Source of the DNA: Gammaproteobacteria bacterium
GTDB lineage: Bacteria > Pseudomonadota > Gammaproteobacteria > Steroidobacterales > Steroidobacteraceae
Direction of reading: 5' to 3'
Assembly: GCA_009926865.1 (NCBI GenBank)
Contig: RFOD01000014.1
Location: forward strand, 1-51,194
DNA length: 51,194 nt
Shown: piece after piece, positions 1 through 51,194 of the stretch
How positions within the stretch are numbered: position 1 is the first letter of the stretch
Layout: every line of letters starts with the position of its first letter
Made by a program: the position numbers and the translations under genes
Notes under the pieces: model-generated
What the model saw: only the letters and a program-made list of their open reading frames with translations
What the model was told of the DNA's origin: nothing
The model's database searches: none

Positions 1-168
1 ATCGGCGAGATCACCGAGCTCGGTCGGGCAGACGAAGGTGAAGTCAGCGGGGTAGAAGAACACAACCGACCACTTGCCCTTGAGCGTCTGGTCAGAAACT
101 TCCACAAACTTACCATCGTGATAAGCGGTCGCCTTGAAGGCTTTAACAGGGGTGTTAATCAACGACAT
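1..168 (-). CDS. ahpC: Alkyl hydroperoxide reductase subunit C (peroxiredoxin), N-terminal part
   Basis: The minus strand encodes 56 residues from an ATG at 168 and runs off the left edge, so the C-terminal two thirds, including the resolving Cys, lie outside the window. The protein begins [11 protein letters not shown] and contains [17 protein letters not shown], the hallmark of AhpC/Prx1-type 2-Cys peroxiredoxins. The peroxidatic cysteine is Cys47 in the FVCPTE motif, at the same position as in E. coli AhpC. The family reduces hydrogen peroxide, organic hydroperoxides and peroxynitrite in the cytoplasm, using AhpF or another disulfide reductase. The gene is transcribed away from the TauE/SafE gene. 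An OxyR-type control region would lie in 169-314, but I see no convincing OxyR site there. Confidence 0.95.
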
Positions 169-314
169 GATGCACATCTCTCTACATTTAAACGGGGGGA
201 AGGGACTTGTGTGTTGGCCTCTCGGCGAACGATGATGATGATGGGTGTGGTAGCGAAAGATCTCCAATTGTTGTTTCAAATCGTGTGCATAGATGATTTA
301 AATCGCGGTGTCCT
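169..314. other. Divergent intergenic region between ahpC and a TauE/SafE gene
   Basis: This gap of 146 bases must hold the promoters of both flanking genes. It contains a short trinucleotide run (GAT repeated, about 230-241) and an AT-rich patch near 293-305 with the palindrome GATTTAAATC. No clear -35/-10 pair or four-part OxyR motif could be placed by eye. Confidence 0.4.
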
Positions 315-1052
315 GTGCTGCTGATGGAGGGTGTCGCTCTACTGGTGGCGATCAGTGTGACCGCGATCGCGGGCCTCGTGCGCGGCTTTACCGGCTTTGG
401 TGGTGCGCTGGTGATGACGCCGGTGCTCTTGAGTTGGCTCGATCCGATTAGCACCACTGCCCTCGTCATACTCGTCAATGTCGTCGCGGGTATTTGGCAA
501 GCTTCAGAGCTATATCGCGAATCGGATCGTGTGCTCGTTGGCTGGTTGAGCCTTGTGGGTATCAGTTGTGCGCCGGTTGGCGTGTGGGCAATCCAAATTG
601 TCCCTGTTCAGCAAATACAGCAAGTGGTGGGTATCGTTGTGCTATTGGTGACTGCGGCACTCACGACCGGCTGGCGTATGCCGTTATCCATCCGCACGCC
701 ATGGGGCCGAACGGTGCTGGGTAGCCTAAGTGGGTTTTTCTTTGGGATGGGTGGGATTGGTGGCCCGCCCGTAGTACTTGGGCTATTAGCGGAGCGTATG
801 CCACCGCGACGGATTCGTGCGACCCAGCTTAGTTATTTCACCCTCATCCAGATTTTTATTTTGGGGGTCTTCATGATCCAAGGGTACATGAGCCTCGAGA
901 TCTGGCTGCTGGGCGCTGGGCTTGCGCTGGTTTACACCCTGACTGGGATCCTCGGCGGGCGTCTGTTGACAGACACCCGCGAGGGTCTCTTTCGAGGCGC
1001 ATCGATTACCGTGCTATGCGCCGTGGGTCTCTATGCACTGATCGGTGGGTAG
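315..1052 (+). CDS. TauE/SafE family membrane permease (sulfite/sulfonate-type anion exporter)
   Basis: This is an integral inner-membrane protein of about 245 residues with a dense series of hydrophobic segments. The first helix is followed by RGFTGFGGAL, the glycine-rich signature of the TauE/SafE (formerly DUF81) family. The paired motif recurs in the second half as FFFGMGGIGGPPVV, as expected for the internally duplicated fold. Family members export or import sulfite, sulfoacetate or other small organosulfur and carboxylate anions; the substrate here is unknown. The first possible start is GTG at 315, with ATG at 324 in frame. Neither has a good ribosome binding site, so the N-terminus is uncertain by three residues. 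Its 3' end faces that of the TonB receptor at 1158. Confidence 0.85.
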   Translation: MLLMEGVALLVAISVTAIAGLVRGFTGFGGALVMTPVLLSWLDPISTTALVILVNVVAGIWQASELYRESDRVLVGWLSLVGISCAPVGVWAIQIVPVQQIQQVVGIVVLLVTAALTTGWRMPLSIRTPWGRTVLGSLSGFFFGMGGIGGPPVVLGLLAERMPPRRIRATQLSYFTLIQIFILGVFMIQGYMSLEIWLLGAGLALVYTLTGILGGRLLTDTREGLFRGASITVLCAVGLYALIGG

Positions 1053-1108
1053 GCTAGAAGCGTAGCTTGCGAATGAACATCAAGCCGTAAACATAAAAAA
1101 CCCGCTTG

Positions 1109-1133
1109 AAAAAACGGGCCGCTTACGCGGCCC
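1109..1133 (-). terminator. Rho-independent terminator for the TonB receptor gene
   Basis: A perfect 7-bp stem, GGGCCGC/GCGGCCC (1116-1122 and 1127-1133), closes a TTAC loop. Read on the minus strand it is followed by G and six T residues. It lies 25 bases beyond the stop codon of the minus-strand receptor gene. On the plus strand it lacks a T tract, so it probably serves only the receptor gene. Confidence 0.85.
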
Positions 1134-1157
1134 GCCAAAAATTACATGACACGCGAA

Positions 1158-3563
1158 TTAAAAGTCTTTCGAAATCGACAGTGCTATCGTACGTGGACGA
1201 ATCCATTGCAGATAGTTCCGAGCGCGATAAGACGGCGACTCGGCGGCAAATCTGAAAGCCTCCGTTCTTTCATCCGTGAGGTTAGACACTGAAAGCTGAA
1301 TTCGAGTTGTATCGTTCATTTCCAGACCTAAGTTGAGGTTCGCCTGACTGTATGAAGGCGACATGTTTTTCTCCTCTTCGGCGAAAGTGGCATAGCTATC
1401 GCCGTAGTAATTCATGTCGAGTCGTGCATAACCTGGCATGCCGCGAATCGCATAAGAATAAGAGAGACCCAACGAGAACTGTTCTTCGGCCACGTTCGGT
1501 AATCGATCTCCGGCGGTTGCATTTAGGGTCGGTACGTCTTTGGTGATCTCTGCGCTCAGCTTGCTCCCCGCAAAATCGACACGGATTCGATCGGTGAGGT
1601 CAAAGCCCATTTCAAGCTCAATCCCTTTGGTCTCTGCCTCGCCACCGTTGTACGTGAAGGTCCAGCCACATGCTGGTCGGACGTTGACTTGAATATCTTG
1701 CCAATCGACTTGGAAGACCGTGGCATTGATATTGAATCGAGGGCCGCGCCATTTGATTCCAAGCTCGTTATTTTGTGCAGAGTCTGACGTGTAACGCCGA
1801 CGGAAGGTTCCCTGCGCCTCAGGATCGTTGGCGCAAAAGAACGGTAGCGCCGCATTATTACCGCCGGAGCGATAGCCCTCGGAAGAGACTGCGAAAACCG
1901 TCAGGTCGTCCGTAAGCTCATAAGTTAAGGCGAACTTAAATCGTTGATCAGATTCCTTTCCGTTCTCTTCACTGCAAGTGACGCCGACCGCCTCATCTCC
2001 AGCGCATCCGCGGTTGCTATCGCTTTCATAAAAAATACCGTACTCAGAGGATTTAAATCCATCGGCAATTCTAAAGTCACGGAAACCTGCGGTAAGCGTC
2101 AAATCTCCAATTTTATAGTCGAGAGATCCGTAGTAGGCTTCCTCCTTAGAATAGGAGTAGTAGATATAGCTGCCATAAACCAGTCCGCCCGTGGTGGAAA
2201 GGCCTCGATAGCTATTTTGTCCGAAAGCGCCACGATAAAGTGATGGGCTGTAGCAGCCATCTCCAGCGGGGAAACCGCCGCCCGCGCAGCTGTGTGACGA
2301 AAAACCCATATAGCTCTGAATGTAATCCAAGCCCTCTAGGTCAGCGACTTCCCACTCTTGTAGTCGATCGCCTGCATCGTCATATCGGGTGCGAAAATAT
2401 CCGACCGTCCACTGCAGTGGACCCTCATTTTGGGATGTCAGACGAAATTCGGTACTTTCAGAATCTGCATCGCCCCAAAGATAGAGTTCGTCTCGATATA
2501 GATCATCTGTATCGATTCGGGACCAATCGGTGATGAGATATTCCTCGAAATTATATTTGGCAAGTATGGCAGTCGCTCGAACCGGGCCGAAATCGTAAGA
2601 GGCGGTGAGCGATAAAGTTTCACTTTGAACGTCGAAAACTTCATCGGTGAGCGAGTAAAACGCCAGTCTCGGGTCATAGCCTGTGAGATCACCTCCTGCT
2701 AATGCATAGATACGCGTACACGTGTCCCCATAGTAGTAGCTCGTCGAGAGTGTGCAGGATGGATCAACAATATCTGCTGTACCGGGTACATCGGCGTTAC
2801 CGGTTTCTTTTTGACCAAAATCAAGGCGGTCCCGGGCGAAGTACATGAGGTTTACATCGACAGGGCCTTCGACATATCTCAGCGCGAGACGATATTCTTT
2901 GTCCTCAGACGTCCCAACGTCTTTACGGCCCGTGGCAATATTCTGATAAAAGCCCGGATCCTTACCCGACGTGCCCACGACACGGAACGCGAGGGTGTCT
3001 GTTAATGGTACGTTCAACATGCCATTGAGGGTATAGCCCGTGTCTTTGGCAAGATGCTTATCTAGAGCTTCTAGGGTTACGTTACCAGCGAATGTTGTAG
3101 GATCAGCTTGCTTTGTGATGTAACGGATCGTTCCTCCTACGGCACTCGATCCGTAGAGCGTGCCCTGTGGGCCTCTGAGGACCTCGATACGCTCAATGTC
3201 ATAGAGATTGGTAATACCTTGTGAGATCTCATCGACGAAGGTATTCGTCATACCGGAGGATCGTTGCGCGACCGAAGTATTCAGGCCTCGAATAATGAAG
3301 TAGCTGTCGCCACCGGGGGTTGAGACACCGGCAAGTGATCGTAAGTAGTCCTCTGGTCGATAAATGCCCCGCTCCTCGATCGCCACCGAGTCCAACACTG
3401 TGACATTCATTGGAATATCCTGCAGCGTTTGCTCGCGCTTGTTGGCCGTCACGATTACTTCTTGAAGTGCGTCGTCTTGAGCCTGAATCGGGGTGCTAAG
3501 CGCAGTGAGGATGGCCAGTCCGACGGCGTTGATGGATTGGCGCTTCGAATAGTATTTTTTCAC
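1158..3563 (-). CDS. TonB-dependent outer-membrane receptor
   Basis: The start chosen is GTG at 3563, giving 801 residues. It is preceded by AGGGAG at a 9-base spacing and opens with KKYYSKRQS plus a hydrophobic stretch ending PIQAQ, a normal signal peptide. The open frame extends 38 codons upstream without a ribosome binding site. After cleavage comes the TonB box/plug start (LQEVIVTANKREQ), then the plug with the IRG and LRGPQGTLYG motifs at the barrel boundary. The 22-strand barrel ends in the C-terminal Phe required for outer-membrane assembly. The plug style (RKREE/NKREQ..LQDIPM) is typical of receptors of gammaproteobacteria and sphingomonads that import organic ligands as well as siderophores. 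The divergent APC permease and the nearby murein hydrolases suggest a peptide or amino-acid ligand, but that is inference. Confidence 0.92.
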   Translation of the reverse strand: MKKYYSKRQSINAVGLAILTALSTPIQAQDDALQEVIVTANKREQTLQDIPMNVTVLDSVAIEERGIYRPEDYLRSLAGVSTPGGDSYFIIRGLNTSVAQRSSGMTNTFVDEISQGITNLYDIERIEVLRGPQGTLYGSSAVGGTIRYITKQADPTTFAGNVTLEALDKHLAKDTGYTLNGMLNVPLTDTLAFRVVGTSGKDPGFYQNIATGRKDVGTSEDKEYRLALRYVEGPVDVNLMYFARDRLDFGQKETGNADVPGTADIVDPSCTLSTSYYYGDTCTRIYALAGGDLTGYDPRLAFYSLTDEVFDVQSETLSLTASYDFGPVRATAILAKYNFEEYLITDWSRIDTDDLYRDELYLWGDADSESTEFRLTSQNEGPLQWTVGYFRTRYDDAGDRLQEWEVADLEGLDYIQSYMGFSSHSCAGGGFPAGDGCYSPSLYRGAFGQNSYRGLSTTGGLVYGSYIYYSYSKEEAYYGSLDYKIGDLTLTAGFRDFRIADGFKSSEYGIFYESDSNRGCAGDEAVGVTCSEENGKESDQRFKFALTYELTDDLTVFAVSSEGYRSGGNNAALPFFCANDPEAQGTFRRRYTSDSAQNNELGIKWRGPRFNINATVFQVDWQDIQVNVRPACGWTFTYNGGEAETKGIELEMGFDLTDRIRVDFAGSKLSAEITKDVPTLNATAGDRLPNVAEEQFSLGLSYSYAIRGMPGYARLDMNYYGDSYATFAEEEKNMSPSYSQANLNLGLEMNDTTRIQLSVSNLTDERTEAFRFAAESPSYRARNYLQWIRPRTIALSISKDF

Positions 3564-3792
3564 GATCGTGTTCTCCCTGACAGTGGCTGTTCTGTTGTGA
3601 TTCAGAGGCCGTGGCCAACATCCCGCTTGCCTAATTCTTATTGCTTTGGGGTCTCTCATATTGGGTCGTTTGACCAAGCAATGTTGGTTGATATATCAAG
3701 CGACGATCGAGTGCAAGCTGTACGGATTCTTAATTTGAATTCGGCAGGCGTCTCAGTCGCGCATTGACCGCCGAGGCCCTACACTTGCGGCC

Positions 3793-5193
3793 ATGCAAAC
3801 CACCTTAAATCGAGGGCTAGGGCTCTGGGCAGGCATCGCCATTAATGTGGCGAATGTGGTGGGCACGGGGGTGTTCCTCAAGACCAGGGTGATGACTTGC
3901 AATGTGGATGATCCACTGATCGTCATGGGAGTCTGGCTTGCAGCGGGCGTGTTATCACTGCTCGGGGCGCTTTGCTACGCGGAGCTCGCATCCATGATGC
4001 CCGCGTCGGGGGGGGACTACGTTTTTCTCCGTCGCGCCTACGGTAAGCCCGTGAGTTTCCTTTATGGTTGGACGGTATTTGCGATCATGAAGACCGGCTC
4101 ACAGGCGGCACTCTCAGTGGGCTTTGCCATTTTTTTGAATTCTGCGCTGGGCGGTGCGCTAGATCAGCCTTGGATTACGCTCCCGCTCGGTGAGGGAGTC
4201 GCATTGAGCGGGCTGACGGTGGTCGCGCTCTCGGCACTGTGGCTGGTGACTTTATTCAACTGTGCATCGGTACAAGCCACCGGTGGGGCCGCAACAGTGT
4301 TGACCGTCATGAAGGTCGCAATCGTATTGGCCGTGGGACTCGGCGCGTTCTTTTTGGGTCAGGGGAATTTCGGTCATCTTGCTGAGTCCGCATCGGGCGG
4401 TACCTGCGAGGGGGTCGAAGCCTCAGCCATGGGTGGGCTTGCCGGGATAGGTGCTGCGATGTTGGGCGCTCTTTGGGCCTACGACGGTTGGAATAACGTG
4501 GCGCCTTTGTGCGGTGAGGTCAAAGATCCGCAACGTAATCTACCGAGAATGTTTATCGGCGGTACGGTGCTCGTGATAGTGCTTTACATGTTAGTTAACT
4601 TTGCTTATTTCTTTGTGCTATCACCTACTGAGCTTGCAAGCGTCAGCGCGACCTCATCGGTTGCGACAGAGGTCTTGCGTAGCTTTGCGGGTCCGGTGGC
4701 CGTGACGCTGATGGCCGCTGCGCTGATGCTCTCATCGCTGGGATCTCTACACGCCTCCATCCTCGCGAATTCTCGTGTACCCTTCGCTATGGCGCAAGAT
4801 GGAATGTTCTTCAAACCTCTGGCTAAGATTTCGGAGAAATCTCGAGTGCCCGTCAATGCGGTACTCGCCCAAGCAGCCTGGGCGAGCGTACTGGCTATCT
4901 CAGGCACATACGATACCCTGACGGACTCGGTCATTTTCGCATCCTGTCTTTTTTATGCGCTGAGTGCCGCGGCCGTCATGATTTTACGTTGGCGCGAACC
5001 TGACCTTCCGAGACCGTTCAAAACCTGGGGTTATCCCGTGACACCCATTGCGTTTATTATGGTTTCGATCGCCTTACTAGCGAGTGCCCTGATTGCGACA
5101 CCCACTCAAGCGCTTTTGGGGGTCGGCGTGATTTCCTTAGGTGTGCCTTTTTATCTATTCTGGTCGTCGCGTCAGCGACCCCGCCAGACGTAA
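3793..5193 (+). CDS. APC-family amino-acid permease
   Basis: This 466-residue protein has about 12 hydrophobic segments. The first helix carries the unwound glycine motif GTGVFLKT, the substrate- and ion-binding region of the amino acid-polyamine-organocation superfamily, and helix 2 contains the Ala/Gly-rich CYAELASMMPASGGDY motif. Length and motifs fit the LAT/SteT-like exchanger group, which moves neutral amino acids. It lies divergent from the TonB receptor and its last 22 bases overlap the convergent amidase gene. In this neighbourhood it could import amino acids or dipeptide products released from murein stem peptides, but the substrate cannot be read from sequence. Confidence 0.88.
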   Translation: MQTTLNRGLGLWAGIAINVANVVGTGVFLKTRVMTCNVDDPLIVMGVWLAAGVLSLLGALCYAELASMMPASGGDYVFLRRAYGKPVSFLYGWTVFAIMKTGSQAALSVGFAIFLNSALGGALDQPWITLPLGEGVALSGLTVVALSALWLVTLFNCASVQATGGAATVLTVMKVAIVLAVGLGAFFLGQGNFGHLAESASGGTCEGVEASAMGGLAGIGAAMLGALWAYDGWNNVAPLCGEVKDPQRNLPRMFIGGTVLVIVLYMLVNFAYFFVLSPTELASVSATSSVATEVLRSFAGPVAVTLMAAALMLSSLGSLHASILANSRVPFAMAQDGMFFKPLAKISEKSRVPVNAVLAQAAWASVLAISGTYDTLTDSVIFASCLFYALSAAAVMILRWREPDLPRPFKTWGYPVTPIAFIMVSIALLASALIATPTQALLGVGVISLGVPFYLFWSSRQRPRQT

Positions 5194-6083
5194 GGTATTA
5201 GGCGTCCATCGCCTTGGCGGATGACTCGTCCCTCGATTTTTGTTAGCACAGCGAGGATTGCGGCAGTCTCGGCATCCGGCTCGCCGTCGTATCGAGCGGG
5301 GCGATATTTCGCTTGAAAGTTGGATAATACGCGGCGCGTCGGCGCATCCCACTCAGCGCTACGCGGGACATCAAAACCGTATTCAGCAAGACGAGCCTGA
5401 AACCACTCAGCCTCCGGAAGCGCAGCTTGAAAGTCTGGCAACACATCCGCGACTTGGGTCTCGTCCGGCCAAGGAATGAGCCCCGCTTCAAAAAGTTGTC
5501 GCCAAGGAAACTGCGGACCCGGATCAATTTTGCGTTGGGGCGCGATATCGCTGTGTCCTAAGATTCGATGCGGCGCGACCTGATGCCTTTGGGCAATATC
5601 CCGTACTAATCGAATCACCTCGTCGATTTGTGCAGTCGGGTAAGGACGGAAATCGCCCTGAGTCCCCGCAATAGGTCCCAAATTCACGATCTCGATACCG
5701 ATGGAGCTTGCATTGAGGGCTGTTTCCCCCTGCCAAGAGCTTTGGCCGGCATGCCAAGCTCGGCGCTGCTCATCCACTAAACGATAAGAGATAGGGCGTA
5801 AATCATCGCTTACGAGGTAATGGCTGCTGACACGACCACGAGTCAAAATCTCAAGTGAGCGCTCAAAAGTTTCTTGCGTGTAATGCAAGATGATATATCG
5901 CGCGCGACTATCATGATTGACACTCACATGCCGGTCATCAATTCGGGGGAGTGACAAAGCATTATCCTTGGGCCCTGATACGCAGCTTGATAGTGCAAGC
6001 GAAGCCATTACTAACGGGATAGCTGTCAACCAGCGAAACGTAGCCATTTCTGGCGTATTTTTATAGGCTTGTGAGTTCTTCAT
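5172..6083 (-). CDS. AmiD-like N-acetylmuramoyl-L-alanine amidase, lipoprotein
   Basis: The 303-residue product has a signal with lipobox LSSC (Cys34), so it is probably anchored in the outer membrane facing the periplasm. An Amidase_2 (AmpD/AmiD, zinc) domain follows, with His67 (ILHYT), Glu131 (IGIEIVNLG), His177 (GHSDIAP) and Asp187 in the expected ligand and catalytic positions. A C-terminal PG_binding_1-like region spans about residues 215-280. The E. coli homologue AmiD cleaves the bond between MurNAc or anhydroMurNAc and L-Ala, releasing stem peptides. The ATG at 6083 overlaps the stop of the upstream hydrolase gene as ATGA, so translation is coupled. An internal ATG at residue 13 is an alternative start. 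The 3' end overlaps the convergent permease gene by 22 bases. Confidence 0.9.
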   Translation of the reverse strand: MKNSQAYKNTPEMATFRWLTAIPLVMASLALSSCVSGPKDNALSLPRIDDRHVSVNHDSRARYIILHYTQETFERSLEILTRGRVSSHYLVSDDLRPISYRLVDEQRRAWHAGQSSWQGETALNASSIGIEIVNLGPIAGTQGDFRPYPTAQIDEVIRLVRDIAQRHQVAPHRILGHSDIAPQRKIDPGPQFPWRQLFEAGLIPWPDETQVADVLPDFQAALPEAEWFQARLAEYGFDVPRSAEWDAPTRRVLSNFQAKYRPARYDGEPDAETAAILAVLTKIEGRVIRQGDGRLIPYVWRGR

Positions 6084-7711
6084 GGGCAGGCTGTTTCAGG
6101 TTTTAGAGTTGATCGATCGACCGCACGTACTTCTAAATATTGAACGCGTGGAGGCGTGGTCGGTGATAGTGTCACAGAAGCCAGTGCGCTGCCGCGCTCA
6201 CAATCAAGCAGCCATTGTCCACGTAAGGCGTTCTCGATACTAAAAAATCCCTCTTGTTGCTCGCATTGCCCTAGACGCTCACGCAATGTCATGAACTCGG
6301 CGCGGCGCTTTTCAAGCGACCGATCTAGAAACAAGTTCATCGCTGCGATGCCTTGCGCCCTACCATCGTCCCAACGGTTGATGAGGGCATTAACCTGAGC
6401 TCGGGCATTTTGTAAAGCTGGCGCAGGTTGCGCAACTCGTGGCTCCAGCGCGCCCGTAGCTGCCATGATATTCAATACCTGATCAAAAATAGGGCCCCAC
6501 CCCGTGTAGGTGCGATTACCAAAGGCAATCAGACCGACGCCATAATCGGGTAGCCAACGCATCTGCGAGCCAAAGCCCGGCAACCCACCGGCGTGGGCAA
6601 CAACATGACCAAATTGACAAGTCTGCGAGACTCTCAGGCCATAGCCATAGCCCTGTACGTTCAGATCAATATTTTGATCGCCTGAATTGACTTGTGCGCT
6701 AGCTGGGCGTATTCGCCAGTTTTGTTGCATTTCACGCAAAGAAGCCCGTGAGATCGGCCCGCTCTCGACATCATCTCTCGCGGGATATGCATCGAGAAAC
6801 AAGGCCACATAGCGCGAAAGATCTGCAATCGAAGTCAACATACCGCCCATCGCGCCAAACGCCCCGTCGGCGAGCTGTGGTTCGGGTTTCCAGCGCTGAT
6901 CTTCCCAGCGATAGCCGGGGGTCTGGCGCTCTGAGCTCACTGTTGCGGGCTCAAGCGTGGTCGCCGCCATTCCGAGTGGATGGAGGATATTTTCTTTGAC
7001 ATAGTCGGCATAAGGTATGCCAGATACCCGAGCCACAATGCGTCCAAGCACGGCATAGCCTGTGTTGGAGTACTCATAGCTGATGCCAGGCGTATTCGAA
7101 AACGACAATCCCTGGGCGAGTAGTGCATCAAACGCCGATTCTGACATCGCAAGTTGCTGATCACCCCAAGGGTTATCCTCGGGAAACCCGGCTGAGTGGG
7201 TCAGTAGATGGCGAATGGTGATTTTAGGAGAATCTTTGGTCGGATAAAGGAGACGAGCGAGCTCTGGTAAATAACGTTCAGCGGGGTCATCTAGCGATAG
7301 TTTGCCTGCATCCCTCAATTGCAGAATGGCCATGGCCGTAAAGCTCTTGGTCATCGAGGCGATACGAAAAACGCTATCTTCACGAACAGGAAGTGCGAGC
7401 TCTAGGTCTCGCAAGCCCGTGACCGCGATGTGCTCGATTTGCCCGTCGACGATAATCGCCCACGCAGCACCCGGTACATGCTCGCGTATAACGAAATCTT
7501 TGATGAATTCATCAATCTGCGGGAAGGTCGTTATCAGTCGAGCAAGACGTTCAGGTTGTTCGAAGCGCGCAGGCGGCGCTAAAAACGAGCGCGCACTTAA
7601 CTCGTTCGATGAATCACTCGCTACTGAAATTTGAGACGCAAATATGGGTACCGCAGCGCTCACAACCAGTACGAGGAGGACCGATAAGCTACATTGGCGG
7701 ACCGAAATCAT
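6080..7711 (-). CDS. Serine beta-lactamase-family hydrolase (class C/esterase-like), periplasmic
   Basis: The 543-residue protein opens with a signal peptide (about residues 1-25). The penicillin-binding/transpeptidase-like fold carries the three catalytic motifs of Pfam Beta-lactamase: SMTK (Ser119, Lys122), YSN (Tyr214-Asn216) and HAGG (His373-Gly375) in place of KTG. The HxG form of the third motif is common in the EstB esterase, D-aminopeptidase and D-Ala carboxypeptidase-like branch rather than in true AmpC. About 130 extra C-terminal residues follow the catalytic domain. The gene lies between a dipeptidase and an amidase and is coupled to both through ATGA overlaps. A role on D-amino-acid-containing murein peptides is therefore more likely than antibiotic resistance, though this is inferred from context. 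Confidence 0.88.
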   Translation of the reverse strand: MISVRQCSLSVLLVLVVSAAVPIFASQISVASDSSNELSARSFLAPPARFEQPERLARLITTFPQIDEFIKDFVIREHVPGAAWAIIVDGQIEHIAVTGLRDLELALPVREDSVFRIASMTKSFTAMAILQLRDAGKLSLDDPAERYLPELARLLYPTKDSPKITIRHLLTHSAGFPEDNPWGDQQLAMSESAFDALLAQGLSFSNTPGISYEYSNTGYAVLGRIVARVSGIPYADYVKENILHPLGMAATTLEPATVSSERQTPGYRWEDQRWKPEPQLADGAFGAMGGMLTSIADLSRYVALFLDAYPARDDVESGPISRASLREMQQNWRIRPASAQVNSGDQNIDLNVQGYGYGLRVSQTCQFGHVVAHAGGLPGFGSQMRWLPDYGVGLIAFGNRTYTGWGPIFDQVLNIMAATGALEPRVAQPAPALQNARAQVNALINRWDDGRAQGIAAMNLFLDRSLEKRRAEFMTLRERLGQCEQQEGFFSIENALRGQWLLDCERGSALASVTLSPTTPPRVQYLEVRAVDRSTLKPETACP

Positions 7712-9069
7712 TTTGAGTCCTGCGCAGCAGCACCCTGGGACGGCGAGCCCTGGGACGGGGTAAATACCACGGTGGAAGGTGCTCGCTCGGTTTGCAGTTG
7801 TGCCGCGACCTGCTCAACTTGCTCCATCACTCGTAACATGTTCTCGCCCGCCAATTTACGAAGGTCCTCGTCGCTCCAACCGCGACGGATCAACTCCGCA
7901 AAGAGATCCGGATACATCGATACATCCGAGAGGCCCTCGGGCCAGCGCGGGTTACCGTCGAAATCACCCCCAATCCCCACGTGATTGATGCCGGCGATTG
8001 TGCGCACGTACTCAATATGATCAGCCACCATCCCGATGGTGGTCGCGGGCACTTCAATGGCCGCCATACCGTCGCGCATAATTTGTCGACTTTCACTATC
8101 GGATGCAGCGGCTCGCGCCCGTAAGGCGAGTTCGGTCATGGCTGGCTCCATCACCCGACCGACCTCACAATTGATGAAGCCTGCCACAAAAGTAATCATG
8201 ACAATGCCACCATTCTTTGGCATCTCGCGCAAGATATCATCGGGCACGTTACGCGGTACATCGCATATGCCACGTGCTGAGGAGTGCGAGAACATAACCG
8301 GAGACGCAGTGATGCGTAGCGTATCGGCCATGGTGGCAGGTGCCGCATGCGAGAGATCAATGATCAGACCCAGACGATTCATTTCACGAACCACTTCCTC
8401 GCCAAAGCTTGTCAGCCCGTTATGCCGCAGCGGAATTTGCGCAGCAGCATCCGCCCAATCAGTGTGTGCGTTATGTGTGAGCGCCATATAGCGCACGCCC
8501 AATCGGTAATAAGCGCGTAGTGCATCCAAGGAGTTTTCGATCCCGTAGCCGCCTTCCATTCCGAGGAGAGATGCGATCTTTCCGTTTTCTTTGGCTCGCC
8601 TGACCTCTGCAGAAGTTGTGGCGAGCTCAAAGACCTCGGGATACTGCTCGATGATTCGCAGAGCGAGTTCAATTTGCTCAAGCTGCGCTCGAGCGAATGG
8701 GCCGCGGCCCTCACCTGGGATGTAGACCGACCAGAACTGTGCGCCAAGTCGCCCTGCGCGCAGACGCGCGAGGTCAGTGTCGCCTGGAGTATGGGCACGC
8801 AGATCATAGGCGAGCACATCTCCCGGAGTACCCTCCTGACGGCGAACCACCATGGGCAAATCGTTGTGGCCATCAAAGAGAATAGTTGATTCCAGCACCT
8901 TGATCGCGTGCTGTCTTGCGTGATCATTGGGGTTGCTGGTATCCGTTTTTACCTCGGCTTTCACCGAGTCTCCAGCTGCAAACCCGTGTCGGTCGCCCAC
9001 CGAGAGGATGATCAGCAAGATGGCGCTACCCAACAGCGGCAGGCGGCGCCGCGCGGCTTTTCTATTCAT
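7708..9069 (-). CDS. Membrane dipeptidase (peptidase family M19), exported
   Basis: A signal anchor or signal peptide (about residues 8-32) precedes a complete M19 TIM barrel of 453 residues in total. The metal ligands can be seen: the HxD motif DGHND (His68, Asp70), the bridging glutamate in GMEGG (Glu172), IDLSHA (His241), FSHSSARG (His262) and the late GGDFDG. M19 enzymes hydrolyse dipeptides, often with a D-residue at the C-terminal side, and also some beta-lactams. It is first in the operon M19 - serine hydrolase - amidase. A stem peptide freed by the amidase and trimmed by the LD-carboxypeptidase would give small D-residue peptides as substrates. The last four bases form an ATGA junction with the next gene. 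Confidence 0.92.
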   Translation of the reverse strand: MNRKAARRRLPLLGSAILLIILSVGDRHGFAAGDSVKAEVKTDTSNPNDHARQHAIKVLESTILFDGHNDLPMVVRRQEGTPGDVLAYDLRAHTPGDTDLARLRAGRLGAQFWSVYIPGEGRGPFARAQLEQIELALRIIEQYPEVFELATTSAEVRRAKENGKIASLLGMEGGYGIENSLDALRAYYRLGVRYMALTHNAHTDWADAAAQIPLRHNGLTSFGEEVVREMNRLGLIIDLSHAAPATMADTLRITASPVMFSHSSARGICDVPRNVPDDILREMPKNGGIVMITFVAGFINCEVGRVMEPAMTELALRARAAASDSESRQIMRDGMAAIEVPATTIGMVADHIEYVRTIAGINHVGIGGDFDGNPRWPEGLSDVSMYPDLFAELIRRGWSDEDLRKLAGENMLRVMEQVEQVAAQLQTERAPSTVVFTPSQGSPSQGAAAQDSK

Positions 9070-9153
9070 GATGACGAAGTCCCCCGACGCTTATTTTTCA
9101 TCTGACAATTTGAATATACTCAAATCCACATCATGGGGAAGGGGGCGGTGCGT

Positions 9154-10203
9154 ATGAGACGACGCGAAATGTTCGGGTTGATGGCGGCGGGTTTAGCACT
9201 CGCAACCCCGACAGCGAACGCGGATGTGACCCCAGTAGGGGCGCAAGCAGCGCGGTCGATTCTTAGGCCGCCGCGTATCCAAGTGGGCGACACGATTGGA
9301 TTAATGATCCCCTCGAGCGCTAATTGGAATCCGGATGAGATCGATATTTTGTTGGAGTCCCTCGCTGCGCTGGGGTTAAAAGGCAAGCTTGGGCGCCATG
9401 TGAATGATCGCTATGGATATTTGGCGGGGCGCGATGAAGATCGCGCCGCAGATCTCAATGCATTGTTTTTGGATCCTGAGGTCAAAGCGATTCATTGTAT
9501 TCGCGGTGGCTGGGGTGCCGCTCGGTTGCTGCCGCTACTTGATTTTGAGGCGATTGCGCGTCATCCGAAGGCGTTGATTGGATATAGCGATATCACCGCA
9601 CTACTGCTCTCATTGCACGCTAAGACGGGGCTCGTCACCTTCCATGGGCCGAATGCGGCCAGCGAGTGGAATGCGACCAATGTTTCATGGTTGCAGCGCG
9701 TTCTTTGGCAGGGAGAGCAGGCAAGCTTTGAGAATCCGCGTGATGCAGGTGTGCTGCTCGCGCCGGTTCGTCACCGTACTCGAATCCTGAGGCCGGGTAA
9801 GGCACAGGGAAAACTTTTGGGTGGTAATCTGACTGTGCTGACGGCGCTCTTGGGTACGCCGTATCTACCTGATTTTTCAGGGGCCATCCTTTTTCTTGAG
9901 GATATCGACGAAGCACCGTATCGGGTTGATCGGATGTTGGTGCAACTGAAGCTTGCCGGTGTGCTGGGGCAACTCAAAGGCTTTGTGTGGGGTAACTGCA
10001 CGCGCTGTGGACCCGGGGAGGGCTTTGGCTCTCTCACCATTCCGGATGTACTGGCCGATCACATTGTGCCACTTGGGATTCCGGCGTACTCGGGGGCGAT
10101 GTTTGGGCATATTTCAGAACAATTTACGCTGCCAGTTGGCGTAAAAGTTGAACTGGACGCCAGCCTTGGGCGGTTGCGTATGCTCGAACCCGCGGTGGTC
10201 TGA
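9154..10203 (+). CDS. LD-carboxypeptidase (peptidase family S66, LdcA/MccF-like)
   Basis: The start at ATG 9154 (349 residues) has an AAGGGGG ribosome binding site 8 bases upstream; an in-frame ATG at 9133 lacks one. The N-terminus RRREMFGLMAAG followed by an Ala-rich cleavage region resembles a Tat signal, though the SRRxFLK match is imperfect. If real, it places this normally cytoplasmic enzyme in the periplasm. The S66 triad is visible: Ser145 in GYSDIT, Glu249 in FLEDID and His319 in FGHISEQ. The family removes the terminal D-Ala from murein tetrapeptides (LdcA) or cleaves microcin C-type amides (MccF). It is divergent from the M19-hydrolase-AmiD operon, which supports the murein role. 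Confidence 0.9.
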   Translation: MRRREMFGLMAAGLALATPTANADVTPVGAQAARSILRPPRIQVGDTIGLMIPSSANWNPDEIDILLESLAALGLKGKLGRHVNDRYGYLAGRDEDRAADLNALFLDPEVKAIHCIRGGWGAARLLPLLDFEAIARHPKALIGYSDITALLLSLHAKTGLVTFHGPNAASEWNATNVSWLQRVLWQGEQASFENPRDAGVLLAPVRHRTRILRPGKAQGKLLGGNLTVLTALLGTPYLPDFSGAILFLEDIDEAPYRVDRMLVQLKLAGVLGQLKGFVWGNCTRCGPGEGFGSLTIPDVLADHIVPLGIPAYSGAMFGHISEQFTLPVGVKVELDASLGRLRMLEPAVV

Positions 10204-10224
10204 GTCTCCACCTCTCGAAGTTCA

Positions 10225-10260
10225 AGCTAGGTTCTCCTCGCTCACCTGGCTGACCTAGCT
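10225..10260 (+). repeat. Inverted repeat downstream of the LD-carboxypeptidase gene
   Basis: AGCTAGGT at 10225-10232 is exactly complementary to ACCTAGCT at 10253-10260, with a 20-base loop. It starts 22 bases after the stop codon and could form a hairpin that ends or stabilises the transcript. No T tract follows, so it is not a standard intrinsic terminator. A protein-binding dyad is the alternative. Confidence 0.4.
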
Positions 10261-10402
10261 GGCCCGCGGTTTCGTCGCCGTCGTCGTCGGTCTTGGGGGC
10301 ACGCAAGCACACTTGCGCACGACTAAAAAAAAAGATTGAATCCGATGGGAAAACTCAAAGCTTGGCCGACAAGACCAATAATGTCAGGTATGGGAGGTCT
10401 GT

Positions 10403-13372
10403 ATGAAGTCGATTAGACGTCTGGCCGCTGCGGTGATCGCGGCGTCGTTATGGGTGGCTCCGGCGCTAGCGCAGCAGGTCGGGGGTATTCGCGGTACCGT
10501 TAGTCCTGAGACTACCGGCGGGCAGGTATCCGGGATCATCGTTGAGGCGGTATCGGCGGTCATGCCCAAGCCGCGTAGTGCGACGGTTCGCTCTGATGGA
10601 AGTTTTAGCCTGCCGTTGTTGTTGCCGGGCTCTTATCAGCTGACCTTCCGTAGCGCCGAGGGGATTTTGCGCAAGGTGGACGTTGAAGTTGTCCTTGATC
10701 AGACGTCGGTGGTGGATGTCAGCGTAGGCGAGGCGGCGACTGACGCTTTGCAGGTCGTACGTATCGTCGCCAGTCCGCTCTCGGTTGAGGGTAATGCAGC
10801 GCTCAGTAATTCTTTAGGTTCCAATAACATTGAGCGTCTACCGGTCGGGCAGGAATATCGCGATTTGTTGAAATTGATTCCGGGTGTTCAGTACTCTGAA
10901 AGCCTTGTTCGCGGCCCCTCGGCAGGCGGTTCGGGTCAGGACAATAAATACGGTTTCGATGGCGTCGACGTATCCTTACCACTTTTCGGAAACCTCGCAT
11001 CCGACCCTTCAACGCATGACATCGCCAATGTATCGATGGAGCGAGGTGGCGCGAAAGCGATCGGATTCAACCGCTCAGGTGGTGTATCGATCAATACGAC
11101 CTCCAAATCCGGTACCAATGAATTCAAAGGGTCGGTTGAGTACAAGGTTCAGCCCAAGAGCTCAGTGGCCAAGATTCGGGGAACGACCTCCTACAAATTG
11201 GATCAGAGCTGGACAAGCGCAGGCTTTGGCGGTCCCATCATCGAGGATTCGCTCTTTTTCTACGGTTCTTATTATCGACCGGAAGTCACTCGCGACAACC
11301 CGCAAACAGCCTATGGAACGGTCAAAAATTATCGCTCCGTGCGTGATGAATATTTTGGCAAGTTGACCTGGGCACCCTCTGAGCAATTACTATTCAATGT
11401 GAGTTTAAGGACGTCCGAGCGCGAAGGCCGAGGTCAGTCTATCGGCTCACTGGATGCCGATTCGGTCTCGCTAGGCGAATTATCCGAGCAGGACATACTG
11501 ACATTGGATGGATCTTGGTTGATCGATGAAGATACCTCGGTCAGCTTTAAAGCAGGAAAGTTCGAGCTCGTGACAGCCAGTACGCCTGACACTCGATTTG
11601 ACGTACAACCAGTCATTGGTGAGAGGCTAGATATCAACAATCTTGCGTCGCTCGGTAGTTTCCGCGTACCCACTTTGATCGCCAATCCCACGACCCCTCA
11701 GCAATTAGCCTTCAACGCGACAGCTGCTCAGTTGATCGGTCAGTATGGCTATACCAACTCTGCGGGCGTGAAAGCCGGCGGTGGACGAGTGGGGGGTGCT
11801 CCTCAGATCAATAATCAAAATTTCTTCCGCGATACATTGGAACTCAATTTTGACAAACGTTTTGAATGGGGTGATACCCAGCATGCACTGCATATCGGAT
11901 TCAAATACTCGGATATCAGTGAAGAGTTGAGTCGTTTGTCGAACGGATGGGGAACGATCTCGTATGTTGGTGGAACCCTCAACACGCGAGGTTTAGCGCC
12001 CAACGTCCCGTACTTCTTTGAGGCCGCCGTTGAGCAGATGAGCCTTAAAGATCAGGCGGGTAAAACTGTTCCGGTGATCAACTCTTCATCGGAGAGCTTC
12101 AATCTCGAAATCAATGACACCGTTACCGCGGGGGACTTCGAATACAACGTGGGCGTCCTCATCAGTGAGGATATTCTCTACGGTCAGGGTTTGCGCGAAA
12201 AATCAGGAACGGTCTCTGGGTTCGAGTTAGCACCGGGTAACAAATACAAGATGTACACAATCGATTGGCAGGACATGATCCAGCCTCGGTTGGGTGTCAC
12301 TTGGCGCTACGACGGTGAAAACACCGTGTTCGCGAATTTTGCCCAATACAACCCGGAGGCAAGTTCTTTGGCGCGCGCCGCGTCCTGGGATCGAAATACC
12401 CAACGTACACTGCTCGTACGTTTTGATGCCAACGGGAATTACCTTGAGACCACTAATCGTGGCGCCTCAAGTGGCAAGGCTTTTGTACCTGACATGAAGC
12501 CGCGCCGGATCGATGAATTTACGATCGGCACAACTAAGGCTATCGGTTCGAACTGGGCATTACGCGGGCACTTGCGCTACCGCGAGGGCTCAAATTTTTG
12601 GGAAGACGTGTGGAACTTCGCACGTAGTCTTGAGGGTGATTACGGCCCGAACGGCGGTGTCCCGTTGAATCTTCGCGCCTTAGGCGACTATGTGAAAAAT
12701 CTGGCGGATATTCGCGCTGAGATCGGTGGATCAAGCTACGTCATCGCACCGGTTGATGAGGGCTACACCAAGTACTATGAGGCCAGCCTCGAGGCGCAAT
12801 GGACGGGTGAGCGCACTTATCTCAATGCATCCTATGTATGGAGTCGCTACAAAGGTAACTTCGACCAAGATAATACGACCACGAATAATGACGCTAATAT
12901 TTTTATTGGATCCTCGTACTACAACGACGACCAAGGTAAATATTCGTGGGACAACAAAGACGGACGTCTTAAGGGCGATCGTCCGCACTTGTTAAAGCTC
13001 TACGGACACTACACCACAGACTGGAAAGCGAATGTCGGTGCCTACTTTGTCTTTCAATCGGGTGAGCCGTGGGAGACTTGGTCGAGCAGTTATTATGGTT
13101 TTGGCCAGAGTTCGTACTACGCGATCAGCGCATTTGCCGAGCCTGCGGGCAGTCGGCGCAGCGGTAGTCATTGGCAGTTAGATCTGAACTATACCCAAGA
13201 CTTTCAATTCGCCAGCCTGCCGACAGTGAAGTTCCGAGCCGATGTGTTCAACGTGTTCAATCGACAAACGGGATACAACATTGACCCGGTGGATTTCTCA
13301 CCCTTGTACGGTCAGGCACGGAGTAACTACTTGCCGAGGCGTTTGCAGCTTTCGGTCAAGGTAGAGTTCTAA
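10403..13372 (+). CDS. Oar-like TonB-dependent receptor with N-terminal carboxypeptidase-regulatory domain
   Basis: The 989-residue outer-membrane protein has a clear signal peptide (KSIRR..APALA, cleavage before Gln24). A CarboxypepD_reg/CNA-B-like beta-sandwich follows at about residues 26-105 (GGIRGTVSPE; DGSFSLPLLLPGSYQLTF), then a plug (RLPVGQEYRDLLKLIPGV; YGFDGVD) and a long barrel ending in KVEF with terminal Phe. This is the architecture of the Oar/OmpA-related TonB-dependent transporters common in Myxococcus, Xanthomonadales and marine Gammaproteobacteria, several of which are implicated in peptide or protein-derived substrates. GGGAGGT lies 5 bases before the ATG. Its position just after the murein-peptide genes and a closely spaced terminator suggest it is its own transcription unit. 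Ligand unknown. Confidence 0.9.
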   Translation: MKSIRRLAAAVIAASLWVAPALAQQVGGIRGTVSPETTGGQVSGIIVEAVSAVMPKPRSATVRSDGSFSLPLLLPGSYQLTFRSAEGILRKVDVEVVLDQTSVVDVSVGEAATDALQVVRIVASPLSVEGNAALSNSLGSNNIERLPVGQEYRDLLKLIPGVQYSESLVRGPSAGGSGQDNKYGFDGVDVSLPLFGNLASDPSTHDIANVSMERGGAKAIGFNRSGGVSINTTSKSGTNEFKGSVEYKVQPKSSVAKIRGTTSYKLDQSWTSAGFGGPIIEDSLFFYGSYYRPEVTRDNPQTAYGTVKNYRSVRDEYFGKLTWAPSEQLLFNVSLRTSEREGRGQSIGSLDADSVSLGELSEQDILTLDGSWLIDEDTSVSFKAGKFELVTASTPDTRFDVQPVIGERLDINNLASLGSFRVPTLIANPTTPQQLAFNATAAQLIGQYGYTNSAGVKAGGGRVGGAPQINNQNFFRDTLELNFDKRFEWGDTQHALHIGFKYSDISEELSRLSNGWGTISYVGGTLNTRGLAPNVPYFFEAAVEQMSLKDQAGKTVPVINSSSESFNLEINDTVTAGDFEYNVGVLISEDILYGQGLREKSGTVSGFELAPGNKYKMYTIDWQDMIQPRLGVTWRYDGENTVFANFAQYNPEASSLARAASWDRNTQRTLLVRFDANGNYLETTNRGASSGKAFVPDMKPRRIDEFTIGTTKAIGSNWALRGHLRYREGSNFWEDVWNFARSLEGDYGPNGGVPLNLRALGDYVKNLADIRAEIGGSSYVIAPVDEGYTKYYEASLEAQWTGERTYLNASYVWSRYKGNFDQDNTTTNNDANIFIGSSYYNDDQGKYSWDNKDGRLKGDRPHLLKLYGHYTTDWKANVGAYFVFQSGEPWETWSSSYYGFGQSSYYAISAFAEPAGSRRSGSHWQLDLNYTQDFQFASLPTVKFRADVFNVFNRQTGYNIDPVDFSPLYGQARSNYLPRRLQLSVKVEF

Positions 13373-13396
13373 CTCAACTATCGGTACAACGAAAAA

Positions 13397-13416
13397 CCCG
13401 CTTCGGCGGGTTTTTT
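13397..13416 (+). terminator. Rho-independent terminator after the Oar-like receptor
   Basis: The stem CCCGC/GCGGG closes a TTCG tetraloop (13397-13410) and is followed by six T residues. Five A residues precede it, so it could also act on the minus strand, though no minus-strand gene ends here. Confidence 0.92.
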
Positions 13417-13501
13417 GTTTCCGAGTGCGGGTAGACTTGCTGACCTAAGGCGGGTAGTCGGATAGAGGTCAAGACCATCATCCAGCTGAATCGTGCTAAT
13501 C

Positions 13502-14308
13502 ATGCTGACATCGTCCCAAATCTCAGAATTCATTGAAAAAGGCTGGATCATTCTGCCCAACGTGTTCTCGCTTGATGAGATGGCGCAGGCGCGGGCCGCG
13601 TTTGAGCGGCTTTCTGCGACAGCGCGCCGTCTTCGCATGACCCAAAATCACGCAGGTTCTTATTTTGTGTTGGGTGGCTCTCAAGACGATGATGTGGTGA
13701 TTCAGCGAGTCGTCTGGGCGGGCGGATGTGAGCCAACCTTGCTTGACCTATCTGCTGATCGCCGTCTACTCGAGCCATCCCTACAACTGCTCGGATCGGA
13801 GCAATGCGAGCAGTTACTCTGTCAGGCGCACTTCAAGATGCCGGGAGACGGAGTTTCTTTTGACTGGCATCAGGATATCCAGCATCGGGATAAAGGGCCC
13901 GGTACTTGGCGCGATCTCAATGGACGCGGGTCGTACGTCCAGACTCTTACCCTGATCGATGATATGACTGACCATAACGGGCCGTTACAGTTCATTCCTC
14001 GTCACGCTGTGAGAGGCGATGCGGAGGGCCGAATCTTTGGTGCTCACTATGACTATGCCGTCCCCATGCAAGCTGGAGCACACGCCCCGGATATTGACGT
14101 ATCTGCGGCAGTGACGGTCACCGGTCAAAGCGGCTCTGTGCTATTTTTTGGTCCCTATGCCGTTCACGGTAGTACAGCCAATACGTCTTCGCAGCCGCGG
14201 CGAGTGCTGATCAATGGTTACGCCTACCCAGGCGCTAATGGACGAGTGTATCCCGGCGAGGGGTCGGGCCGGATCCTGAGCCGATCCTCATGGTCAACCC
14301 AAGCGTAA
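13502..14308 (+). CDS. Phytanoyl-CoA dioxygenase (PhyH) family Fe(II)/2-oxoglutarate oxygenase
   Basis: The product of 268 residues (start ATG 13502; GTG 13493 is in frame but also lacks a clear ribosome binding site) carries the non-haem iron triad of the PhyH superfamily. The HxD motif is WHQD (His123, Asp125), the distal His is in YAVHGS (His222), and Arg234 (QPRRVLING) is placed to bind 2-oxoglutarate. The jelly-roll context GPLQFIPRHAV is also typical. PhyH enzymes hydroxylate lipids, amino acids, betaines or secondary metabolites; this subgroup cannot be assigned to a substrate. It is followed by a 13-base tandem repeat and a sodium:solute symporter on the same strand, about 100 bases away, so a shared transcript is possible. 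Confidence 0.88.
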   Translation: MLTSSQISEFIEKGWIILPNVFSLDEMAQARAAFERLSATARRLRMTQNHAGSYFVLGGSQDDDVVIQRVVWAGGCEPTLLDLSADRRLLEPSLQLLGSEQCEQLLCQAHFKMPGDGVSFDWHQDIQHRDKGPGTWRDLNGRGSYVQTLTLIDDMTDHNGPLQFIPRHAVRGDAEGRIFGAHYDYAVPMQAGAHAPDIDVSAAVTVTGQSGSVLFFGPYAVHGSTANTSSQPRRVLINGYAYPGANGRVYPGEGSGRILSRSSWSTQA

Positions 14309-14310
14309 TG

Positions 14311-14349
14311 GCAAGTGGTAATAGCAAGTGGTAATAGCAAGTCGTAGTG
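14311..14349 (+). repeat. Tandem repeat, 13-base unit, about three copies
   Basis: GCAAGTGGTAATA occurs twice in exact tandem (14311-14323 and 14324-14336). A third, diverged copy, GCAAGTCGTAGTG, follows at 14337-14349, and a weaker fourth (GGCGAGTCGTGAT) can be traced to 14362. It fills the gap between the PhyH and symporter genes. It is probably replication slippage, or possibly a regulator-binding array. Confidence 0.75.
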
Positions 14350-14412
14350 GGCGAGTCGTGATCCTGCGGATCACCATGCGGATCGCTTGATGTACGGACA
14401 GCGATAGCCCTA

Positions 14413-15861
14413 ATGTTAGGTATCTTTGATGCTGGCGTGATTGGCGCGTATTTCGCGTTGATTACTTGGTTAGGTCATCGGGTCAGTGCGCGCCAAACGA
14501 GCACGCGCGAATACTTTCTCGGGGCACGATCGTTACCTTGGTGGGCCGTTTCGGCCTCTATAGTGGCCACCACAGTCAGTGGCGTCACGGTTATTGGGGT
14601 GCCCGCCTTGGTTTTTGCAGAAGGTGGAGATTATCGTTATCTGCAGTTTGCTCTCGCCGGCATTATTTCCAAGTGGATCATCGGTCACTGGATGCTGCCT
14701 AAATTGTACGCAGGTGAGTTTGCGAGTCCGTATGAGCTCATTCGTGATCGTTTAGGCGATGGGCTTGGTAAGCTAGCAGGGCTTCTTTTCTTTGTCGGTG
14801 CTGTACTGGGACAGGGCGTACGCGTGTTTGCGGTAGCGCTGGTCCTACAATTGCTGACTGGATTGCCTTTGGGAGCGACGATCGCTCTCGTCGTTGTTTT
14901 TTCAGCGTTACATACGTGGTTTGGAGGTATTCGAGCTGTCGTCTACACCGACGTGGTGCAGTTCGGTATTTTTATTCTCGGCGGTTCACTTGCGATCGGT
15001 TTCGCAAGCCAGGGGGTACCTCAGGGTTTTTCGGGCTTATTGGCCATGGGTGCCGAGGCCAATAAATTTCAGATTCTCGACTTGAGCTTAGATCCCGCAT
15101 TGAGCTTTACCCTATGGGCGGGCATCTTCGCGATGCCGTTTCAAAATTTGGCGGCTTATGGGTCTGATCAGATCAATACTCAGCGGATGCTGTGCTGTCG
15201 ATCTTTAGCGGAGGCGCGCCGAGCTTTATACGTCAGTAACCTCGGCGAGTTGGTGGTCCTACTATTTTTGACGGTAGGGTTAGGCCTATGGGGTTTTTAT
15301 CAATATCAACCAGTAGATGCCGATTTTTCAGCGTTACTGGAGGCTAACGCGGATCGAATTTTCCCCATTTTCATGCTGACTGAGCTTCCGCCTGGATTAC
15401 GTGGGCTACTGGTGGCTGGCGTGTTCGCTGCAGCGATGTCGAGTCTCGATTCTGTACTGGCTGCGCTGGCTCAAACCTCACTGACCTTGTTTCATCGCGG
15501 CTATCGGTTCGGTGCGATGGCCGATCAGCACGCGGTCCAGTGGTCGCGATTTCTCGTACTGTTCTGGGCCGTTGCGCTGGGTTTCTTTGCATGGTCGCTT
15601 TCGGGTCGGGGTGAGGGGTTGGTTCCACTCGCGTTTTCGATGACCGCATACACTTACGGCTCGCTATTCGGCTTACTGTGGCTTTCACTCTTTGTCGCGC
15701 CGCGACGGATTCACTTTCCCGTATTAGGTGTTGTGATATCCATCACGGCGGTGACCGCCTTATCGATGACGGATGCAGTCGCCTTTCCGTGGCTGTTTCC
15801 AGTCGGTGTCGTCCTGAGTGTCGGGTTTGCCCTGCTACCGTTGAAGAACCCCAAATCATGA
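14413..15861 (+). CDS. Sodium:solute symporter (SSS/SSF family)
   Basis: This 482-residue membrane protein has roughly 13 hydrophobic segments. SSF hallmarks are present: the N-terminal region REYFLGARSLPWW, the helix-2 run SIVATTVSGVTVIG, GGIRAVVYTDVVQF in the middle, and the late AGVFAAAMSSLDSVLAAL segment that helps form the Na2 site. The family uses the sodium gradient to import sugars, amino acids, vitamins, organic acids or urea; the substrate is not evident. The stop codon overlaps the start of the glutathione transferase gene as ATGA, so the two are co-translated. No strong ribosome binding site is seen before the ATG. Confidence 0.92.
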   Translation: MLGIFDAGVIGAYFALITWLGHRVSARQTSTREYFLGARSLPWWAVSASIVATTVSGVTVIGVPALVFAEGGDYRYLQFALAGIISKWIIGHWMLPKLYAGEFASPYELIRDRLGDGLGKLAGLLFFVGAVLGQGVRVFAVALVLQLLTGLPLGATIALVVVFSALHTWFGGIRAVVYTDVVQFGIFILGGSLAIGFASQGVPQGFSGLLAMGAEANKFQILDLSLDPALSFTLWAGIFAMPFQNLAAYGSDQINTQRMLCCRSLAEARRALYVSNLGELVVLLFLTVGLGLWGFYQYQPVDADFSALLEANADRIFPIFMLTELPPGLRGLLVAGVFAAAMSSLDSVLAALAQTSLTLFHRGYRFGAMADQHAVQWSRFLVLFWAVALGFFAWSLSGRGEGLVPLAFSMTAYTYGSLFGLLWLSLFVAPRRIHFPVLGVVISITAVTALSMTDAVAFPWLFPVGVVLSVGFALLPLKNPKS

Positions 15862-16559
15862 AGCTCTTTATCGCTAATAAGAATTACTCTTCGTGGTCGT
15901 TGCGACCATGGCTTTTGATGCGTGTTCTTGCGATCCCCTTTGAGGAGGTGCTTGAGCCGTTTGGTGCGGATGGGTTCGACACCGAGCGAAGATTCAAACG
16001 TTTTTCACCCTCCGCGAAGGTACCGTGCTTGCATGATCGCGAGCAGCGAATCTGGGATTCTTTGGCGATTATGGAGTATTTGGCGGAGCGATATTCAACC
16101 GTGTGGCCGACGGATTGGCAGGCGCGTATCTGGGCTCGGTCAGCCGCAGCGGAAATGCATTCGGGGTTCGACGCGCTTCGTGCGCAATGCAGCATGACCT
16201 GTGGTCAGCGCGTAACGCTGATGGAGATCACCCCGGAGCTTGCACGAGATCTCGCGCGTTTGAACGAGCTGTGGTGCGAGGGACTTGAACGCTTTGCAGG
16301 TCCGTACTTGGCGGGTCGATTCTTTACAGGGGTTGATGCGTTTTATGCGCCCGTCGCATTTCGACTACAAAGTTATGGTTTGACGTTATCCGAGGCGGCG
16401 GATGCGTATCGAGACCGATTGCTCGCCTTACCGGCGATGCAGGAGTGGTATCAAGCGGCCTTACAAGAGCCCTGGCGTGAAGCTACGCATGAACGCGCCA
16501 TCACTTTGAAGGCTAAACACGTTATCGATTTACGCCAAACAATGAGTCACTCGGAGTAA
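15858..16559 (+). CDS. Glutathione S-transferase family protein
   Basis: Starting at the ATG that overlaps the symporter stop (ATGA at 15858-15861) gives 233 residues, beginning MKLFIANKNYSSWSLRPWL. The thioredoxin-like N-terminal domain has the YSSWS region that supplies the catalytic Tyr/Ser, and the cis-proline appears in SAKVPCLHD. DSLAIMEYLAERY is the glutathione gamma-glutamyl contact segment, and an all-helical C-terminal domain follows. The family conjugates or isomerises electrophiles with glutathione in the cytosol. The ORF is open 60 codons further upstream inside the symporter gene, but that part is a shadow. The SDR gene follows after 13 bases. Confidence 0.92.
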   Translation: MKLFIANKNYSSWSLRPWLLMRVLAIPFEEVLEPFGADGFDTERRFKRFSPSAKVPCLHDREQRIWDSLAIMEYLAERYSTVWPTDWQARIWARSAAAEMHSGFDALRAQCSMTCGQRVTLMEITPELARDLARLNELWCEGLERFAGPYLAGRFFTGVDAFYAPVAFRLQSYGLTLSEAADAYRDRLLALPAMQEWYQAALQEPWREATHERAITLKAKHVIDLRQTMSHSE

Positions 16560-16572
16560 CAGAGCGCACATC

Positions 16573-17541
16573 ATGTCTTGGCAAAAAATTATCGGTGCAG
16601 TGATTTTTTATGGCCGCTTCAGCGGTAGTTTCACCCAGCCGGGTTACCTTGGCCGGCGCTGGCGCTGGCCCGCGTTCCATCCTGATTTTTCCGGTCAGCA
16701 TTGGTTGGTGACGGGTGCCTCGGGTGGTTTAGGGAGAGAGTTGACGCGTACCGCCTTAGCAGCTGGTGCGACGGTCACTGCGGCGGCACGGGATGCGCAG
16801 AAGCTCGCGATACTACAGAGAGACCTCGCGGCCATCTCGGATGGGCGTTTACGCGTGGAAACCTGCGATTTTAGTTCGATACGCGAGACTCAAAGTTTAA
16901 TCGATCGCCTGGTGAGTCAAGGGCAAGCGGTCGATGTGTTGATGAATAATGTCGGAGTCCTAAATCACGAGTGTGTCCTGACAGATGAAGGGTATGAGGG
17001 CTCATTCGTCTCAAATCTACTCTCGCATTATTTATTGGCGGAGCGCTTATTAGCATTGCAAGTCTTACGACCGACTAGCGCGATCATCAATATGAGCTCT
17101 GGGGGTGCGTACACGGTGCCGTTACGGACGGCGCTGCTGAATGTCACCGAGTCTGCGCAGTTCAATGGGGTGCTGGCCTATGCCGCTCACAAACGCGCAC
17201 AAATCGTTCTCACTGATCACTGGCGCGCCGAGTATGGCTCGCAGGGTATCGACTGTTATGTCACGCATCCAGGGTGGGTAGATACCGCTGGCGTGCAGCG
17301 TTCTTTGCCGAGTTTCCGAAAGTGGTATCGACCGATTTTGCGTAATTCCCTCTCGGGTGTGGATACCGCTTTATGGTTAGCCGCGACCCGTCCTCAGCAA
17401 GTGGGAGCAGGCATCTGGTTTGATCGTACATTGCGACCAGCGCATATTTTTTCTTTGACGCGAGAGGGCGATAGTGCCGAGGCGCTGGTGGTGGCCTTGC
17501 AACACGCGCTTAAAGCGAACCCTGGTGCAATGGCGACCTGA
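16573..17541 (+). CDS. Short-chain dehydrogenase/reductase, DHRS12-like
   Basis: The 322-residue protein has an N-terminal extension of about 45 residues before the Rossmann dinucleotide motif TGASGGLG. NNVGVL replaces the usual NNAG, Ser in NMSSGG is the substrate-positioning residue, and YAAHK supplies the catalytic Tyr and Lys. The extension (FYGRFSGSFTQPGY) and the C-terminal WYRP..SGVDTALWLA segment resemble the DHRS12-like SDR group. It is probably an NADP-dependent oxidoreductase for a carbonyl or hydroxy substrate. It lies 13 bases after the glutathione transferase gene and completes the symporter-GST-SDR operon. Confidence 0.88.
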   Translation: MSWQKIIGAVIFYGRFSGSFTQPGYLGRRWRWPAFHPDFSGQHWLVTGASGGLGRELTRTALAAGATVTAAARDAQKLAILQRDLAAISDGRLRVETCDFSSIRETQSLIDRLVSQGQAVDVLMNNVGVLNHECVLTDEGYEGSFVSNLLSHYLLAERLLALQVLRPTSAIINMSSGGAYTVPLRTALLNVTESAQFNGVLAYAAHKRAQIVLTDHWRAEYGSQGIDCYVTHPGWVDTAGVQRSLPSFRKWYRPILRNSLSGVDTALWLAATRPQQVGAGIWFDRTLRPAHIFSLTREGDSAEALVVALQHALKANPGAMAT

Positions 17542-17721
17542 TGTCGAGCCGAGGTTAAGCCTTAGCTAAGCGCGCTCAATACCCCGAGAGCCGTATGCTC
17601 CCGCGATTCCATGACTGCTGCTATGCCTATCTCAAGATGCGTAGTGTATTGATTCCCGCAGTGTAATCGGTGGTTACCCGTTTCCTTGGCGCCCCTTAGC
17701 CATACAGTCATAGCGGGGGGT

Positions 17722-17829
17722 GTGCAGATCGCTGAATTACCTAAACGCGAGCAGGATATCGCGCTCTTCGTTGAACGCTCGCTACGCCGAGCGTCTGGAG
17801 TTTCCGAGCCGACCATCGTGGAATCTTAG
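17722..17829 (+). other. Possible small ORF or gene remnant in the 17542-17825 intergenic region
   Basis: The gap between the SDR gene and the convergent hydrolase gene is 284 bases. On the plus strand a GTG at 17722, directly after a GGGGGG run, opens 35 codons (VQIAELPKREQDI...) with a charged, helix-like composition, ending 4 bases inside the 3' end of the hydrolase gene. The same frame stays open upstream to 17653. I recognise no family. It may be the tail of a decayed gene, a real microprotein or chance. Confidence 0.2.
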
Positions 17830-18746
17830 GGCTCTGGATCCTCGACAGATTTCCAAAACACCTCTAGGGCTGAATTTAATTCTTTAGGTGCTTCCAAAGG
17901 CAAAAGTCTGCCGGCAGACTCCAGCGTGACAATGCGCGAATTATCAAAGATTGTAGAGAAGTTTTTTGCCCGCTCTTGATTAACCACCGAATCGCCCGTA
18001 CCCACCGGGATCATGACGGGGAGACTGAGTGAGCGGTTATCCTCTAAAAGATTGGGGAAGGATCGCGTGGTGAGAAAAGCGACTAGCGTTTCATAGGGGG
18101 TTTGCTCGAGCATCGAGCGATACCGTGCGCGAGCATGCAAGGTGGCGCTTGGCGATACGATATATTCATTGAAGCGCCGGAATAGAGTGTCTTTACCTTC
18201 TAGTACAACAGTGCGTGCGTTTTCGGCGCGATACCGAGCACCGGCGGCATCCAGCGCGCCATCCAGCGTGGTACTGATCAGCGTTAAAGAACGACAGCGT
18301 TGGGGGTGATCACGACACAACAAGGTCGCGATCACACCGCCTGCGCTGAGGCCGACCACGTGAGCAGGCTGTGTCGCGCCTACGCGATCCATGAATTCCC
18401 GTAACTCAGCGGCGTACTTGGCTTGATCCACCTGCGTCGCCAGTAGTGGAGATGAGTTCCCGTGCCCAGAAAGATCGGGCGCAAGACACCGTCTCTGAGT
18501 GCAGACCTCATTCAGCTGATCGACCCACAGACGCGAGTCCAGTAACAATGCATGGACAAAAATGACGGGTGGGCCCTCACCGTGTTCGCGGTAGCTCAGT
18601 ACCGTGTTATTGAGTTCGATCGTGCGTTGCACAGTCGGTGCCGCCTGCGCGATCTGCTCACTACCGGTCATGGCCAAAGTGATGATGACGACCGCACACA
18701 TAATTGAGCGGCTACTCTTTAGGTGTTTTCTAAGCTCGGTATACAC
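17826..18746 (-). CDS. Alpha/beta-hydrolase fold protein, exported, catalytic His apparently replaced
   Basis: The longest frame reaches 18872 and would overlap the divergent transporter gene. GTG at 18746 gives 306 residues with a Lys/Arg-rich n-region (RKHLKSSRS), a hydrophobic core and an AQA cleavage site, so the protein is probably periplasmic. The core fold is clear: HGEGPPVIFVHALLL (oxyanion region), DLSGHGNS, the nucleophile elbow GLSAGG and the acid in VGTGDSVV. The place where the catalytic His normally sits (GAGHLLPLEAP in relatives) reads SAGRLLPLEAP; the codon is AGA. Without that His, ordinary serine-hydrolase activity is doubtful. No operon partner is evident. Confidence 0.82.
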   Translation of the reverse strand: MYTELRKHLKSSRSIMCAVVIITLAMTGSEQIAQAAPTVQRTIELNNTVLSYREHGEGPPVIFVHALLLDSRLWVDQLNEVCTQRRCLAPDLSGHGNSSPLLATQVDQAKYAAELREFMDRVGATQPAHVVGLSAGGVIATLLCRDHPQRCRSLTLISTTLDGALDAAGARYRAENARTVVLEGKDTLFRRFNEYIVSPSATLHARARYRSMLEQTPYETLVAFLTTRSFPNLLEDNRSLSLPVMIPVGTGDSVVNQERAKNFSTIFDNSRIVTLESAGRLLPLEAPKELNSALEVFWKSVEDPEP

Positions 18747-18843
18747 TGTGAGTCGGAGTGTACACCGACGATTGGGCGTTGCGCTTGAGCTCGCTCGGGC
18801 ATTCTGGCTCTTACTCTTTACGTAAGACTCATCTGGGGGGGAT

Positions 18844-20520
18844 ATGACAGAGCAACAAGCACCAACGGCCATTGATCGTCGTCACCGACGCGTGATTTTC
18901 GCTTCTTCCCTGGGTACCGTTTTTGAGTGGTACGACTTTTATTTATACGGTGCGTTATCAGCCATCATTTCACGTCAGTTTTTTGCTGGGGTGGATGAAA
19001 CGACTGGGTTTATTTTTGCTTTGCTCGCATTCGCATTCGCGGCTGGGTTTTTTGTGCGACCCTTCGGGGCGCTCGTGTTTGGTCGGTTAGGAGATTTGGT
19101 TGGGCGCAAACACACGTTTCTGATCACCATCATCCTGATGGGTGTCTCGACGGCGTTGGTCGGAGTGTTACCTAACTACGCCACCATCGGTGTTGCCGCA
19201 CCGATCATTTTGATAGTTTTACGCTTGCTGCAAGGTCTCGCGCTCGGTGGTGAGTATGGAGGCGCGGCCGTTTACGTGGCTGAGCATGCGCCTGAGGGCA
19301 AGCGTGGTCTTTATACCAGCTGGATTCAAACGACCGCGACGCTGGGCTTGTTTTTATCCTTGATGGTGATCCTCGGCTGTCGCTGGCTACTCGGTGATGA
19401 TTTTGATACTTGGGGTTGGCGAGTGCCGTTTTTGCTATCAACGGTATTGCTTGCGATTTCCGTCTACATTCGTTTGCAACTGCAAGAGTCGCCCGTGTTT
19501 TTGCGAATTCGTGACGAGGGTAAGCTCGCCACACGACCGCTCAGTGAGGCATTCGGTAATGCTGCGAATCTTAAGCTCGTGCTGCTTGCGTTGATCGGTG
19601 CGACGGCGGGGCAGGCGGTGATCTGGTATGGCGGACAATTTTACGCACTCTTTTTTCTCGAGAAGACCTTACAAGTGGAGTCGAGCGCAGCCAACTTAAT
19701 TATGGTTGCGGCGTTATTGATCGGCACTCCGTTCTTTGTAGTCTTTGGCGTGTTATCGGATCGATGGGGTCGTAAACGCATCATCATGAGTGGCTGTTTG
19801 CTGGCGGCACTCACGTATTTTCCGACCTTTCAAGCATTGACCCATTACGCTAATCCCGCGCTGGAGCGAGCGGTTACCACCGCGCCGGTGACCGTGCATG
19901 CGGACCCTGAGGCCTGTAGTTTTCAGTTTGACCCGGTTGGAAAACAAACCTTTCGTCGCTCTTGTGATGTGGCGAAATCCGCTCTCGCGAGAGCCGGTAT
20001 TCCATACACGCAAGTGCCCGCTCCAGCAGGGACGCTCGCTTGGGTGCAAATCGGCGAGTCGACAAGCGCAGTACGCTTGCCAGCCTTTGAAGGAATGTCG
20101 CTTGATACCGAGACATTTAAACAGCAGGCCAATGATTATGCCAAAGATTTACGGCAAGCCTTGGCTGTCGCCGGCTATCCGGCACGAGCAGATATGGAGG
20201 CCGTTAATTACCCGGTGGTGATCGCGCTCTGTGCGTGGCTGGTATTACTCGTGACTATGGTTTATGGCCCAATTGCCGCTTGGTTGGTGGAGCTCTTCCC
20301 AGCCCGGATCCGCTACACCTCCATGTCACTGCCCTATCATTTGGGTAATGGTTGGTTTGGTGGCTTTTTACCGGTGACGGCGTTTGCGATCGTCACCGCA
20401 ACGGGCGATATCTATGCAGGGCTTTGGTATCCCGTCGGCATCGCACTCGTGACCTTAGTCATCGGCGTATTGTTTCTACCCGAGACGCACCGACGGCAGC
20501 TGGATGAGTCAGGGCCTTGA
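18844..20520 (+). CDS. MFS transporter, metabolite:H+ symporter (MHS) type, with large soluble insert
   Basis: The product is 558 residues, whereas ProP/ShiA/KgtP-like MHS transporters are usually 430-500. N-terminal helices match the family (GTVFEWYDFYLYG; RPFGALVFGRLGDLVGRKHTF; LQGLALGGEYGGAAVYVAEHAP). After helix 9 about 115 residues (335-452) interrupt the membrane domain with a soluble, hydrophilic stretch holding two cysteines (358 and 374), which could form a periplasmic disulfide. The membrane domain then resumes with WLVELFPARIRYTSMS. Substrates of the family are carboxylates, betaines or osmolytes. GGGGGG precedes the ATG by 3 bases. The 3' end overlaps the convergent GPH gene by 12 bases. 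Confidence 0.9.
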   Translation: MTEQQAPTAIDRRHRRVIFASSLGTVFEWYDFYLYGALSAIISRQFFAGVDETTGFIFALLAFAFAAGFFVRPFGALVFGRLGDLVGRKHTFLITIILMGVSTALVGVLPNYATIGVAAPIILIVLRLLQGLALGGEYGGAAVYVAEHAPEGKRGLYTSWIQTTATLGLFLSLMVILGCRWLLGDDFDTWGWRVPFLLSTVLLAISVYIRLQLQESPVFLRIRDEGKLATRPLSEAFGNAANLKLVLLALIGATAGQAVIWYGGQFYALFFLEKTLQVESSAANLIMVAALLIGTPFFVVFGVLSDRWGRKRIIMSGCLLAALTYFPTFQALTHYANPALERAVTTAPVTVHADPEACSFQFDPVGKQTFRRSCDVAKSALARAGIPYTQVPAPAGTLAWVQIGESTSAVRLPAFEGMSLDTETFKQQANDYAKDLRQALAVAGYPARADMEAVNYPVVIALCAWLVLLVTMVYGPIAAWLVELFPARIRYTSMSLPYHLGNGWFGGFLPVTAFAIVTATGDIYAGLWYPVGIALVTLVIGVLFLPETHRRQLDESGP

Positions 20521-21876
20521 GGGCTCACGAAGCTCGCGCAACGCCTCTTCATCTAACTTGTAAAAAACGAGAATCGTGCAGGCCAAAACTGCCATGAGTG
20601 CCGGCACGTAAGCAATCCCGACGAGGATCGCCTGTCGTACGGCCTCTGGGTCTTGTTGGGTCAGGTCGGGTTTGTAGCCCGCCAAAGAAAGCGCGGTACC
20701 CATGATCAAGGGACCCACAGACGACGCAAGCTTTTCCACAAAACTGTAGAACGCCGAATACATTCCCTCGCGACGCAAGCCCGTTTTGAGTCGATCGACC
20801 TCCATGGCGTCGGTCAGCATCGACATCGCAAACATGACGTTGCCGGAGAAGGCAATGCCCAATAAAAAGCCGCGAGCCGCCAGTAGCCAAATGGACTCAC
20901 CCGGCATTGCCAGAGTCCAAGAGAGTGCCGTGAGTCCGGTCACCGCGGCTGAGAGCATATAGCCACCGCGTTTGCCGATACGGCGCGATAACCAGACCAA
21001 TGCGCCGGTACCGCCGAGTACGGCGACCGTTGTCGCGCCACCAATGACGGGTAGCAAGGTGAGCGGCTGATCTAAAACATTGACCAATAAAAAGACTAAG
21101 CCGCCGCTGCTGGCGCTGATGCCGATCAGTTGCACTAGCTTCACGGCCAGAATTTGTTGAAAAGCGCGGTTAGCGAAAAAGCTGCGGGCTTGCTCAGCGA
21201 AAGAGAGTGTACTCGCGACCTGTGCGGCCTCGGGTGCCGTACGGGTGCCGAGGGTGGTGGTGAGCATCGCTGCTAAGATCAGGCCTGCACCACCCCAGCC
21301 GAGTGCGGCATGCGCATCCCAATCTTTGCCACCATATTCGAGTACCGTCCCGGCAATTATTTGCAGGATAAAACTACCGGCAGCAGTCGCCATCACCCGA
21401 TAGCCATGGATCTCCGAGCGCTCGTGATAGCCATCCGTCATCTCCGCAGGCATGGCCATGTAAGGCACGTTGAACAATGAATAGCCCGAGGTATAAATCA
21501 GCAGCGCAAGCAGGACATACCCTGCTGCGAGGAGCCCGGTGCCCGAGGTGTAATTTTCAAATGGGCCTTGAAAGGGCACCGTGAAGACCATGACAAACGC
21601 GATCGCTGAGACAAAGGAGCCCGCAAACAGATAGGGTCGACGGCGTCCCCAGCGTGATTGCGTGCGATCACTGATCCATCCCGACAGCGGGTCGGTGACG
21701 GCATCGAAGACTCGCGAGACAAAGATTAGAAACCCGGCGACGGCGGGTGCAATACCGATGACCGTGGTGAAATAGAACAGCGTGAAGGCGGATACGCCGT
21801 TCATGAGGATCGATACGCCAAAAGCGCCAGTCGCCCAAGAGAGCTTTAGGCGCATAGGTAATGTGGTCGCTGTCAC
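20509..21876 (-). CDS. GPH-family (MelB-like) sugar:cation symporter
   Basis: The 455-residue membrane protein is read from GTG at 21876 (an in-frame ATG lies seven codons in). It shows the glycoside-pentoside-hexuronide:cation symporter pattern: an early FYFTTVIG helix, DAVTDPLSGWISDRTQSRWGRRRPYL with the cation-binding Asp residues and the Arg-rich loop, and NVPYMAMPAEMT. Many proteins of this subgroup lie in catabolic clusters of marine and soil proteobacteria and carry substrates other than sugars. It is divergent from the aldehyde dehydrogenase gene, with 143 bases between them, and may share control with it. Confidence 0.88.
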   Translation of the reverse strand: MTATTLPMRLKLSWATGAFGVSILMNGVSAFTLFYFTTVIGIAPAVAGFLIFVSRVFDAVTDPLSGWISDRTQSRWGRRRPYLFAGSFVSAIAFVMVFTVPFQGPFENYTSGTGLLAAGYVLLALLIYTSGYSLFNVPYMAMPAEMTDGYHERSEIHGYRVMATAAGSFILQIIAGTVLEYGGKDWDAHAALGWGGAGLILAAMLTTTLGTRTAPEAAQVASTLSFAEQARSFFANRAFQQILAVKLVQLIGISASSGGLVFLLVNVLDQPLTLLPVIGGATTVAVLGGTGALVWLSRRIGKRGGYMLSAAVTGLTALSWTLAMPGESIWLLAARGFLLGIAFSGNVMFAMSMLTDAMEVDRLKTGLRREGMYSAFYSFVEKLASSVGPLIMGTALSLAGYKPDLTQQDPEAVRQAILVGIAYVPALMAVLACTILVFYKLDEEALRELREPSRP

Positions 21877-22019
21877 TATGAGAGCTAATCACAGCACCCC
21901 CGGGGTTGTCATGCCAAAATCGATGTTTGCCATGCACCCGAGATATCGCAACGTCGCGAGGTCGCATCGATCAGCGGGGCAGAGTGGTGACAATAGGGTT
22001 TATAGCGAGGGGGAACATC

Positions 22020-23510
22020 ATGACTTACGAAGTAACGGCAGCTACGCGCGAGTATTTATTGCGCCGACACGGCTTATTTATCGACGGTGAATGGCGTCGG
22101 CCGCAGGAAGAGGGCGAGTTACCCGTTGAAGATCCGGCGACCGAGCAGGTGATCTCTCAGATGGCCCTCGGTGGTAAAGCCGATATTGATGCTGCAGTGG
22201 CATCCGCCCGAGCCGCGCTCAAAGGGCCTTGGGGCTCGATGACCGCTGATGAGCGAGGGCGGGTGCTCTTAAAGTACGCCGATTTAATTGAATCACGCTC
22301 GCAGCTCTTTACGGAGCTTGCGGTGCTCGATAATGGTATGCCGTATGTGCTCGGCGAGAGTACGGGCATGTTCTGCAGTATGTTTTTGCGCTACTACGCG
22401 GGCTGGACTTCAAAGATTTCCGGCATGACCTTACCCTCCTCAGGTGGGGGTCGACGACCGCAGGACTTACTCGCCTACACACTGCGCGAGCCGATCGGTG
22501 TCGTGGGCGCCATCACGCCGTGGAACTACCCTTTTGGTATGGAAATTTTGAAGATCGCGCCGGTGTTGGCTTCAGGCTGCACGCTCGTGATGAAGCCAGC
22601 AGAGCAGGCGCCCCTCGCCGCCCTACTACTGGCAGAGCTCGCGCATGAGGCGGGTGTCCCACGCGGCGTGTTCAACGTCGTCACCGGACTCGGTGAGACG
22701 GCAGGCGCTGCGCTCGCCGCGCACTCGGGCGTCGATAAAATCGCCTTTACTGGCTCAACCGAGGTCGGCCGTCTGATCGTGCAGGCGGCGGCAGGGAATT
22801 TGAAGAAAGTTTCGCTGGAATTGGGGGGCAAGTCGCCCGTAGTCGTATTTCCGGATGCCGATCTGTCAAAGGCGATCCCGGGTGCCGCGATGGCGGGGTT
22901 TATGCTGCAGGGTCAAAATTGTGTGTGTGGTAGCCGTGTCTTTGTACACGAGAGCATTGCGGATGCCTTTACCACGGGACTCGCGGCAGCGGCTAAAGCG
23001 ATGGTGGTGGGTCCAGGCTTTGATCGCAGTGCGATGTTGGGGCCAGTGATCTCCAAGGTGCAACGAGATCGGATCGAGCGGCTACTCGCCACTGCGGAAA
23101 AAGAAGGCGCCCGTCGATTATGCGGGGGCGGTCGCCCGCACGATCGCGGCTGGTTCATTGAGCCCACGGTCTACGCCGATTGCACGCCTGATATGACGAT
23201 TGTGCGCGAAGAAATCTTTGGTCCAGTCATTGCAGTGCAGACTTTTAATGATCATGATCTGGAGCGCATTGCCGAACAAGCCAACGATACGGTCTACGGT
23301 CTCTCCGGCAGTATTTGGACGCGTGATCTGGAGACTGCACATCGAATGGTACGTCTGATCGATGCAGGACAAGTGGGCGTCAACTGTCACGCTGCGATGG
23401 ATCCGAGTATGCCCTTCGGTGGCAACAAACAATCCGGATGGGGGCGAGAGTTTGGTCAAGAAGGGCTTGATCTCTATCTCAAAACGAAGGCTGTGACGGT
23501 GACGTGGTGA
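22020..23510 (+). CDS. NAD(P)-dependent aldehyde dehydrogenase
   Basis: ATG at 22020 follows GAGGGGGAA and gives a standard-length 496-residue enzyme; the frame is open upstream but without a start signal. Catalytic elements are complete: Asn169 in PWNYPFG, the GSTEVGR coenzyme loop, general base Glu267 in LELGGKSP and nucleophile Cys301 in GQNC. The late EEIFGPV motif is also present. It oxidises an aldehyde to the acid, and belongs to the broad betaine/phenylacetaldehyde-type branch. Within this block it could act after an alcohol oxidase (GMC or SDR). The stop codon overlaps the start of a small unknown gene. Confidence 0.95.
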   Translation: MTYEVTAATREYLLRRHGLFIDGEWRRPQEEGELPVEDPATEQVISQMALGGKADIDAAVASARAALKGPWGSMTADERGRVLLKYADLIESRSQLFTELAVLDNGMPYVLGESTGMFCSMFLRYYAGWTSKISGMTLPSSGGGRRPQDLLAYTLREPIGVVGAITPWNYPFGMEILKIAPVLASGCTLVMKPAEQAPLAALLLAELAHEAGVPRGVFNVVTGLGETAGAALAAHSGVDKIAFTGSTEVGRLIVQAAAGNLKKVSLELGGKSPVVVFPDADLSKAIPGAAMAGFMLQGQNCVCGSRVFVHESIADAFTTGLAAAAKAMVVGPGFDRSAMLGPVISKVQRDRIERLLATAEKEGARRLCGGGRPHDRGWFIEPTVYADCTPDMTIVREEIFGPVIAVQTFNDHDLERIAEQANDTVYGLSGSIWTRDLETAHRMVRLIDAGQVGVNCHAAMDPSMPFGGNKQSGWGREFGQEGLDLYLKTKAVTVTW

Positions 23511-23848
23511 GTGAGCCGATGAATGAACTTGGGGATAAAGCCATCGAGACACGAGCGCTCGAAGAAAAGGCTGCAAAACGAGAGCCTGCTTTTTTTGAAG
23601 ACCCTACGCTCGATAACCTTGTCGATGTCACCCTCGCCTTGGGAGCGGAGCTCTGGGTGCAACGTGAGCGTATGCGGGTTGTGGAGACCTTGCTCGCCGA
23701 GCACGGCAAAGTCACGCCCGAGATGATTGAGGCCTACCAAGATCCGCCTGAACAGCAAGCGCGCGTCAAAGAAGCGCGCGATGCCTTTGTTGAGCGAATT
23801 TTTGGTGCCTATGGCCGACCGTCGCAGCCTGTCAGCAGTTCGCGCTAA
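23507..23848 (+). CDS. Small protein of unknown function, co-transcribed with aldehyde dehydrogenase
   Basis: A GTG at 23507 overlaps the aldehyde dehydrogenase stop (GTGA) and opens 113 codons. An ATG at 23519 is the alternative start, giving 109 residues. The protein is acidic/helical (EEKAAKREPAFFEDPTLDNLVDV; VQRERMRVVETLLAEHG), has no signal peptide, cysteines or membrane segment, and ends in a disordered Ser/Pro tail. The composition suggests a soluble helical bundle, perhaps a small subunit or adaptor. I do not recognise a family. The tight overlap with an enzyme gene and a protein-like composition argue that it is real. Confidence 0.7.
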   Translation: MSEPMNELGDKAIETRALEEKAAKREPAFFEDPTLDNLVDVTLALGAELWVQRERMRVVETLLAEHGKVTPEMIEAYQDPPEQQARVKEARDAFVERIFGAYGRPSQPVSSSR

Positions 23849-23853
23849 GCGCG

Positions 23854-24729
23854 TTACTCTCTTAAAAATTCACTGATTAGCTGGACTTTATCGCTGAGGC
23901 CCAGGCGGCCATCCGTGAGACCTTGACGGATCACGGATGAGCCGATGACTGAAGCCGCCTGTGTCAATGACCCACGAGTGGGATCGCTGGCATCGGCTGT
24001 GAGCAAAACGGGCTGACGCAGGAGGGGTAGGCGAGCCGCTAAGTCGTGACGGAAGACGGCCTGATAGCCAAGGTGGTAGGTCTCTATCGCCTGCAGTTCG
24101 AGAGTGAGGGTATGTAGCACCGCTGGCGGCATGGCACCGCCGCCTAAGTTATGCGCAGCATCGCGCTTAAAATGCGGAAAAAACCAGGCTTGATCACGGA
24201 TGAACTGGAGCGCTCTAAAAATTTGAGTACCTTGGGCGTCTGGCGTGAGCACGGGCGCGTAGTGATCCAAATATTGCTCTTTCTCGTGCTCATCTAACCA
24301 TAGCAGTCCATCGATGATGACTTTGCCAATCCGCTCCGGTCGGGCAAGCGCCATTTCGATCGCGATATGCGCGCCGGTGTGAAAGCCATAGAGATCGCAT
24401 CGCTCAATACCGAGTTGATCCCACATCTCAAAGAATGCATGACCGTAATCGATGAGTGTCGGTTGCGTGAGAGGTAAAGCGGCCGAGTCCCCAAATCCCG
24501 GTGTATCCGGCGCGAAGATCGCTCTATGCGGTGTGTCTTGATGCAGTGCGAGCGCGAGGGACTCTACGCTGCGCGATGAGGATGGCGATGCATGCATCAT
24601 CCAGAGGGGGCGGGGAGGCGGGGCGTCTGAGTTTGATGCTCGCGTTGCCGCGACTTCTTTATTTAAGAAGCGGTAGTGCATCAGCCCGTGAGTCTGACGT
24701 AGGAAGGCGCGATCGCAGGATAAATTCAT
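23854..24729 (-). CDS. Alpha/beta-hydrolase fold protein with His at the nucleophile position (GxHTG type)
   Basis: The start at ATG 24729 overlaps the stop of the upstream SDR gene (ATGA) and gives 291 residues; an ATG at 24738 is in frame. The fold is recognisable from LWMMHASPSSS, FAPDTPGFGDS and the elbow LYGFHTGAHIAIE. At the elbow the canonical GxSxG is GFHTG, with His117 where Ser should be. Near the C-terminus I see no Gly-His catalytic motif either (RQGLTDGRLG). I recall GxHTG-containing hydrolase-like proteins elsewhere in proteobacteria, so this is probably a coherent subfamily rather than a mutation, but its chemistry is unknown to me. It is coupled with an SDR. Confidence 0.8.
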   Translation of the reverse strand: MNLSCDRAFLRQTHGLMHYRFLNKEVAATRASNSDAPPPRPLWMMHASPSSSRSVESLALALHQDTPHRAIFAPDTPGFGDSAALPLTQPTLIDYGHAFFEMWDQLGIERCDLYGFHTGAHIAIEMALARPERIGKVIIDGLLWLDEHEKEQYLDHYAPVLTPDAQGTQIFRALQFIRDQAWFFPHFKRDAAHNLGGGAMPPAVLHTLTLELQAIETYHLGYQAVFRHDLAARLPLLRQPVLLTADASDPTRGSLTQAASVIGSSVIRQGLTDGRLGLSDKVQLISEFLRE

Positions 24730-25496
24730 TTGGCACACTCTCCGCCGTCAATCGGGATGACAGCGCCCGTTAAGAACGACACGTCGGGTCTCAGCAGCCA
24801 GCTCACCGTAGCGGCGATGTCCTCCATCGAGCCTGCATGACCGACCGGAATATCTTTGAGTCGCGCTTCGATGGGTGAATTCGGTTGAGCGCGGATCGTC
24901 TCATAGCGTTCGGTCGCGATGAGACCGGGTGTGATCACGTTAATACGGATGCCGAACGGAGCGTACTCCAGCGCCGCGGATTTACTAAGTCCAATGAGTG
25001 CGCTTTTGGCCGCACAGTAATCTTGTAGGCCGGCAAACCCGCGGGTTGCAGCGATCGAAGCATTATTGACAATCGCCCCACGGCCCTGTGCGCGCATCAA
25101 GCGGAGTTCGTGTTGCAAACAGCGAAATGTTCCCAAAAGGTTGAGTTCGAGTGTCTCTTGCAAGCGTGTGAGGGGTGTCTCGGTCGTGACCGAAAACCCT
25201 AAGGTCCGCCCCGAGTTGTTGAAGGCCGCATCTAAACGACCCAATTGATGCTCGATCTGAGAAAAGCAGGTCGCCACGCTCTCATCTTCGGTGATATCGA
25301 TGGTGAGCGCTGTGGCACGACCCCCCGAGCTGTGAATCTCGGCCACCACCTCTTCGCAGAGCGCGAATCGACGCGCCGCCACGACAACGTGAAAGCCATC
25401 CTGCGCAAGACGCAGTGCCGTGACTCGCCCCATGCCGCTCGATCCGCCGACCACCAGTGCTACAGGATCGCTAGCCACACTGTCTTTTGACGTCAT
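24726..25496 (-). CDS. Short-chain dehydrogenase/reductase (classical, FabG-like)
   Basis: GAGGGGG lies 5 bases before ATG 25496, giving 256 residues, the normal length of classical SDRs. Motifs in order: VVGGSSGMG for the dinucleotide, DITEDE, NNSGRTLG (NNAG position), NNASIAA with the catalytic Ser, YCAAK with Tyr and Lys, and the C-terminal LTGAVIPIDGG. It is probably an NAD(P)-dependent alcohol/ketone oxidoreductase. It heads a two-gene operon with the GFHTG hydrolase-like protein and is divergent from the frameshifted TonB receptor. Confidence 0.93.
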   Translation of the reverse strand: MTSKDSVASDPVALVVGGSSGMGRVTALRLAQDGFHVVVAARRFALCEEVVAEIHSSGGRATALTIDITEDESVATCFSQIEHQLGRLDAAFNNSGRTLGFSVTTETPLTRLQETLELNLLGTFRCLQHELRLMRAQGRGAIVNNASIAATRGFAGLQDYCAAKSALIGLSKSAALEYAPFGIRINVITPGLIATERYETIRAQPNSPIEARLKDIPVGHAGSMEDIAATVSWLLRPDVSFLTGAVIPIDGGECAK

Positions 25497-25547
25497 ATTG
25501 ACCCCCTCACTTGCAACTTTAGCCTATCGAATGCAGAGTCGGGTGCC

Positions 25548-25658
25548 ATGACGTGTGAGTACTGTCAGGCGAGGCATGCGCGCAAGGTATGTCAGTCGAA
25601 GTGTTACTCATGCGCGACTTTGTCGGGCTGTGATGAGATCGAATGTAATGGTCGGTAA
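25548..25658 (+). other. Candidate cysteine-rich microprotein ORF, 36 codons
   Basis: An ATG at 25548 opens a short frame ending at TAA 25658, in the gap between the SDR gene and the TonB receptor. It encodes 36 residues of which 7 are Cys (positions 3, 6, 15, 19, 22, 28, 33), including CEYC and CYSC, with no hydrophobic stretch. Such density suggests metal binding if it is translated. No good ribosome binding site is visible (only GGG near -8), so chance cannot be excluded. Confidence 0.3.
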
Positions 25659-25779
25659 ATCACGGAAGATAAGCTATTCGCGCTTCGGGTGGGGTCGTCG
25701 ATCCCTAGCCGGTAAGGAAATCAGGGATCAAGACAGGAATCGTTCATCATCAACGTGCATTTTGGGAGGGGAGAATCAA

Positions 25780-28168
25780 ATGCGTATGTCTAATTATTCT
25801 TGGGCACCATCCAGTGTCGCCCTAGCGGTGACAATGGCGTTAGTGCCAGGGGCGATGCTGCCGATGTCTGCGTTGGCGCAGTCTGGCAGCGCAGCGGATC
25901 TGGCCGAGATTGTGGTGACTGCGCGTAAGCGCGAAGAGTCGCTGCAGGATGTTCCTATTGCGGTCACCGCGTTTTCGTCAGAGCAACTCGTCAAGCGCGG
26001 GATCTCTGAGCTCGAGGATGTGGCCATGGCTACACCAGGCTTGGTATTTGAAGATTTCTCATCGAGCTTCAGCGCAGCGCCCGTGATGCGCGGTTTGACG
26101 CAGGTGAACGTCTCGTCAGAGGTACAGAACGTCGCGACCTTCGTGGACGGCGTGTACCTGCAGCGAGGCTACTCGGTGGACATTGGCCTAGCTGATGTAT
26201 CGCGGATCGAAGTGGTTAAAGGTCCGCAGAGCGCCCTCTATGGGCAGAATGCGTTTGGCGGTGCGATCAACTACGTCCTTAATAAGCCGGGCGAAGAATT
26301 CGAAGGCGATGTCGAATTGACAACCGGTACGGATGGTCGTTTGGACTATAAGCTTGCGTTAGGTGGCCCATTAGTTGATGGGGTGCTGGGCGTGCGCGCC
26401 TACTTCGGCCATAGCGAATTCGATGGTACTTGGAAAAACGAATACCCAGGTCTCACGGGCGATCAAAAATTACTTGGTAATCGCGACGATGAAACCTACA
26501 GTCTGATGGCTGTCATTACGCCCTCAGACGCGGTATCAATCGAGCTTAGCTATATGCATGTTGATCGCGACGACGGAATGAAGCCCGGTTGGAATGTGAA
26601 CTCGGGCGATGCGCAGAATTCAGGGAACTGTGGTCCAATCGTGCCTGGATCAACGCGTTTGCGGTATATCTGCGGTGAAATCGCTTTGTCCCCCGTTTCT
26701 TACCAAACAGCAGCCTCGACACGCGGCACTGGAAATGTCATCAACATCCCAGTTCCTGGCTTCCGAAACGAGACAGATTTCTATCGAGCCGATGTGGGTA
26801 TCGAAGTCAGCGATGCGCTGTCGTTGGTGTACCAGTACGGTAAAGTTAAGGCGGGGGGGCAAGAGATTAGCTCTCCTGCAGTGAATGCCATCAGTCCCAC
26901 ATTCGGGCTCAACTTGTCTGCATTTGCGAGTGGGGTGTTCGAGTTTGGCTTCTTCAATGCCATTCAGAAGGAAGGGAGTATCAATAATTTTGATAGTCAT
27001 GAGCTGCGTCTCGATTACGCGCCAGAGGGTGGTGCACTGAAAACGACCTTGGGTCTCTACCGTTCCGAGTTTGAGGACGTTTATCTTTTCAATCTCGCAT
27101 CATTCCCAGCAGGGCAGTTCATGGAACAGGATCCGACCTCCGGCTTTCTGGATATGACGGGCTTTCCATTTACTCTGCGTAACCTGACTAACTCTGGGAA
27201 AACTCAAGCGATTTTTGGCGCAGTTTCCTACGCCTTTAATAAACTTACGGTATCGGCTGAACTTCGGTACAGCAAAGAAGATAAGGCGGTGTTAGATACT
27301 CGCGCTAATCTGACCTTGTCGGATGAGTTTTCAAATACCATTCCTCGATTCACCTTGGACTATCAGTACTCTGATGACACCTTGTTGTACGCGTCTGCGG
27401 CCAAGGGTTTGAAGACGGGTGGTTTCAACGGCATCAACGCTGGTGCGGTGACCATACCTGAAGATGAGCGAGCGTTTGGTCCAGAGTCCAACTGGACCTA
27501 TGAAATCGGTGCTAAGAGCACCTTGCTTGACGGACGTATGCTGCTTAATGTTGCGCTCTTCAACGTGGATTGGACGGAACATGCAGATTCAGGCGCTACC
27601 GTCCAACACACCTCCTGAGTTGGTCGTAAACACGCCAGTGATCTACCGTAATATCGGTAATGCCCGATCGCGCGGTATCGAGATCGAGTCGCTGGTGGCC
27701 TTGAACGACAACTGGTCGCTCAACATTGGCGCTTCGTTCACGGACCCGACCTACAAGGACGGTACGGACTCGTTCCGCTTTAATGGTCGCTGTGACGATG
27801 TGGTCTGTCCGATCGACACCAGTGTGGGCGGTAACACCCTTCCGCGTACCGCGAAGACCCAGTTGATCGCTGGGCTCGAGTGGAATTCCACTCTTGGGAA
27901 CGGTATGGAAATCTTTGCACGTGGTGATTTGACCCACCAGTCGAAGATGCAGATGGAGGAGATGAATATTGGTCAAATACCACCCCGTACTTTGGTCAAC
28001 GCTCGGTTGGGTGTGAGCCGTGATAACTGGGCATTGGACGTATGGGGTCGTAATATCTTTAATGAGAAGTATGTGGCCAACAGCTTCTTCATCATCTCGG
28101 GGGTGAGCTATGGCACCGCCCTGGGTGAGAAAGCCACCTACGGTGCGACGCTGCGTTATATGTTCTGA
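25780..28168 (+). pseudogene. TonB-dependent receptor interrupted by a +1 frameshift
   Basis: ATG 25780 follows GGGAGGGGAGA and begins a signal peptide (MRMSNYSW..ALA). A TonB box/plug (LAEIVVTARKREE; IEVVKGPQSALYG) and barrel follow. Frame one runs to WT at 27575 and then meets a stop at 27618. The frame one base on continues the barrel without a break from NMQIQALPS (27578) to the C-terminal RYMF and stop at 28168. The extra base is a G in ACGGAAC (27576-27577); removing it restores 795 residues. All plug and C-terminal elements are intact, so this is a very recent inactivation or a sequencing error. There is no slippery heptamer, so programmed shifting is unlikely. It resembles the first receptor in plug style. 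The ligand is perhaps the substrate of the surrounding pathway. Confidence 0.88.
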
Positions 28169-28205
28169 TGAAAGCGCTTTAAGCGCTCTCGGGTGTCAAC
28201 CCAAA

Positions 28206-28252
28206 GGGCGCGTGCTGACCTTTTTGAAAGGCTCAGTACGCGCCCTTTTTTT
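28206..28252 (+). terminator. Rho-independent terminator after the frameshifted TonB receptor
   Basis: A long hairpin starts at GGGCGCGT (28206-28213), pairs with ACGCGCCC (28238-28245), continues inward through CTGA/TCAG and is followed by seven T residues. It lies 38 bases beyond the receptor stop codon. The intact terminator suggests the receptor unit was functional recently. Confidence 0.9.
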
Positions 28253-28299
28253 GGGATTGGATTGTCGGTTGACCGAGAGGGGATGGCGCTGAGCGCGAA

Positions 28300-29328
28300 T
28301 TAATCTGCGAGTTTGAGATTCTCGCCGATGCCGAGCGCCTGGGCTTGCTGCAAGGCTAAGAGGGCAGCGGCTAAATCTTGGGTCGTGACGCCGAGTGATT
28401 TATAGACGGTGATGTCTGAGCGCTCACGGCGCCCGCATAGAGGGTCACTGAGGACTTCGCCGATTTCAGCCGCGATATGGGCTTCGGTGACGACGCCTTC
28501 GCGTATGGCTGTCAGTAGTTCGCCCGCCGCTGCGAGTGCCGCAGGACGATAATCTACAAAGAATCGACTGCGCGAGACGACCTCGGTATCCGCTTCAGCT
28601 GTCGTCGCCACCGCCGAGCCCACTAAATTGATGTGCGTCCCGGCGGACAACCAAGCCCCTTTGAAAAACGGAGTCTTGGCAGAGGTCACCGTGCAGATGA
28701 CATCGGCCTCTTTGCAGGCACTCGGTAGGTCATAGACGACTTCAATCTCGGGAGCAGAGCCAGCGAAATGCTGATCACCCGCCTGCTCTTGGGTGACACG
28801 CCAGTGTTGTAAGCGCTCTCGTAGCGCTTCAGCGTGCTGTGGTGATCGACCCCATAACTGTAGGTGTGTGAAGGGCCGTGCATATTGCAGCGCGCGAGCG
28901 TGAGTCCAAGCTTCCTCGCCTGTGCCCACCATCAGAAGCGTTCGCGCATCGTCGCGGGCGAGTACATCGGTTGCGACCGCTGTCATCGCTGCGGTACGTA
29001 TCGCCGTCAGGGCGCCGCCTTCAAGAAGCGCGATGGGTAGCCCTGTCGCCGCTTCAAAGATCATGACCGCACCCACATGTGACCCGTGCGGGTCGTTAGC
29101 GGGCCGCTCATATTTCGAGACGATTTTGACGCCGAAACAATCGGCATCGCCACCCAGGTAGCCCGGCATCAAGCCCAGTTTGCCGGCGCGTTCTGGGATG
29201 GGCATGAACTGCCGTAGCGGGAGTGTGCAAGCGCCCGCTGAGGTGCGTTGCATTGCCTCGCGCATGGCTTGCATGCAGGCATGAAAGGGCAGCGATTGCT
29301 CGACTTGCGAGCGCGTGAGCGTACGCAT
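28300..29328 (-). CDS. Ornithine cyclodeaminase/mu-crystallin family protein
   Basis: The 342-residue cytosolic protein has the OCD/mu-crystallin fold. A substrate-binding half carries GVKIVSKYERP and GGALTAIRTAA (Arg that holds the carboxylate), and the NAD-binding Rossmann half begins LLMVGTGEEAWTHARAL. CTVTSAKTPFFKG and HINLVGSA follow as in ornithine cyclodeaminases and alanine, lysine or ketimine-reducing relatives. The family interconverts amino acids and imines with NAD(P)H, and many members are not true ornithine deaminases. It is the last gene of an operon with a cupin and an alpha/beta hydrolase; only 3 bases separate it from the cupin stop. Confidence 0.9.
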   Translation of the reverse strand: MRTLTRSQVEQSLPFHACMQAMREAMQRTSAGACTLPLRQFMPIPERAGKLGLMPGYLGGDADCFGVKIVSKYERPANDPHGSHVGAVMIFEAATGLPIALLEGGALTAIRTAAMTAVATDVLARDDARTLLMVGTGEEAWTHARALQYARPFTHLQLWGRSPQHAEALRERLQHWRVTQEQAGDQHFAGSAPEIEVVYDLPSACKEADVICTVTSAKTPFFKGAWLSAGTHINLVGSAVATTAEADTEVVSRSRFFVDYRPAALAAAGELLTAIREGVVTEAHIAAEIGEVLSDPLCGRRERSDITVYKSLGVTTQDLAAALLALQQAQALGIGENLKLAD

Positions 29329-29331
29329 CGG

Positions 29332-29829
29332 TTAACTACGCGGCGGCACAAAGCGCATCCGTGCCTGCACCTCAGCCACATTGTCAGGGCGATCAAAAGC
29401 GTCCGGCATGGGATCGCCCGCTTGACGTCGCTTACCGATCGCATTGAACCAGTCTTCCAGGCCCGGTGGCATGAACACCCAAAAAAGCTTCATGTCGATG
29501 TCACCGGTGTTATCAATCCGATGACGCGCATAGCGACCGAAGAGCACCGCAGAGCCGGGTTCGAGCGGCGTGGTTTCGCCTTCAATCGTCACCGTGCCCG
29601 TGCCTTCATAGACAAAGACGAGCTCATGATTGCGTTCATGCCCATGCTCACGGATATGACAACCGGGTGGCAATAACTGAATGCCCGAGGAAAAATCATC
29701 GTAGGGCGTATTGTCAGGCGAAAATTTGACGGTGACATAGCCACGCGAGGGCAGGGGTTGCCACAACGAGACCCCCTCTTCAGGGCCGCTGATTACCGCA
29801 TGTGGCTCACGGAACTTTTGTTCGGCCAT
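29332..29829 (-). CDS. Cupin-domain protein (single-domain, metal-binding)
   Basis: The 165-residue protein contains one conserved cupin barrel. Motif 1 reads G56-(5)-H62-G-H64-(4)-E69-(6)-G76, giving the metal ligands. Motif 2 contains the P91-G and H103/N107 residues. About 45 C-terminal residues (W126 onward) are outside the core. Such small cupins act as isomerases, dioxygenases, lyases or sensors, and the function here cannot be chosen. The start (ATG 29829) lies 37 bases inside the 3' end of the upstream hydrolase gene, and AGGGG occurs about 10 bases ahead of it. Confidence 0.9.
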   Translation of the reverse strand: MAEQKFREPHAVISGPEEGVSLWQPLPSRGYVTVKFSPDNTPYDDFSSGIQLLPPGCHIREHGHERNHELVFVYEGTGTVTIEGETTPLEPGSAVLFGRYARHRIDNTGDIDMKLFWVFMPPGLEDWFNAIGKRRQAGDPMPDAFDRPDNVAEVQARMRFVPPRS

Positions 29830-30674
29830 GACAGGTTTTCCCCTTGCTGCGACTTCAAAAAATCGAGCACGGCCGCGTTATAGCGATCCGTGACAGTGTG
29901 GGGACAGAAGTGTCCACCTTCTTCCAGAAGATGCAAGCGCGCACCGGGAATCCGCTCAGCGAGTTCCTGCGAGAGGTTGGGCGGCGTGAGCTGATCGTCA
30001 TGTGCACCGATCACAAAGGTCGGCGTGCGAATCGCGCTCACTTGATGGCGTAAATCGTGCGACATCACGGCATTCAGGCGGCCAAGCTCAACCTCTAACC
30101 CCGGGAACTGAGCAAGGCGTGAATGAAGGTATGTGTTTGCGTCCGAGAATTCTTTGGAGAGTGCCCAGGCAGGCATCGCGAGCAGCGTCCCCACCATGAG
30201 ATAGTTAAGCGGCCCACAATTGATCAAGACATCGCGTCGGGTACGAAAGGTCTGCACAAAAAGCGGTGTCGGACCTGCCCAGCTTGCACTCAATACGAGC
30301 GAGCGCAGACGCTCAGGCGCCCGTAAGGCAATATGTTGACCGATGGCGCCGCCGGTGGAATGACCCACTAAGTGAGCGGATTCGAGGCCTAATTTGTCCA
30401 TCAGGCGCAGGAGATCGTCCGCCATTTCGCCTGCGTTGGAGATCAAGGGCCCTGGGCCCGAGCGACCGACGCCGCGGTGATCATGCGTGATGACGCGAAA
30501 GTGCTCGGCAAAGGGGGCCACCTGACGCGACCAAAAACGTCCGACGCCGCCAAGTCCTGCGACGAGTAGCAGGGGCTCGCCCTCGCCGTGACTCTCGACG
30601 TACAGTTCGGTGTGACCGAGGGGGACAAGTTGGCCCGGCTCGGCAGCTTGAGCTGGCATATCCATGGCTACCAT
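29793..30674 (-). CDS. Alpha/beta hydrolase, canonical catalytic triad
   Basis: The open frame reaches 30725. ATGs at 30674, 30665 and 30659 are all possible starts, and 30674 (293 residues) is listed. The fold and triad are canonical: LLLVAGLGG (oxyanion hole), HDHRGVGRSG, nucleophile elbow GHSTGG, acid Asp in GAHDDQLT and His in EEGGHF. It resembles the lactonase/ester hydrolase group of RutD- and PcaD-like proteins. First gene of the operon hydrolase - cupin - OCD, overlapping the cupin gene by 37 bases and divergent from the PhyH operon. A lactone or ester intermediate would fit, by context only. Confidence 0.88.
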   Translation of the reverse strand: MVAMDMPAQAAEPGQLVPLGHTELYVESHGEGEPLLLVAGLGGVGRFWSRQVAPFAEHFRVITHDHRGVGRSGPGPLISNAGEMADDLLRLMDKLGLESAHLVGHSTGGAIGQHIALRAPERLRSLVLSASWAGPTPLFVQTFRTRRDVLINCGPLNYLMVGTLLAMPAWALSKEFSDANTYLHSRLAQFPGLEVELGRLNAVMSHDLRHQVSAIRTPTFVIGAHDDQLTPPNLSQELAERIPGARLHLLEEGGHFCPHTVTDRYNAAVLDFLKSQQGENLSWPNKSSVSHMR

Positions 30675-30853
30675 TCTGAAGGCGAGTTTCCCTCGGCGGC
30701 CAATGCTTTGTGTCCCGAGCGCCATGCGTCTCTGTTATGGCAAGGCGCGAGCTTTCGATTGTCTGTGCGGTACGCCGGTTGTTTTAATGGAGTGCGGACC
30801 GATCACGAATCCGTACGATATTTTTTGACCCAGCCACCAGAGGAACTGCGCGC

Positions 30854-31789
30854 ATGCTCCCGAACTCCGTACCGCTGAATCCGGTGACCGACGAAGACCG
30901 CCAGACCTATGAGCGTGATGGCTGCGTGGTCCTACGCGGGGTCTGTAATCAGGCCTGGGTCGATCGTCTGCTGCCGGTCGCCCGACGCATCACGGTCGAT
31001 AAAGAGGATTTTGGCTTATTACCGACCTATCCGGGCCGCTATATGTCGCGCACGGTCGCCGAATTTCGTGACCTCGTCTTTAACGGTCCGCTCGCTGAGG
31101 CGGCTTGTCGAGTAATGGGCTCCAAAGAAGCTCATTTTTTCTTTGATGAAATATTTGCCAAACCGCCTCGTTCAGATGAAAAAACCATCTGGCATACCGA
31201 TCGGATGGGCTGGCCGGTCGAGGGCAAGATGGTTCCCTCACTCTGGATGCCCTTAACGCGGATTACGCAGGCTAATTCGCTCGAGTGTATCGCGGGCTCG
31301 CACGTGCAGGATGTGCGCTATTGGTTGTTCTCGCCCAATGCTCGCAAAATGATCAAGCCCCCGGATCGGGTGCCGCACCCGAATCCCGAGCCGCTACGCA
31401 ATGACCCGAACACGCGTTTCATGCGTTGGGATATGGAGCCTGGGGATCTACTGATCGTGCACCCGTGGACCCTCCATTACTCCGGCGGGAATCCTGAAGA
31501 CGATTGGCGTATTGCGCTGTCGCTTCGAATCTTTGGTGATGACATCCGCTGGGCCCCACGTCCCGATTGCGTCAATCTCGCCGGTATCAGTCATGATGAG
31601 ATGATCGAGGGTGAACGACCCATGGGTCCGCTGTGTCCTCTGATCTGGTCGGAAGATGGGCGTCGCGATGGCGATGAGGCCTTCCCGCGAGGTTTCGCGA
31701 CCCGCTGGACCCGTAAACGCAAGCAGGATGTTAACGAATACGATATTTTCTCAAAGAGTCTGCAAGCTGCGCAAAAGGAGGCAGGTTGA
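30854..31789 (+). CDS. PhyH-family Fe(II)/2-oxoglutarate dioxygenase
   Basis: GAGGAA is 8 bases ahead of ATG 30854; the product is 311 residues. The jelly-roll iron triad is visible as His114 and Asp116 in IWHTDRMGW and His208 in LHYSGGN, with Arg in WRIALSLR for the co-substrate. DGCVVLRGV near the N-terminus and GDLLIVHPWTLH are also typical of PhyH. It would hydroxylate or halogen-free-oxidise an organic acid or related metabolite. It is the first gene of a four-gene operon and its stop overlaps the upstream region of the methyltransferase gene. It is a second PhyH protein in the window, not obviously a close copy of the first. Confidence 0.9.
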   Translation: MLPNSVPLNPVTDEDRQTYERDGCVVLRGVCNQAWVDRLLPVARRITVDKEDFGLLPTYPGRYMSRTVAEFRDLVFNGPLAEAACRVMGSKEAHFFFDEIFAKPPRSDEKTIWHTDRMGWPVEGKMVPSLWMPLTRITQANSLECIAGSHVQDVRYWLFSPNARKMIKPPDRVPHPNPEPLRNDPNTRFMRWDMEPGDLLIVHPWTLHYSGGNPEDDWRIALSLRIFGDDIRWAPRPDCVNLAGISHDEMIEGERPMGPLCPLIWSEDGRRDGDEAFPRGFATRWTRKRKQDVNEYDIFSKSLQAAQKEAG

Positions 31790-31791
31790 GT

Positions 31792-32805
31792 ATGCGAGGG
31801 TATCAGGGGGTATTGCCGCGTACGCCATCGCTCGAGGACGAGAGCTATTTGGGCTTCATGGAGTCCCTGCGTAACCAAAATATTCTGCAGTTTTTTCCTA
31901 AGATTGCTGCGTTTGCGCATGAGCCGAACGCGGAGGGCGACCCTCGGGTACGTCTTTGGAAGCGTCTCATGCGTAGTCAGCAGCAACAGACGTGGGAGAA
32001 GTTGCAGCAGAGCTTTGACTCCCAACGTGCCGCCTATGAGGATGAATTGGCAGCGGCCGAGCGCGCTCGGCCCGGACGATTACATGCCGATCCTACCTTT
32101 CAAGTTCCCGCTTATGCGACGCTCGACATTCATCTGCAGCCCGGTGGTTATGTCGGCGACTCGCTCGCAGGGTATGTCTTTCATCACGGGACCAAAGTTT
32201 TCTATCAAGGCGCAAACGATCAGGATGAGCTGCATCGGCAGGTCGTCGATTTTGTCAGCGCACCCGAGAGCGGTGAGGTCAAGCGAGTGCTGGATCTCGG
32301 TTGTTCAATTGGTCAATGCACCACCGCCTTAAAGCAGCGCTTCCCCGCGGCCGAGGTGACGGGACTCGATGTGGGATTGCCGCTCCTGCGTTACGCACAC
32401 AAGCGTGCGGTGGACCTCGATATCGATGTGCATTTTCGACACGGTCTGGCCGAAGATACCGGTCTGCCGTCCGGTCAATACGATGTGATTCTGGCCTATA
32501 TTTTGTTTCACGAAGTACCCGAGCGCCTCTTCAAAGTGATTTTGGCTGAGGTGTTTCGGCTATTACGACCCGGTGGACGTTTCACCGTGGTCGATGCGCC
32601 AAACAATCGTAATTTGCCTGCAGCCAATAAACTTTGGCTCAAGTTCGACGCGCGTTATAACTGTGAGCCGTATTCGCCTGCGTTTGTGGCCAGTGATTTC
32701 CAAGGTTTGTTGCAGGAAGCAGGCTTTCGCGTGCTGGAGTCCAAACCCACACCGACATTCTTGCACTGCACGGTCGCCCAAAAGGATGACGGCGCGAGCG
32801 GATGA
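31792..32805 (+). CDS. SAM-dependent methyltransferase with novel N-terminal domain, copy 1
   Basis: ATG 31792 has AAGGAGG at about 10 bases; a TTG at 31786, overlapping the PhyH stop, is the alternative start. In the 337-residue product a helical N-terminal domain (about 1-105) leads into the motif DIHLQPGGY (112-120). A class I Rossmann methyltransferase domain follows with DLGCSIG (168-174), TGLDV, the LFHEVP motif and LRPGG. A C-terminal FDARYNCEPY segment is shared with the second copy at 44355. The N-terminal domain and the DIHLxPGxY motif do not match a methyltransferase group I know by function. Its stop overlaps the FAD oxidase start as ATGA. Confidence 0.85.
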   Translation: MRGYQGVLPRTPSLEDESYLGFMESLRNQNILQFFPKIAAFAHEPNAEGDPRVRLWKRLMRSQQQQTWEKLQQSFDSQRAAYEDELAAAERARPGRLHADPTFQVPAYATLDIHLQPGGYVGDSLAGYVFHHGTKVFYQGANDQDELHRQVVDFVSAPESGEVKRVLDLGCSIGQCTTALKQRFPAAEVTGLDVGLPLLRYAHKRAVDLDIDVHFRHGLAEDTGLPSGQYDVILAYILFHEVPERLFKVILAEVFRLLRPGGRFTVVDAPNNRNLPAANKLWLKFDARYNCEPYSPAFVASDFQGLLQEAGFRVLESKPTPTFLHCTVAQKDDGASG

Positions 32806-34385
32806 GTGCGTCGGTCGATAGTCTTTCGCACTTTCGCGCGCGACTCGGGGACGAGCAGGTACTCGATTCGCTAGAGCAGCGACAATTCTTTGCGCAGGAT
32901 GTCTATCGACGAGGTGTAACGCCTGAGCTTGTGCTGCGACCGCGTTCCACCGCGGACGTGCAGGCCCTTGTGCAAGTTGCGCGACAAACGCGTACCGCGT
33001 TACATGTGCGCGGAGGCGGGATGTCCTACACGGATGCTTTCCTGCCGTGGAAGAGCGAGTCGGCGGTGGTGGATCTGTCGGGTTTAAATCGCATTCGCTC
33101 GATCACCCCCGATGATTTAGTGCTAACGGCTGAAGCGGGCTGCACCTGGTTACAAATCGATCAAGCGCTCGCACCGCATGGGCTAAGAGCCCGATTTTGG
33201 GGGCCGATGTCCGGCGCGCTGTCCACGTTGGGTGGAGGGATGTCTCAGGGCGCTGCAACTTTTGGTTCCGCGCGGCATGGGACCTCGGCCTCTGCAGCCC
33301 TTAGTTTTGAAGTCGTCCTGGGGACCGGGGAAGTGCTCGACACCGGGGCGCTGAGCGGTGATTCGGAGGCGTACCGTCGATCGGCGTTTTTCCGACCCTA
33401 TGGACCCGATATCACCGGACTTTTTACCGCGGATGCCGGCGCGCTGGGCATCAAAACGGCGGTAACGCTGCAACTCGAGCCGCGACCTCGCGCACGCGCG
33501 GCGTTGTCCTTCGCGTTTGATGACTTTGAGAGTCTGCAACGCGCTACGGCCGCCATTCTGCGGAGCGGGCTTGCGACCGAAATCTTTGGCTTAGAGACGT
33601 CCTTAGCCAAGCTTGTGGCTGGCGAGCAAGGCCTGATGCAGGATTTCAACGCGCTGCTCTCGGTGTCTCGAGCGCAGGGTAGCCTAGGGCGTGCGCTGAC
33701 CCAAGCGGCTCGCATGGCGCTTGCGGGACGGGGCTTTTTGGCGCGCTCGCAATTCATTGGTAATGTGCTACTTGAGGGTCGTGATGCGCGCCGCCTCGCC
33801 GCGGACGCTGATGAAGTTAGAGTGTTGGTGGGGCGTGATGGCCGCGAGGTCGCCAACACCATGGCGGCTATGGTGCAGTCGACGCCGTTTCCGCAGCCCA
33901 TGGTGGTCGGTCCGGGGGGTCGGCGTCTCTTGCCGCTGAATGTAATCTTGCCGCACTCTGCCGTGTCCGGGTTTCACAAAGATTTTGAGGTGCTCCGTGA
34001 GCGACATCAGGCACGGTGCCAAGAGCTGGGTGTCTTGTTATTCATGGTGTTCGCGGGCATCGGTCCCTCTTGCGTGCTACATGAGCCGGTGATTTATTGG
34101 CAGGACGAGTGGCTACCTTTGCACGCAGCGACGCTCGATGACAGCCTGCGAGAGTGGGTGAAGCCGGCGGCTGATCACCCGAAAGCGCGCGACTATGTGG
34201 AGGCCTTGCGCCTCGAGTTGGTCGCGTTGATGGCTAAACATCAGGGCGCACATCTGCAGATTGGACGCGCCTATCCTTACCTAAAAGCGCGCAATCCGGT
34301 TTTTAAAGATCGGCTAGTCGCGCTCAAAGATTGGGCCGATCCCGATGGGATCTTAAACCCGGGCGCACTGGGGCTTGGCGTATGA
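32802..34385 (+). CDS. FAD-linked oxidase (FAD_binding_4 / VAO-PCMH type)
   Basis: The 527-residue flavoprotein has the PCMH-type FAD domain: PELVLRPRSTADVQALVQVA, HVRGGGMSYTDAF for the pyrophosphate, and GPMSGALSTLGGGMSQGA. A substrate/cap domain and the C-terminal DPDGILNPGALG signature of GlcD/VAO oxidases follow. Members oxidise 2-hydroxy acids, phenolic alcohols or amino alcohols. No signal peptide is seen, so it is cytosolic or membrane-associated. It sits between the methyltransferase and the FAD monooxygenase, joined by ATGA overlaps at both ends, and the three flavin or iron oxidative steps in this operon suggest sequential oxidation of one substrate. Confidence 0.9.
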   Translation: MSASVDSLSHFRARLGDEQVLDSLEQRQFFAQDVYRRGVTPELVLRPRSTADVQALVQVARQTRTALHVRGGGMSYTDAFLPWKSESAVVDLSGLNRIRSITPDDLVLTAEAGCTWLQIDQALAPHGLRARFWGPMSGALSTLGGGMSQGAATFGSARHGTSASAALSFEVVLGTGEVLDTGALSGDSEAYRRSAFFRPYGPDITGLFTADAGALGIKTAVTLQLEPRPRARAALSFAFDDFESLQRATAAILRSGLATEIFGLETSLAKLVAGEQGLMQDFNALLSVSRAQGSLGRALTQAARMALAGRGFLARSQFIGNVLLEGRDARRLAADADEVRVLVGRDGREVANTMAAMVQSTPFPQPMVVGPGGRRLLPLNVILPHSAVSGFHKDFEVLRERHQARCQELGVLLFMVFAGIGPSCVLHEPVIYWQDEWLPLHAATLDDSLREWVKPAADHPKARDYVEALRLELVALMAKHQGAHLQIGRAYPYLKARNPVFKDRLVALKDWADPDGILNPGALGLGV

Positions 34386-35589
34386 GCGCAAGCATCAACA
34401 AGGCCGGCTCGCGAGAGGTCGCGATCGTGGGCGCGGGGATCGGTGGCTTGGCGGCTGCCATCGCGCTTCGTTTAGCGGGGTATCAGCCCACGGTTTACGA
34501 ACAAGCCCCTCACTTGGGGGAAGTCGGCGCGGGGTTATCGCGAATGCGGTCAAGGCACTCGACTGGTTGGGTGTTGGGGAGCACGTTCGGCAGATCGCGG
34601 ATGAGCCCTTACAGCAACTGACGTGTCATTACGCGAGCGGCGATCTCTTGGTCAGTTTTGATCGTCACAACACGCGCGAGCAATACGGTGCGCCTTATCT
34701 GCAAATGCACCGAGCGGATTTGCACGCGCTACTGGTTGAGCGTTTACGCGCTTTGGCGCCGGATGCGATCCAAATCGACCATCGCTTAGTCGAGGTTAGC
34801 CTCTCTGATGATGCGACATCGCAAGGCGTGAGTTTGCGATTTGAAAATTCGGCTGGTCGTGAGATAGAGCGAAGAGTGCCTGCAGTTATCGGCGCCGATG
34901 GCCTTAAATCTTTGGTCCGCAGGACGCTATGGCAAGTCGAGCCACCTGCTTATTCGGGGTTCGTCGCGTGGCGTGGGCTTGCGGAAGCTTCACAGATTCA
35001 AGCTGAGCTCAGTGAGGGCTCCAAAGTTTTCGCGGGCCCCGGCCGACTTTTCGTGCGCTATCCGATTCGTCAGGGTCGGTTGATGAATTACGTCGCCTTT
35101 TTAAAGGTAGCTGAGCCGCAGGGTGAAAGCTGGTCGCAGCAGGGTGAGGTGACAGAACTTCAAGCGTTGCTCGTAGGCTTTCATTCTGAAGTCGCCGCGA
35201 TTTTGGCCGCGACACCTGAGGGACGATGTCACAAGTGGGGACTGTACGCGCGAACGCCTCTTGCGCAATGGTCGCGAGGTGATGTCGTATTGCTCGGTGA
35301 TGCCGCGCATCCCATGATGCCTTGGTTCGGTCAGGGCGCGGCGAGTGCGTTGGAAGATGCGGTCATCTTAGGCCGCTGCCTGCAGGAAAGTACCTCAATG
35401 GCTGAAGCAGCGGATCGATTTCAAAGGACGCGTTTGGAACGCGTGAGCTTTATTCACCGCGAGTCCCAAGCAGGGGGCGAGCGATTGACGGCGCTGCATC
35501 CCGAGCGCTTACGGGATAGCGCCGTACGCAACGAAGATAGCTTAGGCCTGATGAGTTACGACCCGGTCTTGGGTCCACTCTGCGCTTGA
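34382..35589 (+). pseudogene. FAD-dependent monooxygenase (salicylate hydroxylase-like) disrupted near its N-terminus
   Basis: ATG 34382 overlaps the oxidase stop (ATGA). Frame one encodes the Rossmann motif VAIVGAGIGGLAAAIALR and EVGAGLS up to about 34540, then enters a non-homologous frame. The frame two bases on starts at ANAVKALDWLG (34540 onward) and continues to the C-terminal LLGDAAHPMMPWFGQGA and stop 35589. Relatives have GAG plus five residues before NA; here only eight bases remain between GGG and AAT, consistent with loss of seven bases. Restored length would be about 404 residues. Such enzymes hydroxylate aromatic or heteroaromatic acids using NAD(P)H. A seven-base loss is less likely to be a simple read error than the single-base shift at 27576. 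The 3' end overlaps the LysR gene by 34 bases. Confidence 0.82.
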
Positions 35590-36476
35590 GCTTTGGCCAC
35601 TGCCCGGAAGGCTTCCAGCACATAGGAGAGCGCAGGGCGTTCCTGCTCTCCCACTCGGTAGATGAGTCCCGCCGGACGCTCAATCACATGATTGTCGACA
35701 GGTAGGCTACGAAGCCGATCTGCCATGCGCTCATGGTTGAGATGCTCAGGGAGAGGGCTCAAAAAGCGTCCGCTTGCGACTAGTGACAACATCAAGGTCA
35801 AAGAATTAGTGCGGAATACATCGCGCGGCGGTGGGAGGCCATCGGCAGAAAAAAACTTCTCGAAACTATCTTGAGCATGCGGCTGATCCGCAATTACCCA
35901 GCGATAAGGGACGAGATCCGCCCGAGTGAGCTCTCGACGGCCTGCCAACGGATGGGTACGTCCGGCCATGATACTGGAGCGCACGGTGGTCAGTGGCTCG
36001 AGTACGAGATTGGGTGATACGGATACGGGGGGGAAGTTGGTGAAGATCACATCGACGCGGCCATCATTCAATTGCCGTAGAAGATCTTCGAAGAAGGCTT
36101 CATTAATCACGAGTGCCAAGCGTGGATGCGCTTCACAGAGCGCCTCGGCGACTTGACTCGTCAGATGGGTGGCGTACATGGCCGCGACACCCACATGCAC
36201 CGTGCCGGTCACGCCTCGCTCAAGCTCACGCACCTCGCGTGTCAAGCGCTGGCAGGCATTGAGAACAATTTGTGCGTGCCGATAAAGCGCAAGTCCCGCC
36301 TCGGTGGGCGTGACGCCGCGCGGCTTACGCTCCAAGAGATCCATGCCCAGCATGTCCTCCAGATTTTTGATACTGCGCGTGAGCGCAGGCTGGCTGATCG
36401 CGACGCGCTCAGCGGCCCTTGATAAGTTGCCACTATCGACGACGGCGACGAAATGGCGCAATTGGCGCAGCTCCAT
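35556..36476 (-). CDS. LysR-family transcriptional regulator
   Basis: ATG 36476, preceded by GAGGGGGAA, gives 306 residues; the frame is open 19 codons further but without a ribosome binding site. The N-terminal winged helix-turn-helix is typical (MELRQLRHFVAVVDSGNLS; AAERVAISQPALTRSIKNLE). A periplasmic-binding-like effector domain follows with HPLAG and the last part truncated only slightly. LysR proteins respond to a pathway intermediate and usually control a divergent promoter. Here the divergent gene is the GMC oxidoreductase, and the gap holds a matching dyad. It probably controls operon B and perhaps operons A and C. Confidence 0.93.
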   Translation of the reverse strand: MELRQLRHFVAVVDSGNLSRAAERVAISQPALTRSIKNLEDMLGMDLLERKPRGVTPTEAGLALYRHAQIVLNACQRLTREVRELERGVTGTVHVGVAAMYATHLTSQVAEALCEAHPRLALVINEAFFEDLLRQLNDGRVDVIFTNFPPVSVSPNLVLEPLTTVRSSIMAGRTHPLAGRRELTRADLVPYRWVIADQPHAQDSFEKFFSADGLPPPRDVFRTNSLTLMLSLVASGRFLSPLPEHLNHERMADRLRSLPVDNHVIERPAGLIYRVGEQERPALSYVLEAFRAVAKAQAQSGPKTGS

Positions 36477-36506
36477 GTATTCCCCCTCGATATCTGCCGC
36501 ACCTGC

Positions 36507-36523
36507 GATGCGGTGAGCGCATC
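36507..36523. promoter_or_regulatory. Candidate LysR operator (T-N11-A dyad)
   Basis: GATGCG-GTGAG-CGCATC is a perfect 6-bp inverted repeat with a T at 36509 and an A at 36521 separated by 11 bases, the standard LysR-type half-site geometry. It lies 31 bases upstream of the regulator start and 85 bases upstream of the GMC start. Confidence 0.6.
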
Positions 36524-36608
36524 GATTGTGCAACGGAAATGATTGGCTGACAAAATCACCCGTAACAGACTATGCCTGATTGTCGCGTTGGGGGGAGAGT
36601 TCGCGCAG

Positions 36609-38225
36609 ATGGCTTGGGACTTCATCGTAGTCGGTGCGGGTTCAGCAGGGTGCGCGTTAGCACGGCGCTTATCCGAGCGGAGTAGCGCGCAGGTGTTACT
36701 CCTCGAAGCGGGCGGCTCAGATCGCACCCCAATCGTGCAAGTCCCGGCGGGTCTCGTCAAAGCCATTGGTCGACCGCGTTTCGATTGGTGTCATCTGGCT
36801 GAGCCCGATGCATCGCGACTCGGCAAAGTGGATTTATGGCCCGCAGGCAAAGTGCTGGGCGGTTCGAGTTCTATCAACGGTATGTTATTTGTGCGCGGCC
36901 ACGCCGCTGATTACGATCATTGGGCGGCGCTGGGCTGTCAGGGTTGGGGCTACAACGACGTCTTGCCGTACTTTAAGCGCTTAGAGCGCACCGCCTTTGG
37001 TGAGGATGCGATCCGCGGACGCGAAGGACCCATGCACGTCTCGCCATTACGCACACGGCACCCCTTGGCAGAGGTCTTTCAGCGCGCGGCAATTGAACAA
37101 GGCTTTGCCTTCAATGAGGATTACAACGGCGCTGTGCAGGATGGCGTGGCGGAGCCTCAAATTTCGCAATATCACGGCAGGCGCTGGAGTAGTGCGCGCG
37201 GCTATCTCGAGCCGATTCGCGGTCGAGCTAACCTCACCATTCAACTGCGAACGCAGGTGCTACGCTTACTCATCGAGCACGGTCAATGTGTGGGCGTAAC
37301 GGTGCGGCGTGCCGATGGGAGTGAGCAGTCGTATCGCTTAAACCCGGGTGGCGAGGTGGTCTTGAGTGCGGGGGCGCTCGGGACACCGCGGATTTTATTG
37401 AGTTCAGGAGTCGGGGACGCCGAAACACTGCAAGCCTTAGGGATCGCGGTACATGCTGATCGCGCTGAAGTGGGTCGTAATTTGCAGGAGCACCCCAACT
37501 CAGTGGTTTGCGCTCGGGTCAATGTTCGCACCTACAACATGGACTCGACGCCCTGGGGCATGTTCAAAAATGGTTTACGTTGGTTGATCACTCGAGATGG
37601 CCCTGCGACGAGTCCCTATCCTCATGCGGTGATGTTTGCACGGTCGAGCTCCAGCGAGCCACGCCCTGATTTACAGTTTTTATTTGGTCCGTTCGCGTTT
37701 TCTTTTGATGAGCGCGGCGTGATCCCCTACACAGGGCCTGCGGTATCGATCGTATTCAATACCTGCGTGCCGCAAGCTCGCGGGAAAGTGAGTTTGACCT
37801 CGGCCGATCCGCTCGCGCCCATTCGTATCGAGCATCGTTTACTTGAGCATCCCCAAGATCTCGCCCGACAAATGGCCGGTGCACGGATCGCGAGGGCCAT
37901 ACTGCGCTCATCGGAGTTCGCAGGGTTTGACTGCGAGGAGTACCTGCCTGGACCTTCCGTGGGCGAGGACGACACCGAGGCTTGGACCGAGCATCTGCGA
38001 AAGACGAGCTTCCTCGGCTACCATCCGGTGGGTACCTGTCGGATGGGCGCTGATGCCGAGGCGGTTGTCACGCCTCGCTTAGCGGTGCAGGGCGTTGGAG
38101 GGTTGCGGGTGGCGGATGCGTCGATCATGCCGCAGATTGTCGCTGCGAATACGCACGCGACCGCCGTGATGATCGCTGAGAAAGCCTCGGACATGATTTG
38201 GGAGGATCGGCATGCCAGAGCGTGA
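36609..38225 (+). CDS. GMC-family FAD oxidoreductase (choline dehydrogenase-like)
   Basis: ATG 36609 follows GGGGGGAGAG at 9 bases and gives 538 residues; the frame is open from 36543 but without a signal. The Rossmann FAD motif VVGAGSAGCALARRL lies at the N-terminus, then LLEAGG and KVLGGSSSINGM of the GMC signature. Near the C-terminus the catalytic pair is His472 (YHPVGTCRMG) and Asn514 (AANTHA). The family oxidises primary or secondary alcohols to aldehydes or ketones, passing electrons to quinone or oxygen. It is the first gene of operon B and the gene divergent from the LysR regulator. Its 3' end overlaps the MFS gene by 14 bases. Confidence 0.93.
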   Translation: MAWDFIVVGAGSAGCALARRLSERSSAQVLLLEAGGSDRTPIVQVPAGLVKAIGRPRFDWCHLAEPDASRLGKVDLWPAGKVLGGSSSINGMLFVRGHAADYDHWAALGCQGWGYNDVLPYFKRLERTAFGEDAIRGREGPMHVSPLRTRHPLAEVFQRAAIEQGFAFNEDYNGAVQDGVAEPQISQYHGRRWSSARGYLEPIRGRANLTIQLRTQVLRLLIEHGQCVGVTVRRADGSEQSYRLNPGGEVVLSAGALGTPRILLSSGVGDAETLQALGIAVHADRAEVGRNLQEHPNSVVCARVNVRTYNMDSTPWGMFKNGLRWLITRDGPATSPYPHAVMFARSSSSEPRPDLQFLFGPFAFSFDERGVIPYTGPAVSIVFNTCVPQARGKVSLTSADPLAPIRIEHRLLEHPQDLARQMAGARIARAILRSSEFAGFDCEEYLPGPSVGEDDTEAWTEHLRKTSFLGYHPVGTCRMGADAEAVVTPRLAVQGVGGLRVADASIMPQIVAANTHATAVMIAEKASDMIWEDRHARA

Positions 38226-39555
38226 TGTACCCGGCACCTGGAATGGGCCCAAAGAATCTTATAGCTGGTATGTGGTGTTGGTGCTTTGCGTCTGCGGCAT
38301 GGTGGCCTTCATCGATCGGCAGATCATCAATCTGCTGGTTGAGGACATCAAAGCCGATCTGCAAATCAGTGACACGGAGATCAGCTTGCTACAGGGTTTT
38401 GCGTTTGCGGTGTTTTACGCGTTGGCGGCGGTACCGCTTGGTCGGCTCGCGGATACCTCGAGTCGTCGTCGACTGATTACCGCGGGTATCGTGGTGTGGA
38501 CGGCCGCTGCGGCGGCGTGTGGTCTCGCCAAAAATTTCTGGCAACTTTTTATCGCACGGGTCTTTGTGGGAGTAGGCGAAGCGACGCTCACGCCATCGGG
38601 TTTTTCGATGATTGCCGATCTGTTTCGGCCGGGTCGAGTCTCCTTACCGATTGCGGTATTCACCGCATCGAGCTTTGTCGGTTCGGGTGTTGCGCTATTG
38701 GTCGGTGGTTATGTGATTGCGATGCTGAGTCGCGCAGAAGCGATCTCCTTACCCATTTTCGGTGAGCTACGCACCTGGGAGGCGGCGTTTATCATCTGTG
38801 CGCTGCCAGGGGTGCTCGTTGCGTTGTGGTTTTTTTTGACGGTGCGTGAACCAGCGCGGCGCTCTGCGATGACGGAAAAAACTGTCACGGACGCAGAGAG
38901 CCGACCCTCCCTCGCGGAGGTGTGGGGTTTTGTCCAAACTAACTCGCGGGTTTTCATCGCCGTGTTTGCTGGGATCTCGGTGTTGGCTGCAGTCCAGTTT
39001 TGTCTAGGGGCCTGGGTGCCCGCCCATTTTATTCGTAACCATGGTTGGACCCCTTCGCAGGTCGGTTACGCCTATGGATTGATTTTTTTGATCTGTGGGA
39101 CGGGTGGTGCGATCTCAGGCGGTTGGATCGCAGATCGCTTGCAACGAAAGGGAATCAAAGACGGCCATCTGCGAACAGCCATGTGGGCAGCCCTAGTGGC
39201 AGCGCCCTTTGTGGTGGTATTTCCGGCTGTCAGTGACCCTCAGCTCGCGATCGCTTTGCTCGCGCCCGTCGTGTTTTTTGGCACGATGCCTTTCGGAGCG
39301 GGGCCCGCGCTGATCCCTGTGATTTGTCCTCCGCGGATGCGGGGGTTATTGGTTGCGATCTATCTTTTGATCGCGAATTTAATTGGACAGGCGGGCGGGC
39401 CGCTAGTGGTCGCACTCTTTACTGATTGGGTCTTTGGTTCGCCTGAGCTCGTGAGTCGCTCGCTGATGATCGCACCGGTTGCGCTCTTGCTCTTGGGCGC
39501 GGCCCTGGTGGCGCGTGGCATGGCACCGCTGCGGAGGTTCTATGAAACAGCGTGA
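38212..39555 (+). CDS. MFS transporter, spinster-like
   Basis: GGAGG precedes ATG 38212 by 6 bases, inside the end of the GMC gene. The 447-residue protein has 12 hydrophobic segments. YVVLVLCVCGMVAFIDRQIINLLVEDIK in helix 1, GRLADTSSRRRLI in the helix 2-3 loop and GVGEATLTPSGFSMIADLF in helix 4 are characteristic of the spinster-type proteobacterial MFS group found in catabolic clusters of hydroxylated, aromatic or terpenoid compounds. Direction (uptake or efflux) is not shown by sequence; co-expression with an oxidase and an acyl-CoA synthetase favours uptake. The gene overlaps the synthetase gene by 14 bases. Confidence 0.9.
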   Translation: MPERDVPGTWNGPKESYSWYVVLVLCVCGMVAFIDRQIINLLVEDIKADLQISDTEISLLQGFAFAVFYALAAVPLGRLADTSSRRRLITAGIVVWTAAAAACGLAKNFWQLFIARVFVGVGEATLTPSGFSMIADLFRPGRVSLPIAVFTASSFVGSGVALLVGGYVIAMLSRAEAISLPIFGELRTWEAAFIICALPGVLVALWFFLTVREPARRSAMTEKTVTDAESRPSLAEVWGFVQTNSRVFIAVFAGISVLAAVQFCLGAWVPAHFIRNHGWTPSQVGYAYGLIFLICGTGGAISGGWIADRLQRKGIKDGHLRTAMWAALVAAPFVVVFPAVSDPQLAIALLAPVVFFGTMPFGAGPALIPVICPPRMRGLLVAIYLLIANLIGQAGGPLVVALFTDWVFGSPELVSRSLMIAPVALLLLGAALVARGMAPLRRFYETA

Positions 39556-41422
39556 GCTCTATGCGAAGTGGCGCCAAGACCCCGAGCGGTTTTGGCGTGA
39601 TGCGGCTCAAGCGATCAGCTGGGATCAGTCGCCGACGATCATCTGTGATACCGATACGTCACCCGCGGGACATTGGTTTACCGATGGCCAGCTGAACGCC
39701 TGTTACAACGCGGTCGATCGGCATGTCGAAGCCGGTCGCGGTGAGCAGGCGGCGCTCGTGCATGTCAGCGCGATGACCGGTGCGAGCGAGTCGATCAGTT
39801 TCTCGCAGCTACAGCATGAGGTCGCGCGCCTTGCTGGCGCCTTGCGCGCGCAGGGCGTTCAGGCCGGTGATCGCGTCATCATTTACATGCCCATGGTGCC
39901 GCAAGCAGTGTATGCGATGCTCGCCTGTGCGCGGATCGGTGCCATTCATTCGGTGGTGTTTGGTGGCTTCGCGGCGCGGGAGCTCGCTGTACGTATCGAT
40001 GATGCACAGCCCGTACTGCTTTTGACGGCTTCCTGTGGTTTGGAGCCCGGCCGTGTGGTCGATTACATGGGGCTGGTAAGACGAGCGCTGGAACTGGCCG
40101 AGCACAAGCCATCCAAAACGGTCGTGTGGCAGCGACCGCAAGCACCTGCCGACTTAGGTGCCGATTACATGGATTGGTTGGATTTTATTGACGGTGTAGA
40201 GCCTGCCGCGCCCGTCTCGATGGCAGCGACGGCGCCGCTTTATATTCTCTATACGTCCGGTACGACCGGTAAGCCCAAAGGGGTGCTGCGGGATACGGGG
40301 GGCTACCTCGTGGCGCTCTCCTGGTCGATGCATCACGTGTACGACACCGCTGCGGGCGAGTGCTTTTGGGCAGCCTCGGATATCGGTTGGGTGGTGGGCC
40401 ACTCGTACATCGTCTATGGACCCTTGATTGCCGGCTGCACGACGCTGATGTTCGAAGGTAAACCGGTGGGCACCCCCGATGCGGGAACCTTCTGGCGGAT
40501 TATCGAGCAGTATCAAGTGAAGACCTTATTTACCGCACCGACGGCGCTGCGCGCGATCAAGCGTGAAGATGCAGCGGGTCGATTCATCAAAGAATCCGAT
40601 ACGAGTTCGTTATCGGCGGTTTTTTTGGCAGGCGAGCGGGCAGATCCCGATACGGTGCAGTGGGTGGGCGAGCAGTTGTCGGTACCCGTAATTGATCACT
40701 GGTGGCAGACTGAAACAGGTTGGCCGATCGTGGCGAATTGTTTGGGTGCCGGCGAGCCTTTGCCTGTCAAATTGGGGAGCGCGAGCTTACCGATCCCGGG
40801 TTTCGAGGTACGTGTGCTCAATGAGCTTGGGCAGACGCTCGGGTCGAATGAGCAAGGCGATCTCGTGTTGGGTCTGCCCTTGCCGCCAGGATGTCTCCCC
40901 ACATTGTGGAACGATCCCACAGGATTTGAGGCCGCCTATTTCACGACTCATCCGGGTTGGTACAACAGTGGTGATGGGGGTTATATCGATGAGGACGATT
41001 ATGTCTTCATCATGGGTCGCGTGGATGACGTGATTAATGTCGCAGGTCATCGTCTTTCCACCGGTGAATTAGAGCAATCTTTGGCAGGTCATTCGGCGGT
41101 CGCAGAATGCGCCGTGATTGGTGTGGCCGATGGCTTAAAAGGGACGGTGCCGCTCGGGCTCGTGGTACTCAAAGCCGGCGTTACTCATGATGCACAAATC
41201 TTGATTGCCGAGCTCATCGCCAAAGTCCGTGAAGATGTGGGGCCGGTTGCGAGTTTTCATCGCTGTCACATCGTGCCCCGATTGCCCAAAACCCGCTCGG
41301 GTAAAGTGTTACGGGCCACACTTCGGGCCATGGCTGCAGGACGAGAAGTACCCGTCCCGCCAACAATTGAAGACGCCTCCGTACTGGATGAATTACAGGG
41401 TTTATTACGCAGCGTGAGCTAG
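39542..41422 (+). CDS. Acyl-CoA synthetase, PrpE-like (propionyl/acetyl-CoA synthetase family)
   Basis: GGAGG is 5 bases ahead of ATG 39542; 626 residues, about the length of E. coli PrpE. ACAS N-terminal region FWRDAAQAISW, the P-loop LYTSGTTGKPKGV, the A5-like WWQTETGWPI and the hinge motif YNSGDGGYIDEDDYVFIMGRVDD are all present. The C-terminal NVAGHRLSTGELE and catalytic lysine in KTRSGK (Lys588) are intact. It activates a short-chain acid, propionate, acetate or a small substituted acid, as an acyl-adenylate and then a thioester. It is the last gene of operon B. Oxidation of the alcohol by the GMC enzyme and of the aldehyde by an aldehyde dehydrogenase would supply the acid. Confidence 0.92.
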   Translation: MKQRELYAKWRQDPERFWRDAAQAISWDQSPTIICDTDTSPAGHWFTDGQLNACYNAVDRHVEAGRGEQAALVHVSAMTGASESISFSQLQHEVARLAGALRAQGVQAGDRVIIYMPMVPQAVYAMLACARIGAIHSVVFGGFAARELAVRIDDAQPVLLLTASCGLEPGRVVDYMGLVRRALELAEHKPSKTVVWQRPQAPADLGADYMDWLDFIDGVEPAAPVSMAATAPLYILYTSGTTGKPKGVLRDTGGYLVALSWSMHHVYDTAAGECFWAASDIGWVVGHSYIVYGPLIAGCTTLMFEGKPVGTPDAGTFWRIIEQYQVKTLFTAPTALRAIKREDAAGRFIKESDTSSLSAVFLAGERADPDTVQWVGEQLSVPVIDHWWQTETGWPIVANCLGAGEPLPVKLGSASLPIPGFEVRVLNELGQTLGSNEQGDLVLGLPLPPGCLPTLWNDPTGFEAAYFTTHPGWYNSGDGGYIDEDDYVFIMGRVDDVINVAGHRLSTGELEQSLAGHSAVAECAVIGVADGLKGTVPLGLVVLKAGVTHDAQILIAELIAKVREDVGPVASFHRCHIVPRLPKTRSGKVLRATLRAMAAGREVPVPPTIEDASVLDELQGLLRSVS

Positions 41423-41628
41423 CGCTCGCGCATCTTGACGCCCTTTTGGGGTGGTCATCCTCGCTCGGGTCTGTTACGGTCTATTTTTCGTAGCCCAAGA
41501 AAGAGGCTCGAATCGCCCGCGCGATGCACTGTCATCGCCCGCCGTCCTTGAAAGGACGATCACAGGGGGCGTGTTGGTTCGCTGAGTCACACCGTCCCCG
41601 CCACCCGCACTATGCCTGGGAGGTGCTC

Positions 41629-42962
41629 ATGCGCACAGATAACGCGCCTCGTTATCAACCATATACGTTGACGCACTGGGATCAAATCCCGGGACTCGAT
41701 CGTTTGTCGGCGACGCGTCGTGAGGCGATGCGCGCTGTGGCGCACGTGTTGCCCTTTCGCACGAGCTCCTACGTCATCAACGAATTAATTGATTGGGATA
41801 ATGTTCCCCAAGATCCGATTTTTCAACTGACCTTTCCCCAGCCTGAAATGCTCGCGGAGGAAGATGTCGCGCATGTGGTCAAGTCGCTACGTAGCGGGGC
41901 GGCACGCAGGGAGATTCAGGCGCTTGCCAATGAAATCCGTCTGGGGCTCAATCCGCATCCAGCCGGTCAAATTGAGCACAACGTTCCTAAGATTGACGGT
42001 GAGCCCTTGCCGGGTTTGCAGCACACAAGTACTCTGATACGGTGCTTTTTTTCCCGAGTCGTGGCCAGACCTGTCACGCCTACTGTACCTATTGCTTTCG
42101 CTGGGCACAGTTTGTCGGCATGCAGGATCTAAAATTCGTGCAGCGTGAGACAGCGACGTTTCATCGTTATTTACGCAAGCACACAGAAGTGAGCGACGTG
42201 CTGTTCACAGGCGGTGATCCGCTCATTATGCGAGGCTGGCATTTACGCGATTACATTGAGCCGCTGCTGGGCCCTGGTTTCGATCATATTCGTCATATCC
42301 GTATTGGCAGCAAAGCACTCGCGTTTTGGCCTTATAAATTTTTGACAGATCCTGATGCAGACGACTTATTGCGTTTATTCGAACGCGTGTCGCAGTCCGG
42401 ACGGCAGCTGGCATTGATGGCGCACTTTTCGCATCCGCGTGAACTGGAAACGAAGGCGGTACGCGAGGCCATTACGCGGATTCGCAATACCGGCGCCATC
42501 ATTCGCACTCAGGCGCCACTCATTCGACACGTCAATGATTCGGCACAAGTCTGGGCGGATATGTGGAAGCTACAAACTCGCCTTGGTTGCATCCCGTACT
42601 ACATGTTTGTGGAGCGCGATACAGGGGCGAAGCGGTATTTCGAAGTCCCCCTAGGACGTGCGCACGAGATTTTCATCAAGGCCTACCGGCAGGTATCGGG
42701 GCTGGCACGCACGGTGCGCGGGCCCTCCATGTCAGCCATGCCCGGCAAAGTCGTGGTGCTTGGCGTTGAAGAAATTAGGGGTGAAAAAGTCTTCATTCTG
42801 AGCTTCCTGCGGGGTCGTCGACCGGAATGGGTTGGTCGGCCGTTCTTTGCCCGCTATGATTCGAGTGCGACTTGGCTCGATGATCTACGCCCGGCCTTCG
42901 GCAAGCCGCATTTCTTCTTTGAAGAAGAGGTCCCGCTCGCTTGGCAAAAGCAGGCGGGTTAA
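41629..42962 (+). pseudogene. KamA-like radical SAM protein (lysine 2,3-aminomutase family) with +2 frameshift
   Basis: GGGAGG lies 5 bases ahead of ATG 41629. Frame one encodes the N-terminal 132 residues (LPFRTSSYVINELIDWDN; FQLTFPQPEM) up to GLQH at 42024, then reads nonsense to a stop at 42132. The correct continuation is two bases on, from KYSDTVLFFP (42027) to 42962. Two surplus bases (AC at 42025-42026, a CA-repeat slip) explain it; 443 residues if repaired. The radical SAM cluster CHAYCTYC (Cys148, 152, 155 after repair) and the lysine in SAMPGK, which could hold pyridoxal phosphate as in lysine aminomutase, are intact. Family members move an amino group from C2 to C3 of lysine or glutamate. 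It heads operon C; the upstream 206-base gap holds no other gene. Confidence 0.85.
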
Positions 42963-42987
42963 CCGCCGGGAGCGAGGGGATGAACGC

Positions 42988-44373
42988 GTGCGAGGATCAT
43001 TGTTTGGCATAGCGGTCGCCACGATGGCGGTCTTTGGGCTTGCGGGTGAGCGGGTACATAGCGCCGAGGCTGAAGGGTCTGTCGTACCCCAAGCGAGAGT
43101 AATCGCATCGGCGGCTGATTTTTCCATCTTGTCGCCACGCGAGCGGGTCGAGCCCGAAAATCAGATCGTGGCCGAGCGCCTCGAATCTTTGTTGCCGACG
43201 TTGATGGCCGAAGTCGGGCTCGACATGTGGCTCATCATCAACCGTGAGTACGCCGAGGATCCTGTGTACTTCACGCTGGTGCCGCAGCCGAGTCTGGCCG
43301 CGCGTCGTACGACCATGCTGGTTTTTCATCGGCAAGCCGATGGTTCGGTGGCGAAGCTCTCCGTTAATCGTTATCCCCTTGGGGCGCCCTATGAGTCCGC
43401 ATGGGCGGGAGGCGATCTCGATGCCCAGTGGCGGGCGTTAGCTGACTTAATCGTCCAAAAAAATCCTGCTCGGATTGGTATCAATGTGTCACCGCATTGG
43501 CCCGTGGCCGATGGCTTGACGCATGCGCTTCACGAGCGGCTCGTGTCAGAGTTACCGACTGAGATCGCACAGCGACTTGTCAGTGCCGAAAACTTAAGTA
43601 TCCGATGGCTGGAGACACGTACGGCGAGCGAGCTTGAGATATACCCGCATATTGTGGGCATCGCGCGAGGGGTGATTGCCGAAGCGTTCAGTTCGCGTGT
43701 CATCACACCAGGCGTCACGACCACAGACGATGTGGCCTGGTTCATCCGCGAACGGTTTGAGTCCATGGGGCTGCCCATATGGTTTATGCCCTACGTCAAC
43801 CGTCAGGCTGCGGGTATCCCCTGTGAGAAAGACGCGGCATTTTGTGGTGTGAGCGGCGTCATTCGCCAAGGCGATGTGCTGCATACCGATGTCGGTATTT
43901 GTTACCTCAAGCTGTGCACCGATACGCAAGAGATGGGCTATGTCGCCCGAGTGGGTGAGTCCGAGGTGCCAGCAGGTTTGCGTGCTGCGATGACGAAAGG
44001 TAATCGTTGGCAGGATATTTTGACGAGTCAGTTCGTGACGGGACGTACCGGTAACGAAGTGCTCGCAGCGACACGAGCCGCAGCGGACAAAGAAAAGATC
44101 GTCAGCAGCACGTATACCCATCCGCTCGGTTTTGTGGGCCATGCGCCGGGGCCGACCATTGGTATGTGGGATAACCAGGGTCCAACCCCCGTGCAGGGTG
44201 ATTGGCCTTTGTATCCCTCCACCGTGTACGCCATCGAGGGCAATATCAAACATGCGTTGCCAGAGTGGCAGGGTCAGTGGGTCCAAGTGAAGCTGGAGCA
44301 GGACGCGGTATTCGACGGTGAGCGGGTGGTCTATCTCGCAGGGCGTCAGGCCACGTGGCATTTGATCAAATAA
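42988..44373 (+). CDS. Metallopeptidase family M24 (Xaa-Pro aminopeptidase/creatinase-like), exported
   Basis: GTG 42988 is preceded by GAGGGG at 8 bases and gives 461 residues starting with a short signal peptide (RGSLFGIAVATMAVFGLAG..HSAEA). An N-terminal creatinase-like domain (about 60-210) precedes the pita-bread catalytic domain. All five metal ligands are present: Asp301 (HTDVG), Asp312, His385 (GFVGHAPGP), Glu417 (YAIEGN) and Glu437 (VKLEQD). It is therefore a likely active di-metal peptidase, perhaps cleaving an Xaa-Pro or blocked peptide in the periplasm, rather than a creatinase. It lies 25 bases after the KamA-like gene and overlaps the second methyltransferase gene by 19 bases. 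Confidence 0.87.
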   Translation: MRGSLFGIAVATMAVFGLAGERVHSAEAEGSVVPQARVIASAADFSILSPRERVEPENQIVAERLESLLPTLMAEVGLDMWLIINREYAEDPVYFTLVPQPSLAARRTTMLVFHRQADGSVAKLSVNRYPLGAPYESAWAGGDLDAQWRALADLIVQKNPARIGINVSPHWPVADGLTHALHERLVSELPTEIAQRLVSAENLSIRWLETRTASELEIYPHIVGIARGVIAEAFSSRVITPGVTTTDDVAWFIRERFESMGLPIWFMPYVNRQAAGIPCEKDAAFCGVSGVIRQGDVLHTDVGICYLKLCTDTQEMGYVARVGESEVPAGLRAAMTKGNRWQDILTSQFVTGRTGNEVLAATRAAADKEKIVSSTYTHPLGFVGHAPGPTIGMWDNQGPTPVQGDWPLYPSTVYAIEGNIKHALPEWQGQWVQVKLEQDAVFDGERVVYLAGRQATWHLIK

Positions 44374-45557
44374 ATCCAGCTATCCCCGCGCTGACGAAAA
44401 CACGCGACGAAAAGGCGCGTGGGAATTTTTTGCGATCGTTTCGGCGGCATATCTTTGAGGATTTAGCGCGGGTGATGCGTGAGGACTACGCAACGCAGGT
44501 CGCATCGCGCTCTCATGCTCAGGGCGCGCGGGATGCCGAGGAGATCCACCGGCTGATGCGCCAACGGTCGAGCTTTCAGTTCTATTCCGCTTTACGCGTG
44601 GCGTCGCAGGATTTGCTCTATCAGGTCGTGCGTCCCCCGATTGAGCGCATGTACCGCGTAAGCGCTTCAACAGCCAAGAGCACACGATCCGCAAAGGGGC
44701 GAGCTCGTCACGGGCGAACGGCTCGCTTACATCTTGAGCCCGGCTTGCCGGTTCCCCGTTCGGTGAGCGCCGTCGACATCCATCTTATGCCGGGCAGTTA
44801 TACCGCTGCCTATGCAGACGACGACATGGCCATGGGTGCGGTTTATGACGCGCGCCTGAGGATCTCAACCTTTGGGGTGTTTGGGCCGGATCTCGATGAC
44901 ATCGGTCAGAGTGTCGCCCAGCATCTACGAGCTCTGAAACCCGATTTTCAGCCGCGCCGTATTCTCGATTTAGGATGCACGGTGGGACATAACACCTTGC
45001 CTTGGCGTCAGGCCTTTCCTCGTGCCGAGCTACACGGAATCGATGTGGCCGCACCGTGCCTGCGATACGCCTATCAGCGGGCGAACACGCTACGGATGCC
45101 AGTCAATTTTTGGCAAATGAACGCTAAGCACCTCCAATTCCCAGATCATCATTTTGATGTCGTGTTTTCCTCCATGTTCTTACATGAAGTACCCAAGCGC
45201 GATATCCCCGTGGTCCTGCGAGAGGCGTATCGGGTCTTGCGTCCGGGGGGTGTGATGCTACACATGGAACTACCGCCCGCGTCTGCCATTCATCCTTACG
45301 ACTCGTTTTATTTAGATTGGGATGGGCGCTATAACAATGAGCCCTACTATCGATCCTTTCGGGCAATGAATCCGCGCGCTGCGGTGGCGGCGGCGGGATT
45401 CAAGCCACACGATTTTTTTGAATGGGTGGTTCCCTCGCAGCATGCAGCTCGGTTCATAGATCCGCTCGTCGAAGAGAGCCCGCCAGAGTCAACCGATGAC
45501 AGACTAGGTCGACTGGCGCAGGGGGTGAAGTGGTATGTATTCGGAGCTCGTAAATAA
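44355..45557 (+). CDS. SAM-dependent methyltransferase with novel N-terminal domain, copy 2
   Basis: The frame begins at GTG 44355 (400 residues); no ribosome binding site is obvious, so the start may be later. The architecture parallels the copy at 31792: a helical, basic N-terminal domain (about 20-135), then DIHLMPGSY (141-149). The Rossmann methyltransferase follows with DLGCTVG (205-211), HGIDVAAPCLRYAYQRA, the MFLHEVPK motif, LRPGG and the terminal WDGRYNNEPYY. Compared with copy 1 it has a longer, Arg/Lys-rich linker before the DIHL motif (102-125). The substrate is unknown. The stop overlaps the MFS start (TAATG), placing it in operon C with the M24 peptidase and KamA-like protein. 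Confidence 0.85.
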   Translation: MAFDQINPAIPALTKTRDEKARGNFLRSFRRHIFEDLARVMREDYATQVASRSHAQGARDAEEIHRLMRQRSSFQFYSALRVASQDLLYQVVRPPIERMYRVSASTAKSTRSAKGRARHGRTARLHLEPGLPVPRSVSAVDIHLMPGSYTAAYADDDMAMGAVYDARLRISTFGVFGPDLDDIGQSVAQHLRALKPDFQPRRILDLGCTVGHNTLPWRQAFPRAELHGIDVAAPCLRYAYQRANTLRMPVNFWQMNAKHLQFPDHHFDVVFSSMFLHEVPKRDIPVVLREAYRVLRPGGVMLHMELPPASAIHPYDSFYLDWDGRYNNEPYYRSFRAMNPRAAVAAAGFKPHDFFEWVVPSQHAARFIDPLVEESPPESTDDRLGRLAQGVKWYVFGARK

Positions 45558-46837
45558 TGCCGAAGCCTGAGGCCGCCTGGGGCGTTGTCGCTGCATCGGC
45601 GCTCGGGCTCGCGACCGGTATTGCGACCACGATCGTTGCCACATTTGGGATTTTTTCCGCGGCGCTGACGGTCGAGTTTGGTTGGAATCAGGGCGATATT
45701 TTTGCGGCTTTGATGGTGGTGACCGTGGTCGCGGCGGTGCTGGCGCCACTGATGGGCGCATGGGTCGATCGCTATGGCGTGCGCCGAGTGATCGGGCTGT
45801 CGTTCATCGCTGAAGCCCTCATTTTTTTATCGTTTTATTGGCAGGGAGAGAGTTTAGCGAGCTTTTATGGGCGCTATGCCGCGCTCGCCTTCTTAGGTCT
45901 TGGCACGACGCATGTGGCGTTTGCGCGCCTCATCACCGTCTGGTTTGAAGCGCGTCGCGGGCTCGCACTGGGGTTGGCTTTATCCGGCGTGGGGATAGGC
46001 GGATTTCTATGGCCACTCTTGATTCAGGGGGTCATCGAAAATTTTGGATGGCGACTCGCTTATGTGTCGATCACTTCGGTCATCCTCATCATCACTGTAC
46101 CCGTCCTCTTCATTTGGGTTCGCGAGCCCTCGCGTACTCAGGGGTCTCAGTCCGACTCCGTCTCGCGTAGAGATACCCCTCGCAATGAGGCTGCGACCGA
46201 TCGCACCGCGCAGTCGTCACCTCTCTTGACGGGGCTGTCGCTCGGGGAAGCCGTTCGGCAGGGCGTATTTTGGCGCTTAGTGCTCGCCTTCTTTTTGGTG
46301 GGCTTTGCGATTCAAAGTCTACTTGTGCACGTGGTGCCGCTCCTACGGTTGCGATCGATCGATGCGAGTTATGCGGCTCTCGCGCAGTCGTTGATGTTTG
46401 TCGCGGTGACGAGTGGTCGCCTCGTTACCGGCTGGATGATGGATCGCATTTTTGCGCCGAGAGTCGCAGCCGGTTTTGTGATCGTGGCGCTCGCGGGAGT
46501 CATGTTGATGGCGAGCGCGCAGAGCGGTGTGTGGTTTTTAGTGGGTGCACTCTGTGTCGGTTTGGCGGTTGGCGCAGAAGTGGATGTGCTCGCTTATCTC
46601 GTCAGTCGGTATTTTGGGATTCTGAGCTTTAGTCAAATTTATGGTGTCTTTTACGGAGTGTATTCTTTGAGTGGTGGCGTAGGTCCCTGGTTTACGGCGC
46701 TCAGCGTGGATCAAACGGGCGCCTACGATTTCGCGCTGATGACTCATGTCGGCGTTTTGGCGACGGGGGCTGCGATACTCTGGTGGCTCCCGAGGTTTCA
46801 ACAGCCGAGTGGATTGCAGGGCGAGCCTGCGCCCTAA
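45557..46837 (+). CDS. MFS transporter, monocarboxylate/oxalate-formate-type
   Basis: This 426-residue, 12-helix protein starts at an ATG that overlaps the methyltransferase stop. FGWNQGDIFAALMV after helix 1 and WVDRYGVRRVIG in the helix 2-3 loop, with FARLITVWFEARRGLALGLALSGVGIGG in helices 4-5, are usual for the MCT-like/OFA group of bacterial MFS transporters that carry carboxylates. A polar loop of about 30 residues separates the halves. It ends operon C. The 3' end overlaps the convergent antiporter gene by 4 bases. Confidence 0.9.
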   Translation: MPKPEAAWGVVAASALGLATGIATTIVATFGIFSAALTVEFGWNQGDIFAALMVVTVVAAVLAPLMGAWVDRYGVRRVIGLSFIAEALIFLSFYWQGESLASFYGRYAALAFLGLGTTHVAFARLITVWFEARRGLALGLALSGVGIGGFLWPLLIQGVIENFGWRLAYVSITSVILIITVPVLFIWVREPSRTQGSQSDSVSRRDTPRNEAATDRTAQSSPLLTGLSLGEAVRQGVFWRLVLAFFLVGFAIQSLLVHVVPLLRLRSIDASYAALAQSLMFVAVTSGRLVTGWMMDRIFAPRVAAGFVIVALAGVMLMASAQSGVWFLVGALCVGLAVGAEVDVLAYLVSRYFGILSFSQIYGVFYGVYSLSGGVGPWFTALSVDQTGAYDFALMTHVGVLATGAAILWWLPRFQQPSGLQGEPAP

Positions 46838-47829
46838 GTGCTCACAGCGAGCATGGTGAAGTAGCCGCTCGCGCTGACGACCAAAAGTGCTCCTTCCGTG
46901 CGCGATAGGGTGTGCTGTCCAAAGAAAGTCAGCCAGCATAAGCCTGCGATACCCAGCATGACGGGTATATCTCTGCGAAGAATGTCTGAGCTGACCGCAA
47001 GCGCAGGCGTTGCGGCGAGCGAGGCCACCGCCAGAATCGCCAAGATGTTGTACAAACTACTACCGATGAGATTACCAATCGCGACATCTCGTTCGCCGCG
47101 CCAGGTGGCTAATAAGGTCGTAGCGAGTTCGGGTAATGACGTGCCGATCGCAAGCGCTGTGAGTCCGATTACGGTTTCAGTGATCCCCCAAAATCTCGCA
47201 ATCTCGATACTGCTTGCGAGGAGTGTGTCCGCGCTGATCGATAAGATACCGATTCCGATGGCAAGCCAGAGCAGTTGACGAAGTAGCGTGGGGAAGAAGT
47301 GCGGGGTGGTTGGGCCTTTGATGCCCGTCGCCGCTTTGCCAAATTCGGCGATATACGCACGTCGAAATGCTTTCGATTCGCGACGTCCCAGATCAACGCG
47401 AATCAGCGTGTAGATCACTGCCCCGGCCAGTAAGGTCAATCCGTCGAGTCCCGACAGAGTGCCATCCCACCCTAAGATCCAAAGGAGCACACCGGACGTC
47501 ACCATCACCGGTAAGTCAAAGCGTAGGCTCAAGCTATGTAACGGCAGAGGTCTAAGACACGCGCTCGCGCCGAGGATGAAGCTCAAATTGAAAATATTGG
47601 TGCCGACAATGTTGCCGAGTACGAGATCACTACGATTCTCGGTGGCTGCGGTCACCGCGATGAATAGCTCAGGCGCAGAGGTGCCGAGCGAGACGACGGC
47701 GAGACCGATGATGATCGGTCGCATGCCGAACAGGGCGGCTAGACGACTCGCGGCACGCAATAACAACTCGGCTCCTCCCAGTAAGCCGGTCAATCCCAGT
47801 AAGAAAAACGCAAGCGTCGTCACGCTCAA
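46834..47829 (-). CDS. Calcium/sodium antiporter, CaCA family (YrbG-like)
   Basis: TTG 47829 is chosen because AAGGAG lies 6 bases ahead; an in-frame GTG two codons in is less well spaced. The 331-residue protein has two inverted repeats, with alpha-1 (GLAVVSLGTSAPELFIA, Glu54) and alpha-2 (GLTALAIGTSLPELATT, Glu234) carrying the cation-binding glutamates. A hydrophilic loop lies between the halves. The E. coli relative YrbG sits in the inner membrane and is thought to exchange Ca2+ for Na+. The gene lies 30 bases from, and divergent to, tadA. Confidence 0.93.
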   Translation of the reverse strand: MSVTTLAFFLLGLTGLLGGAELLLRAASRLAALFGMRPIIIGLAVVSLGTSAPELFIAVTAATENRSDLVLGNIVGTNIFNLSFILGASACLRPLPLHSLSLRFDLPVMVTSGVLLWILGWDGTLSGLDGLTLLAGAVIYTLIRVDLGRRESKAFRRAYIAEFGKAATGIKGPTTPHFFPTLLRQLLWLAIGIGILSISADTLLASSIEIARFWGITETVIGLTALAIGTSLPELATTLLATWRGERDVAIGNLIGSSLYNILAILAVASLAATPALAVSSDILRRDIPVMLGIAGLCWLTFFGQHTLSRTEGALLVVSASGYFTMLAVST

Positions 47830-47853
47830 GGCTCTCTCCTTACGCTAGGCTAG

Positions 47854-49700
<1,847 letters not shown>

Positions 49701-51101
49701 CCCGTGGCCGTATCGTCCGCATGAGTCTCGCGGATAATTGTCAAAAATTGCTGCACCCGATCGAGCATGAGCTTGGTTTCCCAGCCGCGGGCGTAGCCGT
49801 GTCGGACCTGTAGATACCAAAACTCTTCCGACAGTAGGGTTAGCCGTTCGCGCACATCGACCCAGGTATCGGGGTTGCCGCCTTGGCGCACGGTCAGTAC
49901 GCGAGCGTCCTCGAGGTGACCGTAGCCCATGTTGTAGGAGGCAATGGCCATCCAAGTACGATCAGGCTCGGGGATGCGCGCGGGGAGCTTGGTATGCAGG
50001 TTCGCGAGATAACGACTCCCCGCGAGGATATTTTCGCGGGCATCAAAACTATCTTTGACGCCGAGCATGCGAGCGGTCCTCGGCATTAGCATCATCAGGC
50101 CTTCTGCACCATTGGGTGAGCGTGCATCCGCGCTCCAACGAGACTCTTGATAGCCGAGCGCAGCGAGCAATTGCCAATCAAGACCAGTCTCTTCTGCCGC
50201 CGTCATGAAGATCGGTTGGAGGGCTGGCAGACGTTCCGCGATATCGGACGAGAAGGCGGACGCATCAAAATCATTGAGGAGCGCGGTCGGCGTGGGCTCA
50301 AGCTCGGGACTAGAAGGCGGCGCATAGTCGCGCGCGGCGGTAGCCAAAAACTCATTGGCCTCCGCGAGTAAATCCCGACCATCGTGCCGTACGATCCACT
50401 GCATGCGACGCCTCTCCGGGAGTGCAAATGCGACTCGTAGCTCAGGAAAGAGGGGCCAGCGCTGCGCAAATTCACGGCCATCGACCAAGGTGGCATCGGC
50501 GGCCTGACTAGTGACGAGCTCAAGGGGGTCGCGGCCGAGTTGTCTCGGCAGCACCGTCCAATCCAAGGCCGCGCGTTCAATCGCTGAGCGCGTTTCGAGC
50601 ACCGCCGCGGCGGTGCTATCGGCCAAGATCACAATCCGCTGACCCTGCAAGGCCGCCTCGTTCTTTGGGCGAGCGGCGCCACGCGCATACACCCAGAGGA
50701 GGGGGGACTCTGAGTAATCGCGGGTGGCCAGACCCACCCCTTTCCAGCCGCGATGCCAGGTCAACTGTGCGGCGGCGAGATCAATCTCTCGCTCTTTTAA
50801 TAGGCGTCGCAGGCTCGCTCGATCTGGGGCCGTGACGATCTCAAGCTCAAGCCCAAGATGCTCGGCGAATGCCGCGGCGAGGGTGTATTCATAGCCTGCG
50901 GGTCCATCGGCACCCTCGTAATACGTCGTCGGCAGGTTGAGCGTACCCACCCGCAGGCTGCCGCGCGCCTGGATCTGCGGTAAGACTTGGGTAGCGCGCC
51001 AATCCGAGCAAGCCCCAAGAAGCATGATGCCGATCAGGGTGGCGAAACGGGTTGAGCGGGCAGTGCCGGGCGAGGCCATGTGCGTTAGAATAACCGGCTC
51101 A

Positions 51102-51194
51102 GGAGAGGTACCGAAGTGGTCATAACGGCGCCGACTCGAAATCGGATGGTCGGTTAATCCCGGCACGTGGGTTCGAATCCCACCCTCTCCGCCA
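51102..51194 (+). tRNA. tRNA-Ser(CGA)
   Basis: Class II tRNA with a 7-bp acceptor stem (GGAGAGG with CCTCTCC), a discriminator G and encoded CCA at 51192-51194. The anticodon loop CTCGAAA has anticodon CGA at 51137-51139. A long variable arm follows, with GTCGG facing CCGGC, and the T arm is GTGGG-TTCGAAT-CCCAC. It reads UCG serine codons. It begins 22 bases upstream of the mltF start and on the opposite strand. A candidate -10 box, TAGAAT, lies at 51086-51091. Confidence 0.95.

Follow-up and report, generated by a model that had tools for sequence, protein, structure and literature searches.

A conserved LysR-associated gene cluster that probably oxidises a small cyclic natural product

The stretch of DNA analysed here, 51,194 nt long and called the window below, raises the question of which of its oxygenase, oxidase, transporter and methyltransferase genes belong together and what compound they might act on. 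The original prediction was that three operons, A, B and C, form one metabolic block at 30854-46837. Relatives draw the boundaries elsewhere. The conserved unit covers ~20.5-41.4 kb of the window, beginning ~10 kb upstream of 30854 and ending at 41422, and is a single cluster that comprises operons A and B, a LysR gene, an OCD-cupin-hydrolase group, an aldehyde dehydrogenase (ALDH) gene and a GPH carrier gene. A TonB receptor, the dehydrogenase SDR1 and a second hydrolase, ABH1, are probable further members, while operon C consists of unrelated neighbours outside the cluster. The genes are as follows.

20509..21876, minus strand: GPH-type (MFS_2) cation symporter, cluster member (Pfam MFS_2; NCBIfam gph)
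21906..23510, plus strand: ALDH, cluster member (Pfam Aldedh)
23854..24738, minus strand: alpha/beta hydrolase ABH1, probable member (Pfam, under its cut-off)
24726..25496, minus strand: short-chain dehydrogenase SDR1, probable member (Pfam)
25555..28168, plus strand: TonB-dependent receptor, frame-interrupted, probable member (Pfam Plug and barrel)
28300..29328, minus strand: OCD/mu-crystallin-type imine reductase (Pfam)
29332..29829, minus strand: small, single-domain cupin (Pfam Cupin_2)
29793..30725, minus strand: RutD-like alpha/beta hydrolase ABH2 (NCBIfam RutD, sub-cut-off)
30854..31789, plus strand: A1, PhyH Fe/2-oxoglutarate dioxygenase (Pfam PhyH)
31786..32805, plus strand: A2, SAM methyltransferase MT1 (Pfam; conserved IHLxPGGY stretch in the family)
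32802..34385, plus strand: A3, FAD_binding_4 (VAO/PCMH-type) flavoenzyme (Pfam; fold search)
34382..35589, plus strand: A4, FAD_binding_3 monooxygenase, frame-shifted near its start (Pfam)
35556..36533, minus strand: LysR-type regulator (Pfam)
36609..38225, plus strand: B1, GMC oxidoreductase (Pfam; probable start)
38212..39555, plus strand: B2, MFS transporter (Pfam MFS_1)
39542..41422, plus strand: B3, PrpE/Acs-like acyl-CoA synthetase (NCBIfam; probable start)
41629..42962, plus strand: KamA-family radical SAM gene, interrupted, outside the cluster (probable start)
42988..44373, plus strand: M24-family protein, outside the cluster (Pfam; probable start)
44355..45557, plus strand: methyltransferase MT2, of the same expanded family as MT1, outside the cluster
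45557..46837, plus strand: MFS transporter accompanying MT2, outside the cluster

Pfam bore out the predicted content of operon A (PhyH, methyltransferase, FAD_binding_4 and frame-shifted FAD_binding_3 genes), as did Pfam and NCBIfam that of operon B (GMC, MFS and PrpE/Acs-like ligase genes). The M24, second methyltransferase and second MFS genes of operon C were also located, but its KamA-like gene runs over two reading frames. Inside operon A and inside operon B, adjacent genes share 4 to 14 bases; the near-universal overlap of stops and starts that had been described breaks off after operon B, where ~200 bases lead up to the probable start of the KamA-like gene at 41629. A GGAGG precedes this start, and an alternative in-frame ATG lies at 41524. 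The LysR gene does lie between A and B, but it runs tail to tail into the end of operon A and diverges only from operon B; we regard its product as the putative regulator of the cluster. Scans for sigma-70 sites and terminators returned 6 and 25 hits in comparison to 7.7 and 19.2 (sd 4.3) in shuffles, respectively, and were set aside.

Three genes in the window are frame-interrupted. In the TonB receptor gene the frame changes near 27579, giving open reading frames at 25555-27618 and 27464-28168, and a relative (L120) matches in two frames. The nucleotide-binding start of A4 is read from 34382, in a different frame from the remainder of the gene. The KamA-like gene was sought as one intact frame in this genome, but a relative (L108) aligns to it in two, at 41629-42057 (frame 1) and 42024-42926 (frame 3). 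Two of the three, A4 and the TonB receptor, are cluster genes, and with them the pathway may not work in this strain.

To delimit the cluster we compared 37 loci from Gamma- and Alphaproteobacteria, each with a relative of A1 (61-84% identity over the best segment), with 40 control loci, a non-random set surrounding methyltransferase paralogues; the two sets are of near-equal total length (601 kb and 613 kb). At a threshold of at least 40% identity, no control locus held a homologue of ABH2 (27/37 cluster loci), the cupin (23/37), OCD (19/37), ALDH (18/37), MT1 (18/37), A3 (17/37), A4 (15/37), LysR (14/37), the GPH carrier (12/37), B3 (11/37), SDR1 (5/37) or ABH1 (3/37), and homologues of B2 (16/37 vs 2/40) and B1 (14/37 vs 1/40) were nearly confined to the cluster loci. 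The OCD, cupin and hydrolase genes lie on the other strand as described, and these counts tie them to the cluster together with the adjoining ALDH gene, all of which had been noted as neighbours of the block. ABH1 adjoins SDR1 in loci L119, L120, L126, L151 and L153. For the TonB receptor the count at the same threshold is low (2/37 vs 0/40), and receptors of any kind occur in 16/37 cluster loci and 7/40 controls; both results weigh against its place in the scheme. Fifteen of the 16 A3-bearing loci also contain a B gene, and the sixteenth (L146) stops inside A4; operons A and B therefore belong together. Across 60 genomes, A1, the cupin and top-tier A3 show near-identical presence, the cupin being found in 11 genomes that all fall within the 12 bearing the dioxygenase. 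Members on separate contigs in two genomes (G003 and G011) weigh against a single cluster.

Between lineages the gene order is reshuffled and much of the gene set is retained. Sphingomonad versions add to the core a PEP-mutase-superfamily enzyme, an allantoinase-like protein, a flavin monooxygenase, GSTs and esterase-like proteins, as well as a hydrolase of the Chlorophyllase Pfam family (40.6 bits) and an arylmalonate-decarboxylase-superfamily protein. Racemases of the latter superfamily carry cysteines at two places, and a KKCGH-type motif marks lyases of the PEP-mutase kind. Inspection of the sphingomonad sequences found neither cysteine in the arylmalonate-decarboxylase-superfamily protein and no KKCGH-type motif in the PEP-mutase-like protein, which weakens maleate-isomerase and methylisocitrate-lyase readings. 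The alpha- and gammaproteobacterial versions have just part of the set in common and may act on different substrates. Retention of the set across two bacterial classes despite reshuffling probably reflects one chemistry, in which case the substrate is likely to be a natural product of wide occurrence. Parasphingorhabdus marina DSM 22363, one of the carriers, is listed under a culture-collection number, making the substrate of the sphingomonad version directly testable.

Operon C behaves differently. None of its genes has a homologue of at least 40% identity in the 37 cluster loci, and KamA, M24 and the C-operon MFS gave zero matches there at E<=1e-10 with a query-coverage threshold of 40% or lower. 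MT2 homologues occur in 24/40 controls, which were chosen around its family, and, of the 20 loci listed, 10 have the accompanying MFS gene next to an MT2-like gene or no more than ~1.3 kb from one. M24 has its own distribution (16/60 genomes); in 23 same-genus genomes it shares 2 with MT1 (Fisher P 0.19), so that the sets differ at a level of exclusion that is not significant. A search of 23 other genomes of the same genus, among them 8 with A genes, found the KamA-like gene in none, and it stands alone elsewhere, with just weak A- or B-gene paralogues near it in the 10 relatives viewed. Compared with lysine 2,3-aminomutase (KamA), its radical-SAM CxxxCxxC motif is present (CHAYCTYC in the window, C-x3-C-x2-C in 10/10 relatives). 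A candidate for the PLP-binding lysine is that of a PGK kept in the window and in 10/10 relatives, although the alignment to 2a5h stops before PGK; the C-terminal fragment alone, when scored against AblA, reached 81 bits (cut-off 525). That A, B and C nevertheless form one pathway, as originally proposed, is highly improbable. In its favour are the shared strand and small gaps, seen in this single genome, and G052, where the dioxygenase occurs along with a KamA-like gene, albeit on different contigs.

The original prediction had staked its block on linkage in relatives, where A and B held together and C proved unlinked. Since the KamA-like gene, M24 and the MT2-MFS pair each have a distribution of their own, the arguments built on an aminomutase, a peptide-linked substrate and twin methyltransferases fall away, and with them a misleading lead, a radical-SAM aminomutase plus peptidase. 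The "twins" MT1 and MT2 are themselves only 28% identical, and this genome encodes 17 proteins of their family (E<=1e-6), these two included. The N-terminal part of this expanded family matches no Pfam family, which raises a second question. Pairing of family members with FAD_binding_4 oxidases outside the cluster was dropped because the statistics were too weak: counting higher-scoring methyltransferases only, 6 of 82 oxidase paralogues had one within 5 kb (expected 2.6, P ~0.05) and 13 within 13 kb (expected 6.8).

What might the cluster do? No core enzyme of A, B or the OCD-cupin-hydrolase group reaches an NCBIfam cut-off, and we thus assign their reactions by superfamily. In A1, the H-x-D...H residues H114, D116 and H208 are invariant in eight sequences and align with MysH. 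The FAD_binding_4 domain of A3 scores 103 bits in Pfam, and its model (pLDDT 68, with low confidence at 487-497 and 512-527) matches the VAO/PCMH fold (Foldseek E ~1e-21); the matches, examined for a phenol-binding active site, include non-phenol enzymes. The AlphaFold model of MT1 has a pLDDT of 92. Sub-cut-off matches link A4 to 3-hydroxybenzoate 6-monooxygenase (163 bits, cut-off 459), B1 to choline dehydrogenase BetA (TIGR01810; 431 bits, cut-off 732), B3 to propionate-CoA ligase PrpE (PRK10524; 726 bits, cut-off 955, superfamily membership being clear) and ABH2 to RutD (TIGR03611; 190 bits, cut-off 238.5). The best solved relative of B1 is a chloramphenicol-inactivating oxidoreductase and that of OCD is D1-pyrroline-2-carboxylate reductase (E 7e-47). 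The GPH carrier passes its family cut-off (232.4 bits, cut-off 231.35).

The domain content, the LysR gene and the importers suggest that the cluster breaks down, by oxidation, a natural product that is small, cyclic and probably nitrogen-containing, a reading to which we give a probability of roughly 0.6. Its catabolic direction is suggested by the LysR regulator, ALDH and acyl-CoA ligase and by the PEP-mutase-superfamily, allantoinase-like, flavin monooxygenase, GST and esterase-like partners in sphingomonads; nitrogen in the substrate is suggested by the nearest relatives of OCD and ABH2, pyrroline-carboxylate reductase and RutD, and by the allantoinase-like partner. In such a scheme the TonB receptor and the MFS and GPH carriers would import the compound, and the PhyH dioxygenase, VAO-type flavoenzyme and flavin monooxygenase would hydroxylate and oxidise it. 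A carboxylic acid could then form from an alcohol through the GMC oxidoreductase and ALDH, the opened nitrogen-bearing piece may be handled by the RutD-like hydrolase, cupin and OCD-type imine reductase, and the released acid would become a CoA thioester through the PrpE-like ligase. The order of steps is provisional and the scheme gives the methyltransferase no place. SAM methyltransferases are unusual in catabolic routes, and this one weighs against a catabolic reading.

One rival is a biosynthetic or tailoring cluster, in which a small oxidised, methylated product is exported by the MFS carrier and taken up again through the TonB receptor, as for a siderophore-like product. Overlapping genes do encode a methyltransferase, a dioxygenase, flavin enzymes and an adenylate-forming enzyme, the closest relative of the PhyH protein is MysH, a biosynthetic enzyme, followed by SnoK, and OCD relatives include SbnB. 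This reading seems unlikely, given that Pfam scans of window proteins turned up no scaffold-building enzyme (NRPS, PKS or terpene synthase) and that ALDH, CoA ligases, LysR regulators and the ring-hydrolase-like and lyase-superfamily proteins of sphingomonads are commoner in catabolism. Degradation of a nitrogen-containing compound, one of the two options in the original prediction, fits the gene set, and tailoring becomes the lesser rival. It is rather improbable that A and B represent distinct, already known routes that happen to be stored together (gentisate-type hydroxylation, alcohol oxidation and propionate activation, for instance, after the nearest families of A4, B1 and B3), as those three matches all fall under curated cut-offs, the window Pfam hits hold no other gene of such routes, and the set is kept together across bacterial classes. 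Like the original prediction, we recognise no known pathway in this combination of genes. Vitamin B6, nicotinate, ectoine, homarine, pyrimidine (Rut), urate/allantoin and chlorophyll/tetrapyrrole routes were weighed from general knowledge and none was adopted.

Among known systems, the closest to A1 is MysH, the Fe/2OG dioxygenase of palythine synthesis in cyanobacterial mycosporine clusters. It is the nearest solved relative (profile E 4e-31), albeit a distant one, with SnoK far behind (E 5e-7), which makes mycosporine-like amino acids a candidate substrate. Unlike in the MysH setting, the neighbours of A1 look degradative. A dehydroquinate-synthase-type domain marks MysA and an ATP-grasp domain MysC and MysD; neither domain is among the window Pfam hits, as mysABCD beside A1 would require. 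Judged from sequence, it is very unlikely that the cluster degrades mycosporine-like amino acids or a related imino-cyclohexenone sunscreen in heterotrophs. In that case A1 would remove or hydroxylate the amino-acid arm as MysH does, the GMC enzyme and ALDH would oxidise the hydroxymethyl group of the ring, the flavin enzymes would open the ring, and imine and amine pieces would pass to OCD, the cupin and the RutD-like hydrolase. Listings of open-access literature, along with passages of PMC11378024, yielded no description of the cluster or of bacterial mycosporine catabolism.

A3 resembles the VAO/PCMH flavoproteins (vanillyl-alcohol oxidase, p-cresol methylhydroxylase, D-lactate dehydrogenase) in its FAD_binding_4 domain and in a fold match over most of its length, but at the threshold used Pfam recognises nothing in its C-terminal half, and the fold search, with a model of pLDDT 68, leaves phenol oxidases, D-lactate dehydrogenases and AGPS unseparated. 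With the Rut (pyrimidine) and allantoin/urate systems the cluster has in common a RutD-like hydrolase, an HpxO-matching monooxygenase, a cupin and the allantoinase-like protein of sphingomonads; it differs in that no protein is at a family cut-off and no further route gene lies among the annotated neighbours. Plasmid pJE1 of Sphingomonas sp. JE1 offers a looser parallel. Identities are only 28-38%, its 12-42 kb stretch has no PhyH match, and the partners there are hydantoinase/oxoprolinase and CoA-transferase, but the stretch brings together similar parts, namely a methyltransferase of the same family, FAD_binding_4 oxidases, a cupin, an MFS carrier, a TonB receptor and alpha/beta hydrolases.

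The cluster spanning about 20.5–41.4 kb of the window is a genuine, conserved unit of catabolic type built from known enzyme superfamilies; the order of their reactions and the substrate are putative. The window, contig C9, belongs to a 2.32 Mb genome (103 contigs, 96.9% complete). Open reading frame and domain searches bore out the gene list of the original prediction, with genes overlapping inside operon A and likewise inside operon B, and with LysR on the opposite strand, tail to tail with operon A and head to head with operon B. Comparison with relatives showed three genes read in two frames, reflecting either sequencing error or decay:

TonB receptor: frame break near 27579
FAD_binding_3 monooxygenase: frame break shortly after the nucleotide-binding start
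KamA-like gene: frame break between 42024 and 42057

In loci reached by a methyltransferase search of 60 genomes, operon A and operon B plus the divergent genes were co-located in same-genus genomes. A scan for the PhyH dioxygenase of operon A (A1), using an eight-row alignment against 84,980 species, each represented by a single genome, yielded at least 37 loci, a lower bound because the scan relies on two short peptide patterns. Among the groups named in the titles of these loci are gammaproteobacteria (Nevskiaceae, Steroidobacteraceae, Woeseiaceae, Thiotrichales, Lysobacterales) as well as alphaproteobacteria (Sphingomonadaceae, Erythrobacter, Rhodospirillaceae, Rhodobacteraceae), and one locus belongs to a named strain, Parasphingorhabdus marina DSM 22363. 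Within the class, the gene was present at E ≤ 1e-60 in 3 of 369 sampled genomes, its own included.

The test set comprised 37 loci carrying the dioxygenase: 29 of the scan's 37, plus 8 whose stretch was read at the same place through genome handles. L124 and L127, whose stretches do not contain the dioxygenase, were excluded. These were set against 40 control loci fetched around methyltransferase paralogues. Total lengths were 601 and 613 kb and medians 19.5 and 16.0 kb, respectively.

Homologues (≥40% identity over ≥40% of query) in test loci and controls
ABH2: 27/37, 0/40
Cupin: 23/37, 0/40
OCD: 19/37, 0/40
ALDH: 18/37, 0/40
Methyltransferase MT1: 18/37, 0/40
FAD_binding_4 flavoenzyme A3: 17/37, 0/40
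MFS B2: 16/37, 2/40
FAD_binding_3 monooxygenase A4: 15/37, 0/40
LysR: 14/37, 0/40
GMC oxidoreductase: 14/37, 1/40
GPH carrier: 12/37, 0/40
Acyl-CoA synthetase (ACS): 11/37, 0/40
SDR1: 5/37, 0/40
ABH1: 3/37, 0/40
TonB receptor (≥40% identity): 2/37, 0/40

One-sided Fisher values ran from 8e-13 (ABH2) to 1e-4 (ACS), with SDR1 at 0.02, and are indicative because the controls were not random. Enrichment of the TonB receptor was not significant (0.23); any TonB receptor occurred in 16/37 test loci and 7/40 controls.

The cluster exists in two versions. The gammaproteobacterial version carries MT1, A3, A4, GMC, MFS and ACS. The sphingomonad version retains PhyH, OCD, cupin, ABH2, ALDH and the GPH carrier, while its methyltransferase and receptor are more distant. 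Further genes, present in up to 9 of its loci, encode flavin monooxygenase, arylmalonate-decarboxylase-superfamily, allantoinase-like and PEP-mutase-superfamily proteins, together with GSTs, members of the beta-lactamase family and a Chlorophyllase-Pfam hydrolase. Mixed forms occur (L137, L141, L159–L161). In a 32-row PhyH tree, the window falls in a supported six-row clade of five same-genus rows (itself included) and one gammaproteobacterial scan locus; the sphingomonad rows form one clade with one gammaproteobacterial row.

Among the 60 genomes, A1 orthologues (E < 1e-100) occur in 12, the window's own included, and all 11 genomes with the cupin (Fisher 3.5e-11) and all 11 with top-tier A3 lie within these 12. 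In genome G003, A1 and the cupin sit on separate contigs and there is no top-tier A3; G038 combines A1 and A3 with no cupin match; and G011 carries its A1 copies on contigs other than those of A2-A3.

Operon C had been joined to operons A and B as a single block, an arrangement that, as drawn, is partly chance neighbourhood: KamA (both parts), M24, MT2, the C-operon MFS, NaCa and TadA were found in 0/37 test loci at the same threshold, and the operon C genes have their own distributions. The gap from operon B to the likely KamA-like start is about 200 bases. The KamA-like gene matched in 13/246 genomes of the order at E ≤ 1e-20, its own included (11 close, >400 bits; 2 weak), in 6/60 relatives, its own included, and in 0/23 other same-genus genomes searched; no neighbour family was common to more than 3 of 10 relatives viewed. 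This radical SAM protein (window 41629–42962) and those of L108–L117, which share 58–79% identity with its C-terminal part, form a distinct subfamily with a conserved GPSMS[AT]xPGK stretch. M24 occurs in 16/60 genomes, its own included; of 23 same-genus genomes, only G009 and G015 carry it alongside an MT1 orthologue. The M24-family protein (window 42988–44373) is 65–79% conserved in 14/59 other genomes, the fifteenth match being 33%, and had no solved relative at E ≤ 0.001. MT2 and its MFS neighbour were paired in 10/20 loci shown.

The role of the MT1 family falls outside what the catabolic model explains. This SAM-methyltransferase family, METHYLTRANSFERASE, is a large lineage expansion, with 17 members in its own 2.3 Mb genome at E ≤ 1e-6 and, in two relatives, 28 and 30 copies, the latter the highest number reached at 1e-20. 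Copies lie in the following places:

Window: 31786–32805 and 44355–45557
Other contigs of the genome (G000): C1, C2, C3, C11, C13, C18, C20, C22, C34, C44, C62, C63, C72, C82

Pfam covers MT1 from residue 136 onward only, and no Pfam model covers the N-terminal part of the family. AlphaFold models MT1 with high confidence (pLDDT 92); among the 50 structure matches listed, TM was ≤0.50 of query, many aligned about 190–230 columns and longer ones fitted loosely, consistent with only the SAM-binding part being matched in solved structures. Some copies adjoin UbiD, old-yellow-enzyme-like, FAD_binding_2 or MmgE/PrpD genes. At L053 (contig C62, 4125–6159), L047, L048, L049 and L065, a paralogue accompanies an arylmalonate-decarboxylase-superfamily gene with 62–65% identity to that of the sphingomonad cluster; L065 also has allantoinase-like and flavin-monooxygenase genes.

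Elsewhere in the window, a peptidoglycan-recycling-type group (5172–10203) comprises an N-acetylmuramoyl-alanine amidase, a beta-lactamase-family protein, an M19 dipeptidase and an LD-carboxypeptidase.

Only two PhyH genes were found in the genome at E ≤ 1e-5, both within the window; the other opens a group at 13493–17541 in which genes for a sodium:solute symporter, a GST-like protein and an SDR come after it. No description of the cluster was found in the open-access literature searched. Plasmid-borne PhyH relatives reached at most about 35% identity among the matches listed. The nearest solved relative of A1 is MysH, which PMC11378024 describes as important for palythine biosynthesis.
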